Source: an uncultured Bacteroidales bacterium (GTDB lineage Bacteria > Bacteroidota > Bacteroidia > Bacteroidales > Bacteroidaceae). From it: 57,716 nt of DNA. The stretch spans positions 1 to 57,716 of the forward strand of contig CACWTR010000031.1 of NCBI GenBank assembly GCA_902763865.1, written 5' to 3'. Made by a program: the position numbers and the translations under genes. Positions 1-57,716 of this stretch are shown here, piece after piece. The notes beneath the pieces were generated by a model that made no database searches, was not told the origin of the DNA, and worked only from the letters and a program-made list of their open reading frames with translations. Numbering within the stretch: the stretch's first letter is position 1; each line of letters opens with the position of its first letter.

Positions 1-29
1 TTTTGTAGCGAAAGCAAAGATAACAAAAA

Positions 30-66
30 AGGCTGAAACCCAAGCGAGGGCTTCAGCCTAATTTTT
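30..66. terminator. Bidirectional intrinsic terminator
   Basis: An 8-bp stem (AGGCTGAA with TTCAGCCT) is continued by a CCC/GGG inner stem after one mismatch. It is followed by a T-run on the plus strand and preceded by an A-run, which is a T-run on the minus strand, so it could stop transcription from either side. It probably ends a gene to the left of the window. Bases 67-306 show no gene or motif I recognise. Confidence 0.75.
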
Positions 67-306
67 ATATCGAGAAAAAAGTTTTAGCGGACAGCAATAT
101 AAAACTATAATGTACTGATTTACAAGTTTGAATCGATTTGAGCCCATGTTTCCTTTTCGGAGCAGAAAAGTCCGTCGGAAGGCAAAATAATCGATTCTGA
201 GGCGTTTGATGAAATTGGGTGTGTAAGCAAAAGCGGGTGTTTTGCTTGCATTTTGTCAGAAGCGGGTTGGCTGTTTGTCACGACTTGACTTGAATGCCGA
301 AACGAT

Positions 307-1494
307 TCATGTCAGCCGGTTACGGAGGAAATGGCGCCGCGCATAAGCGAAGTAGAGAACTACGCCGGCCAAGTTGAAGAGCCCCGACATCCAGAATGCG
401 GCGGAGTAGGAGCAGTGCTCAGCCACGATGCCACCAAGGACGATGCCCAGCCCGACACCCGTCTCCCACGCCGTGTAAAGGGTGCTGTTGGCCGTGCCGC
501 GACGACAGGTGGGTGCCATGCCAATGAACATCGTCTGGAAAGCAGGAAACATGTGGCCGTTGCCCAAGCCGACAATGAAGGCTGCCCCGTAGAACCCCCA
601 GGCATTGTGGAGCGCAGCAAAGAGTAGATAGCCCATGAGGGAGATGACGACTCCGTGCGAGGCATTCTCCGTCACGCGACCTTGCCGAAGCCCACGTGCG
701 CCGACCAGTCGGCTCGAAATCAGGCCGATGCAGAGTAGCGTGAAGAAGAGTCCGGTGCCGGTCGTAATGCCGAGCTCCTGCTTGGCATAGATGGCGATGT
801 AGGTGCTGACAACTCCGTAGGAGAAGCTGTAGAAGGCAATGCAGAGGGCTTGCGGCCAACCCTTCAGCAGCAGGAAACGGTCCAGGGAAACAGCCCCCTC
901 AACACCCTTGAGGGGAGTTAAGGGTCGTGGCTTCAGCTGGAGTGTGCTGTTGATGAGGAAACCGATGCTGGCCGTGAGAAGAGAGATGGCGAAAATGAGG
1001 TCGTAGCTGCCTGTCCACTGATAGATGAGCATGCCGAGTGTAGGCGCAATGGCCGTGCCGAGATTGTTGCTCAGCCCGTAGTAGCCGATGCCTTCGGCGC
1101 GTCGGCAGGAAGGCAGGACATCGATGGCAACGGTGCTGTTTGCAACGGTTGTGGCCCCCATCGGGGCACCGTGAAGCGTGCGGATGATGAAGAAGGAAAG
1201 CAACGAACCGGCCACCAAATAGCCCCCGAACAGCAGCGCAAACAGGCCGTAGCAGACGAGCAGCACAGCCTTTCGCGGAAAGGTATCGACCATGAACCCG
1301 CTGAACGGACGCACAAGCAGTGCGGTGAGGGCATAACCGCTCAGGACAAGGCCGGTCTCGTCCTTCGTGGCACCGAACATCTCGCTCAGATAGAGCGGAA
1401 AGAGCGGCGTGACAACCATGAAGGAGAAGTAGAGCATGAAGTTCGCGCTCCACGCCTTCAGGTAATTGGCATTCCATAGTCGGGGCTGGGACAT
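307..1494 (-). CDS. MFS transporter, probable efflux permease
   Basis: A 395-residue protein with about twelve hydrophobic segments and the major facilitator layout. The loop after the second segment reads GFMVDTFPRKAVLL, a degenerate form of the family signature GxxxDRxGRR. Proteins of this shape usually export drugs or small metabolites by proton antiport across the inner membrane; the substrate cannot be told from sequence. The central loop between segments 6 and 7 contains a PLTPLKGVEGAV stretch encoded by a small GC-rich hairpin (894-915), one of the in-frame insertions seen across this window. It follows thrC on the same strand after a 66-bp gap, so read-through from the threonine operon is possible, although the functions are unrelated. 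Confidence 0.85.
   Translation of the reverse strand: MSQPRLWNANYLKAWSANFMLYFSFMVVTPLFPLYLSEMFGATKDETGLVLSGYALTALLVRPFSGFMVDTFPRKAVLLVCYGLFALLFGGYLVAGSLLSFFIIRTLHGAPMGATTVANSTVAIDVLPSCRRAEGIGYYGLSNNLGTAIAPTLGMLIYQWTGSYDLIFAISLLTASIGFLINSTLQLKPRPLTPLKGVEGAVSLDRFLLLKGWPQALCIAFYSFSYGVVSTYIAIYAKQELGITTGTGLFFTLLCIGLISSRLVGARGLRQGRVTENASHGVVISLMGYLLFAALHNAWGFYGAAFIVGLGNGHMFPAFQTMFIGMAPTCRRGTANSTLYTAWETGVGLGIVLGGIVAEHCSYSAAFWMSGLFNLAGVVLYFAYARRHFLRNRLT
894..915. repeat. In-frame hairpin insertion in the MFS gene
   Basis: CCCCTCAA and TTGAGGGG form an 8-bp stem around a 5-base loop inside the coding sequence, at the poorly conserved cytoplasmic loop between transmembrane segments 6 and 7. The reading frame is kept. 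The encoded words (TPLKG) resemble those at other insertion sites in the window. Confidence 0.55.
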
Positions 1495-1560
1495 ATCGGG
1501 CTAATCAGGACGACTTATCGGTTTTTTCAGGCTGATGGGAACTTGTCAGGTTGATGGGGT

Positions 1561-2919
1561 TCATTGGACTTGTGTCTTCAGAAAAGCCTTGAAGTCGCTG
1601 AATTCCTTGCTCATCGGGATGCTATGCTTCGTTCCTTTCATGAAGGCTTGCAGACGCTCGGGGATGGCTACGTCGCTGTGGCAGATATCATCCACCACCT
1701 GCTTGAACTTGGCGGGATGGGCGGTTTCGAGGAAGAAACCGACTTCCCCTTTGCGCAAGCCTTCCTGCAGGGCACGGTAGCCACAGGCACCGTGAGGGTC
1801 GAGCTGATAGCCGTTGACGCTGAGACACTGGCGCATCGTCTCGGCAATCTGGCTGTCGGAGTACGTGGCACCGCTGATGTCGCCGCATATTGCCTCGTGG
1901 CTGCCTCCGTAGAGCTCGAGAATGCGGGCGAAGTTGCTCGGGTCGCCCACGTCCATAGCATTGGCAATGGTTTGCTTGCTTGGCTGAGGAAGGTACTGAC
2001 CCGTCTGCAGGTAGTTGTAGAAGACATCGTTGGCGTTGTTGGCAGCAATGAAACGGCTGATGGGCAACCCCATGCGCTTGGCAAAGAGGGCAGAGCAGAT
2101 GTTCCCGAAGTTGCCGGATGGGACGCAGCAAACCAACGACTCCCCCGAATCCTCCCTTAGGGGCATGTGTGCCTCCCCCTTCCGGGGGGAGCAGGAGAAG
2201 GTCCTTTTCAGCTGTGCATAGGCCCAGAAGTAGTAGAACGACTGAGGCAGGAAGCGGGCCACGTTGATGCTGTTGGCGGAAGTCAGCAGCATGGCGGCAC
2301 TCAGTTCCTCGTCCATGAAGGCACTCTTGACGAGCGCCTGGCAATCGTCGAACACGCCATCTACCTCGATGGCCGTAATGTTCTGGCCCAGCGTCGTGAA
2401 CTGGCACTCCTGGATGGGGCTCACCTTTCCCTTCGGGTAGAGCACATAGACGCGGATGCCCTCCACACCGAGGAAACCGTTGGCAACGGCTGAACCCGTG
2501 TCGCCGCTCGTGGCAACCAGGACATTGACATATCTGTCTCTGGACCGTCGGCTCACGAAGTATTGCAGCAGACGGGCCATGAAACGCGCCCCTACGTCCT
2601 TGAAGGCAAGGGTGGGGCCGTGGAAGAGTTCAAGGGAATAGATGTTGTCCGTCACCTTGACGGCAGGGATGTCGAAGGAAAGGGTGTCGCAGACGATGCG
2701 GCGGAGACTCTCGGCATCGACATCCTCTCCAAAGAAGCAGTCTGCCACACGATAGGCAATCTCCTGTAGAGAAAGGTCCTGAATTCCGTTGAAGAACTCT
2801 TGGGGCAGGGGCTTGATACGTTCTGGCATGTAGAGTCCCCTGTCTTCGGCCAGCCCCTTGACGACGGCCTTCTCAAGTGTGGCAAGCGGTGCCTTGCCGT
2901 TTGTGCTGTAGTATCTCAT
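1561..2919 (-). CDS. thrC: Threonine synthase
   Basis: Converts O-phosphohomoserine to threonine with pyridoxal phosphate, the last step of threonine synthesis in the cytoplasm. The PLP lysine is K107 in the family motif LAFKDVGARF, and the phosphate-binding SGDTGSA loop follows at about residues 138-144. The N-terminus (MRYYSTNGKAPLATLEKAV) matches the usual family start. At 452 residues it is slightly long: residues 242-261 (CSPRKGEAHMPLREDSGE) are encoded by a hairpin-rich stretch and look like an in-frame insertion just before the conserved VPSGNFGN segment. It is the last gene of thrA-apgM-thrC, 8 bp after apgM. Confidence 0.96.
   Translation of the reverse strand: MRYYSTNGKAPLATLEKAVVKGLAEDRGLYMPERIKPLPQEFFNGIQDLSLQEIAYRVADCFFGEDVDAESLRRIVCDTLSFDIPAVKVTDNIYSLELFHGPTLAFKDVGARFMARLLQYFVSRRSRDRYVNVLVATSGDTGSAVANGFLGVEGIRVYVLYPKGKVSPIQECQFTTLGQNITAIEVDGVFDDCQALVKSAFMDEELSAAMLLTSANSINVARFLPQSFYYFWAYAQLKRTFSCSPRKGEAHMPLREDSGESLVCCVPSGNFGNICSALFAKRMGLPISRFIAANNANDVFYNYLQTGQYLPQPSKQTIANAMDVGDPSNFARILELYGGSHEAICGDISGATYSDSQIAETMRQCLSVNGYQLDPHGACGYRALQEGLRKGEVGFFLETAHPAKFKQVVDDICHSDVAIPERLQAFMKGTKHSIPMSKEFSDFKAFLKTQVQ
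2140..2195. repeat. In-frame hairpin insertion in thrC
   Basis: The stretch contains the hairpin CTCCCC-CTTCCG-GGGGAG (2173-2190) and a second short CCTCCC/AGGGG element. It encodes about 18 residues between the conserved blocks AQLKRTF and VPSGNFGN. From family knowledge these blocks are normally joined by only a few residues. Confidence 0.6.
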
Positions 2920-2927
2920 TGTGTTCT

Positions 2928-4145
2928 TTAACTTCTCATATACAAGTTGATGAATGCATCTCCTTCAATCTGACCGTAAACGCCTCCGGCGGCGGCTGCT
3001 TCGTCGAAGGTCTGCACCTCGTCCGGCTCAATGTCGCGGTGCCAGATGCAGAACGGGACGGGCTCTGCCGTATGGGTGCGAAGATGGATTGGGGTGGGGT
3101 GATCCGGCAGAAGGGCGATGCTGACGGACGCGTCCCATCCGTTCACGGCTTCCATGATGGGGGCAAGGAGCAGATGGTCGAGGTGCTCGATGCAGCCCAG
3201 CTTCATGTGCAGATTGCCGTCGTGACCGGCCTCGTCGCTCGCTTCGACGTGCAGATAGACGAAGTCGCGTGTGCGCAACGCATCGATGGCTGCCGTCGCT
3301 TTCGCACGGAAGTCGGTGTCCCACAACCCTGTTGCTCCAGGCACTTCGATGATGTCCAGGCCTGCATAGCGGCCAATGCCGCGGATGAGGTCAACAGCCG
3401 TGATGACGGCTCCACTGCGAATCTGCGGGAAGGTTGCAGTCAAGGGCACCATCTTGGGGCGATAACCTCCTCCCCACGGCCAGATGCAGTTAGCGGCATC
3501 CATGCCCCGTTTCTGCCGCTCGATGTTGAGCGGATGCGTCGGGAGAAGCTCTTGACTTTTCAGGATAAGCTCGGTGAGCAGCTGTGCTGTCTCCTCGGCT
3601 TCCGGACGTTCCGCCCTCAGCATATAGTCGCGCCAAGGTTTCAAGGGGATGTCGTGAGGCGGCGTACAACGCAGATGCTTGTTGCCGCCCTTGATGACCA
3701 GCAGGTGACGGTACTGGACGCCCGTATAGAAATGTATGCGTTCCGAACCAAGCTTCTCCTGAAGGAAACGTATGAGTACGTCGCCTTCCTCCGTCTCGAG
3801 TCGTCCGCACGAATGGTTCTTCAGTAGGTCGCCCTCCAAGCAAACCAGATTGCAGCGCAAGGCAAGGTCGTCGGGGGCAAGTTCCACGCCGATGCTCGCC
3901 GCCTCGAGCGGTCCGCGCCCTTCATAGACAAGATGCTGGTCGTAGCCGAGGATGCTGGAATTGGCTACCTCGCTGCCGGGATGGAAACCGTCGGGAATCG
4001 TCTTCAGGAGGCCATTGCGTCCGTGGCGTGCCAGCCAGTCGAAGTGTGGCGTGTCGGCATACTGCAGGAGCGTCTTCCCCCTCAGTTCTTCGCACGGCCA
4101 GTCGGCCATCCCGTCGCCGAGAATGATGAGATGTTTTTGCGTCAT
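2928..4145 (-). CDS. apgM: ApgM-type phosphoglycerate mutase, probable homoserine kinase
   Basis: A 405-residue member of the alkaline phosphatase superfamily, archaeal-type cofactor-independent phosphoglycerate mutase branch. The metal site DGMAD is at residues 11-15, the candidate catalytic serine is S58 in PGSEVANSSILGYD, and further metal ligands lie in VEASDEAGHDGN and LPDHPTPIHLRTH. It sits between thrA and thrC, with gaps of 22 and 8 bp, in the place where other bacteria have the GHMP homoserine kinase ThrB, which is not in this window. In Bacteroidetes this gene is regularly found here and the family has been proposed to phosphorylate homoserine. Family membership is clear; the homoserine kinase role is inferred from context. 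Confidence 0.9.
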   Translation of the reverse strand: MTQKHLIILGDGMADWPCEELRGKTLLQYADTPHFDWLARHGRNGLLKTIPDGFHPGSEVANSSILGYDQHLVYEGRGPLEAASIGVELAPDDLALRCNLVCLEGDLLKNHSCGRLETEEGDVLIRFLQEKLGSERIHFYTGVQYRHLLVIKGGNKHLRCTPPHDIPLKPWRDYMLRAERPEAEETAQLLTELILKSQELLPTHPLNIERQKRGMDAANCIWPWGGGYRPKMVPLTATFPQIRSGAVITAVDLIRGIGRYAGLDIIEVPGATGLWDTDFRAKATAAIDALRTRDFVYLHVEASDEAGHDGNLHMKLGCIEHLDHLLLAPIMEAVNGWDASVSIALLPDHPTPIHLRTHTAEPVPFCIWHRDIEPDEVQTFDEAAAAGGVYGQIEGDAFINLYMRS

Positions 4146-4167
4146 CCTATCTTTTTACCTTTTTGAA

Positions 4168-6591
4168 TCAAGCCAGGCTCATGATGTCGGCAAAGACGCC
4201 GGCTGCCGTCACGCTGGCACCTGCACCGTAGCCCTGAATGAGCATCGGGTACTTGCGGTAGCGCTCGGTGGTGAGCATCACGATATTGTTGCTGCCTTCA
4301 AGCACGTAGAACGAGTGATTGTGGTCGAATTCCTGCAGGGAGACGCTTGCGTGTCCGTCCTCGAGCTTTGCCACGAAGCGCCACACCTTCTTCTGCCGTT
4401 CAAGCTCCTGCCGCCGCGATTCGAAGTCGGCATCAAGCGATGGCAGGTTCTTCCAGAACTCTTCCAGCGTTCCGTCGAAGAACGACTGCGGAATGAAGAG
4501 CTTGGCTTCCACATCCTCTTGGCTGATTTTGTAGCCGGCTTCGCGAGCCAGGATGACGAGCTTGCGGATGACGTCCTTGCCGCTCAGGTCGATGCGTGGG
4601 TCGGGTTCGCTGTAGCCTTCTTCCTTTGCCATGCGAACTGTCTCGCTGAAGGGAATGTCCTTGCTGATTGTGTTGAAGATGAAGTTAAGCGTTCCACTCA
4701 GAACGGCCTCAATTCTAAGTATCTTGTCGCCTGAGTTGCAGAGGTCGTTGATGGTGCGTATGATGGGCAGGCCAGCCCCGACGTTTGTCTCGAAAAGGAA
4801 CTTCACGCCTCGCCTCTGGCTTGTCTGCTTGAGTCGCTGGTAGTTGGCAAAGTCGCTGCTTGCTGCAATTTTGTTGGCAGCGACAACATTGATATTGTGT
4901 TCAAGGTAGTCGGCGTAAAGGCCGGCTACTTCCTCGCTGGCTGTGCAATCGACGAAGACGCTGTTGAAGATGTTCATGCCGATGACCTCGTCGTGCAGTC
5001 GCTGGATGTTGCTCACCGGAGCGGCAGCAAGCTGCTCGCGGTAATTCTCCAGGTTTATTCCCTCGCGGGTGAACATCGCGTTGTGTCCACTTGCTATGCC
5101 TACGACGTTGAGCTTCAGCCGCAGTTCGCGCATCAGCTTTTCCTGCTGTTGGTGTATTTGCTCAAGCAGGCTTCCGCCTACCGTGCCCACACCGCAAATG
5201 AAGAGGTTGAGTACCTGATACTCGGAGAGGAAGAACGAATCGTGGATGACGTTGAGTGCTTTGCGCAGGAAGTTTTGGTTGATGACGAAGGAGATGTTCG
5301 TTTCGCTGGCTCCCTGTGCACATGCAATCACGCTGATACCCGAGCGTCCGAGTGTCCCGAAAAGCTTTCCGGCGATGCCGGGAGTGTGTTTCATGTTCTC
5401 GCCCACGATGGCGACTGTGGCAAGTCCCTTCTCGGCAAGCATGGGGAACATCGCGCCGTCCTCTATCTCCTTCTGGAACTCTTGGTCCAGCACACGGCAG
5501 GCTGCATCTGCATCCTCGTCCTGCACGCCGATACTGGTGCTGTTCTCGCTGGAAGCCTGACTGACCATGAAGACACTGATGCCGCTTTGGGCCAGGCAGG
5601 TGAAGATGCGGCGGTTCACACCTATGACGCCTACCATGGAGAGTCCCGACACGGTGATGAGCGTCGTACCCTTGATGCTGCTGATGCCCTTGATGCTACG
5701 GTTGTCGTCCTCCACCTCGTCCTTGATGATGGAGCCGGGGGCATCGGGGTTGAATGTGTTCTTGACAAGGATAGGGATGTGCTTGATGCAGACCGGATAG
5801 ATGGTGGGCGGATATATCACCTTGGCTCCGAAGTTGCTGAGCTCCATCGCCTCAATGTATGTCAACTCCGGTATGACGTAGGCCGAACTGATGACGCGCG
5901 GGTCGGCTGTCATGAAGCCATCCACGTCGGTCCATATCTCCAGGACACTGGCATCCAGTGCCGCAGCAATGATGCTGGCGGTGTAGTCGCTGCCGCCCCT
6001 GCCAAGGTTCGTCACCTCCCCGCTCTCCGCGTCGGTACTGATGAAGCCCGGTACGATGCTTACCTTGGGAAACTGTTGCCAAGTCTTCTTGACGAGTCTG
6101 TCCGAGAGTTCCTTGACGAGGCGGTTCTTCCCAGCCTTGAATTCCGTCTTGATGAACTCGCGGCTGTCAAACCATTCGGCTCCTTCTACCAGTGCAGCGA
6201 CAATCAGGCAACTGATGCGCTCGCCATAGGAGACGATGGCTGCCTGTGTCTTTGGACTAAGGTCGCGGATGAGATAGACACCCTGATAGATACTGCGCAA
6301 CTCTTCGAGCAATTCGGCCACGGCAGCTTTCAGGTTGTCGCGTTTCGGGCCGGCTGGCAGGATGTCAGATATCATCGCTTCGTGTCGCTCGGCTATCTCT
6401 GCAAACGACTTTTGGTAGGCGATGTTGCCTTCAACGGCCATCTGACTCGTCCGGATGAGCTTGTCGGTAATGCCCCCTAAGGCACTGACCACGACAATGA
6501 CAGGCTCTGTCTGCCTCTCGACAATCCTCTTAACACTCAGTATGCTTTCTACGGAACCGACCGACGTTCCGCCAAACTTCATTACTTTCAT
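4168..6591 (-). CDS. thrA: Bifunctional aspartokinase / homoserine dehydrogenase
   Basis: Catalyses the first and third steps from aspartate to threonine. The 807-residue protein starts with the kinase motif KFGGTSVG, has the aspartokinase block GRGGSDYTAS near residue 200, two ACT regulatory modules (ITVSGLSMVGVIG and VAIVGENMKHTPG), and then the dehydrogenase Rossmann motif FICGVGTVGGS and the substrate block EAVLSGTLNFIFN. The length is normal for the fused enzyme. The ACT pair suggests feedback by an end product, usually threonine. It is first in the operon with apgM and thrC, driven by a TAnnTTTG promoter about 40 bp upstream. I see no leader peptide or attenuator in the short upstream region. 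Confidence 0.97.
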   Translation of the reverse strand: MKVMKFGGTSVGSVESILSVKRIVERQTEPVIVVVSALGGITDKLIRTSQMAVEGNIAYQKSFAEIAERHEAMISDILPAGPKRDNLKAAVAELLEELRSIYQGVYLIRDLSPKTQAAIVSYGERISCLIVAALVEGAEWFDSREFIKTEFKAGKNRLVKELSDRLVKKTWQQFPKVSIVPGFISTDAESGEVTNLGRGGSDYTASIIAAALDASVLEIWTDVDGFMTADPRVISSAYVIPELTYIEAMELSNFGAKVIYPPTIYPVCIKHIPILVKNTFNPDAPGSIIKDEVEDDNRSIKGISSIKGTTLITVSGLSMVGVIGVNRRIFTCLAQSGISVFMVSQASSENSTSIGVQDEDADAACRVLDQEFQKEIEDGAMFPMLAEKGLATVAIVGENMKHTPGIAGKLFGTLGRSGISVIACAQGASETNISFVINQNFLRKALNVIHDSFFLSEYQVLNLFICGVGTVGGSLLEQIHQQQEKLMRELRLKLNVVGIASGHNAMFTREGINLENYREQLAAAPVSNIQRLHDEVIGMNIFNSVFVDCTASEEVAGLYADYLEHNINVVAANKIAASSDFANYQRLKQTSQRRGVKFLFETNVGAGLPIIRTINDLCNSGDKILRIEAVLSGTLNFIFNTISKDIPFSETVRMAKEEGYSEPDPRIDLSGKDVIRKLVILAREAGYKISQEDVEAKLFIPQSFFDGTLEEFWKNLPSLDADFESRRQELERQKKVWRFVAKLEDGHASVSLQEFDHNHSFYVLEGSNNIVMLTTERYRKYPMLIQGYGAGASVTAAGVFADIMSLA

Positions 6592-6629
6592 CCTTGCTCG
6601 TTTAGAATGTCATTTCTATAAATCGCGTG

Positions 6630-6637
6630 CAAAGGTA
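6630..6637 (-). promoter_or_regulatory. -7 promoter element of thrA
   Basis: Read on the minus strand this is TACCTTTG, an exact match to the Bacteroidetes primary sigma consensus TAnnTTTG. It lies 38 bp upstream of the thrA start and is back to back with the promoter at 6682. Confidence 0.8.
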
Positions 6638-6681
6638 CAAAAAAATGAAGAATGAAGAGCGAAGAATGAAGAATTATTTCG

Positions 6682-6689
6682 TAACTTTG
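6682..6689 (+). promoter_or_regulatory. -7 promoter element of the FAD dehydrogenase operon
   Basis: TAACTTTG matches TAnnTTTG and lies about 67 bp before the start at 6757. The 45 bp between this and the divergent thrA promoter contain short GAAGAATGAAGA word repeats (6646-6675). Confidence 0.75.
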
Positions 6690-6756
6690 CACTGAAATAA
6701 CAAGAAATAATAGATTCAAGGGAAGTCCAGCTTCCGGAACCTAAATAAAATGATAC

Positions 6757-8409
6757 ATGGTAAATGAACTGACACTTCGTCTTCTGCCCCGGCAGGCTTT
6801 CAACGAACAGAGCATCCGGGCCTATCTGCGGGATGAGAAGGGCATTGATGCCCAGGCCGTCCGCGTCGTCCGACGAAGCATTGATGCCCGTCAACGTACG
6901 GTCTATGTCAACTTGACCGTCAGGGCTTACATTGGCGAAGAGCCGCCTTTGCAAGACTTCGAGCCGATAGTCTGGAACGATGTCAGCGACAAACCGCAGG
7001 TCATCGTCGTGGGTGCAGGTCCAGGCGGACTTTTTGCTGCCTTACGTCTCATCGAGCTTGGCCTGAAGCCTATCGTCGTAGAAAGAGGAAAAGACGTGCG
7101 CGAGCGCAAGAAGGACTTGGCACGCATTCGCCCCGAGCAGCGGGTTGACCCCGAAAGCAACTATTGCTTCGGCGAAGGCGGGGCTGGGGCGTACAGCGAC
7201 GGAAAACTCTTCACGCGCAGCAAGAAACGTGGCAACACTGACCGCATTCTGCAAATTTTCGTCCAGCATGGTGCAAGTCCGGCCATCCTCAGCGATGCCC
7301 ATCCGCATATCGGCACTGACCGCCTTCCCCGAGTCATCGAGTCGATGCGAGAAACAATCCTCCGTTGCGGCGGCGAGGTACACTTCCAGACGAAGATGAC
7401 GGGACTGCTCATTGACGATTCGTCATCGACCGTTGACCATTGTCAGAAGTGTGTCGTTGGCGTTGTTGCAGAAAAGATGGTCAATGGTCAGTGGTCAATG
7501 GTCAATGAACTCCGTGGCCCCGTCATCCTTGCAACCGGACATTCTGCTCGCGATGTCTATCGCTACTTGGCTTCCGCCGGCATCGACATCGAGGCGAAGG
7601 GCCTGGCTATAGGTGTCCGCTTGGAACATCCTGCAGAGCTTATTGACCAGATACAGTACCACAGCAAGCAGGGACGTGGCAAGTGGTTACCTGCCGCAGA
7701 GTACAGCCTTGTGACGCAAGTTCAGGGACGCGGCGTATATAGCTTCTGCATGTGTCCCGGCGGCTTTGTCGTGCCTGCGGCAAGCGGCCCCGAACAGGTC
7801 GTGGTCAACGGAATGAGTCCTTCCAACCGAGGCGGACACTGGAGCAACAGCGGCATCGTGGTGGAAATAAGGACGGAGGACATGGCAACTATTCTTCCAA
7901 CGTCTTCCTCCTCAAAGGAAGAGTCCCATGTCCCTCTCCAAAAGGAGTTGGCAGGAATCTATTTGCAGGAAGAGCTCGAGAGGCAATGCTGGCTGCAAGC
8001 CAACCGGCAGCAGACGGCTCCCGCACAAAGGATGACCGACTTCGTCAATGGTCGTCTCTCGGCCTCTCTTAGTCCTTCTTCCTATGCACCGGGCCTGCTG
8101 GCAAGTCCGCTGCATTTCTGGTTGCCCGAGTTCATTGCCGGTCGTCTGCGCGAAGCCTTCCGTCTGTGGGGCAGGCAGAAGCGTGGTTTCCTGACAGAAG
8201 AAGCCACCGTCATCGGCATTGAGACACGCACCAGCAGTCCTGTCCGCATCCTTCGCGACAGCGAGACTCTCCAGCATGTCCGCATCGGTGGACTGTTCCC
8301 TTGCGGCGAGGGGGCAGGCTATGCTGGGGGCATCGTCAGCGCTGCCGTCGATGGAGAACGCTGCGCAGAAGCTGTCGCGTCACAACTGAACAACCATTCA
8401 ACTATTTGA
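6757..8409 (+). CDS. FAD-dependent dehydrogenase, COG2509 type
   Basis: A 550-residue flavoprotein. The dinucleotide-binding motif VIVVGAGPGGLFAALRLIE is at residues 82-100, a family block GEGGAGAYSDGKL follows at about 139-151, and the C-terminal FAD motif GLFPCGEGAGYAGGIVSAA is near residue 515. This widespread bacterial family has no firmly established substrate. Two stretches look like in-frame insertions: residues about 222-251, containing the odd words MVNGQWSMVN, and residues about 385-400 (TSSSSKEESHVPLQKE), both encoded by inverted or word-repeat DNA. It is followed after 6 bp by the LOG-like gene, so they are probably one transcript. Confidence 0.85.
   Translation: MVNELTLRLLPRQAFNEQSIRAYLRDEKGIDAQAVRVVRRSIDARQRTVYVNLTVRAYIGEEPPLQDFEPIVWNDVSDKPQVIVVGAGPGGLFAALRLIELGLKPIVVERGKDVRERKKDLARIRPEQRVDPESNYCFGEGGAGAYSDGKLFTRSKKRGNTDRILQIFVQHGASPAILSDAHPHIGTDRLPRVIESMRETILRCGGEVHFQTKMTGLLIDDSSSTVDHCQKCVVGVVAEKMVNGQWSMVNELRGPVILATGHSARDVYRYLASAGIDIEAKGLAIGVRLEHPAELIDQIQYHSKQGRGKWLPAAEYSLVTQVQGRGVYSFCMCPGGFVVPAASGPEQVVVNGMSPSNRGGHWSNSGIVVEIRTEDMATILPTSSSSKEESHVPLQKELAGIYLQEELERQCWLQANRQQTAPAQRMTDFVNGRLSASLSPSSYAPGLLASPLHFWLPEFIAGRLREAFRLWGRQKRGFLTEEATVIGIETRTSSPVRILRDSETLQHVRIGGLFPCGEGAGYAGGIVSAAVDGERCAEAVASQLNNHSTI
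7421..7510. repeat. In-frame word-repeat insertion in the FAD dehydrogenase gene
   Basis: GACCGTTGACCAT at the left is inverted relative to ATGGTCAATGGTC at the right, and the right half contains three tandem GGTCAATG/GGTCAGTG words. The piece stays in frame and adds about 25 residues to the substrate-domain loop before the conserved VILATGHSARD block. Confidence 0.6.
7894..7957. repeat. Second in-frame hairpin insertion in the FAD dehydrogenase gene
   Basis: Two small hairpins follow each other (CTTCC/GGAAG and CTCC-AAAA-GGAG). The encoded stretch SSSSKEESHVPLQKE is low in complexity and sits next to the conserved C-terminal part of the family. Confidence 0.45.
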
Positions 8410-8415
8410 ACCTTC

Positions 8416-9534
8416 ATGAGAGAAAAGTATCAACAGATAAGAAACAATGACGAACTGAACGAGCTCCTGAAGCAATCAGGACAAGAGCAGGAGCTGAAAC
8501 GATTCATCTTCCAGAACGTCAATTTCGCCCAAGTGCCAGAGAAGGCCCTGCAGTATTCTTACCGCGAATGCCTTTTCCTCAGTTGTCGCCTTCCGATGGG
8601 GCTAAAGCGACAGTCGAGAGATTGCCTCTTCCTGCCGAACATGGGCGAGACATTCGGTTTCCCAAGCCACCTTTATTCTCCTGAGGAACTTTACGACGGC
8701 TACGACCCAGACATCCCTGACTCCTACGAGAAATGCTACGACGGATGTGTCTATCGCCACTACTTGAAGAAAGGAAAACGAGAGACCGACTTCAAGGAAA
8801 CACTGGCCCGTACTCTCCACGACCATTCCGTCAGCGACTGCCTGCAGGACTACCTCTCGCACTTCAACGAGCATCGGCTGATTGGCGTCATGGGCGGACA
8901 CGGGCTCTCGCGCCTCGACTTGGCTTACAGGCAAGTAGTCCACCTGAGCAAACACCTTACAGAGAAAGGCTTCTTGATGATAACGGGCGGTGGCCCTGGT
9001 GCAATGGAAGCTATACATCTTGGAGCATGGATGGCCGGCCATACGGAAGAAGAGTTGCAGGAAGCACTCTCCATCATGTCCGTTGCACCTTACTACACCG
9101 ATTCGCTTTGGCTTTCGACAGCCTGGCAGGTCCACAACCGCTACCCGAATCTCGGGTACGAAAGCCTCGGCGTCCCAACATGGCTCTATGGGCATGAACC
9201 ATCCACGCCGCTTGCAACGCACATAGCAAAGTACTTTGACAACAGCATCCGCGAGGACGGCATCCTCACCATCGCCCGTGGCGGCATCATCTACACGCCA
9301 GGCAGTGCCGGCACCCTTCAGGAAATCTTCCAGGAAGCCGTACAGAACCACTACCTTACCTTCGGCTATTCCTCGCCAATGATTTTCATGGGGAAGGAGT
9401 TCTGGACGGAAACCGTACCAGTCTGGCCCCTGATTATGACGCTCGTCAATAATGGTACGTACAAGAACCTCAACCTCTGCCTGACGGATGTCATAGAAGA
9501 AGCGGAACAGGTGCTGAAAAAAGATTTGAAATGA
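8416..9534 (+). CDS. LOG-like Rossmann-fold protein, possible nucleotide hydrolase
   Basis: A 372-residue soluble protein. The C-terminal two thirds resemble the LOG/PpnN fold: VMGGHGLSR near residue 157, MITGGGPGAMEAIHLG near 194 and the active-site-like block TPGSAGTLQEIFQEA near 298. Canonical LOG proteins have PGGxGTxxE; here the second glycine is serine but the glutamate is kept. Characterised relatives cleave the N-glycosidic bond of nucleoside monophosphates. The N-terminal ~150 residues, with several cysteines (CLFLSCR, CYDGCVYRH), are not part of small LOG proteins and I do not recognise them. It is co-transcribed with the upstream flavoprotein. Confidence 0.7.
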   Translation: MREKYQQIRNNDELNELLKQSGQEQELKRFIFQNVNFAQVPEKALQYSYRECLFLSCRLPMGLKRQSRDCLFLPNMGETFGFPSHLYSPEELYDGYDPDIPDSYEKCYDGCVYRHYLKKGKRETDFKETLARTLHDHSVSDCLQDYLSHFNEHRLIGVMGGHGLSRLDLAYRQVVHLSKHLTEKGFLMITGGGPGAMEAIHLGAWMAGHTEEELQEALSIMSVAPYYTDSLWLSTAWQVHNRYPNLGYESLGVPTWLYGHEPSTPLATHIAKYFDNSIREDGILTIARGGIIYTPGSAGTLQEIFQEAVQNHYLTFGYSSPMIFMGKEFWTETVPVWPLIMTLVNNGTYKNLNLCLTDVIEEAEQVLKKDLK

Positions 9535-9818
9535 AAAAGGGGCGCACTGGTGATGTGATGAAACTCCGAAAAACAGGTTTTGAGGGTTCGCTTCCTTTGT
9601 AATCCACCTAACCAGAAACGGGATGGCACGCCATTGGCAAGCGAAACAGTTCTCGGTAATAAAATGTAAATTGATGAGTATCCCGATCAAACCAGTACGC
9701 CCGTATCGTTGTCAGTGTCCTGCCAGCTGCAAGACGCGTTATCGGACTTCAATTATAATGCAAAAATAGTGCTTCTTAGTATAATATGCAAGTTTTCTTC
9801 CCTTTTTCTTCTGTTACT
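9535..9818. other. Intergenic stretch with nothing recognised
   Basis: No convincing coding region, RNA gene or hairpin terminator was found here. The right end turns AT-rich and leads into the malQ promoter. Confidence 0.5.
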
Positions 9819-9850
9819 TTTGTTATTTTGCCGAATTAATACTACTTTTG
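9819..9850 (+). promoter_or_regulatory. malQ promoter
   Basis: A complete Bacteroidetes promoter: TTTG at 9819-9822, a 20-bp spacer, and TACTTTTG at 9843-9850, 27 bp before the malQ start. The -33/-7 layout matches the consensus TTTG-N19-21-TAnnTTTG. Confidence 0.8.
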
Positions 9851-9877
9851 TTTGGAATTTGATATATAAAGCACAAC

Positions 9878-12424
9878 ATGACACTACATTTCTCGATAGA
9901 ATACCGGACAGAGTGGGGGCAGGCCATCGAAGTGGAACTTTGCCTCATTTCTGCCGACGGAAAGACACACATGCAACGGTTCCCACTCGAGACGGATGAC
10001 GGGCTCCACTGGAAGGGACTCTGCACGCTCCATTCACGCAGCAAACAGATGCGATACTCCTATGTCGTGACGCAGGGAAGCACCATTCTCCGTCGCGAAT
10101 GGGATGTGGTGCAACACCTCCTTCCTGCCGACGATGCCCGCACCTATTTCCTCTGCGACCATTGGCGCGACATGCCCGAAAACTCCTATTGCTACACTGA
10201 TGCTTTCCTTGCTGCCAACGGCCTAAGAAAGGCAGCAGCGGCCACCATTGCACTGTTCCCTCACACGTATCTCTTCTGCGTACAGGCCCCGCAACTGGCC
10301 GAAGGGGAGAGGGTGGCACTCATCGGCGACCAGCCTGCGCTCGGCAACTGGGACACGGCACGTGCGCTCCCCATGATACCTTCCGGCGAGCACGGATGGC
10401 AGCTCTCCATCAGTGCCGAAGGAATGCGATTGCCCTTCCAATATAAATATGTAGTCATTCCGGCAAAGCTTCAGGGGAAGGAAGCACAGGACATTACCCT
10501 CATGAAGGACTTCGAGAGAAGGAATATCCGTTGGGAAGAAGGTCCAAACAGAGAGAGTCCTTCTCTTCAGGCTAAAGTGGATGGCTCACTGGTCGTAGCC
10601 CTTTCCGATGGAGAAATCCGGGTGGCAAAGCCTAAGTGGAAGGTGGCGGGCCTTGTCGTACCGCTCTTCTCGCTTCGCTCGGAGGGGAGTCAGGGCATCG
10701 GCGACTTTGGCGACCTCGGCGAGATGGCCGGTTGGGTTGCCTCGACGGGTATGCACGCTATTCAGCTCCTGCCCATTCACGACACGACTCAGAATCGCAC
10801 TTTCACCGACAGCTATCCCTACAACGCCATCAGCGTCCGAGCTCTGCATCCCGTCTATGCCGACCTTCGGCAGTTGCCGCTTGCCGATACCAAGAAGCTC
10901 GCTTCGTTTCGCAGGCGTTGGCAGAAACTGAATGCCCTTCCTGCGCTCGACTATGTGGAGGTCATCAAGTTGAAGGAAGCTTACCTGCATCAATACTACG
11001 AAGAACAGAAGGCAGCTCTTGAAGGAAATGCCGACTACCGCACCTTTACCGAGAGGAATACCGAATGGCTCCAGCCCTATCAGGCTTTCTGCCATCTGCG
11101 TGACACGTACGGCACCCCCGACTTCTCCCTCTGGCCGAAGCTGTCGAAGTACAATCGCGGTGCCGTGTCCAGGTATATCGACCTCCATGCCGAAGAGGTC
11201 GGTTACTATGCATTCGTGCAATACATCCTCCATTGCCAGCTGTCCGACGCTGCCGAGAGAGCCCATCGCTGCAAGGTCTTCCTCAAGGGAGACCTGCCCA
11301 TCGGCATCAGCCCCATGAGCGTAGAGGCATGGCAGGAGCCCCACCTCTTCCACATGGACATGACGGCAGGCGCACCGCCTGACGACTTTGCACGAGAAGG
11401 GCAGAACTGGGGCTTCCCCACCTACAACTGGGAACGCATGGCTGCCGACGGCTATCACTGGTGGCGCCAGAGACTGAAAGGAATGGCGCAGTACTTCAGT
11501 GCCTATCGCATCGACCACATCCTTGGCTTCTTCCGCATCTGGCAAATCCCCAAGGGCAGCCCGACAGCTCTGCTCGGACAGTTCTCCCCGGCTTTGCCCA
11601 TGAGCATTGCCGAAATAGAATCCTACGGCCTGCGCTTCAATCCGGACCTCTTCGTGCCTCATCATCCTTCTTCCGAAGGGGTAGGGGACAACAAGCCCTC
11701 CCCGGCTGAAGACAGGAAGGTTGAGCTCTTCCATCCCCGTATTGGCGTCATCGGTGAAGGAGCCTGGCGCAGCCTTCCAAAGAATGAACAGGATGCCTTC
11801 ATCCGCCTCTATGAGGACTTCTACTTCCGCCGCCACAACGACTTCTGGGCAGCTTCCGCAATGCAGAAACTTCCTGCACTCATCGGTGCCACGGACATGC
11901 TCGTCTGCGGTGAAGACCTGGGAATGGTGCCGGCCTGTGTCGGGCCCGTCATGCGACAGCTCGGCATCCTCAGCCTCGAGATACAGGCCATGCCGAAGAC
12001 TTACGGCGTGCCCTTCGCCCAGCTGAAACAGAACCCTTATCGAAGCGTCGCAACCATCTTCACCCATGACATGCCTACGCTTCGGCTCTGGTGGAAGGAA
12101 GATGCCGGGCGGACACAGTTCTACTACAACACCGTGCTCGACCACAAAGGCGATGCACCTGCTGAACTGTCTGCGAGTCTCTGTGAGGAAATTGTGGCAC
12201 AGCACCTTAACTGTCCTTCTATGCTTTGCCTTATCAGCCTGCAGGATTGGCTTTCAATGGACGAGGACTTGCGCAATCCTCATCCCGAAATGGAGCGCAT
12301 CAATGTCCCGGCCAATCCGAGGCACTACTGGCGCTACCGCATGCACCTGCCCGTCTCTCGCCTCCAGCAGGCCGCAGCCTTCAATGACCGCCTCCGCGAG
12401 CTCATCGCCCGTTCTGGCCGGTGA
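9878..12424 (+). CDS. malQ: 4-alpha-glucanotransferase with N-terminal CBM20 domains
   Basis: A GH77 amylomaltase (848 residues) that transfers maltosyl units between alpha-glucans in maltodextrin use. As in plant DPE2 and Bacteroidetes homologues it starts with two starch-binding CBM20-like modules: residues about 1-95, and about 128-225 with the typical ALIGDQPALGNWD. In the catalytic domain the nucleophile is D546 in YRIDHILGF, the acid/base E679 in CGEDLGMVP, and the third carboxylate D731 in FTHDMPTLRLWW. Residues about 595-617 (SSEGVGDNKPSPAEDRK) are encoded by hairpin DNA and look like an in-frame insertion. It is a monocistronic unit with its own promoter. Confidence 0.95.
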   Translation: MTLHFSIEYRTEWGQAIEVELCLISADGKTHMQRFPLETDDGLHWKGLCTLHSRSKQMRYSYVVTQGSTILRREWDVVQHLLPADDARTYFLCDHWRDMPENSYCYTDAFLAANGLRKAAAATIALFPHTYLFCVQAPQLAEGERVALIGDQPALGNWDTARALPMIPSGEHGWQLSISAEGMRLPFQYKYVVIPAKLQGKEAQDITLMKDFERRNIRWEEGPNRESPSLQAKVDGSLVVALSDGEIRVAKPKWKVAGLVVPLFSLRSEGSQGIGDFGDLGEMAGWVASTGMHAIQLLPIHDTTQNRTFTDSYPYNAISVRALHPVYADLRQLPLADTKKLASFRRRWQKLNALPALDYVEVIKLKEAYLHQYYEEQKAALEGNADYRTFTERNTEWLQPYQAFCHLRDTYGTPDFSLWPKLSKYNRGAVSRYIDLHAEEVGYYAFVQYILHCQLSDAAERAHRCKVFLKGDLPIGISPMSVEAWQEPHLFHMDMTAGAPPDDFAREGQNWGFPTYNWERMAADGYHWWRQRLKGMAQYFSAYRIDHILGFFRIWQIPKGSPTALLGQFSPALPMSIAEIESYGLRFNPDLFVPHHPSSEGVGDNKPSPAEDRKVELFHPRIGVIGEGAWRSLPKNEQDAFIRLYEDFYFRRHNDFWAASAMQKLPALIGATDMLVCGEDLGMVPACVGPVMRQLGILSLEIQAMPKTYGVPFAQLKQNPYRSVATIFTHDMPTLRLWWKEDAGRTQFYYNTVLDHKGDAPAELSASLCEEIVAQHLNCPSMLCLISLQDWLSMDEDLRNPHPEMERINVPANPRHYWRYRMHLPVSRLQQAAAFNDRLRELIARSGR
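11659..11728. repeat. In-frame hairpin insertion in malQ
   Basis: CCTTC-TTCC-GAAGG starts a low-complexity piece that encodes about 22 hydrophilic residues between FVPH and ELFHPRIGV in the catalytic domain. It is the same kind of feature as the insertions in thrC and valS. Confidence 0.5.
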
Positions 12425-12607
12425 CATCTACGATTGAGGGGACTGTCAGAAGTTTTCGTAGAGGCGCTTCGTCTGAGGCACGATTTCCTGTCGGGTGGCA
12501 CTTTCGTGCCCCGAGGCCGAAATAATGGCTTAAATCGAGCTATGTGTGAGTATCAAGGGGTTGCGAGGTGGTAAAAGACGAAGGGATGTTGCGATTATAT
12601 AGGAGAG

Positions 12608-12768
12608 AAACGTCGTGTTGCAAAACAAAGCATGGATTTTGGCAAAAATCGCCTTGAAGCCACAACGAAAAGAACGCGTCGCGTTGGGCAAAACGTCGTG
12701 ACGTGTTGGCCAACACGACGTGAGCTTATTGGCATAGGCTCGCGTCGTGTCTTGCGATGCGACGTTTC
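12608..12768. repeat. Degenerate 21-23 bp palindrome array between malQ and mltG
   Basis: Cores of TTGG or TTGC flanked by inverted GTG/CAC or CGT/ACG arms recur at 12618, 12639, 12684, 12706, 12729 and 12752, i.e. at steps of 21-23 bp with one step skipped. The best unit is a perfect 16-bp palindrome, CGTGTTGGCCAACACG, at 12702-12717. The two flanking genes converge here. The remaining part of this 367-bp gap (12425-12607) shows nothing I recognise apart from a short CGGGTGGCACTTTCGTGCCCCG hairpin-like stretch near 12500. Confidence 0.6.
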
Positions 12769-12791
12769 AAGAGAGATAATGATGTAAAGAT

Positions 12792-13799
12792 TTATCTGAT
12801 GCCGCGTGCATTGAGGGCACGGACGTATCGTCGGGCATTGCGATAGTGCTCTTGGAGAGTCTTGGCGAAGTTGTGGGTGCCGGAGAAGTCCTCCTTCGCA
12901 CACATATATATATATGGGTGTTCTACGTGATTGAGGACGGCATCCAGCCCGGCGATGCTTGCAATGCGGATGGGGCCTGGGGGCAGACCCGGGACAAGGT
13001 AGGTGTTGTAAGGGCTCTCGGTCTTGAGGTGTTTGTTCAGGATGCGCCGCAGGGCAAAGTCGCCGACGGCATACTTCACGGTCGGGTCGGCCTGCAGGGG
13101 AATTCCGAGTCGCAGACGGTTGAGGTAGAGGCCGGCTATCATGGGCTTCTCTGTGTCGTTGGCCGTCTCTTCATCGACGATGCTTGCCAGTGTAGCTACT
13201 TCCTCGTGCGTCAGTGCACAGGCTTGTGCCTTTGCCTTGCGGTCGGCAGTCCAGAAACGCTTGTTTTCGCGCTCCATACGCCCGATGAACCCGTCAAGGG
13301 AGACATCCCAATAGACCTCGTAGGTGTTGGGGATGAAAAGAGCCGGAATGGTAGCCGTCGTGTATCCGTGAGCGGCGCAGTACGTGCTGTCCGTCAGTGC
13401 CGAGGCTATCTCAGTGGAGTCCATCATGAGGCTCTGCGAGAGCACGGCTGCAAGCCGGTCCATCGTGCGGGCCGTGGGAATGACGAGTCGGATGGGCTCC
13501 TGAATGCCGTTGCGCAGCTGGCGGTACAGTTCCAGGCACGACATGCCCGCATCAACGCGGTAACGTCCTGTGCGTATTCGGTACTTGAGCAACCGTCCAT
13601 AGACATCCCATCGCCAGCCGAGTTCAGACTTTGCGCGGACGCTGTCGGGCGTGTCGTCGCGGTCAATGTATATCAGCCGGCCTTCTCCGTCGTCTGCAGC
13701 CACCCGTGCAGTCGTCAAGGTGAGAACGCCGAGGACCGACAGACCAATCATCAGTATGACGGCAACAAGAACCGTCCAAAATGTCTTTCTGTTCATCAT
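12792..13799 (-). CDS. mltG: Endolytic murein transglycosylase MltG
   Basis: Cleaves nascent glycan strands at the inner membrane and ends peptidoglycan chain growth. One N-terminal membrane anchor (FWTVLVAVILMIGLSVLGVL) precedes a YceG domain with the catalytic glutamate in ASIVDEETAND and the block PLQADPTVKYA. The open frame extends to 13847, but the TAnnTTTG promoter at 13820-13827 lies inside that extension, so translation should begin at the ATG at 13799 or the adjacent one at 13796. That gives about 335 residues, normal for the family. Confidence 0.93.
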   Translation of the reverse strand: MMNRKTFWTVLVAVILMIGLSVLGVLTLTTARVAADDGEGRLIYIDRDDTPDSVRAKSELGWRWDVYGRLLKYRIRTGRYRVDAGMSCLELYRQLRNGIQEPIRLVIPTARTMDRLAAVLSQSLMMDSTEIASALTDSTYCAAHGYTTATIPALFIPNTYEVYWDVSLDGFIGRMERENKRFWTADRKAKAQACALTHEEVATLASIVDEETANDTEKPMIAGLYLNRLRLGIPLQADPTVKYAVGDFALRRILNKHLKTESPYNTYLVPGLPPGPIRIASIAGLDAVLNHVEHPYIYMCAKEDFSGTHNFAKTLQEHYRNARRYVRALNARGIR

Positions 13800-13819
13800 T
13801 AGCAATGCTTTAACGGGTG

Positions 13820-13827
13820 CAAAAGTA
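13820..13827 (-). promoter_or_regulatory. -7 promoter element of mltG
   Basis: TACTTTTG on the minus strand, about 20 bp before ATG 13799. It decides the start of mltG, because a longer reading would place the promoter inside the gene. Confidence 0.75.
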
Positions 13828-13889
13828 CATAAATTCGCCCTAAACACAAAATTTTTCCCTTTTCACTTTCAGCTTTTCACATTTTGTTG

Positions 13890-13897
13890 TATCTTTG
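13890..13897 (+). promoter_or_regulatory. -7 promoter element of tRNA-Thr
   Basis: TATCTTTG, a consensus match, ends 12 bp before the first base of the tRNA, giving a very short 5' leader. Confidence 0.75.
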
Positions 13898-13909
13898 CAC
13901 CCGCAAACC

Positions 13910-13982
<73 letters not shown>

Positions 13983-13995
13983 CAGTTGATGCAGA

Positions 13996-14034
13996 AGAGA
14001 GAGTTCCTTGGATGGAGCTCTCTCTTGTTGTTTT
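13996..14034 (+). terminator. Terminator after tRNA-Thr
   Basis: A 12-bp stem (AGAGAGAGTTCC with GGAGCTCTCTCT, one T-G wobble) with a 6-base loop, followed by TTGTTGTTTT. Confidence 0.8.
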
Positions 14035-14142
14035 AGCGAGTTGGGGCATTCTGCGGGAGCTGTAGTCTGTTAAATAATCATAAAAAACTCGCCTGCGCGA
14101 TATAATATAATGTATAGGCTTGTTCAATTCGAAGATTTGTTG

Positions 14143-14150
14143 TAACTTTG
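14143..14150 (+). promoter_or_regulatory. -7 promoter element of rpsA
   Basis: TAACTTTG, 61 bp before the rpsA start. The leader between them is AT-rich and lacks a Shine-Dalgarno sequence. Confidence 0.75.
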
Positions 14151-14211
14151 CAGCGCCTTATGAAGGCATGCGATTATTAACTATAATTTATTAACTCTTT
14201 AATTAATCTGT

Positions 14212-16065
14212 ATGGCAGATTTCAAGAATGTTGCTCCCCTCGAAGACTTCAACTGGGAGGCTTACGAAAAGGGCGACAGCAACACCAACGAGAGCCGTGA
14301 GGCTCAGACAGAGGCCTACGAAGGTTCTCTGAACAAGGTAAGTGACCACGACGTAGTTGACGGAACCGTCATCTCGATGAATAAGCGCGAGGTGGTGGTC
14401 AACATCGGCTTCAAGAGCGATGGTATCATACCTATGAGTGAATTCCGCTACAATCCCGACCTGAAGGTGGGCGATACTGTAGAGGTTTACATCGAAAATC
14501 AAGAAGACAAGAAGGGTCAGCTCATTCTTTCTCACAAGAAGGCACGTGCTTCCCGCTCTTGGGACCGTGTGAACGAAGCCCTGAACAATGACGAAATCAT
14601 CAAGGGCTATGTCAAGTGCCGCACTAAGGGCGGTATGATTGTAGATGTCTTCGGCATCGAAGCATTCCTGCCCGGCAGCCAGATTGACGTCAAGCCCATC
14701 CGCGACTACGATATCTTCGTTGGCAAGACGATGGAGTTCAAGGTTGTCAAGATCAACCAGGACTATCGCAATGTCGTTGTCAGCCACAAGGCTCTCATCG
14801 AGGCAGAGCTCGAGGCTCAGAAGAAGGAAATCATCAGCAAGCTCGAGAAGGGTCAGGTGCTCGAAGGCACCGTCAAGAACATCACTAACTATGGCGTGTT
14901 CATCGACCTGGGCGGCGTAGATGGTCTCATCCACATCACCGACCTGAGCTGGGGCCGCGTCAGCGACCCGAAGGAGGTTGTCGAACTCGACCAGAAGATC
15001 AATGTCGTTATCCTCGACTTCGACGACGAGAAGAAGCGCATCTCCCTCGGCCTGAAGCAGCTCACTCCGCATCCTTGGGATGCCCTCGACCCCAACCTGA
15101 AGGTGGGCGACCACGTGAAGGGCAAGGTTGTCGTGATGGCCGACTACGGTGCATTCATCGAGATAGCTCCCGGCGTGGAAGGTCTTATCCACGTCAGCGA
15201 GATGTCCTGGAGCCAGCACCTGCGCAGCGCTCAGGACTTCATGAAGGTGGGCGACGAGGTGGAAGCCGTCATCCTCACCCTCGACCGCGAGGAGCGCAAG
15301 ATGTCGCTCGGCATCAAGCAGCTTAAGGAAGATCCCTGGGAGAACATCGAAGAGCGCTATCCCATTGGCAGCAAGCACATTGCCAAGGTACGCAACTTCA
15401 CCAACTTCGGCATCTTCGTCGAGATTGAGGAAGGCGTGGATGGCCTCATTCACATCAGCGACCTCAGCTGGACCAAGAAGATCAAGCACCCCAACGAGTT
15501 CACACAGATTGGTGCCGAGATTGAGGTATGCGTGCTCGAGATTGACAAGGCAAACCGCCGTCTCTCCCTCGGCCACAAGCAGCTCGAGGAGAATCCTTGG
15601 GATGTCTTCGAGACAGTCTTCACCGTTGACAGCATTCACGAAGGCACTATCGTCGAGATGCTCGACAAGGGTGCAGTCGTACAGCTCGAGTACGGCGTGG
15701 AAGGCTTTGCCACTCCCCGTCACCTCGTCAAGGAGGATGGCACTCAGGCTCAGAAGGGCGAGAAGTTGCAGTTCAAGGTGATTGAGTTCAACAAGGAGAG
15801 CAAGCGCATCATCGTCTCTCACAGCCGCATCTTCGAGGACGTGCAGCGTGCCGAAGCCCGCGAGGCCAAGAAATCTACCCGCAAGGCATCTGCCGCCAAG
15901 GAAGAGGCACCGTTGGTTCAGAACCAGGCTGCCAGCACCACTCTCGGTGACTTCGATGCTCTGGCAGAGCTGAAGGCCAAGATGAAGGCCGGTGAGAAGG
16001 CCGCAGAACCCGTGGCAGAACCCAAGGCTGAGGCAGAACCCGTAGCCGAACCGAAAGCAGAATAA
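14212..16065 (+). CDS. rpsA: 30S ribosomal protein S1
   Basis: Binds mRNA on the small subunit and helps initiation, which matters in Bacteroidetes where Shine-Dalgarno pairing is rarely used. Six S1 repeats can be followed: about residues 48-110, 128-194, 213-283, 298-370, 385-457 and 472-543. Repeats 3-5 share the GVFIDLGGVDGLIH type core. The 617-residue length fits a six-repeat S1 with an added tail, which is rich in lysine, alanine and glutamate and ends in EPVAEPKAE repeats. Monocistronic, between its own promoter and terminator. Confidence 0.97.
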   Translation: MADFKNVAPLEDFNWEAYEKGDSNTNESREAQTEAYEGSLNKVSDHDVVDGTVISMNKREVVVNIGFKSDGIIPMSEFRYNPDLKVGDTVEVYIENQEDKKGQLILSHKKARASRSWDRVNEALNNDEIIKGYVKCRTKGGMIVDVFGIEAFLPGSQIDVKPIRDYDIFVGKTMEFKVVKINQDYRNVVVSHKALIEAELEAQKKEIISKLEKGQVLEGTVKNITNYGVFIDLGGVDGLIHITDLSWGRVSDPKEVVELDQKINVVILDFDDEKKRISLGLKQLTPHPWDALDPNLKVGDHVKGKVVVMADYGAFIEIAPGVEGLIHVSEMSWSQHLRSAQDFMKVGDEVEAVILTLDREERKMSLGIKQLKEDPWENIEERYPIGSKHIAKVRNFTNFGIFVEIEEGVDGLIHISDLSWTKKIKHPNEFTQIGAEIEVCVLEIDKANRRLSLGHKQLEENPWDVFETVFTVDSIHEGTIVEMLDKGAVVQLEYGVEGFATPRHLVKEDGTQAQKGEKLQFKVIEFNKESKRIIVSHSRIFEDVQRAEAREAKKSTRKASAAKEEAPLVQNQAASTTLGDFDALAELKAKMKAGEKAAEPVAEPKAEAEPVAEPKAE

Positions 16066-16090
16066 CCGTTTTTTTGTGATACTTAGTTGA

Positions 16091-16126
16091 AAGGCCCCGT
16101 CCCCTTTGTGGGGCGAGGCCTTTTGT
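16091..16126 (+). terminator. rpsA terminator
   Basis: AAGGCC and GGCCTT close a stem that continues through CCCC/GGGG pairs, followed by TTTTG. It lies between rpsA and the start of rnz, so rnz either depends on read-through or has an unrecognised start site. Confidence 0.85.
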
Positions 16127-16140
16127 ATTTCATACTGGCT

Positions 16141-17055
16141 TTGAACTTTGAACTGAACATACTCGGATGTGGCTCGGCCAAGCCCTCTACCCGTCACCAG
16201 CCGTCGGCGCAGATACTGAACGTGCGAGGCAAGTACTTCCTCATCGACTGTGGCGAAGGGGCACAAACCCAGATGCAGCTGATGGGGCTCTCAATGGCGA
16301 ACATTGGCCACGTCTTCATCAGCCACAATCACGGCGACCATGTCTTCGGACTGCCCGGACTCATCGGAACGATGGACCTGTTGGGCCGCACAGCCGAACT
16401 GCACGTCCACGGACCGCAGCAGATTGGCGAGCTGCTCGACTTCCTGGTCCGTACCTATTACGCCGATATCCGCTATCCGCTTCTCTTCCATCCTGTTGAC
16501 ACCCGCCGCCATGAACTTATCTACGAGGACCGCAGCATCACGGTTCACAGCATTCCCCTGGAGCACCGCATCCCGTCGGTTGGCTACCTCTTCAGGGAAA
16601 AGCCTCGCCTGCCGCACATCAGGCGGGAAATGATTGAAGCCTACGGCATTCCCTTCAGCCAGATCAACAACATCAAGGCCGGAGCATCGTGGACGACAGA
16701 AGACGGAACCGTCATTCCCCACGAGCGGCTCACCTCGCCGGCCATGAAGCCACGCTCCTACGCCTATTGTTCCGACACGGTCTATCTGCCAGAGCTAAAG
16801 GATATTATCGAAGGCGTCACACTGCTCTACCACGAAGCCACCTACATGCATGAACGTGCACTCCGCGCAGAGCAGACCCGTCACACCACAGCCATCCAAG
16901 CCGCCACCCTTGCCCGCGACGCAAGGGTAGGGCGCCTGTGTATCGGACATTTCAGCGCAGCCATCAAGGACGAGGATGCCTTGCTCCGCGAGGCTCAAAG
17001 TGTCTTTCCCGATACCGTCCTCGCCAAGGAAGGACTTGTCATCGACATCAAGTAG
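16141..17055 (+). CDS. rnz: Ribonuclease Z
   Basis: A tRNA 3'-end endonuclease of the metallo-beta-lactamase fold. The metal motif SHNHGDHVFGLPG gives H62, H64, D66 and H67. No ATG exists near the conserved N-terminus. The TTG at 16141 gives MNFELNILGCGSA, which aligns with the usual family start and yields 304 residues. An earlier TTG at 16087 would place the rpsA terminator inside the coding region and is unlikely. No TAnnTTTG element is seen after the terminator. Confidence 0.92.
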   Translation: MNFELNILGCGSAKPSTRHQPSAQILNVRGKYFLIDCGEGAQTQMQLMGLSMANIGHVFISHNHGDHVFGLPGLIGTMDLLGRTAELHVHGPQQIGELLDFLVRTYYADIRYPLLFHPVDTRRHELIYEDRSITVHSIPLEHRIPSVGYLFREKPRLPHIRREMIEAYGIPFSQINNIKAGASWTTEDGTVIPHERLTSPAMKPRSYAYCSDTVYLPELKDIIEGVTLLYHEATYMHERALRAEQTRHTTAIQAATLARDARVGRLCIGHFSAAIKDEDALLREAQSVFPDTVLAKEGLVIDIK

Positions 17056-17138
17056 AATCCATAGCCTCGCGCAAAAGTATTACTGACACTTCGGTAAAAT
17101 CTTATCGAGGTGCAATAAAAGCCATCTTGACGTGTGGC

Positions 17139-17232
17139 AAAACTATTTTCACGTCATGAAAATCTTTTTTCACGTCATGAAAATAGATTTTCAAAGCTTG
17201 AAAATTAATTTTCACGTCGTGAAAATAGTTTT
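17139..17232. repeat. Array of four 19-bp palindromes, exact 21-bp period
   Basis: Units start at 17145, 17166, 17187 and 17208. Each is ATTTTCAn-nnn-nTGAAAAT-like, with 7-8 bp arms; unit 4 is ATTTTCAC-GTC-GTGAAAAT. Units are joined by 2-bp linkers (CT, AG, TA). The whole array is closed by AAAACT on the left and AGTTTT on the right, an outer inverted repeat. It lies in the 325-bp gap between rnz and the DUF308 gene. The same design is found at 35721-35815. Confidence 0.9.
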
Positions 17233-17380
17233 ATCACGTGTTGTCCGGGAGTTTATTACTGTTGGGACAGTATTTTGTCTCTTTCATCCAGTTTTTTTCC
17301 ATCAGGTATTTGTCCGTACAATAAACATGTGTCATTCTTCGTTATAAAAAGTGTAACTAACTTCTAAACCTATTATTTAT

Positions 17381-17923
17381 ATGAAAAACAGTACAAAATT
17401 CTGGATGTGCTTTGCGGGTACAGCACTCGTGGCACTTGGTGTGCTTTGCATTGTAAAGCCTGACATTACTCTTATCAGTGCCGCATGGGTTCTGGGATGT
17501 CTCACACTTTTTGCAGGCATATCGAAACTTATCTTTACGTTTCAGACACAAGCCTTCATGCCGAACAGTGGAACTCGTATGCTCAGTGCATTGCTCGACA
17601 TTTTCTTCGGTTGCTTTTTCCTGTTCAACATTCTTGGCACAGCCGTTTCCCTGCCTGTCGTGTTTGCCATCTGGGTGCTTGTTGAAGGCTTGGTAATTGC
17701 CGTGCAAAGCTTTGACTATAAGTCTGTAGGGTTCCAATACTGGTGGGTCGTGCTGATACTGGGCATCTGCGGTGCCATACTTGGTGTCCTCGGCCTGAAG
17801 AACCTGGACGTTACAGCCCTTACGCTTTCTACTATCATCGGATGCGCCATCATTGCAAACGGCCTGGCTTACTTCTGCGCACTGCTGGGCATAAAACGTT
17901 TCGAAGAGTTTATCGAAGACTAA
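17381..17923 (+). CDS. DUF308 (HdeD-like) membrane protein
   Basis: A 180-residue integral membrane protein with about six hydrophobic segments and the repeated pattern ALGVLCIVKPDITL...GVLGLKNLDVTALT typical of DUF308. HdeD, the best-known member, is linked to acid resistance in enteric bacteria; that role cannot be carried over here. It stands alone between a palindrome array and a strong terminator. I see no TAnnTTTG element directly upstream. Confidence 0.85.
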   Translation: MKNSTKFWMCFAGTALVALGVLCIVKPDITLISAAWVLGCLTLFAGISKLIFTFQTQAFMPNSGTRMLSALLDIFFGCFFLFNILGTAVSLPVVFAIWVLVEGLVIAVQSFDYKSVGFQYWWVVLILGICGAILGVLGLKNLDVTALTLSTIIGCAIIANGLAYFCALLGIKRFEEFIED

Positions 17924-17953
17924 CAATCAGTACTTGTCAACGGATACGAGAAA

Positions 17954-17990
17954 GGGGCTGTGTCAAATTGAATGACACAGCCCCTATTAT
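17954..17990. terminator. Terminator between DUF308 and lipid kinase genes
   Basis: A perfect 12-bp stem, GGGGCTGTGTCA with TGACACAGCCCC, around a 7-base loop. It lies between two converging genes and may serve both. Confidence 0.8.
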
Positions 17991-18039
17991 AGCATTAACT
18001 ACGAACTTCACCAGTTAGACGAGTTTATAGCAGCCTAAG

Positions 18040-19092
18040 CTATTTACTTCTGAGCTTGCGCAGGAGTTCCTTGTTGATGGTGCTGATGCGGCGCTGGCTT
18101 TCTCGGAAGTCGGCGCGGATGTCGGCTCCCAAGGTGGAAATCTCCTCGTTGACACCGTGATAGAAATCAGTGAAGGAGCGGAGTAGGGGAGGGAGATAGG
18201 GCTGCTCGCGCGTGCTGACCACCATGCGGATGCCTTTCGGTACGAGCCGGACATCCAAGTCCACGCCGGCCTCCTTGGGGTCGCCGTCGAAATGGATAAC
18301 GCCCGGAGCAGAGCGCCTGATGTGAAGATGCTTGCAACGGAAGGAACGGATTCGGCTGTTGCTCGTAATCGTCTTGTTGAAAAGCTGAATAGCAATCTGC
18401 GGAGCCTCAAGGACGGTGAACGGCTCCATCAGCGTCACGTCCATCAAGCCGTCGCTCATACTGGCGTGGGGCGCAATAAAGACGTTGTTGCCGTACTGAC
18501 TGGCATTGGCACAGGCAATGAGGAATGCCTGATAGACCTGCTTCTCGCCGTCGATGGTTATCTCGTAGGTGTCGGGTTTGTACTTCAAGCCTTCCTTCAG
18601 CGTGTTTTCGATGTAGGTGAGCAGTCCGCGGCGGCCTGCCTTGGCAAAGCGGTCACTGATAAAAGCATCGAAGCCTACGCCGCAAGTGCAGAAGAATGGT
18701 TCCTGGTCGATCATGCCATAGTCGAGGAGCTCGATGTGGCACTCGGCTATGACCTGGAGAGCACCTTCAGCATTCATTGGTATATAGAGGTGTCGCGCCA
18801 GTCCGTTGCCGCTGCCGCAGGGTATGATGCCGAGGGCCGTGTCGGTATGGATGAGTCGCCGGGCCACCTCGTTGACAGTGCCGTCGCCGCCTACTGCCAC
18901 GACAACTTCCGCGCCCTCCCTGACAGCCTGGTCAGTAAACTCGGCTGCATGTCCTTTGCGCTCCGTCCAGCGAATGGAACAGTCAAAGCGATGACCGTCC
19001 AGAAACTCCGGAATGAGGTCGATGATTTGGCTCTTGTCCGACGTACCCGAAATGGGGTTTACAATGAATACTATCTTTGTCTTTTTATCCAT
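18040..19092 (-). CDS. Diacylglycerol kinase family lipid kinase
   Basis: A 350-residue member of the DagK/sphingosine kinase/YegS family. The motif VNPISGTSDKSQ is near the N-terminus, the nucleotide block VVAVGGDGTVNEVARRLI is at about residues 64-82, and IIPCGSGNGLARHL follows. These enzymes phosphorylate a membrane lipid hydroxyl with ATP. Its divergent neighbour is serine palmitoyltransferase, so a sphingoid base or ceramide is a plausible substrate, but this is inference. The -7 element lies only 11 bp before the ATG, so the mRNA should be nearly leaderless. Confidence 0.88.
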   Translation of the reverse strand: MDKKTKIVFIVNPISGTSDKSQIIDLIPEFLDGHRFDCSIRWTERKGHAAEFTDQAVREGAEVVVAVGGDGTVNEVARRLIHTDTALGIIPCGSGNGLARHLYIPMNAEGALQVIAECHIELLDYGMIDQEPFFCTCGVGFDAFISDRFAKAGRRGLLTYIENTLKEGLKYKPDTYEITIDGEKQVYQAFLIACANASQYGNNVFIAPHASMSDGLMDVTLMEPFTVLEAPQIAIQLFNKTITSNSRIRSFRCKHLHIRRSAPGVIHFDGDPKEAGVDLDVRLVPKGIRMVVSTREQPYLPPLLRSFTDFYHGVNEEISTLGADIRADFRESQRRISTINKELLRKLRSK

Positions 19093-19103
19093 CTTCAGTA
19101 CTG

Positions 19104-19111
19104 CAAAGATA
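19104..19111 (-). promoter_or_regulatory. -7 promoter element of the lipid kinase gene
   Basis: TATCTTTG on the minus strand, 11 bp before the start codon. Confidence 0.75.
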
Positions 19112-19205
19112 TAAATAAATTAAGATATGGACGTAAAGAGACAAGAAAAATAAAGATTAAGGGAAAAAATATGGAGCAAGGAACGTAAACTAAGAACTTT
19201 TTTTG

Positions 19206-19213
19206 TACCTTTG
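19206..19213 (+). promoter_or_regulatory. -7 promoter element of the serine palmitoyltransferase gene
   Basis: TACCTTTG, 41 bp before the start. It is divergent from the lipid kinase promoter about 95 bp away, so a shared regulator could act on both. Confidence 0.75.
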
Positions 19214-19254
19214 CAGCAAATTTTGCCCCACAGTGGGTTTTCTATTGAAACAAT

Positions 19255-20439
19255 ATGGGATTATTACAAGAAAAATGCGCTAAGTACACACTTCCTCAAG
19301 AATTCATGGCGCAGGGAATTTACCCTTACTTCCGCGAGATAGAAGGGAAACAGGGCACAGAGGTGATAATGGAAGGCCGTCGCGTCCTGATGTTCGGTTC
19401 CAATGCCTACACAGGACTGACAGGCGACCAGCGCGTCATCGACGCCGGCTGCAAAGCCATGCAGAAGTATGGCAGCGGATGCGCAGGCAGCCGATTCCTC
19501 AATGGTACGCTCGACATCCACGTCCAGCTGGAGAAAGAACTCGCAGAGTTCGTCGGCAAGGACGAGGCACTCTGCTTTGCAACGGGCTTTACCGTCAACA
19601 GCGGAGTCATCAGCCAGCTGGTTGACCGCAACGACTACGTCATCTGCGACGACCGGGACCATGCCAGCATCGTTGATGGACGACGTCTCAGCTTCGCCAC
19701 TCAGCTCAAGTTCAAGCACAACGACATGGAGGACCTCGAAAAGCAACTCCAGAAGTGCGAGCCTGACCGCATCAAGCTGATTGTCGTGGACGGAGTCTTC
19801 AGCATGGAAGGAGACCTCTGCAAACTGCCCGAGATTGTCGAGCTGAAGAAAAAGTACAATGCCACCATCATGGTCGATGAAGCACACGGCATCGGCGTGT
19901 TCGGCAGGCAGGGACGTGGCGTTTGCGACCACTTTGGCCTGACCGACGAGGTAGATCTCATCATGGGCACCTTCTCCAAGAGTCTGGCTTCTATCGGTGG
20001 ATTTATCGCATCCGACAGCAGTGTCATCAACTGGTTGCGCCACACCGTCCGCACCTATATCTTCAGTGCCAGCTGTACGCCGGCAGCCACCGCAGCCGCT
20101 CGCGAAGCACTCCACATCATACAGCAGGAACCGGAACGCCTGGAAGCACTCTGGAATGTCACGAACTACGCCCTGAAGCGTTTCCGCGAGGAAGGCTTCG
20201 AGATTGGCGACACCGAAAGTCCTATCATTCCGCTGTATGTACGCGATACGGACAAGACCTTCAAGGCCGTAGCCAAAGCCTTCAACGAAGGTGTCTTCAT
20301 CAACCCCGTCATCCCGCCGGCCTGTGCTCCGCAGGACACATTGGTTCGCTATGCACTCATGGCAACTCACACACGCGAACAAGTTGACGAATCAGTCGAA
20401 AAACTCAAGAAAGTATTCAAGGAATTGGAAATCTTTTAA
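19255..20439 (+). CDS. spt: Serine palmitoyltransferase (alpha-oxoamine synthase)
   Basis: Condenses serine with a long-chain acyl-CoA to start sphingolipid synthesis, a hallmark of Bacteroidales. The 394-residue PLP enzyme has GSNAYTGLTGDQRV, SRFLNGTLDIHVQLE, the DEAHGIGVFG aspartate/histidine block and K242 in MGTFSKSLASIGG as the PLP lysine. The N-terminus MGLLQEKCAKYTLPQ resembles known Bacteroides serine palmitoyltransferases. A close alternative is glycine C-acetyltransferase (kbl), which shares the fold; the N-terminus and lipid kinase neighbour favour SPT, and no tdh gene is adjacent. Confidence 0.85.
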   Translation: MGLLQEKCAKYTLPQEFMAQGIYPYFREIEGKQGTEVIMEGRRVLMFGSNAYTGLTGDQRVIDAGCKAMQKYGSGCAGSRFLNGTLDIHVQLEKELAEFVGKDEALCFATGFTVNSGVISQLVDRNDYVICDDRDHASIVDGRRLSFATQLKFKHNDMEDLEKQLQKCEPDRIKLIVVDGVFSMEGDLCKLPEIVELKKKYNATIMVDEAHGIGVFGRQGRGVCDHFGLTDEVDLIMGTFSKSLASIGGFIASDSSVINWLRHTVRTYIFSASCTPAATAAAREALHIIQQEPERLEALWNVTNYALKRFREEGFEIGDTESPIIPLYVRDTDKTFKAVAKAFNEGVFINPVIPPACAPQDTLVRYALMATHTREQVDESVEKLKKVFKELEIF

Positions 20440-20465
20440 TGGGCTAACAGAGCGACCAATCCTTG

Positions 20466-20507
20466 AAAAAGGCAATTCTAACTTAGTTATGTAATTGCCT
20501 TTTTTTC
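20466..20507 (+). terminator. Terminator after spt
   Basis: A 12-bp stem (AAAAAGGCAATT with AATTGCCTTTTT) followed by more T; the A-run before it would also serve the minus strand. Confidence 0.9.
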
Positions 20508-20563
20508 TTGAGTTCGCGTGCTTATATGTTTAATGGACGTTATGTTTAGTAAGAAATACGTGT

Positions 20564-22561
20564 ATGTTTGAGCTCATCTCCGATTACGTCCCTACGGGCG
20601 ACCAGCCGGAAGCCATTCAGCAACTGACAGACGGCATTCGTCAAGGAGTGCGGTCACAGACCCTGCTTGGCGTAACAGGCAGCGGCAAGACATTTACTAT
20701 AGCAAACGTCATCCGGAACATAGGCAGACCGACACTCATCCTTTCGCACAACAAGACGCTGGCCGCACAGCTTTACGGCGAGATGAAACAGTTCTTTCCG
20801 CACAACGCCGTCGAGTACTACGTCAGCTACTACGACTACTATCAGCCCGAAGCCTATATGCCTTCGACTGATACCTACATCGAAAAGGACCTTGCCATCA
20901 ACGACGAGATAGATAAAATGCGACTCTCGGCCACGAGTGCCTTGCTTTCAGGCAGACAGGATGTCATCGTGGTGAGTAGCGTCTCGTGCATATACGGCAT
21001 GGGCAACCCCTCCACCTTCTACGAGAGCCTTCTGGAGCTGCGCGTCGGACAGAAGATTGACCGCAACGAACTGCTCCGCAGGCTGAACGAGATGCTCTAC
21101 GTGCGCAATGACATCACCCTGTCGCGTGGCGAAGTACGCGTCAAGGGAGACACCGTTGACATTGCCTTGGCCTACAGCGACTTTCTCCTGCGAATCACCT
21201 TTTGGGGAGATGAAATCGAGAGCTTAGAAGAGTTGGATGCAGAACTGCTTGTACGCATTCAATCCTATGACTCCTACAAGGTTTACCCAGCCAACCTCTT
21301 CATGACATCTAAGGATGCACAGGAACGTGCCATTGTGCAGATACAGGAAGACCTGCGGGAACAGGTGGCTTTCTTTGAAAGGCAAGGCAAGGAGCTCGAG
21401 GCGAAGCGGTTACACGAGCGTGTCACATACGATATAGAGATGATTCGCGAGCTGGGACACTGCTCGGGCATCGAGAACTACAGCCGATACTTCGACGGTC
21501 GCTCCCCCGGTACACGCCCCTACTGCCTCCTCGACTTCTTCCCGAAGGATTTCCTCATTGTTATCGACGAGAGTCATGTCTCTGTGCCTCAGCTCCATGC
21601 TATGTATGGTGGCGACCAAGCACGCAAGAACACGCTCGTTGAGTACGGCTTCCGCTTGCCTGCTGCCAAGGACAATCGTCCGCTCAAGTTCGAAGAGTTC
21701 CAGGAGATGATAAACCAGGTCATTTATGTCAGCGCTACCCCAGCCGACTTCGAAATTGCAGAAAGCGAAGGCATCATCGTAGAGCAAGTCATTCGCCCGA
21801 CAGGATTGCTTGACCCGTTGATTGAAGTCCGTCCGACCGAGAACCAGGTTGACGATCTCATGGAAGAGATTCAACAATGCGTTGAACGCAAGGAGCGCGT
21901 CCTTGTTGTCACCCTGACAAAGCGCATGGCAGAAGAGCTGACGGAGTATCTCTTGTCGAATGGCATCCAGACGGCATACATTCATAGCGACGTCGATACG
22001 TTGGAGCGTGTCCGTATCCTCTCGGAACTCCGTGCCGGCACATACGATGTGCTGGTCGGCGTGAACCTTCTGAGGGAAGGACTTGACCTTCCGGAAGTAT
22101 CGTTGGTTGCAATTCTTGATGCCGACAAGGAAGGATTCCTGCGCAATCAGCGAAGCCTGACCCAAACAATTGGACGTGCCGCACGTAATGTAAACGGGAA
22201 GGCCATCATGTATGCCGACTCGATTACGGAAAGCATGGCAGCAACCATCAACGAGACAAACCGTCGCAGAGAAAAACAGTTGCGCTATAATGAAGAACAC
22301 CACGTCACTCCGACGCAAATCAGAAAGGTATCAACGATGGGCGACTTGATACAGAACAGTCAGGCAGAACCGCGAGCATACGTCGAACAACCGCAGTATG
22401 AAGTGCTTGCCGTAGCCGAAGCTGAGACATTGACTCTTGATGAGAAGAAAAAGCGCATTGCAAACTTGAAGCGAAAGATGGAGGAGGCTGCCAAGAAGAT
22501 GGAGTTCGTGGATGCCGCCATTCTCCGCGACGAAATGCTGAGACTCCAGGCGGAGTTATAA
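20564..22561 (+). CDS. uvrB: UvrABC excinuclease subunit B
   Basis: The damage-verification helicase of nucleotide excision repair. The 665-residue protein begins with the family motif DYVPTGDQPEAI, has Walker A GVTGSGKT at residues 36-43, the beta-hairpin block YYVSYYDYYQPEAYMP, DESHV as the DEAD-type motif, the helicase motif QTIGRAARN, and a C-terminal UVR domain for UvrA/UvrC contact. It is a single gene ending 6 bp from the convergent porD gene. No clear TAnnTTTG element was seen in the short region after the spt terminator. Confidence 0.97.
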   Translation: MFELISDYVPTGDQPEAIQQLTDGIRQGVRSQTLLGVTGSGKTFTIANVIRNIGRPTLILSHNKTLAAQLYGEMKQFFPHNAVEYYVSYYDYYQPEAYMPSTDTYIEKDLAINDEIDKMRLSATSALLSGRQDVIVVSSVSCIYGMGNPSTFYESLLELRVGQKIDRNELLRRLNEMLYVRNDITLSRGEVRVKGDTVDIALAYSDFLLRITFWGDEIESLEELDAELLVRIQSYDSYKVYPANLFMTSKDAQERAIVQIQEDLREQVAFFERQGKELEAKRLHERVTYDIEMIRELGHCSGIENYSRYFDGRSPGTRPYCLLDFFPKDFLIVIDESHVSVPQLHAMYGGDQARKNTLVEYGFRLPAAKDNRPLKFEEFQEMINQVIYVSATPADFEIAESEGIIVEQVIRPTGLLDPLIEVRPTENQVDDLMEEIQQCVERKERVLVVTLTKRMAEELTEYLLSNGIQTAYIHSDVDTLERVRILSELRAGTYDVLVGVNLLREGLDLPEVSLVAILDADKEGFLRNQRSLTQTIGRAARNVNGKAIMYADSITESMAATINETNRRREKQLRYNEEHHVTPTQIRKVSTMGDLIQNSQAEPRAYVEQPQYEVLAVAEAETLTLDEKKKRIANLKRKMEEAAKKMEFVDAAILRDEMLRLQAEL

Positions 22562-22567
22562 GTAGGC

Positions 22568-23470
22568 TTACTTCTTTATCTTTTCCCAAGTGTTGTCCTG
22601 CGAGGCATCGATGGCAAAGAGGATTTCGTAAGCCTTTTCTTTTTCCTCTTTCGTTCCTTTCTTCGCAAAGATGTTTACCAGTTCATCGCGCTTATATTCG
22701 GTGAAGAGCTGTGCCACCTTGGTCATGTTCTTAGCCGTGTTGGCTTCGTGCAGCAATTCGAGGGCATCGGCAATTGCAGCCCTGGCACTGTCCGGAGCTT
22801 CGGCCATGCGGTCGAGTCCTTTGCGATGATAGATGTAGTTGAACTCGCGCATCCCCTCCATTGCTCCGTCCATGTAGTCATTGAGCAGGGCAAAGCGGTT
22901 GCCGGTGTCGCCAAAAGGTTTCCAGCCCGGGAAGCCCAAGTTTTCTCCAGCTGTTACGATGTCCTCAGCGATGTGGAAACAGTCGGTTCCTCCTTTCAGG
23001 GCCATCGTATCAAGGTCCATACCAATAATCATATAGGCATAGTAAACAAGGAGGGCAACAAGGTTATTGTCGATTTGATTCGCCTGATACTCCAGCTGGT
23101 CGAACTCGCCGAAGGTGAAGGTGAAGTTCTCATCATTGACGGCATAGGTAACGGTATTGTACGAGCTGCCATAGACAGGCCGGCTGCAGTTCATGAGGAG
23201 GGTGCACTCGAAGGCATTTTCCTCCTGCTTGTAGGTGTTGACCGTAATGTTGAAGTTGCACTGAATCTTCTCGTTCTCGCGGAAAGGTATTTCCGTCCAC
23301 TTGTGGTTGTTGAGGAAGTCCGTCAGCTTAGTCTGCAAGGCATCGAACACATCAGTCCGCGTGTTCTCTATCTTCGTGTGGTTGATAGTGACACGGGCAT
23401 CGAGCTCTTGCGCTTCAAGTGTGTGAGGGGCAAGGAGAGCAGAGAGAAGTATCAGGGTGAGTCGCTTCAT
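22568..23470 (-). CDS. porD: DUF4835 family protein, PorD-like
   Basis: A secreted protein of about 300 residues. Starting at ATG 23470 gives the signal peptide MKRLTLILLSALLAPHTLEAQ; the open frame extends 8 residues further, which would spoil it. The mature part starts ELDARVTINHTKIENT, typical of DUF4835, a family now often called PorD and associated with the type IX secretion system in Bacteroidetes. Its exact task is not well established. It is the last gene of dnaN-exonuclease-coaBC-porD, 30 bp after coaBC, an arrangement seen in relatives; recN, often nearby, is not in the window. Confidence 0.8.
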   Translation of the reverse strand: MKRLTLILLSALLAPHTLEAQELDARVTINHTKIENTRTDVFDALQTKLTDFLNNHKWTEIPFRENEKIQCNFNITVNTYKQEENAFECTLLMNCSRPVYGSSYNTVTYAVNDENFTFTFGEFDQLEYQANQIDNNLVALLVYYAYMIIGMDLDTMALKGGTDCFHIAEDIVTAGENLGFPGWKPFGDTGNRFALLNDYMDGAMEGMREFNYIYHRKGLDRMAEAPDSARAAIADALELLHEANTAKNMTKVAQLFTEYKRDELVNIFAKKGTKEEKEKAYEILFAIDASQDNTWEKIKK

Positions 23471-23500
23471 ATATATATAACGTATAAGGGACACGATTTA

Positions 23501-24748
23501 TTATTCGTTTTTCAGTTTTCTCCCTACCCTCTTTGCGATGCACTCGACGATGTCTTCCGCCACCTCGCGTTTTGTCTTGGTGTCGTAAGCAGTCAAATCA
23601 TGATGGCTGTCGATGATTGTCACCTTGTTCGTATCGACCCTGAAGCCGGCTCCCTTGTCCTGAAGACTGTTCAGGACGATGAGGTCGAGGTTCTTACGCT
23701 TCATCTTGTCCTTGGCATTCTTCAGTTCGTTGTCCGTTTCGAGGGCAAAGCCTACCAGCATTTGCTTCTTTTGCTTGGCAGCTCCGAGCGCAGCGGCAAT
23801 GTCCTGAGTTGGCTGCAGTCGGAGCAGCAGGTCGTCTCCTTTGCGTTTTATCTTCTTGTCGGCAGTTGTTTCAGGCGTGAAGTCGGCCACGGCAGCACAA
23901 AGGATGGCGATGTCAGCCTTGGGGAAGTTTGTCGTTGCAGCTTCGTACATCTGTGCAGCGCTCTCCACGTCGATTCTCCGGATGGCAGGGTGCTTGGCCT
24001 GCAACGTAACGGGGCCGCTGACGAGCAACACCTCTGCACCTTGTTCGGCACAGACTTCGGCAAGGGCGAATCCCATCTTTCCGCTGCTGTAGTTGCCGAT
24101 GAAGCGGACCGGGTCTATCTTTTCATAAGTGGGGCCGGCTGTGATGAGCACTTTCTTGCCGGATAGCTTTTGCTGCCGGGCAAAGTGCTGTTCGAGCACC
24201 TCGACGATGCGTTCCGGTTCTTCCATCCGTCCTTTCCCTTCGAGGGTGGAGGCCAGGAAGCCTGTGCCCGGCTCAATGATGTGGTTGCCGTAGCTGACAA
24301 GTTTCTGCAGGTTCTGCTGTGTGGAGGGATGGGCATACATGTCGAGGTCCATTGCTGGAGCGATGAAGACGGGCACCTTGTTCTTTCCCTTCGTTGTCGC
24401 ACCCTGATTCATGCTCAGGTAGGTTGTGACCAGGATGTTGTCGGCTATGCCGTTTGCCATCTTGCCAATCGTGCTTGCCGAGGCCGGTGCCACCAGCATT
24501 GCATCTGCCCAAAGCCCCAGGCTGACATGGGAATGCCAGCTTCCGTCGCGACGGTCGAAGAACTCGCTGACGACAGGTTTCTGCGTCAGGGTGGCAAGGG
24601 TCAGGGGTGTGATGAATTCCTTTGCTGAGGGAGTCATCACGACTTGCACTTCTGCTCCTTTCTTGATGAGCAGTCGGGCGAGAATGCAGGCTTTGTAGGC
24701 TGCAATGCTCCCTGTAATGCCGAGTACTATCTTCTTATTTTCCAGCAT
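23501..24748 (-). CDS. coaBC: Phosphopantothenoylcysteine decarboxylase / phosphopantothenate-cysteine ligase
   Basis: A bifunctional coenzyme A synthesis enzyme of 415 residues. The flavin-binding CoaC domain starts with ITGSIAAYKACILARLL and contains SHVSLGLWADAMLVAPAS and APAMDLDM. The CoaB domain follows with LITAGPTYEKIDPVRFIGNYSSGKMG and AAVADFTP. Where E. coli has the clamp cysteine of the decarboxylase, the text here reads GFLASTLEGKGRM with serine; I recall similar forms in related bacteria, so this is not proof of loss. Its first codons overlap the end of the upstream exonuclease gene by 14 bp, which suggests translational coupling. Confidence 0.95.
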   Translation of the reverse strand: MLENKKIVLGITGSIAAYKACILARLLIKKGAEVQVVMTPSAKEFITPLTLATLTQKPVVSEFFDRRDGSWHSHVSLGLWADAMLVAPASASTIGKMANGIADNILVTTYLSMNQGATTKGKNKVPVFIAPAMDLDMYAHPSTQQNLQKLVSYGNHIIEPGTGFLASTLEGKGRMEEPERIVEVLEQHFARQQKLSGKKVLITAGPTYEKIDPVRFIGNYSSGKMGFALAEVCAEQGAEVLLVSGPVTLQAKHPAIRRIDVESAAQMYEAATTNFPKADIAILCAAVADFTPETTADKKIKRKGDDLLLRLQPTQDIAAALGAAKQKKQMLVGFALETDNELKNAKDKMKRKNLDLIVLNSLQDKGAGFRVDTNKVTIIDSHHDLTAYDTKTKREVAEDIVECIAKRVGRKLKNE

Positions 24749-25505
24749 ACTTCAATGCAAGGCGTTCAAGTGTTTGTTTTGTGTTTTGTGTGAAGTCTCC
24801 TTGCAGCACCCAATGCTTATAGTTGGGGTCCTTGCGCAGGACGTCCCTGACGGGTTGTCCTTTGTACTTGCCGAAGTTTACTATCTCTACGCCCTTATCG
24901 TCATAGATGAACCGGCAGGCAAGGTCAACGCCCTTTGATACTTGTGTGAAGTCGGCAAGGAATGCCACATCGTTCTTCAGCGTGTCGTGGTACCGGTCGA
25001 GCTGTGCTTCGAGCACTTCGAGCGTGGCCCGTGTATCGGCCAGGGCGCTGTGTGCATTCTCCAGGTTCTTGCCGCAGTAGAATTTGTAGGCAGCCACAAG
25101 GGTGCGTTGCTCCATCTTGTGGAAGATGTTCTGTACATCCACGAGGTGCTTCTCCGTGATATGTATGTCGATGCCGCTGAGGGCGAATTCCTCGGCAAGC
25201 ATGGGCACGTCGAAGCGGTTGCTGTTATATCCGGCCAGGTCGCACCCCTCGAAGACTTCGGCCAGCTGCGGCGCTTTTTCCGCAAACGTGGGACAGTCCT
25301 TCACGTCCTGATCCATGATGCCATGAATGTCGCTGGCTTCCTTGGGGATGTGCATTCCGGGGTTAAACCGCAGCACTTCCGCCCGCTCGCATCCGTTGGG
25401 TTCAAGGCGGATGTAGCACAGCTCTACGATACGGTCTTTGCCTATCGTGAGGCCAGTCGTCTCGAGGTCAAAGAAGATGATGGGCTTTTCGAGCTTGAGT
25501 TTCAT
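24735..25505 (-). CDS. DnaQ-like DEDDh 3'-5' exonuclease
   Basis: A 256-residue protein with the exonuclease I motif FFDLETTGL (D13, E15), motif II in AGYNSNRFDVPML and motif III HSALADTRATLEVL, giving the DEDDh set. The C-terminal ~60 residues (NFGKYKGQPVRDVLRKDPNYKHWVLQ) form a small extra module common in Bacteroidetes homologues. The neighbouring beta-clamp gene, 15 bp upstream, suggests a proofreading or repair role in replication. Confidence 0.9.
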   Translation of the reverse strand: MKLKLEKPIIFFDLETTGLTIGKDRIVELCYIRLEPNGCERAEVLRFNPGMHIPKEASDIHGIMDQDVKDCPTFAEKAPQLAEVFEGCDLAGYNSNRFDVPMLAEEFALSGIDIHITEKHLVDVQNIFHKMEQRTLVAAYKFYCGKNLENAHSALADTRATLEVLEAQLDRYHDTLKNDVAFLADFTQVSKGVDLACRFIYDDKGVEIVNFGKYKGQPVRDVLRKDPNYKHWVLQGDFTQNTKQTLERLALKYAGK

Positions 25506-25520
25506 CGTAGCCCTTCCTTA

Positions 25521-26645
25521 TTAGTCTTCTACGCGCATGGGCATGAGGAGCATGAGCACCTCGTCCTCGGGATTGTCGTCGGCGGGACGGATGACTCCGG
25601 GACGGCTGGGGTCGGCTACTTCGATGCGAATCGTCTCGCTGTCGAGTATGCCTGCTATCTCGAGCAGGAAGGTGCAGCTGAAGCCTATGCTGATTGGGTT
25701 GCTGTTGTATTCGCAGAGGATGAACTCTTCGGCGCGTGTGGCGTATTCGTTGTCCTGACCGGTCAGCTTGATATTGTTGTTTGCCAGTTCGAGCTTGACG
25801 AGTCCGCTGCTTTGGTTGCAGAAGACGCTGACACGCTTCAGGGCGCTGGTGAGTGCTTGGCGGTCAACGGTTGCAACGAAGGGATTGTTCTCGGGGATGA
25901 CGGCGTTGTAGTTGGGGTAACGTCCCTCGATGAGACGGAAGTGCATCACCATGTCGGCAGAGGAGATGGTGGCTTTCTCCGAGTCGAAGGCGATGGAGAT
26001 GTTCTCGTCTTCTTTCGTGAGGACTGCCTTCAGGATGGCGGACACCTTTTTCTGGAGTATGAAGCCTGCTGTCAGGCCGCTCTTGACGGTATGGTTCGTG
26101 TTGCGCACCAGCTTGCGTCCGTCCGTGCCGGCAAAGACGATGCAGTCGGGCTTGATATCGACGTAGATGCCGTTCATGACGAGGCGTATCTCGTCGTTGG
26201 CAGTGGCGAAGAGGCAGCGGTTGATGCCGTTGAGCAGGACGCTGGCTGGCATTTCGATGCGTGTGGCATCGTCGCTGACGGTCTTTGCCATCGGATATGG
26301 CGCGGCATCCATTGCCATTACGACAAACGAACCTGAGTTGTGTACGACCTTGACCTCCTGTGTGTCGGGGTTGTAGCCGATGTTCAGGGGTTGCTCGGCA
26401 AGTTCCTTCAGGGATTCCATCATCGTTTTGGCCGGGATGCAGAACTTGGCGTCGCCGCTCTGTTCGACTGTCGGAACGGTCGTAATGAAGTACTTCTCGC
26501 TGTCGGAAGCCGTGACAGTGATTGTTCCACCAGCCACATCAAGCAGGAAGCAATCCAGAATGGGCATTGAGTTTTTGCTGGCCATAACCTTGCTGGCAGC
26601 AGTCAGACGGCTGTAGAAAGCCGTGCTCGATACTTTGAAATTCAT
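25521..26645 (-). CDS. dnaN: DNA polymerase III beta subunit (sliding clamp)
   Basis: A ring clamp that holds polymerase on DNA. The 374-residue protein begins MNFKVSSTAFYSRL and shows the three-fold clamp repeat, ending in LLMPMRVED as is usual for the family (LPMR block). It is first in an operon with the exonuclease, coaBC and porD. Its promoter (26680-26687) is back to back with that of the DUF3127 gene. Confidence 0.96.
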   Translation of the reverse strand: MNFKVSSTAFYSRLTAASKVMASKNSMPILDCFLLDVAGGTITVTASDSEKYFITTVPTVEQSGDAKFCIPAKTMMESLKELAEQPLNIGYNPDTQEVKVVHNSGSFVVMAMDAAPYPMAKTVSDDATRIEMPASVLLNGINRCLFATANDEIRLVMNGIYVDIKPDCIVFAGTDGRKLVRNTNHTVKSGLTAGFILQKKVSAILKAVLTKEDENISIAFDSEKATISSADMVMHFRLIEGRYPNYNAVIPENNPFVATVDRQALTSALKRVSVFCNQSSGLVKLELANNNIKLTGQDNEYATRAEEFILCEYNSNPISIGFSCTFLLEIAGILDSETIRIEVADPSRPGVIRPADDNPEDEVLMLLMPMRVED

Positions 26646-26679
26646 ATTCCTTTATGTTGTTATACATTATTTCGCTCCA

Positions 26680-26687
26680 CAAAGATA
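26680..26687 (-). promoter_or_regulatory. -7 promoter element of dnaN operon
   Basis: TATCTTTG on the minus strand, 34 bp before dnaN. Confidence 0.75.
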
Positions 26688-26782
26688 GCTTTTTTTCGTG
26701 CTTCATCAAAGAAAAGAACGGAAAAAAACACTTGAAACAAATAAATCTTCATTCTTGTGTGTCTTTTCTGATTTTTTATTTG

Positions 26783-26790
26783 TACCTTTG
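26783..26790 (+). promoter_or_regulatory. -7 promoter element of the DUF3127 gene
   Basis: TACCTTTG, 28 bp before ATG 26819. It rules out the upstream extension of the open frame to 26654. Confidence 0.75.
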
Positions 26791-26818
26791 CAGCCAAAAA
26801 CAAGAAAACAGCATAATT

Positions 26819-27235
26819 ATGGAAGTTACTGGTAAAATTATCACGGAATTCAATGAACGAGGCGGCGTGAGCAGCAGGACGGGCAACGAATGGAAAGCCA
26901 AGTCCTATGTCTTGGAAGTGCCCGGAGAATATCCGCGTAAGCTGGTGTTCGATGTCTTTGGCGTTGACCGCCTACAGGCATTCAACATCCAGGTGGGCGA
27001 GACGCTGACCGTTCATTTCGATATTGACGCCCATGAATACAACGGTCGCTGGTTCAACGACGTACGCGCTTTCCGCGTTGATCGTGGTCAGGCTGCACCC
27101 GTTGCCGAACCAACCGCAGCTCAGGCTCCTGCCCAGGCAGCGGGCGCTGCTCCGATTCCTCAGGCCGCTCCTGTGCCTCCGATTGACGCAGCACCTTTCG
27201 AGGCACCGTCATCTACCGACGACCTGCCATTCTGA
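26819..27235 (+). CDS. DUF3127 protein, OB-fold-like with SSB-type tail
   Basis: A 138-residue protein starting MEVTGKIITEFNERGGVSSRTGNEWKAK; the ATG at 26819 is fixed by the promoter just upstream. The first ~90 residues are the DUF3127 domain, which looks like a small beta-barrel of the OB type, with the pattern of a nucleic acid binding protein. A low-complexity Ala/Pro linker follows and the protein ends in STDDLPF, closely matching the acidic tip DDDIPF of single-stranded DNA-binding protein. It is divergent from dnaN. A single-strand binding or SSB-partner recruiting role is an inference. Confidence 0.85.
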   Translation: MEVTGKIITEFNERGGVSSRTGNEWKAKSYVLEVPGEYPRKLVFDVFGVDRLQAFNIQVGETLTVHFDIDAHEYNGRWFNDVRAFRVDRGQAAPVAEPTAAQAPAQAAGAAPIPQAAPVPPIDAAPFEAPSSTDDLPF

Positions 27236-27251
27236 GGCGAACACAAGAAAT

Positions 27252-27325
27252 GGCTCCGTAGCTTAGCTGTATAGAGCGTCGGATTCCGGTTCCGAAGGTC
27301 GCGGGTTAGAATCCCGCCGGAGTCA
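27252..27325 (+). tRNA. tRNA-Arg (CCG)
   Basis: A 74-base cloverleaf. Acceptor GGCTCCG/CGGAGTC (one G-T pair), D stem GCTT/GAGC, anticodon stem TCGGA/TCCGA with loop TTCCGGT (anticodon CCG, reads CGG), T stem GCGGG/CCCGC. The D loop is AGCTGTATA, so position 19 is T instead of G, and the T loop is TTAGAAT, so position 56 is A instead of C. The two changes together replace the universal G19-C56 tertiary pair by U-A. CCA is not encoded. It may be transcribed with the DUF3127 gene 16 bp upstream. Confidence 0.93.
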
Positions 27326-27336
27326 CTTATCAGGGT

Positions 27337-27380
27337 AAGTGCAACAGTCTTCAAGCGAAGGGTGTTGCACTTTTTTGTTT
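27337..27380 (+). terminator. Terminator after tRNA-Arg
   Basis: A 10-bp stem (AAGTGCAACA with TGTTGCACTT) followed by a T-run and TTTT. Confidence 0.88.
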
Positions 27381-27411
27381 TCTCCCGCGCAGACTCACTA
27401 TACATTATATA

Positions 27412-27590
27412 ATATGATTATCCTGGGTCGTACCACCAACGGAGGCTGTGTCAAAACAATGAAGAAGTTTCCAAACCACGAATTGCACGAATTACACGAA
27501 TTTATAATTAGCTGACAAACAGCAGTTGAATAATTCGTGTAACCTGTTCCGAAACTAATGATGGTGGTACGACCCTGGATAAACATTTTA
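27412..27590. mobile_element. Candidate MITE-like inverted-repeat element
   Basis: The inverted ends TTATCC-(T/A)-GGGTCGTACCACCA match over 21 bp with one mismatch (inner 14 bp exact, 27425-27438 with 27562-27575). AT-rich TATATAATAT and TATATTGTATA-like flanks extend the symmetry. Inside is a second inverted pair, TTACACGAATT with AATTCGTGTAA, and a string of CACGAATT words. The element is about 180 bp with no coding capacity, as expected of a non-autonomous miniature element. No target duplication was proven. Confidence 0.5.
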
Positions 27591-27635
27591 TATTGTATAT
27601 TCAATTCTCTGGAGTTCGGACTCACGTTCCCTTCG

Positions 27636-27701
27636 TTGCTTCATCGCGATGAAGCAATTGCTTGTTCGCGATGAAGCAATTGCTCCATCGCGATGGAGCA
27701 A
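27636..27701. repeat. Three tandem 22-bp palindromes upstream of ftsK
   Basis: Units 27636-27657, 27658-27679 and 27680-27701 abut without spacers. Units 1 and 3 are perfect 22-bp palindromes (arms TTGCTTCATCG and TTGCTCCATCG); unit 2 has three changed bases in its left arm. In unit 3 both arms changed together, so the symmetry is conserved rather than the sequence. About 150 bp follow before the ftsK promoter with nothing else recognised. Confidence 0.92.
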
Positions 27702-27855
27702 TCAACACGACGCGTTGCATCCGGCACGTCATACTGCAGAGGGAAGCAAAACCCCTCTCATCTCCGGACTGATTCAAAACGAATCGGAACTGCCGAAACC
27801 TGAATGATTAGCAAGAAAAAGAACGTAGTTATTTTGCTTTTTGCTCTTTTTTCCG

Positions 27856-27863
27856 TATCTTTG
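27856..27863 (+). promoter_or_regulatory. -7 promoter element of ftsK
   Basis: TATCTTTG, 31 bp before ATG 27895. It excludes the upstream part of the open frame beginning at 27841. Confidence 0.75.
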
Positions 27864-27894
27864 CACCCGCATTATAAAGCAGACGCACACTACG

Positions 27895-30426
27895 ATGGAC
27901 GCAAAGAAAAGCGCAAGACAACATAAGCCCGCAGGCAAGGCGAGCAGGAAGCACAAGACGGCGAAGCCCCAGCCATTGTGGATTCGCACGCTGAACTGGT
28001 TCCGCTCGAACATCGGCGACAAGGAAGACGTCGATCCGGAGAAGCGGGGCGAGCACAGCGACAACCTGCGCTTCGTCTGGGGGGCTGTGCTGGCTACGTT
28101 CTCGCTGGCCATTCTCATTGCCCTCATCTCCCACGTCTTTACGGGCCGCGACGACTGGAAATGCGTCAACAGCGACTCCTACACCGCTGCCAACTGGCTT
28201 GGGCTGTGGGGCTACCACGTGGCACACTGGCTGATGGACAACACGTTTGGCGTGTCAAGCATCTTGATTCCCGTGCTGATGCTGGCAACGAGCATCCGCA
28301 TCATGGGACTGGCTAAAGTGCGGCTTCATCTGTGGTTCATCAACTGCATGATTATCATGGCTTGGGCTTCTGCCTTTGCAGCCTACATCGTCCGCATCAT
28401 CCCGAGTGCACAGGACACCTATATCATGTGGGGCGGCATGATAGGCAGCAACGAGCTGAATTTCCTCATGGAGAAGGTCGGAGGCCTCGGGACCCTGCTC
28501 ATCTTCATCCTTTCCGCCCTACTCTACCTGTTCTACCTCAGCGACGAAGCAATCACCTGGCTCAGGCACAAGTTCATTCGCAACCGCCCCACCCCGCCTT
28601 CCATCGAAGAAAAGGCAGACGAGGGCGAGGACGACAGCCAGGTAGAATACCCGCTGATGCCCGACAGCGAGGACGAGGAAGACGACGAGGAAGAGCCCAA
28701 AGTGCCCTTCTCCGACGAAGCTTCGACAACAGCCACCACCATCGAGTTCGACGAGGACCCCCTGGCCCCCCTCAAGGGAATCAAGAGCGACAGCGGGCAA
28801 GGTTCTGTACCTCAGAACGGTATGGATGACGGACAAGATGACATAACGGTCGTCATCGGAAAAGAACCCGAGAAGGCTTCGCTCACGGAAGGCCGGGCCC
28901 TGGAACCCTACGACCCGAAGCTCGACCTGGAGAACTACAAGTACCCCACCATCGACCTGCTCAAGCACTACGACGACACCTCGAGCGACATCGACATGGA
29001 GGAACAGCGCAACAACAAAGAACGCATCAAGACCGTTCTGCGCAACTTCCGCGTGGAAATCATGCCCAACACGAAGGCAACCATCGGTCCCACCATCACG
29101 CTCTACGAGATAACCCCGGCTCCGGGCATACGTATCAGCACCATCCGCAACCTGGAGGACGATATAGCCCTGAGCCTAAGTGCCCTCGGCATCCGCATCA
29201 TTGCCCCCATACCCGGCAAGGGAACCATCGGCATTGAAGTGCCGAATGCAAAGCCCCAGATGGTTTCGATGGAAAGCATTCTGAACAGTCGCAAGTTCCA
29301 GGAGACGGACTACGAACTGCCAATGGCACTCGGCAAGACCATCACCAACGAAGTTTTCATAGCCGACCTCACGAAGATGCCGCACCTCCTCGTTGCTGGT
29401 GCTACGGGACAAGGCAAGTCCGTCGGACTGAACGCCATCATCACCTCTCTGCTCTACAAGAAGCATCCCGCCGAGCTGAAACTCGTCATGGTCGATCCCA
29501 AGAAAGTGGAGTTCAACCTCTACAGCCCCATCGTCAACCACTTCCTTGCTCAGGTGGAGGGCAACGAGGACGTCGAGGAACCAATCATCACCGATGTCAA
29601 CAAGGTCATACAGACGCTCAAGAGCCTCTGCCTCGAGATGGACAACCGCTACGACCTGCTGAAGAAAGCCCACGCCAAGAACGTCAAGGAATACAACCAG
29701 AAGTTCCGCGCCCGTCAGCTCAATCCGAACAATGGTCACCGGTACATGCCCTACATCGTTGTCGTCATCGACGAGTTTGGCGACCTCATCATGACAGCCG
29801 GCAAGGAAATCGAGCTCCCCATCGCCCGCATCGCACAGCTGGCACGAGCCGTAGGCATCCACATGATCATCGCCACCCAGCGCCCCACAACTAACATCAT
29901 CACCGGCACCATCAAGGCCAACTTCCCTGCACGCATGGCATTCAAGGTGACGACAGGCGTCGATAGCAAGACCATTCTGGACCGTACCGGAGCAAATCAG
30001 CTTGTCGGCAAAGGAGACATGCTCCTGATGAACGGCACTGAGCCCGTCCGCATCCAGTGTGCCTTTGTTGATACTCCCGAGGTGGAGGCCGTCGTGCACC
30101 ACATTGCCTGCCAGCAAAGCTATCCCTCGCCCTATCTCCTCCCCGAAGTGCCGATGGAGGGCGAAGAGGACGGCGGCCTGAACGATGTCGATCTGACACA
30201 TCTCGACCCGATGTTCGAAGATGCCGCACGCATGATAGTCAGCGAGCAGAACGGCAGTACGAGCATGATACAGCGCAAGTTCAGCATCGGCTACAACCGA
30301 GCAGGTCGCCTAATGGACCAGCTCGAGAAAGCCGGCGTGGTTGGACCCGCCAAGGGAAGCAAGCCGCGCGAAGTGCTCTGCGTCAGCGAAGAACAGCTCA
30401 TGATGATAATGGACAATTTGCGGTGA
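27895..30426 (+). CDS. ftsK: DNA translocase FtsK
   Basis: Septal ATP-driven DNA pump for chromosome segregation, about 843 residues from ATG 27895. The start is chosen because the promoter is at 27856-27863. Four or five hydrophobic segments occupy about residues 55-220, followed by an acidic linker (EEKADEGEDDSQ, SEDEEDDEEEP). The motor has Walker A GATGQGKS at residues 502-509 and Walker B VVVIDEFGDLI near 620, with IATQRPTTNIITG after it. The C-terminal gamma winged helix (IQRKFSIGYNRAGRLMDQLE) recognises orientation sequences. The linker contains a small LAPLKGI hairpin piece. lolA follows. Confidence 0.96.
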   Translation: MDAKKSARQHKPAGKASRKHKTAKPQPLWIRTLNWFRSNIGDKEDVDPEKRGEHSDNLRFVWGAVLATFSLAILIALISHVFTGRDDWKCVNSDSYTAANWLGLWGYHVAHWLMDNTFGVSSILIPVLMLATSIRIMGLAKVRLHLWFINCMIIMAWASAFAAYIVRIIPSAQDTYIMWGGMIGSNELNFLMEKVGGLGTLLIFILSALLYLFYLSDEAITWLRHKFIRNRPTPPSIEEKADEGEDDSQVEYPLMPDSEDEEDDEEEPKVPFSDEASTTATTIEFDEDPLAPLKGIKSDSGQGSVPQNGMDDGQDDITVVIGKEPEKASLTEGRALEPYDPKLDLENYKYPTIDLLKHYDDTSSDIDMEEQRNNKERIKTVLRNFRVEIMPNTKATIGPTITLYEITPAPGIRISTIRNLEDDIALSLSALGIRIIAPIPGKGTIGIEVPNAKPQMVSMESILNSRKFQETDYELPMALGKTITNEVFIADLTKMPHLLVAGATGQGKSVGLNAIITSLLYKKHPAELKLVMVDPKKVEFNLYSPIVNHFLAQVEGNEDVEEPIITDVNKVIQTLKSLCLEMDNRYDLLKKAHAKNVKEYNQKFRARQLNPNNGHRYMPYIVVVIDEFGDLIMTAGKEIELPIARIAQLARAVGIHMIIATQRPTTNIITGTIKANFPARMAFKVTTGVDSKTILDRTGANQLVGKGDMLLMNGTEPVRIQCAFVDTPEVEAVVHHIACQQSYPSPYLLPEVPMEGEEDGGLNDVDLTHLDPMFEDAARMIVSEQNGSTSMIQRKFSIGYNRAGRLMDQLEKAGVVGPAKGSKPREVLCVSEEQLMMIMDNLR

Positions 30427-30429
30427 GAG

Positions 30430-30500
30430 TTTAGAGACGAGTGTTCAGAGTTTAGAGACAGGAATTTAGAGTTTAGAAACAAGAGTTTAGAGTCAAGAAA
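30430..30500. repeat. Low-complexity word repeat between ftsK and lolA
   Basis: The words GAGTTTAGAGA, TTAGAGTTTAGA and GAGTTTAGAG recur irregularly across the gap. A similar TTTAGAGTTTA stretch lies at 33643-33685 before the ABC transporter gene. Confidence 0.6.
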
Positions 30501-30517
30501 TACAGAAAGTCTGCCCC

Positions 30518-31153
30518 ATGAAACGTTTGATACTGCTTTTATTTTCCCTTTTCACTCTTTCATCCCTTCACCTTTCCCGGGCTCAGGACCCCATGAAGGT
30601 GCTCGACATCGCTGCAGAACGCATCCGCAAGGCAGGCAATGTCAAGATAGAATACAAAGCCGGCCTCTTTGCCGGAGCAACCGAAAAGGCATCCGCCTCC
30701 GGCACAATGTGGTTGCAGGGAAGCAAGATGAAGCTCGACGTGGATGGCATCATGACCTGGTACGACGGCAAGACCCGATGGTGCTACCTGCCCAGCGCAA
30801 ACGAAGTGAACATCGATGAACCCTCCAAGAAGGAAATGGCCTCGATGAACCCCTATACCTTCATGGACATCTACAAGAAAGGATTCAAGATGACCGTCAA
30901 GGAAACCGTGCTGCGAGGCGATGCCGTCTATGAAGTCTATCTTAAGGCACGCTATGCCAAGATGGACGTGAAGGAAGTCTATGTCGATATACGCAAGAGC
31001 GACTACCAGCCGCTTTGCATCCGAGTTCGCGAGGATAATGACTGGCAGCGTGTCAGCGTCCTTAGCTTCGAGGGCAACCTTCAGCTGGCCGACGACTTCT
31101 TCACCTTCCCCCAGAAAGATTACCCCGACGTGCTCGTGAACGACATGAGGTAG
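30518..31153 (+). CDS. LolA-like outer membrane lipoprotein carrier
   Basis: A 211-residue periplasmic protein with a clear signal peptide (MKRLILLLFSLFTLSSLHLSRAQ). The mature part shows the LolA pattern: VKIEYKAGLFAG, SGTMWLQGSKMKLDVDGIMTWYDGKTRWCYLPSANEVNIDEP. Members ferry lipoproteins or other lipids across the periplasm. In Bacteroidetes it regularly follows ftsK, as here, probably on the same transcript after the word-repeat spacer. Confidence 0.85.
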   Translation: MKRLILLLFSLFTLSSLHLSRAQDPMKVLDIAAERIRKAGNVKIEYKAGLFAGATEKASASGTMWLQGSKMKLDVDGIMTWYDGKTRWCYLPSANEVNIDEPSKKEMASMNPYTFMDIYKKGFKMTVKETVLRGDAVYEVYLKARYAKMDVKEVYVDIRKSDYQPLCIRVREDNDWQRVSVLSFEGNLQLADDFFTFPQKDYPDVLVNDMR

Positions 31154-31217
31154 CCACCGCAACTCGCTCCCGCTGGAGAGAGGAAGACATAAACCACGAA
31201 ATCATCATACTAGAACT

Positions 31218-32147
31218 ATGAACACAACAAAGCTTTTAATCATCGGCAGCGGACCTGCCGGTTACACAGCAGGCATCTATGCCGGTCGCGCCAACCTCTC
31301 CCCCACCCTGATTGAAGGTATGCAGCCCGGCGGACAACTCACCATAACAACGGAAGTGGAGAACTTCCCCGGCTTCCCCGAAGGAATCGATGCCAACGAA
31401 CTGATGGAAGGAATGCGCCGGCAGGCTGAACGCTTCGGCACGCAGATACTTCCCAACATGGTGACGGACATCGACCTTGGAACAAGGCCCTTCCACGTGA
31501 CCCTCGACGACAACAGTCACTGGACGGCAGACAGCATCATCATAGCAACCGGTGCCAGCGCCAAGTACCTCGGCCTTCCCGACGAGCAGAAGTACATGGG
31601 ACAGGGCGTGAGTGCCTGTGCCACGTGCGACGGCTTCTTCTATCGCAAGAAAATCGTGGCCGTCGTCGGTGGTGGAGACACGGCCTGCGAGGAAGCATCA
31701 TACCTGGCCGGCCTCGCCTCGAAAGTCTATCTCATCGTACGCAAGCCGTTCCTCCGCGCAAGCAAAATCATGCAGGAACGTGTCCTGAGCAATGACAAGA
31801 TAGAAGTGCTCTTCGAGACCAACACCCTCGGTCTCTACGGCGAGAACGGTGTAGAGGGTGCACACCTTGTTTACCGTAAAGGCGAGAACGACGAAAGGCA
31901 GTACGACTTGCCCATCGACGGTTTCTTCCTTGCCATCGGCCATCATCCCAACAGCGAACTCTTCTCGCCTTGGCTCAAGACAGACGAGGACGGCTACATC
32001 ATTACTGAAGGTGACTCGCCCCGCACGGCAGTCCCCGGTGTCTATGCTGCAGGCGACGTGGCCGACCCGCACTATCGTCAGGCAGTCATTGCCGCTGCAA
32101 GCGGAGCCAAGGCTGCAATGGAAGCTGAGAAGTTCCTTGCGCAATGA
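31218..32147 (+). CDS. trxB: Thioredoxin-disulfide reductase
   Basis: Reduces thioredoxin with NADPH through FAD. The FAD motif GSGPAGYTAGIYAGRA is at the N-terminus, the redox pair is CATC (C134, C137) in SACATCDGFFYRKK, the NADPH motif is VAVVGGGDTACEEA, and the C-terminal FAD block is GVYAAGDVADPHYRQ. The 309-residue length is normal. Its stop overlaps the start of the DUF5687 gene by 4 bp (ATGA). Confidence 0.96.
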   Translation: MNTTKLLIIGSGPAGYTAGIYAGRANLSPTLIEGMQPGGQLTITTEVENFPGFPEGIDANELMEGMRRQAERFGTQILPNMVTDIDLGTRPFHVTLDDNSHWTADSIIIATGASAKYLGLPDEQKYMGQGVSACATCDGFFYRKKIVAVVGGGDTACEEASYLAGLASKVYLIVRKPFLRASKIMQERVLSNDKIEVLFETNTLGLYGENGVEGAHLVYRKGENDERQYDLPIDGFFLAIGHHPNSELFSPWLKTDEDGYIITEGDSPRTAVPGVYAAGDVADPHYRQAVIAAASGAKAAMEAEKFLAQ

Positions 32148-33646
32148 ACAAATACAGACTCTACAGACTGATATGCAAGAATGCCGACCTCAAGGATGAG
32201 CGGCATCCGCTGATTGACAAGAACCGCTTCATGAAGTTCCTCATGGTCTTCTACTGGCTCTACTTTGCAGCCATCCTCCTCTTCATGGGCGTGGTGATGG
32301 CCATCGGCATGAAGAACAGCTACAACGGTGTGGCAGCCTTCCATGTCTTCGATGGAGGCATGCTCTACCTGCTCATCATTGACTTTTGGCTTCGCTTCGG
32401 GCTTCAGGAGACACCGGCACAGCGTGCACAGCCCTATGCCTTGCTGCCCGTGCGCCGCTCCTTCCTGATGCACACCTATCTCATTCGCTCCGGCCTGGCC
32501 TGGGGCAACCTGTACTGGTGGTTCCTGCTCGTGCCGTTCGGACTCATCACCATAACCGTTCCCTTGGGGTGGGTGGCATTCTTCGGATGGCTGCTCGGCT
32601 GGTGGCTGCTCTGCATAGCCAACGGCTTCTTCTATCTCTTCTGCCGGGCTCTCATCCTGAAGCATCTGGCCTGGACGCTGCTGCCTGCCGCCATCCATGG
32701 TGCCTTGCTTGCCATCATGCTCGTGCCCGACAAGAATCCCCTCGACATGCCCAGCACCCTGCTGATGTACAGCTTCCTCAAGTGGGACTTCCTGCCTTTC
32801 CTCTGTGTCGGCATTCTCATCTTGCTTCTCTACAAGGCAAACTTCACCCTGCAGATGGGTATGGTGCATGCTGAAATAGGGAAAAAGGAGGACAAGGAAA
32901 TCAAACATGCCACACAGTTCAACTTCCTGAACCGCTACGGCAAGCTCGGCGAGTACCTGAAGCTTGAGGTGAAGCAACGGATGCGCAACAAGACGGTGAA
33001 GATGAGCTTCTACGTCGGCATCGGTTTCATGGTGATGTTCAGCGTCATCATGTACTTCACGGATATTTATGACAACTTAGACTTCATGCGCTCATTCATC
33101 TGCCTCTACAACTACATCGTGCTGGGCATGATGACACTTATCACCATCATGTGCTACGAAGGCAACTACATCGACGGACTGATGAGCCGCCGCGAGAGCA
33201 TCCTGCAACTGCTCACGGCAAAGTACTACTTCAACGTCCTGCTGCTGTTCATTCCGCCCATCATCCTGTTGCCGCTGATGATTATTGGCAAAATGTCTGT
33301 CTGGATGAACGTCGGCTACTTCTTCTTTACGGCAGGTGTAATCTATCCGGCCTTCTTCCAGATGGCTGTCTATAACAACAACACGCTGCCCATGAACACG
33401 AAGATAACAAGCAAACAAGGCAATACCACCCAGCAAATCTTCAGCACAGTCATCTTCTTCCTGCCCCTCGGACTGGAGAGGGCGGCCACGGCATTGCTGG
33501 GCGAGCCCTGGGGCTACATACTCCTTGCCGTGCTTGGTTTGGCAGGCATCGCCACGCATCGCCTCTGGCTGCGCAACGTCTATCAGCGCTTCATGGCGCG
33601 GCGATATAAGAACATGGAAGGGTTCAGGGCATCGAGGAATTCTTAG
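32144..33646 (+). CDS. DUF5687 family ABC exporter permease
   Basis: A 500-residue membrane protein with about ten to twelve hydrophobic segments, typical of the DUF5687 family, and hydrophilic DLKDERHPLIDKN at the N-terminus. Its partner is the ATPase encoded 41 bp downstream, so together they probably form an export ABC transporter of unknown substrate. The 4-bp overlap with trxB suggests coupled translation. The gap to the ATPase gene contains TTTAGAGTTTA words. Confidence 0.8.
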   Translation: MNKYRLYRLICKNADLKDERHPLIDKNRFMKFLMVFYWLYFAAILLFMGVVMAIGMKNSYNGVAAFHVFDGGMLYLLIIDFWLRFGLQETPAQRAQPYALLPVRRSFLMHTYLIRSGLAWGNLYWWFLLVPFGLITITVPLGWVAFFGWLLGWWLLCIANGFFYLFCRALILKHLAWTLLPAAIHGALLAIMLVPDKNPLDMPSTLLMYSFLKWDFLPFLCVGILILLLYKANFTLQMGMVHAEIGKKEDKEIKHATQFNFLNRYGKLGEYLKLEVKQRMRNKTVKMSFYVGIGFMVMFSVIMYFTDIYDNLDFMRSFICLYNYIVLGMMTLITIMCYEGNYIDGLMSRRESILQLLTAKYYFNVLLLFIPPIILLPLMIIGKMSVWMNVGYFFFTAGVIYPAFFQMAVYNNNTLPMNTKITSKQGNTTQQIFSTVIFFLPLGLERAATALLGEPWGYILLAVLGLAGIATHRLWLRNVYQRFMARRYKNMEGFRASRNS

Positions 33647-33687
33647 TTTAGTGTTTAGAATGTAGAGCATTTTAGAGTTTAAGTTGT

Positions 33688-34488
33688 ATGGAAATCATCA
33701 TCAAAGACCTCAAGAAGACTTTCGGCGACAAGACAGCCGTTGACATACCCGACCTCACCATCCACAGCGGCGAGTTGCTGGGACTAGTGGGCAACAACGG
33801 GGCGGGCAAGAGCACCCTGTTCCGACTCATCCTGGACCTCATCAAGGCCGACACGGGAACAGTTCGAATGAAAGGGGCAAGGAGCAAGGGGCAAGGAGCA
33901 GGAGAATACCAACAGACCCCAACAAACCTCTTGCCCCTCGCTCCTTGCCCCTCGCCACTTGAAATTGACATTAACGTTGCCACGACGGAGGATTGGAAGG
34001 ACTGGACGGGAGCTTTCGTCGATGAAAGCTTCCTCATCGACTATCTGACGCCCGACGAATACTTCCAGTTCATTGCCCGCCTGACCGACACCAGCGACGA
34101 GCAGCTGCAGGAGTTCCTTGCCCGGTTCCAGCACTTTATGGCCGACGAGCTGGCAGGACAGAAGAAGCTCATTCGCACCCTCAGCGCCGGCAACAAGCAG
34201 AAGGTGGGCATCATGGCTGCCATGTTGCTGCACCCGCAGGTGCTCATCCTCGACGAGCCCTTCAACTTCCTTGACCCCAGCAGCCAGAATGCCATTAAGC
34301 ACCTGCTGAAGAAGTACAACGAGGAGACCGGTGCCACCATTCTGGTCAGCAGCCACAACCTGCAGCATACCGTAGATATCTCCAGTCGCATCGTCCTCCT
34401 TGAGCACGGCCAGGTCATCAAGGATATTGACAACCGCGAGAAGCAGGCACAGAGCATTCTGGAGAATTATTTCGAGATAGACGATTGA
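33688..34488 (+). CDS. ABC transporter ATP-binding protein
   Basis: A 266-residue ATPase for the DUF5687 permease. Walker A is GNNGAGKS (35-42), the signature is LSAGNKQKV, Walker B VLILDEPFNFLD, and the switch histidine lies in VSSHNLQHT. Residues about 61-91 (KGARSKGQGAGEYQQTPTNL and on) are encoded by a 26-bp imperfect inverted repeat and separate TGTVRM from IDINVATTEDWKDWTGAF, which are directly joined in ordinary family members. The insertion keeps the frame and sits in a beta-turn before the Q-loop region, so the enzyme may still work. Downstream is the Gate-domain gene. Confidence 0.92.
   Translation: MEIIIKDLKKTFGDKTAVDIPDLTIHSGELLGLVGNNGAGKSTLFRLILDLIKADTGTVRMKGARSKGQGAGEYQQTPTNLLPLAPCPSPLEIDINVATTEDWKDWTGAFVDESFLIDYLTPDEYFQFIARLTDTSDEQLQEFLARFQHFMADELAGQKKLIRTLSAGNKQKVGIMAAMLLHPQVLILDEPFNFLDPSSQNAIKHLLKKYNEETGATILVSSHNLQHTVDISSRIVLLEHGQVIKDIDNREKQAQSILENYFEIDD
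33873..33953. repeat. Long inverted repeat inserted in frame in the ABC ATPase gene
   Basis: The left arm 33873-33898 consists of AGGGGCAAGGAGC followed by a near copy of itself; the right arm 33927-33953 is its near-perfect reverse complement. The 28-bp loop contains AACAGACCCCAACAAACC. Transcribed, it would fold into a strong hairpin of about 25 bp inside the coding region. Confidence 0.85.
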
Positions 34489-34493
34489 GCACA

Positions 34494-35657
34494 ATGTCCA
34501 GAATCCCCCGCGGCATACCTTGCCTGGCAGTCATCGTCGGCATCTTCGGCTACCTGTCCTCCGTGATGGGCTTCACCAACATGCTCAACACCATCATGCG
34601 GACTGCCCACGACCTCCTGCTCAACACCGTCTTCTACCTCATGGCGATGTGTGTGCTGACAGCCGCATTGAGCCGCATATTCAGCGTCTTCGGTGTCGTT
34701 GACCTGTTGCAGAAGATACTTAAGCCCGTACTGCGCCCCCTCTACGACCTTCCGGGCGTTTCCTCCGCAGGAGCCCTGATGACGTTTCTCAGCGACAAGC
34801 CTGCCATCATCTCCGTAGCCAAGAATCCGCTGTTCAGCCGCTACTTCAAGCGCTATCAGCACATCAGCCTCGTGAACTTCGCCGGCAGCTATGCGATGGG
34901 GCTGCTCGTCATCATCTTCATGATGGGCCACGGCTACTACACAGAACCGCTCTACGGACTTGTCGGAGCCGTCTGTGGCAGCATTATCGCCACGAGGCTC
35001 ATGCAGCGGTTAGTGCTCAAAGAACACCCCGAGTATCTGACGGAGGACGTCATATCGGAAGCACAGGGCAAGGAGCAGGAGACGCGGGAGCCCTACGAGA
35101 CGCACCCCGACGACCCTCGGCAGACGCTCTTCGTCCGCGTGCTCGATGCTCTGCTCGACGGAGGTAAGACAGGCGTAGAGGTCGGCCTTGCCATCATACC
35201 CGGCGTGCTCATCATCTCTACATTCGTCATGATGTTCACCTTCGGCAGCGACCTCCAGACCGGCACCTATACAGGCGCAGCCTATCAGGGGACGGAACTC
35301 CTGCCGCACCTTGCAGGGAAGGCCGGCTTCCTCTTCCATTGGCTCTTCGGCTTCCAGGCAAGCGAACTCGTGGCCTTCCCCATTACCGCACTCGGCACGG
35401 TAGGGGCCGCCCTTGGCCTCATTCCGGAGATGATGACCAAAGGTATCATAGACAGCAACGCCATTGCCGTCTTCACCGCTATGGGCATGTGCTGGAGCGG
35501 CTTCCTCAGCGCCGACGCCGCCACGCTCGACTCACTCGGCTACCGCCACTTCATCTCGCGTTCCTTCACCTGCACCTTTGTCGGAGGTATCGCCGCCGGT
35601 GTCATCACCCATTGGCTCTACTTCCTTGTCACATCGCTCATCAGCAATCTTTGCTGA
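34494..35657 (+). CDS. Gate-domain (nucleoside recognition) membrane protein
   Basis: A 387-residue membrane protein with about eight to ten hydrophobic segments. The parts SSAGALMTFLSDKPAIISVAKN and the C-terminal GFQASELVAFPITALGTVGAA match the Gate domain found in nucleoside transporters and the spore maturation proteins SpmA/SpmB. The substrate is unknown. ATG 34494 is preferred to the TTG at 34485, which overlaps the ABC stop. It is probably co-transcribed with the ABC genes. Confidence 0.78.
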   Translation: MSRIPRGIPCLAVIVGIFGYLSSVMGFTNMLNTIMRTAHDLLLNTVFYLMAMCVLTAALSRIFSVFGVVDLLQKILKPVLRPLYDLPGVSSAGALMTFLSDKPAIISVAKNPLFSRYFKRYQHISLVNFAGSYAMGLLVIIFMMGHGYYTEPLYGLVGAVCGSIIATRLMQRLVLKEHPEYLTEDVISEAQGKEQETREPYETHPDDPRQTLFVRVLDALLDGGKTGVEVGLAIIPGVLIISTFVMMFTFGSDLQTGTYTGAAYQGTELLPHLAGKAGFLFHWLFGFQASELVAFPITALGTVGAALGLIPEMMTKGIIDSNAIAVFTAMGMCWSGFLSADAATLDSLGYRHFISRSFTCTFVGGIAAGVITHWLYFLVTSLISNLC

Positions 35658-35720
35658 AGCCCCCCGCCTACATGCCATAACCCTTATCGCGCAGATATAA
35701 AATCCCGAACTCCGCGTCAT

Positions 35721-35815
35721 AAAAACTATTTTCATGGTTTGAAAATCAATTTTCAAACCATGAAAATTAATTTTCACGTCATGAAAATAGATTTTCACGA
35801 CGTGAAAATAGTTTT
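35721..35815. repeat. Second array of four 19-bp palindromes, exact 21-bp period
   Basis: Units start at 35728, 35749, 35770 and 35791, with 2-bp linkers CA, TA and AG and outer ends AAAACT and AGTTTT, exactly as at 17139-17232. Units 1 and 2 are reverse complements of each other (ATTTTCATGGTTTGAAAAT and its complement). Unit 4 is ATTTTCAC-GAC-GTGAAAAT. The array lies between the Gate-domain gene and the valS promoter. Confidence 0.92.
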
Positions 35816-35894
35816 GTGTCGCGTCGGTTGGAATTTTGCACCCAATCTTCAGAAATTTATGAATTGCAGATTATGAATTATAAATTAAAAGTTG

Positions 35895-35902
35895 TACCTT
35901 TG
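35895..35902 (+). promoter_or_regulatory. -7 promoter element of valS
   Basis: TACCTTTG, 31 bp before ATG 35934 and 19 bp before ATG 35922. The region just upstream contains TTATGAATT words. Confidence 0.75.
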
Positions 35903-35933
35903 CAGAAATTTATAATAAATAATGTATAGAAAC

Positions 35934-38666
35934 ATGGAATTAGCTACGAAGTACAGCCCCGCCGAGGTCGAGGCCAAATGGTACGAATACTGGACTAAGC
36001 ACAAACTCTTTGCAAGCAAGCCCGACGGACGCGAGCCCTACACCATCGTCATCCCGCCGCCAAACGTGACGGGCGTGCTCCACATGGGACACATGCTCAA
36101 CAACACCATCCAGGACATCCTCATCCGCAAGGCACGCCTCGACGGAAAGAATGCCTGCTGGGTGCCCGGCACTGACCATGCCTCGATTGCTACGGAGGCA
36201 AAGGTGGTGAACCGGCTGGCCGAGCAGGGCATCAAGAAGCGCGACCTCACACGCGAAGAGTTCCTCAAGCATGCCTGGGCCTGGACGGAAGAGCACGGCG
36301 GCATCATCCTCAAGCAGCTCCGCAAGCTCGGCGCAAGCTGCGACTGGGACCGCACGGCCTTCACGATGGACGAGAAGCGAAGCGAGAGCGTGCTTAAAGT
36401 CTTCTGCGACCTCTACGACAAGGGACTCATCTATCGCGGCCTCCGCATGGTCAATTGGGACCCCAAGGCGCAGACAGTACTCTCCACCGAAGAAGTCATC
36501 TACCGCGACGAGAAGTCCAAACTCTATTATCTGAAGTATTATCTTTCTGAATACTCTGGGTACTCTGAAAACTCTGAAAACTCAGAGAATGTCATCCACA
36601 AGGATGCCAAGGGCTACTACGCCGTGGTCGCCACCACACGTCCCGAGACCATCATGGGCGACACAGCAATGTGCATCAACCCCAAGGACCCGAAGAACCA
36701 GTGGCTTCGCGGCCAGAAGGTCATCGTGCCGCTGGTGGGGCGCGTCATCCCCGTCATCGAGGACCGCTACGTTGACATCGAGTTCGGCACCGGCTGCCTG
36801 AAGGTGACGCCCGCCCACGACGTGAACGACTACCAGCTGGGCAAGACACACAACCTGGAGACCATCGACATCTTCAACCCCGACGGCACCATCTCCGAAC
36901 AGTCGCCCCTCTACGTCGGCATGGACCGCATGGAAGTCCGCAAGCAGATAGCCAAGGACCTCGAAGCCGCCGGCCTGCTCGAAAAGGTCGAGGACTACGA
37001 GAACAAGGTGGGCTACAGCGAGCGCAACCAGGACACAGCCGTCGAACCGCGCCTCTGCAAGCAGTGGTTCCTCTCCATGAAGCACATGGCCGACATCGCC
37101 CTGCCTCCCGTGCTCGAAGGCAAACTCAAGTTCCATCCCGCCAAGTACGTCACCACCTATCGCAACTGGCTCGAGAACATCCAGGACTGGTGCATCAGCC
37201 GTCAGCTCTGGTGGGGACACAGGATTCCGGCCTACTTCATAGAAAGCCCCCTCCAGACCTCCCCCGAGGGGGAGGAGAATGAGCGCTTCGTCGTGGCTCT
37301 CACACCCGAAGAGGCGCTCCGCAAGGCTCAGGAGAAGTTCGGTGAGGACATCACGATGGACATGCTGCACCGCGACGAGGACGCCCTCGACACTTGGTTC
37401 AGCTCCTGGCTCTGGCCCATCTCACTCTTCGACGGCATCAACAATCCCGGCAACGAAGAGATACGCTACTACTACCCCACAAGCGACCTCGTAACCGGTC
37501 CCGACATCATCTTCTTCTGGGTGGCACGCATGATAATGGCAGGCGAAGAGTACATGGGCGACATCCCCTTCCGCAACGTCTATTTCACAGGCATCGTGCG
37601 TGACAAGCTCGGCAGGAAGATGAGCAAGTCGCTCGGCAACTCGCCAGACCCGCTGGAGCTCATCGCCAAGTACGGAGCCGACGGCGTGCGCATGGGCATG
37701 ATGCTGGCCGCACCTGCCGGCAACGATATCCTCTACGACGATGCCCTCTGCGCGCAGGGCCTTGCCTTCTGCAACAAGATGTGGAACGCCTTCCGCCTCG
37801 TCAAGGGATGGGAAGTGAGCGGCGACATCGCTCAGCCCGAAGCCAACAAGACCTCCATCCAATGGATGCAGGCAAAGCTCAACGCCACATACGCCGAGAT
37901 AAACGACCTCTACAGCAAGTACCGCCTGAACGAAGCGCTGATGGCAGCCTTCAAACTCTTCACCGACGAGTTCAGCGGCTGGTACCTCGAAATGATAAAG
38001 CCTGCATACCAGGCTCCGATTGACGGCAAGACGCTCAGTGCAACCCTCGACATCTTCGACCAGCTCCTGCACATCATCCATCCCTTCATGCCCTTCATCA
38101 CGGAAGAGCTTTGGCAGCACATAGCCGAGAGGAAGGACGGCGAGTCGCTGATGGTGTCGGTCTTCAAGACTGCAGGGCCCACACAGGCAGAAACCGGACT
38201 CATCGCCCAGGTCGAGGAAATGAAGCAGATCGTGAGCGGTGTCCGTGCCATCCGTCAGAGCAAGAACATCTCGCCTCGCGAAGCTTTGGCACTGCAGGTT
38301 GTAGGCAGCGCTCGCAACGGCGTGACCGGCATCCCTGCCCTTGCCGAAGTAATAGCAAAGCTTGCAGGACTCAGCAAAATTGAGAACGTCGAGGCAAAAG
38401 GCGAAGGCACGCAGGCTTTCCTGGTCGGCACAGATGAATATGCTGTGCCCATCGGCAACCTGATTGACACTGAAGCCGAGCGCGAGAAGGCAACGGCAGA
38501 AATCAAACGTCTGCAAGGCTTCATGGCTGGCATCGAGAAGAAACTTCAGAACGAGCGCTTCGTGCAGAACGCCCCGGCACAAGTCGTGGAACTGGAGCGC
38601 AAGAAGCTTTCCGACGCAAAGAGCAAAATTGCAGCTCTCGAAGCAACGATTAAGGCACTCGGCTGA
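35934..38666 (+). CDS. valS: Valyl-tRNA synthetase
   Basis: A class I synthetase of 910 residues if started at ATG 35934 ([20 protein letters not shown], the usual family start); ATG 35922 is possible. HMGH of the [13 protein letters not shown] motif is at 50-53, KMSKS at 562-566, the editing domain begins near residue 200 with [11 protein letters not shown], and the C-terminus is the tRNA-binding coiled coil. Two short pieces look inserted in frame: residues about 204-219 ([15 protein letters not shown]), at the entrance of the editing domain, and a [10 protein letters not shown] piece near residue 440, each encoded by repeat or hairpin DNA. Confidence 0.97.
36541..36590. repeat. In-frame word-repeat insertion in valS
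   Basis: ACTCTGAAA words are repeated in tandem (TACTCTGAAAACTCTGAAAA), giving the SENSENSEN stretch just before the editing domain. Confidence 0.55.
37248..37278. repeat. In-frame hairpin insertion in valS
   Basis: CCTCCCCC-GA-GGGGGAGG (37258-37275) is a perfect 8-bp hairpin inside the gene, encoding TSPEGEE. It lies between the conserved HRIPAYF block and the EEAL helix. Confidence 0.6.
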
Positions 38667-38722
38667 TTAAACCCGATGCCTTTTGGACAGTCTAACAGAA
38701 AGATAACATCACTCACCAAGAC

Positions 38723-40155
38723 ATGAAAAGAGACTGTACAGACAAGCAGGAACTGACAAGACGTGAGTTTCTGGAACGATTAGGATTAGGTTCAGCAACG
38801 GCACTGTCGCTGATAACAATGGGGTCGTTGCAAGCAAGGGCTCTTTCTAACTCCCACTTAAATGGGGAGACCCCCTTCCCTTTACGGGAGGGCCGGGGAG
38901 GGTCTGCGGGCTTGGGAGGGCCTGAAGGCCGGGAAGGGTCCATGACCTATCGTACCCAGAACGGAACCGGCGAGAAGATATCCCTGCTGGGCTTTGGCAT
39001 GATGCGACTGCCGCGCGAGCAGGAAAAGGTGAACGAACTGGTCGATTACGCACTGGCTCACGGCATCAACTACTTCGACACTGCTCCCATGTACGGCGGC
39101 GGGCAGAACGAGACGGCAACAGGACTGGCCCTGAGCCGTCATCCACGCGACAAGTATTACGTCGCCACGAAGATGTCCAATCAGAACGAAAGCCTGTGGC
39201 CCTTCGAGAAATCGAAAGAGATGTACGAGAATTCGTTCCGCAAGCTGCAAGTCGATTACATCGACTATTACCTGCTCCACAGCGTCGGAGGCGGCGGGCT
39301 TGATAATCTCAGGGGCCGCTTCATCGACAACGGCCTGCTCGACTTCCTCCTCGAAGAGCACAAGGCAGGACGCATCCGTCACCTCGGCTTCAGCTACCAC
39401 GGAGATGTAAGGTGTTCGACTGGCTGCTCGACAACAACGACAAGTACCATTGGGACTTCGTGCAGATACAGATGAACTATCTCGACTGGAACCATGCACA
39501 GAAGCGGGGAGGCAGACGTCGCGGCGATGCCAATGCCGAATACCTATACGGAAGGCTGGAGAAGCTGGGCATACAGTGCGTCATCATGGAACCCCTCCGA
39601 GGCGGTGCGCTTTCCGACGTCACGGACGACATACGCCAGCAGATGGCACGTGCCCGCAAGGACGACACTCCTGCGCGATGGGCTTTCCGTTGGGTCGGTT
39701 CCCATCCCGACGTGCTGACAGCCCTGAGCGGCATGAACCGCATGGAGCACCTCAAGGAGAATCTGGAAACCTTCTCGCCCCTGGAGCCTTGCACCACGGT
39801 AGAAAACGAGTTGCTGGCACGCATCGCCGACAAGATGTCGGGACTTCCCACCATAGGCTGTACCACCTGCGCCTACTGTATGCCCTGCAAGTACGGAGTG
39901 GATATCCCTGGTAACTTTGCATTCTACAACAAGGCCGTCTCCGAAGGCCGTCTGCCCCTGCCAGACAGCTCGGCACCCGACTTCGATGAGAAGCGAGTAG
40001 CCTATCTCGAATCCTATCGCGCCGCCATACCTGCTGCGGCAAGGGCCAACAAATGTCAGGACTGCGGCGAATGCCTGACCAAGTGCCCGCAGCAACTGCC
40101 CATCCCCACGAACATGAGCAGACTCGTGGAGATGACAAGAAAGAAAAGGGATTAG
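38723..40155 (+). pseudogene. Tat-exported aldo/keto reductase with 4Fe-4S domain, frameshifted
   Basis: Two frames together form one protein. Frame 1 (38723 to about 39411) encodes a twin-arginine leader (LTRREFLERLGLGSATALSL) and the reductase barrel up to RHLGFSYHGDV. Frame 2 resumes with VFDWLLDNNDKYHWDFVQIQ at 39412 and ends with two ferredoxin-like clusters (CTTCAYCMPC and CQDCGECLTKCP). One base is missing near 39408-39411 (GTAAGGTG, where GTAAAGGTG would keep the frame). It may be a real mutation, a slip site or a sequencing error. The leader also carries a hairpin-rich insertion (38849-38941). Intact relatives are cofactor-binding oxidoreductases exported folded to the periplasm. Confidence 0.85.
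38849..38941. repeat. Hairpin-rich insertion at the leader of the aldo/keto reductase
   Basis: Several small palindromes follow each other (CTCCCACTTAAATGGGGAG, CCCTTTACGGG, GGCCTGAAGGCC). They encode a Gly/Pro/Arg-rich stretch between the Tat leader and the MTYRTQNGTGEKISLLG start of the barrel. Confidence 0.55.
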
Positions 40156-40229
40156 AGATTAACAGATTAGGGATTAGAGATTAACAGATTAGGGATTAGA
40201 GATTAACAGATTGGGGATTAGAGATTAAT
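40149..40229 (+). repeat. Tandem 22-bp repeat between reductase and FMN-binding genes
   Basis: Three and a half copies of a 22-bp unit made of ATTAGAGATT, AACAGATTAG and GG follow each other with one base change in copy 3. Copy 1 supplies the stop codon of the reductase gene, and the last partial copy contains ATG 40228, a possible start of the next gene. Confidence 0.9.
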
Positions 40230-40242
40230 GACTATAGACTAT

Positions 40243-40656
40243 ATGAACCACAGACATATATTCCCCCTGAAACGGGCTATGGGCCTTGTCGCTGCCTTCC
40301 TGCTGTTCACCAGCCAAGCGCCCGACGACCCGATAATGACGAAGGAGAAGGACGTAACCGTCATCAACACCACGTCGCTGGCCGGCGACATAGAAGGCTA
40401 TGCCGGCTGCACGCCTGTGAAAGTCTTTATCAAGGACGGAAAGGTCCTGCGCGTTGAGGCACTCGAGAATGAAGAGACACCCAAGTACTTCGACATGGTA
40501 GAGAAGGGCCTGATGAAGAAGTGGAACGGAAAACCAGTCAAGACAGCCGAGAAAAGCAAGGTAGATGTCGTGACCGGTGCAACCGTGTCGTCCGAAGCCG
40601 TCATTGAAAACGTGCGCCGCGGTATCAGCTACTACATCTACGCCAACAAGAAATAA
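40243..40656 (+). CDS. FMN-binding domain protein, exported
   Basis: A small protein (137 residues from ATG 40243; the ATG at 40228 in the repeat is an alternative) with a hydrophobic leader (AMGLVAAFLLFTSQA). The C-terminal FMN-binding domain has the VTGATVSSEAV motif, where a threonine or serine receives FMN covalently in the NqrC/RnfG type family, and GCTPVKVFIKDGKVLRVE. It lies next to the Tat-exported Fe-S reductase, so it may carry electrons in the periplasm with it. It overlaps the acyltransferase gene by one base. Confidence 0.85.
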   Translation: MNHRHIFPLKRAMGLVAAFLLFTSQAPDDPIMTKEKDVTVINTTSLAGDIEGYAGCTPVKVFIKDGKVLRVEALENEETPKYFDMVEKGLMKKWNGKPVKTAEKSKVDVVTGATVSSEAVIENVRRGISYYIYANKK

Positions 40657-41795
40657 TGAGCAAACCCAGATACGATATTCTGGACGGCCTGCGCGGAGTG
40701 GCAGCCCTGATGGTACTCCTGTACCACATCTTCAACGATGCCAAGAGCTTCTTCGTCTGGCCTGAACCTGTAGGCGAGTTCTACCATAGCTTCCTGGGAG
40801 TAGATTTCTTCTTCATCCTCTCGGGATTCGTCATGGGCTATGCCTACGACCTTCGTTGGAAAGACACTCCACGGCTCTCATCCTCTGAAGGGAAGGAGCC
40901 CTTGACCCTGATGGGATTCATCAAGCGTCGTCTCATCCGCCTGCACCCTATGGTGGTGATGGGCGTGCTGGTGGGCGTAGTTGCCTATCTCATTCAAGGA
41001 AGCATCCGTTGGGACGGAACGGAAGTCAGTTTTCAGACGCTGTTGCTCTCTGCCCTCTTAGCCCTGTTCCTTATTCCCGCTCCTGCCAGCCTCGACGTGC
41101 GCGGCTATACCGAATCCTTCCCGCTGAACGGCCCGCACTGGTCATTGTTCTTCGAGTACGTGGGCAGTCTGCTCTATGGCCTGGTGCTGCATCGCCTGCC
41201 TACCAAGTGGCTTCGCGTCTGGGTGGCATGCGGCATACTGTCCATCTCCGCTTTTGCACTTCTGAATGAAGGCGGCGGCGTAGCCTACGGATGGTCCTCC
41301 GAACCGGAGAACTTCGTGGGCGGTGCACTCCGGATGCTCTATGCCTACCCGATGGGACTCCTCATGGCCCGCATGTTCCGCCAGCGGAGTCCCAAGCCCC
41401 TGCGCGGACATGTCTTCCTGCTCAGCAGCATGGCACTGGTCGCCCTGCTGGGAATGCCATCGTTGGGGTACAAGGATGCCAATACCATTTATCAGCTCGT
41501 CTGCCTCCTGTCCCTCTTCCCCGCCATCATCTGGTATGCAGCGCGCGGCACCGTCTCAGGCTGGCACCAGCGTGCCGTCTCCTTTCTCGGACGACTCTCC
41601 TATCCGCTCTATGCCGTGCACTATCCCGTCATCTATCTCTACATCACGTGGGTAGGCCGCGACCTGCATCCCTATCAGGACTACATGCACCCCTGGCTTC
41701 CCGCCCTCACAGCATTTGCCGCCTCCATCCTCATCGCCACACTCTGCCTCCTTCTCTACGACGAACCTTTACGCCGCAAACTAAGCGGCAAGTAA
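40656..41795 (+). CDS. Membrane acyltransferase, acyltransferase-3 family
   Basis: A 379-residue protein with about ten hydrophobic segments. It starts with RYDILDGLRGVAALMVLLYH, the family motif with the catalytic histidine, followed by FLGVDFFFILSGFVMGYAY. Members O-acylate sugars, lipids or antibiotics at the membrane; the target is unknown. The loop KDTPRLSSSEGKEPLTLMG (about 68-90) is encoded by DNA with GGCTC/GAGCC arms and looks like another in-frame insertion. Its start overlaps the FMN-binding gene (TAATG), which suggests coupling. Confidence 0.9.
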   Translation: MSKPRYDILDGLRGVAALMVLLYHIFNDAKSFFVWPEPVGEFYHSFLGVDFFFILSGFVMGYAYDLRWKDTPRLSSSEGKEPLTLMGFIKRRLIRLHPMVVMGVLVGVVAYLIQGSIRWDGTEVSFQTLLLSALLALFLIPAPASLDVRGYTESFPLNGPHWSLFFEYVGSLLYGLVLHRLPTKWLRVWVACGILSISAFALLNEGGGVAYGWSSEPENFVGGALRMLYAYPMGLLMARMFRQRSPKPLRGHVFLLSSMALVALLGMPSLGYKDANTIYQLVCLLSLFPAIIWYAARGTVSGWHQRAVSFLGRLSYPLYAVHYPVIYLYITWVGRDLHPYQDYMHPWLPALTAFAASILIATLCLLLYDEPLRRKLSGK

Positions 41796-41832
41796 CACTC
41801 CCGTCTGTGAGTGCCAACGCCTACGATGCTGG

Positions 41833-41856
41833 GATAGACGTAAATTTACATCTATC
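41833..41856. repeat. 24-bp near-perfect palindrome between acyltransferase and typA
   Basis: Arms GATAGACGTAAA and TTTACATCTATC have one mismatched pair. With no T-run it does not look like a usual terminator, though the two genes converge here. A shorter CACTC/GAGTG hairpin lies at about 41795-41812. Confidence 0.5.
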
Positions 41857-41912
41857 GTGTTTCAGCTTGTTGCGATGTCGCAGGCTGATGGGTTCCTTGG
41901 ATGAGTGAGCGG

Positions 41913-43712
41913 CTATTTTGCTGCGCGTTTGCGCTCGAGGTGGTCGAGGATGACTTTGCGCATGCGCATGCTCTTGGGGGTGACTTCCACGTATTCGTCT
42001 GCCTTGATGTACTCAAGGGCTTCTTCGAGCGAGAAGATGGTGGCGGGGATGATGTGCGCCTTCTCGTCGGTACCGCTGGCGCGGACGTTGGTGAGTTGCT
42101 TTGCCTTGCAGACGTTGATGACGATGTCGTTCTCGTGGACGTGTTCTCCCACGACCTGCCCGGCATAGACTTGGTCCTGCGGCTCGATGAAGAAGCGTCC
42201 GCGGTCCTGCAGGTGGTCGATGGCGTAGGCGTAGGAATTGCCACTCTCGAGGGCAATGAGCGAACCGTTGACACGGCGTGTGATGTCGCCCTTATAGGGT
42301 TGGTACTCTTTGAAGCGATGTGCGATGATGGCCTCTCCCTGGCTGGCCGTGAGCATGTTGGTGCGCAGGCCGATGATGCCTCGGCTGGGGATGAGGAATT
42401 CGATGTTGACACGGTCGCCCTGGCTCTCCATGCTGGTCATTTCACCCTTGCGGCGCGTCACCATATCAATCATTTTCGAGGAGAATTCCTCGGGAACGTT
42501 GATTGTCATCTCTTCGATGGGTTCGCACTTAACGCCGTCTATCTCCTTGTAGATGACTTGTGGCTGGCCTACTTGCAGCTCGTAGCCTTCACGTCGCATC
42601 GTCTCGATGAGGACAGAGAGGTGTAGCACTCCGCGTCCCGACACGATCCAGCGGTCTGTGCATCCCTCGACGGGTTCTACCCTGAGGGCAAGGTTGCGTT
42701 CCAGCTCTCGCTCTAGTCGCTCGCCGATGTGACGGCTTGTGCAGTACTTGCCTTCTTTGCCGAAGAAGGGGGAATCGTTGATGGTGAAGAGCATGGACAT
42801 GGTCGGCTCGTCGATGCTGATGGGAGGCAGGGGTTCGGGATTCTCGAAGTCGCAGATGGTGTCGCCTATTTCGAAGTGCTCCAGTCCGACGATGGCACAG
42901 ATGTCGCCCGAGCCGACTTCCTGCGTGTGCTGTCGTCCCATGCCGGTGAAGGTGTGCAGCTCCTTGATCTTCGTCTTTTCCATCTGACCGTTGCGGTGAG
43001 CGATGGTGATGTTCATGCCTTCGCGCAGCGTCCCGCGATGCACGCGACCTACTGCTATGCGACCTGTGTAGGTGCTGTAGTCAAGGCTCGTGATGAGCAT
43101 CTGCGGTGTGCCTTCCAGCTGTTCGGGCGCGGGAATGTACTGGAGGATGCTGTCCAGGAGGTAGGTGATGTCGGAGGATGGTGTCTGCCAGTCCTCGGCC
43201 ATCCATCCCTGCTTTGCCGAGCCGTAGATGACGGGGAAGTCGAGCTGCTCTTCCGTGGCATCCAGGTCGCACATCAGGTCGAACACCATCTCATAGACTT
43301 CTTCCGGACGGCAGTTCGGCTTATCTACCTTGTTGATGACCACGATGGGCTTCAGTCCGATTTGCAGGGCTTTCTGCAGCACGAAGCGCGTCTGCGGCAT
43401 CGGTCCCTCGAAGGCATCGACCAGGAGCAGGCATCCATCGGCCATGTTGAGCACACGTTCCACTTCCCCTCCGAAGTCGCTGTGGCCCGGAGTGTCGATG
43501 ATATTTATTTTTGTGCCTTTATAGTTGATGCTGACGTTCTTGGAGAGGATGGTTATACCGCGTTCACGTTCCAGCTCGTTGTTGTCGAGCATGAGTTCTC
43601 CGGTCTGCTGGTTCTCGCGGAAGAGGTTGCCGGCCAGCAGCATTTTGTCAACGAGGGTTGTCTTGCCGTGATCGACGTGTGCGATGATGGCTATGTTCCT
43701 GATGCTTTGCAT
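41913..43712 (-). CDS. typA: Translational GTPase TypA/BipA
   Basis: A ribosome-associated GTPase, related to EF-G, used in stress and subunit assembly. The start at ATG 43712 gives [25 protein letters not shown], the canonical N-terminus, and 599 residues; the open frame continues upstream only as an antiparallel reading of trmB. G motifs: [33 protein letters not shown]. It lies 41 bp after trmB on the same strand. Confidence 0.97.
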
Positions 43713-43753
43713 TCTGATAGATATGTAGTTATGTGTGTATGTGCGTTGTGAGT

Positions 43754-44527
43754 TCAGACGTGTGAGGTTGCGTTGCTGCGCTTCTCGCGGCTGTAGGAGC
43801 GATACTCGTCGAGGGGTATCTCTACGTCGGGCTCCACGAGGGTCGGTGTCGCCGCCAGGCGGAAGCAGAGGTACTTGATGTCGATGCCGCGGGCACGCCA
43901 CATGCTTTCGTAGTAGGTCTGGATTGAGGCAGCCTCGGTCCCCCACCCTTCTGCCGGCGTATCGGTGCCGTAGAGGTTGCGTGTGGAGAACTCCGGTTCG
44001 ATGCCATTCGCCTTGAGCAGTTCCTCGGTGTAGGTGAAGAGGAAGTTGGAGTCGGTCTTGAGGTGGATGAGTCCTCCGCTGCGAAGGAACCGGCGGTATC
44101 GCTCGAGGAAATAGGTGCTGGTGAGCCGTTTCGTGACTTTCTTCATCTGCGGGTCGGAGAAGGTGAGCCAGATTTCGCTGACCTCGTCCGCCGCAAAGAA
44201 GTGCTGAATGAACTCGATGTTCGTGCGCAGGAATCCGACGTTCTTCATGTCCGACTGCAGGGCCTCCTTTGCTCCGGTCCACATGCGTGCGCCTTTTATA
44301 TCTACTCCGATGAAGTTCTTGCAGGGCATCTGCCTGCCGAGTCCTACGGTGTATTCTCCCCGTCCGCAGCCGAGTTCGAGCACGATGGGATTCGTGTTAC
44401 GGAAAAAGTCGCGGTGCCAGCATCCCCGAAGGGGGAAGTCACCTTGCGAGATGGCCGACATGGGGCATTCCACGACGAGCGGGTTCTGTGCCATCTCTGC
44501 AAACTTGGCCAGCTTTCCCTTACCCAT
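43754..44527 (-). CDS. trmB: tRNA (guanine-N7)-methyltransferase
   Basis: Methylates G46 of tRNA with S-adenosylmethionine. The 257-residue protein has [16 protein letters not shown] as SAM motif, [12 protein letters not shown], and [15 protein letters not shown], the TrmB-specific block (usually FPDPWPKKRH, here FSDPQMKK, a Bacteroidetes form). [15 protein letters not shown] piece near residue 32 is encoded by a CCCC-GAA-GGGG hairpin and seems inserted. It starts right at the stop of the upstream coiled-coil gene (CTA/CAT adjacent), so translation is probably coupled. Confidence 0.93.
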
Positions 44528-45403
44528 CTACTTTTCGAATGCGAAGTTGGTTGTCCCGATGTTTTGCCCGTCGGCAAAGATATCGACACGGTAGTTTCCT
44601 GCGCTCAGGGCTTCGGCTACGTCCCAATAGACCACGATGCTCTGCTCTTCGCCTGTATATTCGATGTCCTTGCGGATGCTGTACTCCAGCTGGCGGTTCT
44701 CGTAGGCAAAGGTGCCGCCCTTGGTGAGGACATTGCCTGTCGGAGTGGTGATGCGGACGTAGATGCTCCGTATGCCGGTGGCTGTGGTGACGTTTCGTGC
44801 TATGTTGAAGCCGATGACGAACTTCTTGACGTCCTTGATTTTCTTTGCAGTCTTGCCTTTCTTGTTGCGGCCTTCAGCATAGATGCCTGTGGCGTCGAGC
44901 TGACTGGCGATGGCTACCTTGTCGGAGAGTGTCTCGTTCTCGGTGGCGAGGTTGGAGATGTGCTGCCGTGCCTGTTCGTTTTGCGTCTTGAGGTTGGAGT
45001 TCTCCTGGGCCAGGGCCTCGTTCATGCGGTTCAGGGAGTCAATCTGCAGGACATAGCTTCGCAGCACCTGTCGCAGGGTGGCGAGTTCCTTCTTGAGGCG
45101 CATGATTTCGGCGGCATCGCTGCTCTTCACGCGGCGCAGTTCCTCCAGCAGTTCCTCGGTGCGCTTCTGTTCCATCTCGAGCTGAGCCACGAGGGAGTCG
45201 TTGTTGATTTGCGTCATCATCTCGTTGTACTGCATGGCGAACTGCTCGTATTCGTTTTCCATTTCGCGCTTGTCCATCTCGGCCAGCTCGAGCATCTGCT
45301 GGCTCTCGGCCCTCTGCTTGTTCATCGTGTAGAGAAGGAAACCTATGACGAGGGCTGCAAGGAGGGCAGCCGCGGTGAGTATAATCTTCTGTGTCCTGTT
45401 CAT
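44528..45403 (-). CDS. Membrane-anchored coiled-coil protein of unknown function
   Basis: I do not recognise a named family. The 291-residue protein has one N-terminal membrane helix (IILTAAALLAALVIGFLLYT), then about 120 residues of heptad coiled coil (residues 30-160, rich in E, K, Q, L), and a C-terminal beta-rich domain (FVIGFNIARNVTTATGIRSIYVRITTPTGNVLTKGG... NYRVDIFADGQNIGTTNF) with an immunoglobulin-like feel. It probably projects from the inner membrane into the periplasm. It starts the transcript leading into trmB and typA, with its own TAnnTTTG promoter. Confidence 0.8.
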   Translation of the reverse strand: MNRTQKIILTAAALLAALVIGFLLYTMNKQRAESQQMLELAEMDKREMENEYEQFAMQYNEMMTQINNDSLVAQLEMEQKRTEELLEELRRVKSSDAAEIMRLKKELATLRQVLRSYVLQIDSLNRMNEALAQENSNLKTQNEQARQHISNLATENETLSDKVAIASQLDATGIYAEGRNKKGKTAKKIKDVKKFVIGFNIARNVTTATGIRSIYVRITTPTGNVLTKGGTFAYENRQLEYSIRKDIEYTGEEQSIVVYWDVAEALSAGNYRVDIFADGQNIGTTNFAFEK

Positions 45404-45443
45404 TTGCCTTGTTTTCTAATGGTACTTCTTTGTTTTGCGGGCG

Positions 45444-45451
45444 CAAAGATA
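45444..45451 (-). promoter_or_regulatory. -7 promoter element of the coiled-coil protein / trmB / typA unit
   Basis: TATCTTTG on the minus strand, 40 bp before ATG 45403. Confidence 0.72.
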
Positions 45452-45499
45452 CGAAAAAACAGGGGAATTGCAAAAGGAAGAGCCGTTTTATTTCCCTTA

Positions 45500-46498
45500 T
45501 CAGGGCTTCTTCGTAATCTTGGCAATGAAATAGTCCAGGATGCGACGTGCCTGGTCGGGGCTGACGGAGAGGTAGTAGTGCTGTCCGTCGGCTTGCGACT
45601 GGTAGTGGGTACAACCCTGGTCGGTGACGGTGATACGGCCCGGCGGGGAGACGGTAAAGAAGTCCTGGGGGTCAACGGCGTAGAGTACTGCCGTGAGGTC
45701 CCAAGTGGGCCGGTCCTCTATCTTTGGCAGGTAGGCTTTGTAGGAATCGACGATGGGGTGATGCTGGGTCCAGCCGAAGTCGTTCTCGATGCTTCGGGCC
45801 GGGTACTTGATCTGCAGCCCCAGCTCGAAGGGGGAGGTGTAGATGGGCGTGGGCCACTCGCGGTACACTTTCTGGCAGGCTGGGATGTCGTTGACCACAT
45901 TATATTCTTTATAGTCCGGGTTCTCGATGTGTCCGGCCATCGTGACCAGCCGGCTGACCTTCTTCGCCACGAGCTCCCTTCCGGTGAGGGGCGAGAACTC
46001 GTCTGCTCCCGTCTCAAGGAGCAGGGCCAGATTGGTGCTGAACCCCACAGAGACTACCGTGACGCTGCCATCCTTGGCTTTGGCGAGAAGCTTACGATAA
46101 AGCCGCGTTGCCGGCAGGAGCTTTCCGTAGTCCTTGATAGAGCGCTTGTAGAGCGGACGTCCGCTTTCGTCGGTTGACTGGCAGACGGTCTGCGTGTAGT
46201 TCGTTCCCGCCACGATGCTTCCCCGCGAATTGCTGCTCAGTCCGATGGGGATGCGGCGACAACCGTACCAAGTGTTCAGCAAGTCGATGTACTGCGGTGG
46301 GAACTCGCCTTCCTTGTTGAGCATGACGGCAAGCAGGCGAATGCGCTTTTCGTGCGCGTACTTGTAGAGCATGTCAATAGCGAGGGCATCATCGACATCG
46401 TTGCCCATATCAGTCTCGAAGATAAGGTTGTTTCCGGCCTGCATCATCGTCGAGAGGCAGAACAGGAGGAGGGGGATGAGTGTTGTCTTGATGTTCAT
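45500..46498 (-). CDS. Exported nucleoside hydrolase family protein
   Basis: A 332-residue inosine-uridine preferring nucleoside hydrolase homologue. ATG 46498 is chosen because it gives a signal peptide (MNIKTTLIPLLLFCLSTMMQA) and lies after the promoter at 46529. The calcium-binding motif appears as FETDMGNDVDDALA (usual DTDxGxDDAxA), and VGFSTNLALLL plus VTMAGHI follow as in the family. It would split nucleosides to base and ribose in the periplasm or outside; the leading E for D and the export signal mark the Bacteroidetes branch. Confidence 0.88.
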   Translation of the reverse strand: MNIKTTLIPLLLFCLSTMMQAGNNLIFETDMGNDVDDALAIDMLYKYAHEKRIRLLAVMLNKEGEFPPQYIDLLNTWYGCRRIPIGLSSNSRGSIVAGTNYTQTVCQSTDESGRPLYKRSIKDYGKLLPATRLYRKLLAKAKDGSVTVVSVGFSTNLALLLETGADEFSPLTGRELVAKKVSRLVTMAGHIENPDYKEYNVVNDIPACQKVYREWPTPIYTSPFELGLQIKYPARSIENDFGWTQHHPIVDSYKAYLPKIEDRPTWDLTAVLYAVDPQDFFTVSPPGRITVTDQGCTHYQSQADGQHYYLSVSPDQARRILDYFIAKITKKP

Positions 46499-46528
46499 GG
46501 CGTAGTCAGTTTTAGTTCTTCTTGCATG

Positions 46529-46536
46529 CAAATTTA
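46529..46536 (-). promoter_or_regulatory. -7 promoter element of the nucleoside hydrolase gene
   Basis: TAAATTTG on the minus strand, 30 bp before ATG 46498. Confidence 0.65.
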
Positions 46537-46658
46537 CTGCTTTTTCCTTAAACATCGGCAAGAATCATCGGAAAAATAATCATTCCCCAGCAGACACGTC
46601 ACGAAGTTCTGATTGCTCCGTCGCTATGTCGCAACATCAGGCAACACGTCGAATCGGG

Positions 46659-46723
46659 TTGTTTCCCGCGTGAAACAAACTGTTTCCTCGCGTGGAAACA
46701 AATTGTTTCGCACGGGAAACAAA
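46659..46723. repeat. Three tandem palindromes with ~22-bp period
   Basis: Units have arms TTGTTTC/GAAACAA (46659-46678), TGTTTCC/GGAAACA (46681-46700) and TTGTTTC/GAAACAA (about 46703-46722), with CG-rich loops that vary (CCGCGT, TCGCGT, GCACGG). In unit 2 both arms changed together. The array lies between the nucleoside hydrolase and the DUF3791 cassette, behind the 3' end of the latter. Confidence 0.85.
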
Positions 46724-46758
46724 TCGAATAAATGAATTTCGATGGACACAATGGCATG

Positions 46759-46938
46759 TTATGCCACTCTGGCTTTCGTCAGTTCGTTCTGCAAGAATGA
46801 ATAGACGTAGCCTGAACTCTGATAGTATAACCCCGTCTCATCTTCTTGCAGACGGTCAAAAGTCTCTGAGGTGTAAAGCACCTCAATCTTCATGTTCGAG
46901 AGCCATGGTAGAGTCGTATCATCGCAACTGTCCTCCAT
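46759..46938 (-). CDS. Small hypothetical protein downstream of DUF3791
   Basis: A 59-residue frame starting at ATG 46938, which overlaps the end of the DUF3791 gene by 20 bp in another frame. The sequence MKIEVLYTSETFDRLQEDET and following residues looks like a compact alpha/beta piece. I do not recognise a family. DUF3791 genes are often paired with a small partner, so it may be real, but the partner type usually seen is longer. Confidence 0.5.
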   Translation of the reverse strand: MEDSCDDTTLPWLSNMKIEVLYTSETFDRLQEDETGLYYQSSGYVYSFLQNELTKARVA

Positions 46939-47143
46939 TGTTACGGCAAACCTGCGCCAGAGCCTCTGCCGTGTCAGCAAACGACTGTGTGTGCAGCACC
47001 CCGTAATGCTCACGCAAGTGCTCTATGCCTCTGAAGCGCTTCAGGTAGGCGTAGGCCTGTCGCGGATAGATGCCGTAGTGGTTGGCAAACTCGCTGATGA
47101 GTCCCACCATGTAGCCAATAACGTTTCTTTCTTCGCGTGACAT
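46919..47143 (-). CDS. DUF3791 domain protein
   Basis: A 74-residue protein from ATG 47143, MSREERNVIGYMVGLISEFA, with the family core of a short helix pair, YLKRFRGIEHLREHYGVLHTQ. The function is unknown; members usually lie in two- or three-gene cassettes that recall toxin-antitoxin operons. The promoter at 47170 fits this start and excludes the upstream extension to 47194. Confidence 0.75.
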   Translation of the reverse strand: MSREERNVIGYMVGLISEFANHYGIYPRQAYAYLKRFRGIEHLREHYGVLHTQSFADTAEALAQVCRNNGGQLR

Positions 47144-47169
47144 AATCCTTATGTTTTTGTTTGACAACG

Positions 47170-47177
47170 CAAAGGTA
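47170..47177 (-). promoter_or_regulatory. -7 promoter element of the DUF3791 cassette
   Basis: TACCTTTG on the minus strand, 26 bp before ATG 47143. Confidence 0.75.
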
Positions 47178-47264
47178 CAATAAATTTTTTTCAATTAACG
47201 ATAAAGTTTGCAGAGAATAACGTGATTTTGGATGCATATTAGGACATTCTTGCGAATTTCTTCG

Positions 47265-47272
47265 TACCTTTG
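47265..47272 (+). promoter_or_regulatory. -7 promoter element of the MATE gene
   Basis: TACCTTTG ends only 8 bp before ATG 47281. With the usual start a few bases downstream of this element, the mRNA would be leaderless or nearly so. Confidence 0.78.
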
Positions 47273-47280
47273 CAGCCGCT

Positions 47281-48630
47281 ATGCAACAATACGTTCCAAC
47301 AGAACTGGGCACAAAGCCAATCGGCAGACTGCTCTGGCAGTACTCGCTGCCTGCCATCATTGCAATGGTGGCCTCTTCGGTCTATAACATCGTAGATAGC
47401 ATCTTCGTGGGGCAAGGGCTGGGCGACCACGCCATCAGCGGGATGGCCGTGGCAAGCCCGTTCATGAACCTCTCGGCAGCTTTCGGAGCGATGGTCGGAG
47501 TGGGCGCAAGCACCGTCATCAGCGTCCGCCTGGGGCAGGGAAAATACGACGAGGCACAGCACATCCTGGGCAACACAATCAGCTTGAACGTACTGCTGGG
47601 GTTGCTCTTCACGGCAGCCTGTCTGCCCTGCCTGGACAGCATCCTCCGCCTCTTCGGAGCAAGCGACGCCACACTCCCCTACGCACGCGAGTACATGCTT
47701 ATCATCCTGATAGGCAATGTCGTGACGCACCTTTACTTTGGCCTCAACGCCATACTGCGCAGTGCCGGCCATCCGCGGCTGGCAATGGGGTGCACCTTCC
47801 TCGCCATCATTGTCAACTGCATCCTCGACCCGCTCTTTATCTTCGTATTCCATTGGGGTATTCAGGGCGTGGCCTGGGCAACCATCATCGCCCAAGCCAT
47901 TGCTTTCTGCTGGCAGCTGTGGCTCTTCAGCCGCCCGACCGAGCTGCTCCACCTGCGGCGAGGCATCTACCGGCTCCGGGCCGACATCGTGCGCCAATGT
48001 CTCGCCATCGGCCTCAGTCCCTTCCTGATGAACAGCTGTGCCTGCCTCGTCGTGCTCCTGTGCAACAACCGCCTGCTCCAGTACGGCGGCGACATGGCAA
48101 TAGGCGCCTACGGCATCGTCAACCGCGTCGTCTTCCTCTTCGTCACCATCGTCATGGGGCTGGTACAGGGCATGCAGCCCATCATCGGCTACAATTGGGG
48201 AGCACGGCAGAACGACCGCGTCTTCCGAGTGCTGCGCTACGGCATCTTCGGAGCAACCTGCATCACCTTCCTGGCCTTCCTGACGGGCGAACTGGCCCCT
48301 ACCCCCGTGATACGCATCTTCGGAGCAGGACCGGAACTGACCGGAAAGGCAGTCGTAGCCTTCCACTACGTCGTTGCAGCCTTCCCGCTGGTAGGAGCGC
48401 AGATGGTCATCGGCAACTTCTTCCAGAGCATCGGCCATGCCGGAAAGAGTATCTTCCTGAGCATGACGCGGCAGATGCTCTTCCTTGTCCCGCTGCTCGC
48501 CTTGCTGCCTCAGTGGTGGGGACTGGACGGCGTGTGGCTCTCCATGCCGATAAGCGATGCACTCAGCTTCTTCGCAGCATCGGCAATGCTCGCCTATATG
48601 ATAAGGAAAATAAAGCGAAGCGCCGCTTAG
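47281..48630 (+). CDS. MATE family multidrug efflux transporter
   Basis: A 449-residue protein with twelve hydrophobic segments in two similar halves, typical of the MATE/NorM-DinF family: LGTKPIGRLLWQYSLPAIIAMVASSVYNIVDSIFVGQGLG at the start and GMQPIIGYNWGAR in the second half. It would export cationic compounds by Na+ or H+ antiport. The promoter is unusually close to the start. Its stop overlaps by 4 bp the stop of the convergent PUR gene. Confidence 0.94.
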   Translation: MQQYVPTELGTKPIGRLLWQYSLPAIIAMVASSVYNIVDSIFVGQGLGDHAISGMAVASPFMNLSAAFGAMVGVGASTVISVRLGQGKYDEAQHILGNTISLNVLLGLLFTAACLPCLDSILRLFGASDATLPYAREYMLIILIGNVVTHLYFGLNAILRSAGHPRLAMGCTFLAIIVNCILDPLFIFVFHWGIQGVAWATIIAQAIAFCWQLWLFSRPTELLHLRRGIYRLRADIVRQCLAIGLSPFLMNSCACLVVLLCNNRLLQYGGDMAIGAYGIVNRVVFLFVTIVMGLVQGMQPIIGYNWGARQNDRVFRVLRYGIFGATCITFLAFLTGELAPTPVIRIFGAGPELTGKAVVAFHYVVAAFPLVGAQMVIGNFFQSIGHAGKSIFLSMTRQMLFLVPLLALLPQWWGLDGVWLSMPISDALSFFAASAMLAYMIRKIKRSAA

Positions 48631-48962
48631 AACTCCATATCCAGGCTGATGGGGGCTTCCGGGTCCGGACGGCTTTCCGACTCGCCCTGCTCGTTGGCAA
48701 CAAAGCCGAAAGCCTCCTGCAATGCCTCACGGAACTTGGCAAAGTCTTCGCGGAAAAGGAATATCTTGTGCTTCTCGAAGCTCACCTGCGGCATCTCGGA
48801 CGTGCCGTTCAGCATCTTCTTGCTCTCGGTGATGCTGAGGTACATCTCGCCACGACGGTTCTGCTTCACGTCGATGTAATAAATACGTTGTCCCGCCTTA
48901 ACGGACCTTGAAAACAGGATTTCAGCATCCCGCCCTTCTGTAGTCTTCTTGTCTGTCTCCAT
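48627..48962 (-). CDS. PUR family DNA/RNA-binding protein (DUF3276)
   Basis: A 111-residue single-PUR-repeat protein: EILFSRSVKAGQRIYYIDVKQNRRGEMYLSITESKK followed by FLFREDFAKFREALQEAF. Such proteins dimerise and bind single-stranded nucleic acid, as shown for the Borrelia PUR protein; the Bacteroidetes role is not defined. It is convergent with the MATE gene. Confidence 0.9.
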   Translation of the reverse strand: METDKKTTEGRDAEILFSRSVKAGQRIYYIDVKQNRRGEMYLSITESKKMLNGTSEMPQVSFEKHKIFLFREDFAKFREALQEAFGFVANEQGESESRPDPEAPISLDMEF

Positions 48963-49059
48963 TGTACAATGATTTCTCTTTGCTCTGCAAATTTCTTCAT
49001 ATTTCTGCTAACTGCCAAAAAAAGATGAAGGAAAATGCAGCTTTTTGCTCTAAAATAAC

Positions 49060-49067
49060 TAATTTTG
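49060..49067 (+). promoter_or_regulatory. -7 promoter element of the nusB operon
   Basis: TAATTTTG, 26 bp before the nusB start. Confidence 0.68.
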
Positions 49068-49093
49068 CAGTCCCTATTAGTTAAAAGTGCTCT

Positions 49094-50023
49094 ATGATAA
49101 ACCGTGAACTGATACGATTGAAGCTCGTACAGGTGCTCTACTCCTACCTCCAGAAGGGCATCTACAGACCCGATGTTGCAGAAAAAGAACTCCTGCTGAG
49201 CCTGGACAAAGCATACGACCTCTACAACTACATGCTACTGCTGATGGTGGAGATAGGTCGCATGTCCGTCCGGATGCTGGAAATGCGCGAAAGCAGGAGC
49301 AAAAAGCTGAACGACGGAGTGAAATGGAGTCATAAGTTTGCCGACAATCGCTTCATCCTGCAGCTGGAATCGAACCGGCAGCTCCGCAAGTATTGCGACG
49401 AACAAGCCCTCAGCTGGGCAGACCAGGAAGATTTCGTGCGCGCATTATATAATAATGTAGAGCAGAGCGAGTGGTACCAGCAGTATATGTCCTCCGGCAA
49501 TGACACCTACGAAGAGGACCGCGAAATATGGCGACTCATCTACCGCCACCTCATCGCCGGCAACGAAGAGCTCGAAGCCCTGCTCGAAGACAACAACGTC
49601 TATTGGAACGACGACAAGGCAATCGTGGATTCCTTCGTGCTGAAGACAATCAACCGCTTCAACGAAGCAAGCACCGCAGCCGAACCGCTCCTGCCCGAAT
49701 ACAAGAGCCAGGAAGACCGCGACTTTGCCACGAAGCTCCTGCAACGTGCCCTCAACGGACAGGAATACTACTACAGCCTCATCAACGCCACTACGCGCAA
49801 ATGGGAATTTGGACGCATCGCCCTGATGGACCGCATCATCCTGCAACTCGGACTGGCTGAAATCACCACGTTCCCGAACATACCCATCAGCGTCAGCATC
49901 AACGAATACGTCGATATCGCCAAGTTCTACAGCACCCCCAAAAGCGGGAAATACATCAACGCCACCCTCGACGGAATAGCCAAGAAACTAATCGAAGAAG
50001 GGAAACTCGTCAAGGAAAGCTAA
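49094..50023 (+). CDS. nusB: Transcription antitermination protein NusB
   Basis: A 309-residue NusB. The C-terminal ~130 residues are the classical domain (DRDFATKLLQRALNGQEYYYSLINATTRKWEFGRIALMDRIILQLGLAEI...ISVSINEYVDIAKFYSTPKSGKYINATLDGIAKKL), preceded by the long helical N-terminal region usual in Bacteroidetes. It binds boxA RNA with S10 in rRNA antitermination. First gene of nusB-yajC-ybbR-coaE-DUF5606. Confidence 0.94.
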   Translation: MINRELIRLKLVQVLYSYLQKGIYRPDVAEKELLLSLDKAYDLYNYMLLLMVEIGRMSVRMLEMRESRSKKLNDGVKWSHKFADNRFILQLESNRQLRKYCDEQALSWADQEDFVRALYNNVEQSEWYQQYMSSGNDTYEEDREIWRLIYRHLIAGNEELEALLEDNNVYWNDDKAIVDSFVLKTINRFNEASTAAEPLLPEYKSQEDRDFATKLLQRALNGQEYYYSLINATTRKWEFGRIALMDRIILQLGLAEITTFPNIPISVSINEYVDIAKFYSTPKSGKYINATLDGIAKKLIEEGKLVKES

Positions 50024-50065
50024 GCCGCAAGACCAAAATAATAATAACACAAATACACAAACACT

Positions 50066-50368
50066 ATGTTAACTCTACTACAAGCACAGGGAGCAGGCGG
50101 AAACATGTCGTTTCTCATCATGATGGTTCTCATCTTTGCCATCATGTGGTTCTTCATGATCCGCCCTCAGCAGAAGAAACAGAAGGAAATACAAAACTTC
50201 CGCAACAACATCACCCGCGGACAGCAAATCGTCACGGCTGGCGGCATCTACGGCACAGTCAAGGACATTGACGAAGCCAACAACACACTCAAGGTGGAAA
50301 TCGCCAACGGCATCTGCATCAAGGTAGATCGCGGCAGCGTCTTCGCATCAGCTCAACCCGTGCAATAA
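50066..50368 (+). CDS. yajC: Preprotein translocase subunit YajC
   Basis: A 100-residue protein with one membrane helix (MSFLIMMVLIFAIMWFFMIRPQQKKQKE) and the conserved cytoplasmic segment GQQIVTAGGIYGTVKDID. It joins SecDF at the Sec translocon. It lies 42 bp after nusB. Confidence 0.95.
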   Translation: MLTLLQAQGAGGNMSFLIMMVLIFAIMWFFMIRPQQKKQKEIQNFRNNITRGQQIVTAGGIYGTVKDIDEANNTLKVEIANGICIKVDRGSVFASAQPVQ

Positions 50369-50386
50369 AAGAACGGCAATCGGACA

Positions 50387-51430
50387 ATGTCGGTGAGCAA
50401 ACGTGCCAACAATCAATGGAAGGACCGGCTGTTCGGGCCGAAAAGCCACGAACTGCTCGTCTTCTGCTTTTTCCTCGCCGTTTCCTTCGGATTTTGGCTC
50501 CTGCAGGCACTGAACGAAACAATGGAAAGCGAGACGCAAGTCAGCATCAGCCTCGACAACGTCCCCGCCAACGTGGTCATCATCGATTCGCTCCCGTCCG
50601 TCCTCAACGTCACCCTGCACGACCGGGGACTGGCCCTTGCACGCAACAGCTTCTCCAGCCTGTTCCGTCCCAGCCACCTGAGCATAGACTTCAGCAAGTA
50701 CGACGCGGGGAAGAGTGAGACCGAAGTCTATATCCCAGCATCCGACATGCAACGAATGCTGGGACACCTCTTCATGGCATCGACCAAGATTCAGTCCTTC
50801 CGCCCCGACACGCTCCGCTTCTCCTACAATCACGGACTCTCGCGCATGCTCCCCGTCAGGCTGGCTGGCTCCCTCAAGCCAACAACCCAGAACTACATTC
50901 AGGGCATCCGCATAGAGCCCGATTCCGTCCGCGTCTTCGCACCGGCTGCAATGCTCGACACGATGCAGGCAGCCTATTCCGAGGCATTCCTCTTCGAAGG
51001 GCTTAATGCTTCGGGAAACTACCAGGCAGGACTGCGCAAGCAGAAATTCCTGAAATACGAACCCGAACAAGTCAGCATCAACGTCAGCGTAGGCTACTAC
51101 ACGGAAAAGACCGTCAGGGTACCTGTCCTCGGACTGAACTTCCCCGCAGAGAAAAAGCTGCGGACCTTCCCGGCTGAAGTCTCTGTCACCTTTCGCGTTG
51201 AGTCCGGACGCTACCAGCAAACCACAGCCGACGACTTCGTACTCGCCACGACTTACGAAGAACTCCTGGACTTCACCGAAGGCAGCAAACTCCTCCTGCA
51301 CCTGAAGACCATTCCGGAAGGAGTCTCGGACGTAAGAATAACCCCCAAGGAGGTTGACTACCTCATCGAACAAGTCGGTACGTCCGCATTCACCCTGACC
51401 GAAGAAGGCAAAGGAAATCCGGGGCAATAA
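50387..51430 (+). CDS. YbbR-like protein
   Basis: A 347-residue protein with an N-terminal membrane segment (ELLVFCFFLAVSFGFWLLQAL) and YbbR-type beta-rich repeats outside (VPANVVIIDSLPSVLNVTLHDRG; PVRLAGSLKPTTQNYIQGIRIEPDSVRVFAP; VRVPVLGLNFPAEKKLRTFPAEVSVTF). YbbR proteins in Firmicutes affect diadenylate cyclase, which is not nearby here. In Bacteroidetes the gene belongs to the nusB-yajC-coaE cluster, as here. Confidence 0.85.
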   Translation: MSVSKRANNQWKDRLFGPKSHELLVFCFFLAVSFGFWLLQALNETMESETQVSISLDNVPANVVIIDSLPSVLNVTLHDRGLALARNSFSSLFRPSHLSIDFSKYDAGKSETEVYIPASDMQRMLGHLFMASTKIQSFRPDTLRFSYNHGLSRMLPVRLAGSLKPTTQNYIQGIRIEPDSVRVFAPAAMLDTMQAAYSEAFLFEGLNASGNYQAGLRKQKFLKYEPEQVSINVSVGYYTEKTVRVPVLGLNFPAEKKLRTFPAEVSVTFRVESGRYQQTTADDFVLATTYEELLDFTEGSKLLLHLKTIPEGVSDVRITPKEVDYLIEQVGTSAFTLTEEGKGNPGQ

Positions 51431-51477
51431 TTGACTTCACGAATCATGCTCAGACAATTCTGAACGACAGCAGCAAA

Positions 51478-52086
51478 ATGGACAGCAGGATGGTATCTAT
51501 CGGCATCACTGGCGGCATAGGCAGCGGCAAGAGCTACGTATCGGGACTTCTCCGACGCCATTTTGACATTCCCGTCTATGACTGCGACAAGGAAGCCAAA
51601 CGCCTGACGGCAACCAGCCCGGAGATACGCTGCGGCCTTGTCCGCCTGACAGGGCCGGAAGTGTTCACCGGTGATGAGCTCAACCGCAAATACCTTGCCG
51701 ACTATCTCTTTGCCGACCCGGAACACGCAAGCAAAGTCAATGCAATCATCCACCCTGCCGTCTTGAAGGACTTCAGACTTTGGACAGAAAGACAGCAGAA
51801 GCCGGTTGTAGGCATAGAGAGCGCCATTCTCTACGAAAGCGGATTTGACCAGCAGGTCGATTACGTCCTCTTCGTCGATGCCCCTGAGGAAGTCCGCCTG
51901 TGCAGGGCTGTCAAGCGTGACAATGCATCGGAAGAACAAATCCGTGCAAGGATGAAGATGCAACAGCCCGAGCTGCACCGCAGTCAGGCAGACTTCTGCA
52001 TAGAGAACAGCACAGACGACGACACAAAATTACTGACACAACTAACGGAAATCCTCAACAGATTAACTAATTCATGTTTCAGATGA
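51478..52086 (+). CDS. coaE: Dephospho-CoA kinase
   Basis: Phosphorylates dephospho-CoA to coenzyme A. The 202-residue protein has the P-loop GGIGSGKS at residues 12-19, DCDKEAKRL and IESAILYESGFDQQVDYVLFVDAPEE as family blocks. ATG 51478 is used; ATG 51490 (MVSIGITGG) is an alternative start. The first enzymes for the pathway's cysteine steps, coaBC, lie elsewhere in the window at 23.5 kb. Confidence 0.93.
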   Translation: MDSRMVSIGITGGIGSGKSYVSGLLRRHFDIPVYDCDKEAKRLTATSPEIRCGLVRLTGPEVFTGDELNRKYLADYLFADPEHASKVNAIIHPAVLKDFRLWTERQQKPVVGIESAILYESGFDQQVDYVLFVDAPEEVRLCRAVKRDNASEEQIRARMKMQQPELHRSQADFCIENSTDDDTKLLTQLTEILNRLTNSCFR

Positions 52087-52113
52087 TGCGTAAGTAAGGC
52101 TGTGCCAACGATG

Positions 52114-52183
52114 CCAGTACCACCGTGAGAAAACTCCAGTACCACCGCTGGAAAACTCCAGTACCACTGCGATGGTACTGGAG
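52114..52183. repeat. 22-bp tandem repeat ending in a palindrome
   Basis: Two direct copies of a 22-bp unit (CCAGTACCACCG...GAAAACT; 52114-52135 and 52136-52157) are followed by a third unit whose flanks form an 11-bp inverted repeat, CTCCAGTACCA with TGGTACTGGAG. Between units, CTGGA/TCCAG arms form shorter hairpins. It lies in the 167-bp gap between coaE and the DUF5606 gene. Confidence 0.85.
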
Positions 52184-52253
52184 ATAACAAGCAATTAACT
52201 TCCGAAAGTTGAATTAACTAACAAACCATAAATCACTAAATACAGATATCAAG

Positions 52254-52694
52254 ATGCTTGAAACAATTTTAGCAATCTCCGGCAAGCCCGGACTCTACAA
52301 ACTCGTATCGAGAGGCAACCGCAATCTCATCGTAGAAACCATCGATGCCCAGAAGAAGCGCTTCCCCGCTTTCGCCGCAGACAAAATCATCTCGCTGGCC
52401 GACATCGCAATGTACACCGACGAGAAGGAAGTGCCCCTGCGCGAAGTGCTGAAGAACATCAAGGAAAAGGAAGGCGGCAAGGTGGCAAGCATCGACTACC
52501 GCACCGCCTCGAAGGAGGAACTCTTCAGCTTCCTGGGCGACGTCCTGCCTAACTTTGACCGCGACCGCGTCTATCCCACCGATGTCAAGAAACTCATTCA
52601 GTGGTACAACATCCTCGTCGAGAACGGCTTGACTGACTTCGACGAGGCTCTGCAGGAAACAAAAGGCGACAACATAGACGACCGCAAACAATAA
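52254..52694 (+). CDS. DUF5606 protein
   Basis: A 146-residue cytoplasmic protein, MLETILAISGKPGLYKLVSRGNRNLIVETID..., matching the Bacteroidetes family DUF5606; the N-terminal half looks like a small beta-barrel and the C-terminal half is helical. The function is unknown. It regularly closes the nusB-yajC-ybbR-coaE cluster, and its linkage to nucleic acid and translocation genes gives no firm clue. It converges on rlmD. Confidence 0.85.
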   Translation: MLETILAISGKPGLYKLVSRGNRNLIVETIDAQKKRFPAFAADKIISLADIAMYTDEKEVPLREVLKNIKEKEGGKVASIDYRTASKEELFSFLGDVLPNFDRDRVYPTDVKKLIQWYNILVENGLTDFDEALQETKGDNIDDRKQ

Positions 52695-52748
52695 GGTACA
52701 AGCAGAGGTCAAGGAAGTCCCTACTCTACCCTACCTGGCCTCGGACGT

Positions 52749-54200
52749 TCACTGTTCGGGGCAATCCTTCTGTTCAAGCAGCACGACATTCTCCACATGC
52801 TGAGTGTGGGGAAACATATCAACGGGTTGGACTCGCTTCACCTCGTAGGCCACGGAAAGGAGTTGCAGGTCGCGAGCCTGAGTAGCTGGGTTGCAGCTGA
52901 CATAGACGATGCGCCGAGGGTCGGCAAAAAGAATAGCATCGATGACGTCTTGATGCATGCCGGCCCGTGGCGGATCGGTAATGATGATGTCCGGCCTGCC
53001 GTGCCTTTCGATGAAGTCGCGGTTCAGGATATCCTTCATGTCACCTGCAAAGAACTCTGTGTTCTCGATGCCGTTTATCTCGGAATTGACCTTTGCATCC
53101 TCAATAGCTTCGGGTACATACTCTATACCAACAACTTTCCTGGCCTTGCCTGCCACGAAGTTGGCTATCGTGCCCGTTCCTGTGTAGAGGTCGTAAACAA
53201 GTTCCTGACCCGTCAGGCCCGCGAACTCTCGCGCTACATTATATAATATATAGGCCTGTTCGGTGTTAGTCTGGTAGAAACTCTTCGGACCGACCTTGAA
53301 GCGAAGACTCTCCATCTCGAGGAAGATATGGTCGGTGCCGCTGAAGAGCTGCACATCAAGGTCGCCGATGGTGTCGTTGAACTTCTCGTTGTTCACCCAT
53401 AGCAGGCTCGTCACCTCGGGAAACTCAGTATGCATCCAAGTCAGCATCTCTATGGCCTGCTGTCTGAGATTCTCCGCCGTAAAGTCTCCGAAAGGAACGA
53501 AGCAGAACTGCATGAGCACCATCAACTCGCCGGTATTGGAGAGGCGTATCATCAGGTTTCGCAGCAATCCTTTGTGTTCGCGGGCATCGAAGAAGGAGAG
53601 GTCGTGTTCGTAGGCATACTGCTGTGCACCATTGCGGATGCGGTTGTTGATGTCGTCCATCAGGTGACATTCACTGATGGGCAGAATCTTGTCGAAAGCT
53701 CCCGAAGTGTGGAACCCGACAGCTCCCGGCTGCTCGAATTTCCTACCCGAGCGAATCTCCTCTTCCGTGAGCCAGATTTTGTTTGCGAACCCGAACTCAA
53801 GCTTGTTGCGATAGCTTTGCGTCTTTGCCGAGCCAAGGATAGGACTGCATTCTGGCAAGGGTATCTTGCCTATGCGCTCCAGGTTGTCCATCACCTGTTT
53901 CTGCTTGTAGCGAAGCTGGTCCTCGTAGGGAAGTATCTGCCATTTACATCCGCCACAGACCCCGTAGTGAGGACAGAAAGGTTCCGCACGGCTTTCGCTT
54001 TTCTTGTGGATGAAGGTGCACACAGCCTCGGCATAGTGATGCTTCTTGCGGATGACACGCAAATCGACCACATCGCCCGGCACTACGTATGGCACAAAGA
54101 CAACCATGTCATCAATGCGCACAAGAGCCTTCCCCTCTGCTGCCACATCCTGAATCTCCACCTCCCTGTAAACAGGCAATTCTTTCTTCTTACGAGACAT
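52749..54200 (-). CDS. rlmD: 23S rRNA (uracil-C5)-methyltransferase RlmD-like
   Basis: A 483-residue RumA/TrmA family enzyme. An N-terminal TRAM domain (about 8-75, VEIQDVAAEGKALVRIDD) is followed by the Fe-S cysteines FCPHYGVCGGCKW, the SAM site VYDLYTGTGTIANFVAG, TDPPRAGMHQDVI and the catalytic cysteine in YVSCNPATQARDL. The family methylates U1939 of 23S rRNA in enterics; some members act on other uridines, so the exact site is uncertain. Confidence 0.92.
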   Translation of the reverse strand: MSRKKKELPVYREVEIQDVAAEGKALVRIDDMVVFVPYVVPGDVVDLRVIRKKHHYAEAVCTFIHKKSESRAEPFCPHYGVCGGCKWQILPYEDQLRYKQKQVMDNLERIGKIPLPECSPILGSAKTQSYRNKLEFGFANKIWLTEEEIRSGRKFEQPGAVGFHTSGAFDKILPISECHLMDDINNRIRNGAQQYAYEHDLSFFDAREHKGLLRNLMIRLSNTGELMVLMQFCFVPFGDFTAENLRQQAIEMLTWMHTEFPEVTSLLWVNNEKFNDTIGDLDVQLFSGTDHIFLEMESLRFKVGPKSFYQTNTEQAYILYNVAREFAGLTGQELVYDLYTGTGTIANFVAGKARKVVGIEYVPEAIEDAKVNSEINGIENTEFFAGDMKDILNRDFIERHGRPDIIITDPPRAGMHQDVIDAILFADPRRIVYVSCNPATQARDLQLLSVAYEVKRVQPVDMFPHTQHVENVVLLEQKDCPEQ

Positions 54201-54289
54201 ATTAGTATTTTATGATTTTACTTTTTTGAGAATATGATAAGTATGAATTTATCGTTTTCCTTTCGGCACGAAACCTTCGTTTCGGCATG

Positions 54290-54297
54290 CAAAAGTA
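54290..54297 (-). promoter_or_regulatory. -7 promoter element of rlmD
   Basis: TACTTTTG on the minus strand, 89 bp before ATG 54200. Confidence 0.6.
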
Positions 54298-54359
54298 TAA
54301 AAAAACACACAAAGAACAAAATTATTCATTCCTAATTATGAATTATGAATTATTTATAG

Positions 54360-54367
54360 TACTTTTG
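54360..54367 (+). promoter_or_regulatory. -7 promoter element of ppdK
   Basis: TACTTTTG, 42 bp before ATG 54410. TAATTATGAATTATGAATT words precede it. Confidence 0.72.
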
Positions 54368-54409
54368 CAGACTTGATAATTCATATAATTCAAACAGATA
54401 GTATTATTT

Positions 54410-57130
54410 ATGAGTCAAAAACGTGTTTACACCTTCGGCAACGGACAAGCTGAAGGCAACGCGCAAATGCGCGAACAACTGGGCGGCAAGGGTGCCAACC
54501 TGGCTGAAATGAATCTGATTGGTGTCCCCGTTCCTCCCGGCTTCACCATCACAACTGATGTATGTAATGAGTACTACGAGGTAGGACAGGAGAAAATCAT
54601 GGAGCTGCTGAACGACGACGTGATGGCTGCTGTTGCCCACATCGAGAAGCTGATGAACTCGAAGTTCGGCGATGCCGAGAATCCTCTGCTCGTCAGCGTC
54701 CGCTCCGGTGCACGCGCTTCTATGCCCGGCATGATGGACACCATCCTCAACCTCGGACTGAACGACGAAGTGGCCGAAGGCATGGTCAAGAAGACCGGCA
54801 ACCCGCATTTCGTATATGACAGCTACCGCCGCTTCGTACAGATGTACGGCGATGTTGTACTGGAGCTGAAGCCTGCCAACAAGACTGACATCGATCCCTT
54901 CGAGGAAATCATCGAGCAGGTGAAGGCCATCCGCGGCGTGAAGCTCGACAAAGACCTCAGCGTCGATGAACTCAAAGACCTCGTGGCCCGCTTCAAAAAA
55001 GCTATCAAGGAGCGCACCGGCAAGGATTTCCCCAACGATCCTATCGAACAGCTCTGGGGTGCTATCTGCGCCGTGTTCCGCAGCTGGATGAACGAGCGTG
55101 CCATCCTCTACCGCAAGATGGAAGGCATTCCCGATGAATGGGGCACAGCTGTCAGCGTCATGGCAATGGTATTCGGCAACATGGGCGACACCTCTGCCAC
55201 AGGCGTTTGCTTCAGCCGCGACGCAGCCAACGGCGAGAACATCTTCAATGGTGAGTATCTCGTGAATGCACAGGGCGAAGACGTTGTGGCCGGAATCCGC
55301 ACACCGCAGCAAATCACCAAGGTCGGCTCTCAGCGTTGGGCTCAGCGTGCCGGCATCAGCGAAAGCGAGCGCGCCGCCAAGTATCCCTCGATGGAAGAAG
55401 CCATGCCGGAAATATACAAGCAGCTTGATGCCATTCAGAACAAGCTCGAGGAACACTACCGCGACATGCAGGATATGGAGTTCACCGTACAGGAAGGCAA
55501 GCTCTGGTTCCTCCAGACACGTAACGGCAAGCGCACCGGCGCTGCTATGGTGAAGATTGCCATCGACCTGCTGCACGAAGGCAAAATTGATGAGAAAACT
55601 GCCATCAAGCGCTGCGAGCCCCAAAAGCTCGACGAGTTACTGCACCCCGTCTTCGACAAGAAGGCACTGACCCAGGCTCGTGTCATCGCACAGGGTCTGC
55701 CCGCTTCTCCCGGTGCCGGATGCGGACAAATCGTATTCCACGCTGATGATGCTCAGGCATGGCACAACGATGGCCACAAGATTGTACTCGTCCGCATTGA
55801 GACTTCTCCCGAAGACCTCGCAGGCATGAGCGCAGCCGAGGGTATCCTGACAGCCCGCGGCGGCATGACCTCCCACGCTGCTGTCGTAGCTCGCGGTATG
55901 GGCAAGTGCTGTGTCAGCGGCGTTGGCTCTCTGAATGTGGACTACAAGGCAAAGACCGTGGAAATCGACGGCGAGATATATAAGGAAGGCGACTACATCT
56001 CCATCAACGGTACGACAGGACAGGTATATGCTGGCGAAGTACCAACGAAGGCTGCTGAACTCAGCGGTGACTTCAAGGAACTGATGGACCTCTGCGACAA
56101 ATATACAAAACTGCAGGTTCGCACCAATGCCGACACCCCGCACGATGCAGAAGTGGCTCGCGCATTCGGTGCCAAGGGTATTGGCCTGACCCGCACAGAG
56201 CACATGTTCTTCGATGACCAGAAGATTATCGCAATGCGTCAGATGATTCTGGCCGACAGTGCAGAAGGTCGCGAGAAAGCTCTTGCAAAGCTCCTCCCCT
56301 ACCAGAAAGCAGACTTCAAAGGCATACTGAAAGCTATGGACGGACTGCCTGTAAACATCCGCCTTTTGGATCCTCCTCTCCACGAATTTGTGCCCCACGA
56401 TGAGGTCGGCCAGCAGACAATGGCAAAAGAGATGGGAGTGGACCTCGCCACCATCAAGCGTCGCGTTGCCAGTCTGGCAGAGAACAACCCAATGCTCGGT
56501 CATCGCGGTTGCCGCCTCGGTATTACCTTCCCCGAAATCACCGCCATGCAGACTCGCGCCATCCTGAGCGCAGCATGCGAACTGAAGAAGGAAGGCTTCG
56601 ACCCGAAGCCCGAAATCATGGTACCCCTCATCGGCATCCTCTACGAGTTGAAACAGCAGAAAGCTATCATCCAGAAGGTTGCTGCCGACGTCTTCGAAGA
56701 GTACGGCGTAAAGGTTGACTTTGAAATTGGCACCATGATTGAGATTCCTCGTGCCGCCCTCACAGCAGACCGTATCGCAACCGAAGCCGAGTACTTCTCC
56801 TTCGGCACAAACGACCTGACACAGATGACCTTCGGCTATAGCCGCGACGACATTGCAAGCTTCCTCCCCGCTTACCTCGAGAAGAAGATCCTGAAGGTTG
56901 ATCCCTTCCAGGTGCTCGACCAGAACGGTGTAGGTCAACTTGTGAAGATGGCCGTAGAGAAAGGCCGCGAGGTACGTCCCACGCTCCGCTGCGGCATTTG
57001 CGGCGAGCACGGAGGTGAACCCAGCTCTGTCAAGTTCTGCGCCAAGATTGGCCTCAACTACGCCAGCTGCTCCCCCTTCCGCGTTCCCATCGCCCGCCTC
57101 GCCGCCGCGCAGGCTGCTGTCGAAGAGTAA
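54410..57130 (+). CDS. ppdK: Pyruvate, phosphate dikinase
   Basis: Interconverts pyruvate, ATP and phosphate with phosphoenolpyruvate, AMP and pyrophosphate; used in glycolysis or gluconeogenesis of anaerobes. The 906-residue protein has the N-terminal ATP-grasp (LGGKGANLAEMNLIGVPVPPGF), the phosphohistidine in GGMTSHAAVVARGMGKCC, and the PEP-binding barrel with GLTRTEHMFF and the catalytic cysteine in CGICGEHGGEP. Length and order are normal. Monocistronic with its own promoter and terminator. Confidence 0.97.
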   Translation: MSQKRVYTFGNGQAEGNAQMREQLGGKGANLAEMNLIGVPVPPGFTITTDVCNEYYEVGQEKIMELLNDDVMAAVAHIEKLMNSKFGDAENPLLVSVRSGARASMPGMMDTILNLGLNDEVAEGMVKKTGNPHFVYDSYRRFVQMYGDVVLELKPANKTDIDPFEEIIEQVKAIRGVKLDKDLSVDELKDLVARFKKAIKERTGKDFPNDPIEQLWGAICAVFRSWMNERAILYRKMEGIPDEWGTAVSVMAMVFGNMGDTSATGVCFSRDAANGENIFNGEYLVNAQGEDVVAGIRTPQQITKVGSQRWAQRAGISESERAAKYPSMEEAMPEIYKQLDAIQNKLEEHYRDMQDMEFTVQEGKLWFLQTRNGKRTGAAMVKIAIDLLHEGKIDEKTAIKRCEPQKLDELLHPVFDKKALTQARVIAQGLPASPGAGCGQIVFHADDAQAWHNDGHKIVLVRIETSPEDLAGMSAAEGILTARGGMTSHAAVVARGMGKCCVSGVGSLNVDYKAKTVEIDGEIYKEGDYISINGTTGQVYAGEVPTKAAELSGDFKELMDLCDKYTKLQVRTNADTPHDAEVARAFGAKGIGLTRTEHMFFDDQKIIAMRQMILADSAEGREKALAKLLPYQKADFKGILKAMDGLPVNIRLLDPPLHEFVPHDEVGQQTMAKEMGVDLATIKRRVASLAENNPMLGHRGCRLGITFPEITAMQTRAILSAACELKKEGFDPKPEIMVPLIGILYELKQQKAIIQKVAADVFEEYGVKVDFEIGTMIEIPRAALTADRIATEAEYFSFGTNDLTQMTFGYSRDDIASFLPAYLEKKILKVDPFQVLDQNGVGQLVKMAVEKGREVRPTLRCGICGEHGGEPSSVKFCAKIGLNYASCSPFRVPIARLAAAQAAVEE

Positions 57131-57153
57131 GCTAACTATATAATAATATGTAT

Positions 57154-57188
57154 AAGGGACCTGTCCGCTTGGGCAGGCCCCTTTTCTA
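57154..57188 (+). terminator. ppdK terminator
   Basis: A stem AAGGG-A-CCTGTCC with GGGCAGG-C-CCCTT (one internal mismatch and one T-G pair), loop GCTT, followed by TTTTCTATT. Confidence 0.85.
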
Positions 57189-57208
57189 TTGTATTTGCTA
57201 AATATACT

Positions 57209-57380
57209 TTATTTCGGTTGAAGACTCAGACGGTACTCGCTGGGCGACTGGCCAAGATGCTTGGTGCAGTAGCGGCTGAAGTAAGCTTACGCTCATCTGT
57301 GGCAGGCCCGATACACTGCCCCTTATGCCCAGGAGCGCACGTGCGGCAGAAATGAATTTGGTGCAGGCAAGGATAATCAT
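57209..57380 (-). pseudogene. Remnant of an AraC-type regulator C-terminus
   Basis: On the minus strand, the last 25 codons before the TAA at 57209-57211 read AYFSRYCTKHLGQSPSEYR and SLQPK, the end of an AraC/XylS helix-turn-helix domain (usual pattern SYFSRxFKKxxGxSPxEYR). Directly upstream an in-frame TAA and loss of frame follow, with a few GLPQMS-like residues in another frame. The gene is broken and mostly deleted. The rest of the ~420-bp gap holds nothing else but the promoter at 57522. Confidence 0.75.
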
Positions 57381-57521
57381 AGCCTGGAACGCGAACGTAT
57401 CAATGGTGTTTTATTATACTATTTGCTGATTTTAGCCATGAGAATCAACCAAAAGTATTAAAGAATATTAATTTTTGTTGGTTCTTTTATTAAAATTATT
57501 CTCTGGGTGAGCTTTTATTTG

Positions 57522-57529
57522 TACCTTTG
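57522..57529 (+). promoter_or_regulatory. -7 promoter element of the DUF3575 gene
   Basis: TACCTTTG, 19 bp before ATG 57549. Confidence 0.75.
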
Positions 57530-57548
57530 CTGAAATAGTTTGTTAATA

Positions 57549-57716
57549 ATGAAAAAAGGGACGTATAGTATATTTAAAATTATTATTTTAACAGCTTTGT
57601 GCTGTTGTGCCTTAACGGATGTTTATGCACAGGTCGTTACGGTCAGCAACAACCTGTTGTACGATGGCGTGCTCACCCCTAATCTGCGTGTCGGACTCCG
57701 TGTGGCACCACATTGG
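57549..57716 (+). CDS. DUF3575-like exported protein, cut by window end
   Basis: ATG 57549 opens a frame that runs off the window (56 codons seen). A signal peptide (KIIILTALCCCALTDVYAQ) is followed by VVTVSNNLLYDGVLTPNLRV and GLRVAPHW, matching the beginning of DUF3575 domains (TNLLYDxxxTPNxGxE). In Bacteroidales such genes often lead a fimbrial (Mfa/Fim-like) cluster with DUF3868, but nothing of that is visible here. Confidence 0.7.
   Translation, partial: MKKGTYSIFKIIILTALCCCALTDVYAQVVTVSNNLLYDGVLTPNLRVGLRVAPHW

What the first reader, a model, noticed from the sequence alone, without database searches (positions are those of the whole stretch)
12608..52183. A class of intergenic arrays: tandem 19-22 bp palindromes with a two-helical-turn period, different sequence at most loci
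Five clear loci (17139-17232, 27636-27701, 35721-35815, 46659-46723, 52114-52183) and one degenerate locus (12608-12768) share one design: three or more small palindromes in tandem, repeat period 21-23 bp, always between genes, never inside. The sequences of most loci are unrelated, and within loci base changes occur in both arms together, so symmetry and spacing seem conserved rather than sequence. This is not a CRISPR array (no unique spacers), not a REP/BIME family (no common sequence) and not a plain terminator (no T-run). Possible roles are multi-dimer protein binding on one DNA face, tandem RNA hairpins protecting or processing transcript ends, or products of a palindrome-copying activity. 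I know of no named family with this behaviour, but cannot exclude earlier description.
Basis: partly seen in the sequence, partly recalled or inferred. Interest (0 to 1): 0.85.

Follow-up and report, generated by a model that had tools for sequence, protein, structure and literature searches.

The report
Phased palindrome arrays between operons
The spaces between genes in this bacterium and its sampled relatives hold short arrays of DNA palindromes spaced two helix turns apart; the spacing stays the same from species to species while the letters change, which suggests a protein-binding scaffold of a kind I did not find described.

Summary
Intergenic tandem arrays of period 21-22 bp number 35 in 432 kb of this genome, against 0.06 in shuffles. 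They occur in 13 of 14 sampled same-genus genomes, with different sequences. Dyad symmetry is significant in 24 of 33 own and 18 of 34 relatives' arrays.

Not all loci are singletons: families A (17139, 35721) and B (27636) are dispersed. Family A has at least 50 copies. Of 15 copies found without using a four-unit pattern, 13 have exactly four 21-bp palindromes. Degenerate 22-bp units flank the core with the same profile on both sides (r = 0.96). The same core recurs in 12 of 13 loci read from another rumen MAG.

Arrays lie between the upstream stop and the downstream promoter-like site and favour convergent pairs. In 4 of 5 genomes compared, different loci match; the same site in other species mostly does not. 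Terminator, RNA-hairpin, gyrase-motif and RAYT/REP readings fit poorly.

Best reading: a DNA platform for helically phased protein dimers at operon borders, binder unknown. A REP-like mobile origin is the main rival.

The parts
17139..17232 (.). Family A module: AAAACTATTTT, four 21-bp palindromes (TTTTCA-5-TGAAAA), AAAATAGTTTT; between rnz and a DUF308/HdeD-like gene
   Evidence: p 0.005; arm scores 12,12,12,12
17117..17138 (.). Left degenerate 22-bp outer unit of the same module (contains TTGACGTGTGGC); limits inferred from the family profile
   Evidence: sequence; profile of 50 copies
17233..17254 (.). Right degenerate 22-bp outer unit (ATCACGTGTTG); limits inferred
   Evidence: sequence; profile
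35721..35815 (.). Family A module between a CD0519-like gene and valS, upstream of the valS promoter-like site; absent by eye from this site in four relatives with the same upstream gene
35699..35720 (.). Left outer unit (contains CTCCGCGTCAT); limits inferred
35816..35837 (.). Right outer unit (GTGTCGCGTCGG); limits inferred
27636..27701 (.). Family B array, three 22-bp palindromes TTGCTTCATCGCGATGAAGCAA, between the DUF3127 gene and ftsK; followed by AACACGACGCG
   Evidence: (14 matches genome-wide, up to 3 mismatches)
46659..46723 (.). Family G array, about three 21-23 bp palindromes TTGTTTCC..GGAAACAA; no second copy seen in the 432 kb sample
52114..52183 (.). Family H tandem array, 22 bp, between coaE and the DUF5606 gene; dyad symmetry not significant; by eye a related array lies on the other side of the same gene in G005
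12608..12768 (.). Degenerate palindrome-rich stretch resembling family C (TTGGCCAA alternating with CACGACGTG); no tandem period detected

Best explanation
The arrays are DNA-level binding platforms at the borders of transcription units. A dyad-symmetric DNA-binding protein, or a few related ones, would bind as side-by-side dimers on one face of the helix. The two-turn pitch (21-22 bp) and the dyads would be what is recognised; the letters would be free to change as long as binder and sites change together. Family A is the clearest case: a module of four 21-bp sites flanked by one degenerate 22-bp site on each side, about 130 bp, which could hold four to six dimers. It might insulate neighbouring operons, block read-through, or organise the nucleoid. 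Shown: period, symmetry, position between stop and promoter-like site, near-fixed unit number in family A, similarity across loci within a genome, turnover between species. Inferred: that a protein binds, that it is DNA rather than RNA that acts, and any cellular role.
For: Intergenic period peaks at 21-22 bp in 13 of 14 same-genus genomes although sequences differ. Dyad symmetry exceeds column-permuted arrays: Stouffer 20 in own (24 of 33 with p<0.05) and 11.7 in relatives (18 of 34). Of 39 tandem-oriented arrays, a TANNTTTG promoter-like site lies between array and downstream gene in 32 (12,522 bases scanned) and between upstream stop and array in 0 (5,015 bases); for family A alone 20 of 22 and 0 of 22. 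Family A: none of 52 inside a called gene; 13 of 15 copies found without a four-unit pattern have exactly four units and 58 of 59 of their units have perfect arms (which would miss arrays with arms scoring under 8-9 of 12), while flanks differ and 44 of 50 four-unit combinations are distinct; left and right flank profiles correlate at 0.956 over positions 8-29. A four-unit 21-bp core is present in 12 of 13 loci read from G087. Sense-strand G-T and A-C mismatches are about equal (38 vs 32).
Against: No binder was identified. Several families coexist in one genome, which needs several binders or a very tolerant one. Arrays at a given site come and go: 0 of 4 relatives with the same upstream gene have one upstream of valS; 6 of 19 relatives shown have one downstream of rnz and 9 of 22 downstream of the DUF5606 gene, mostly the closest ones. 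Placement near 3' ends and away from starts is also what harmless insertions would show. G004 has no array in 80 kb. The half-turn GC rhythm expected of a wrapped complex is absent. Seven arrays of period 20-23 in relatives and two in this genome fell in called genes. The gene caller, promoter and terminator scans are home-made.
Confidence: 0.5

Rival explanations
1. They are REP-like mobile palindromic repeats without a cellular role. A transposase or recombination process copies them into the spaces between genes, where they do least harm; each species has its own amplified families.
For: Many copies at unrelated places and species-specific families; absence upstream of valS in 4 relatives with the same upstream gene; convergent and 3'-end preference as reported for REPs (PMC3733652, passages); coexisting families in one genome.
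Against: The one full-length Y1 transposase gene found is flanked by a different repeat family and its relatives, some of them fragments, match in only 28 of 139 genus genomes, while arrays are in 13 of 14 sampled. The 21-22 bp period across unrelated families is unexplained. Family A cores show almost no decayed copies in 432 kb (58 of 59 units perfect), yet their outer units differ, which simple recent copying does not predict; if the core alone moves into ready-made sites, this objection weakens.
Confidence: 0.32
2. They act in RNA: tandem hairpins that end or protect transcripts.
For: Closeness to upstream stop codons (median 82.5 bp own and 79 bp relatives in tandem pairs) and enrichment in convergent pairs.
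Against: Terminator-like hairpins are equally common at 3' ends with an array (13 of 56) and without (43 of 198; reversed-sequence control 4 of 60), and where array and terminator both occur the terminator ends first in 12 of 13. Only 1 of 39 tandem arrays contains a terminator-like site, 12 of 39 have one between stop and array. No clear excess of G-T over A-C mismatches. 10 of 52 family A arrays are divergent, with a promoter-like site on both sides in 7 and on one side in 3. No Rfam family reaches its gathering score at the arrays examined.
Confidence: 0.08
3. They are strong gyrase (or other topoisomerase) sites that relieve torsion at operon ends, like BIME-2 in E. coli.
For: Length of the family A module (about 130 bp) and excess at convergent ends match the idea; the E. 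coli gyrase motif spans about 130 bp with 10.75-bp GC periodicity (PMC6379681, passages).
Against: GC power at the half period (10.5-11 bp) is not raised over column-permuted arrays: p<0.05 in 0 of 33 own and 4 of 34 relatives.
Confidence: 0.07

Closest known systems
REP / BIME / REPIN repeats (GTAG and CGTC super-families)
   Same: Short intergenic palindromes, many copies, species-specific families, preference for convergent and 3' positions
   Different: No conserved one-ended unpaired tag in family A; head-to-tail arrays at a 21-22 bp pitch, a near-fixed four-unit module, no linked RAYT found. Dimer arrangement (HH/TT) was not assessed
PINSR, the 188-bp intergenic repeat of Prevotella intermedia (PMC4755523)
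   Same: Lineage-specific, intergenic, 177 and 184 copies in two strains, Bacteroidota
   Different: Described as without terminal inverted repeats and not as palindrome arrays; its sequence was not compared here
Plasmid iterons and ParR-type centromeres (recalled, no call)
   Same: Direct repeats about two or one helical turns apart that hold phased protein dimers
   Different: One locus per replicon; here many chromosomal loci with species-wide sequence turnover
E. coli gyrase sites / BIME-2
   Same: Intergenic, about 130 bp, linked to operon ends
   Different: No 10.5-11 bp GC rhythm in the arrays

Membership tests
REP (GTAG/CGTC) | Unpaired GTAG or CGTC motif at one end of the stem | tested here: not met
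   50 family A copies: both ends carry the same degenerate profile; the best CGTC-like columns reach only 0.38-0.72 and occur on both sides. Not tested for families B-H
REP / REPIN | Dedicated RAYT gene flanked by the repeats | tested here: not met
   One full-length Y1 gene found (plus one partial match), flanked on both sides by another repeat (CCCAGGGCATCGCCCTGGG); a family C array lies on one side only
REP / REPIN | Intergenic, mainly unidirectional and convergent spaces | tested here: met
   Convergent 16 of 34, tandem 39 of 163, divergent 8 of 71 spaces in own plus 13 relatives
CRISPR array | Unique spacers between repeats | tested here: not met
   207 family A units use 10 spacer types, strands pooled. 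cas genes not searched
Intrinsic terminator | GC stem followed by T-run | tested here: not met
   1 of 39 tandem arrays
Gyrase wrapping site | 10.75-bp GC periodicity in both arms | tested here: not met
   half period of each array
Phased operator array | Dyads repeated at whole helical turns | tested here: met
Phased operator array | A protein that binds it | not testable with these tools
   needs EMSA, DNA pull-down or footprinting

The most novel reading that the evidence does not exclude
A new class of bacterial chromosomal element: operon-border scaffolds defined by dyad symmetry and a two-turn pitch. Their sequence is homogenised within each species and replaced between species, as if a fast-evolving binder and its many sites changed together, with a four-site module shared by several lineages.
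Probability: 0.4. Interest if true: 0.9.

Novelty: new variant of a known kind. Interest (0 to 1): 0.75.

Why it matters
If they are binding platforms, a genus of bacteria marks operon borders with a scaffold whose geometry is conserved while its sequence turns over species by species. That would be a bacterial parallel to satellite-like concerted evolution and would make binder-site co-evolution testable across the 139 genus genomes held. If they are mobile, they are a palindrome family without a linked RAYT and with an unexplained pitch.

Tried and rejected
RAYT link: the single full-length Y1 transposase gene found in this genome (motifs DHIH and YVSNQVEHH, resembling subclass 1.2 of PMC6006769 as seen in passages) is flanked by other repeats; rejected as the dedicated mobiliser.

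Gyrase wrap: half-turn GC rhythm not found. Terminator substitution: equal terminator rates with and without arrays. RNA: no clear G-T bias and no Rfam family at its gathering score at the arrays (for the window, for seven loci; the sub-threshold hits that lie on arrays, best E 9e-5, are microRNA-precursor models, which I take to be generic hairpin matches). Arm covariation: weak. Phage carriage: 0 stretches in viral contigs for one two-junction family A pattern. G088 (UBA3734) as a near relative for empty-site comparison: too distant, listed pieces 64-97% identical and mostly short. Triplex repeats (PMC4666352, passages) looked unrelated.

Weak points: 48 of the 52 family A copies come from the list, whose pattern needs four units and whose display was capped, so the 50-of-52 figure is biased; the figure from whole stretches is 13 of 15 (leaving out one chance pair at L060:15904 and one copy cut by a contig start). 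The outer-unit profile uses the biased set. In G087 the automatic count gave 2 to 7 units because outer units pass its threshold; the four-unit core is my reading of those hits, and L319 gave none. G004 was left out of the placement counts because it had no arrays; low-complexity heptad-type repeats were dropped there. In other families the five rows of period 20-23 and two of period 42 were not examined for coding or symmetry. The kinship of G085-G089 was not told. Literature: 10 of 10 searches showed no description of such arrays; subscription papers and preprints were not covered.
Full report
What was checked. The window is contig C31 of a 2.91 Mb, 75-contig, 84% complete genome. Gene content (for example DUF5606/DUF6852, DUF3127 and a Bacteroidales-type 6S RNA) points to Bacteroidales; the genus is not known to me. 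I sampled 374 kb more of this genome in 20 stretches, stretches of four same-genus genomes plus other families, 400 kb from ten same-genus genomes and small samples from other families and four named MAGs.

The observation. Four of the five clear loci are tandem dyad arrays, one (52114) is tandem but not significantly palindromic, and the degenerate locus has palindromes but no detectable period. In the own sample plus window, 59 intergenic tandem arrays score 60 or more; 35 have period 21 or 22 and 6 period 42; 2 of period 20-23 lie in called genes. Fifty dinucleotide shuffles give 0.06 on average at period 20-23. In 14 same-genus relatives, 43 of 69 intergenic arrays have period 21 or 22, 7 of period 20-23 lie in called genes, and 13 of 14 genomes have at least one intergenic array of period 21 or 22; G004 has none in 80 kb. 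Some period-21 rows are heptad-type low-complexity repeats and were removed for later tests. In all 34 relatives' spaces then kept, lag 22 fits better than 21. In 186 kb from 17 genomes of other families there are five rows of period 20-23 and two of 42; I did not examine them further, and that sample is small.

Families, not singletons. Family A units (TGAAAATNNATTTTCA) occur 204 times in this genome and 0 times in the reversed-pattern control. A two-unit pattern is found in 0 of 60 other genomes, 36 of them same-genus; diverged relatives of the family would escape it. Family B has 14 matches. Family C (TTGGCCAA alternating with CTCRYGAG or CACGACGT) has 59 core matches in 6 of 21 sampled stretches, plus 7 of a variant in 2; family D has 7 matches in 2. 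Families G and H were seen only in the window within that sample. A GTDB-wide scan with a two-junction family A pattern gave 8 stretches: RUG12472 (2), RUI435 (1), RGIG7992 (3), UBA3734 (1), and one in Dokdonia that does not look like an array.

Family A anatomy. In whole stretches, not picked by a four-unit pattern, 432 kb hold 15 family A arrays: 13 with four units, one with two, one with five; 58 of their 59 units have perfect 12-base arms (arrays with arms under 8-9 of 12 would be missed). Across 50 four-unit copies, 44 combinations of inner 9-mers are distinct, drawn from 10 types with strands pooled. Read outwards from the core, both flanks show the same profile: TARYTTTT, then a GACGCGTTG-like stretch, then RRG and TTT 22 bp beyond the first TTT; left and right profiles correlate at 0.956 over positions 8-29 and conservation fades beyond. 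So the element is four 21-bp sites plus one degenerate 22-bp site on each side. In RGIG7992 (G087), 12 of 13 loci fetched keep a four-unit 21-bp core with different inner and outer sequences; the thirteenth (L319) showed no array. The four-unit count there is my reading, because the automatic count includes outer units. By eye the same design is in RUG12472 (L046; its other array L044 counts five), RUI435 (L045) and same-genus G076 (L185, with shorter arms).

Placement. Among spaces of 120 bp or more in this genome and 13 relatives, arrays occur in 16 of 34 convergent, 39 of 163 tandem and 8 of 71 divergent ones (Fisher convergent against divergent p = 1e-4, convergent against tandem p = 0.011). 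In tandem pairs the median distance is about 80 bp to the upstream stop and 218-237 bp to the downstream start. A promoter-like TANNTTTG lies between array and downstream gene in 32 of 39 and between stop and array in 0 of 39, with 12,522 and 5,015 bases scanned. For 52 family A arrays: 22 tandem, 16 convergent, 10 divergent, 4 at contig or call edges, none inside a called gene. Terminator-like hairpins are no rarer at 3' ends with arrays (13 of 56) than without (43 of 198) and end before the array in 12 of 13.

Turnover between species. Downstream of rnz, five of the eight closest relatives (G005, G008, G075, G034, G035) have arrays, each with another unit; G076, G012 and G023 have none; of all 19 relatives shown, 6 have one, the sixth being G024, read by eye. 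Downstream of the DUF5606 gene, seven of the eight closest relatives have arrays (G075, G035, G026 and G008 by Tandem Repeats Finder; G023, G012 and G005 by lag-22 scores of 22-25 of 33 and by eye), G076 does not, and the window genome does not either but has family H upstream; of all 22 relatives shown, 9 have one. Upstream of valS, 0 of 4 relatives with the same upstream gene have one, while G012, with another upstream neighbour, has a 22-bp array about 250 bp upstream. Upstream of the DUF5606 gene, no 22-bp array is seen in the 12 relatives read, though G032 has a period-43 repeat there. Comparing the two 3' sites, the same genome matches itself in 27, 29, 31 and 32 of 33 positions (G008, G024, G035, G075); G005 does not (21), and the window genome (19) has no array at one of the sites. 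The same site in different species mostly scores 18-25, shuffles 19.3-19.7 on average with a maximum of 22; exceptions are the pairs G023/G012 (30) and G075/G026 (28), and a 27 between the window genome and G008 that I ascribe to shared coding sequence.

Symmetry acts at the DNA level, as far as sequence can tell. Mismatched dyad positions on the sense strand are G-T 38 and A-C 32, no sign of RNA pairing. The GC rhythm expected for gyrase wrapping is absent. No Rfam family reaches its gathering score at the arrays examined.

Known kinds. REP-like repeats share placement and family structure (PMC3733652: abstract, passages and section 6 seen) but not the tag or the RAYT link. PINSR of Prevotella intermedia (PMC4755523: passages and section 3.4 seen) is the nearest intergenic repeat reported in this phylum among papers found; its sequence was not compared. 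PMC6379681, PMC6006769 and PMC4666352 were seen as passages, other papers only as listings. Ten searches found no account of such arrays.

Verdict. The class is real, present across the sampled genus and probably constrained in geometry. A phased DNA-binding platform at operon borders is the best reading at about 0.5; a REP-like mobile origin without function is the main rival at about 0.3, and the two are not exclusive.

Noticed in passing
L167:1290-2140 (G000:C4, around 17640-18092): A stand-alone 151-aa Y1 (HUH) transposase gene flanked on both sides by REP-like repeats (GCCCTGAAAGGGC, CCCAGGGCATCGCCCTGGG) that also occur elsewhere in the genome (5 pattern matches in 432 kb): a possible REPtron of a subclass reported to lack REPs.
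   Followed up: partly
window 9534-9702 (-): Rfam Bacteroidales-1 RNA (suggested 6S RNA), 131 bits.
   Followed up: no
window 40147-40228: A 22-bp tandem repeat (98% matches) built on GATTAGA-like heptads between two genes; also 30426-30493 (21 bp). Heptad-type repeats recur in this genome and some relatives and share the 21-22 bp length.
   Followed up: no
L185:14770-14989 (G076): Composite: about six 22-bp units run straight into a four-unit family A-like module, so families join in one stretch.
   Followed up: no
L320-L331 (G087): Most family A modules of this genome have a one-sided variant arm (GGTTAT or GATTAT for GAAAAT) in unit 2 or 3, giving the module a direction.
   Followed up: no
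L059:1298-1390: An 18-bp palindromic tandem array (ATCTAGATAGTCTAGAGT) that departs from the 21-22 bp rule.
   Followed up: no
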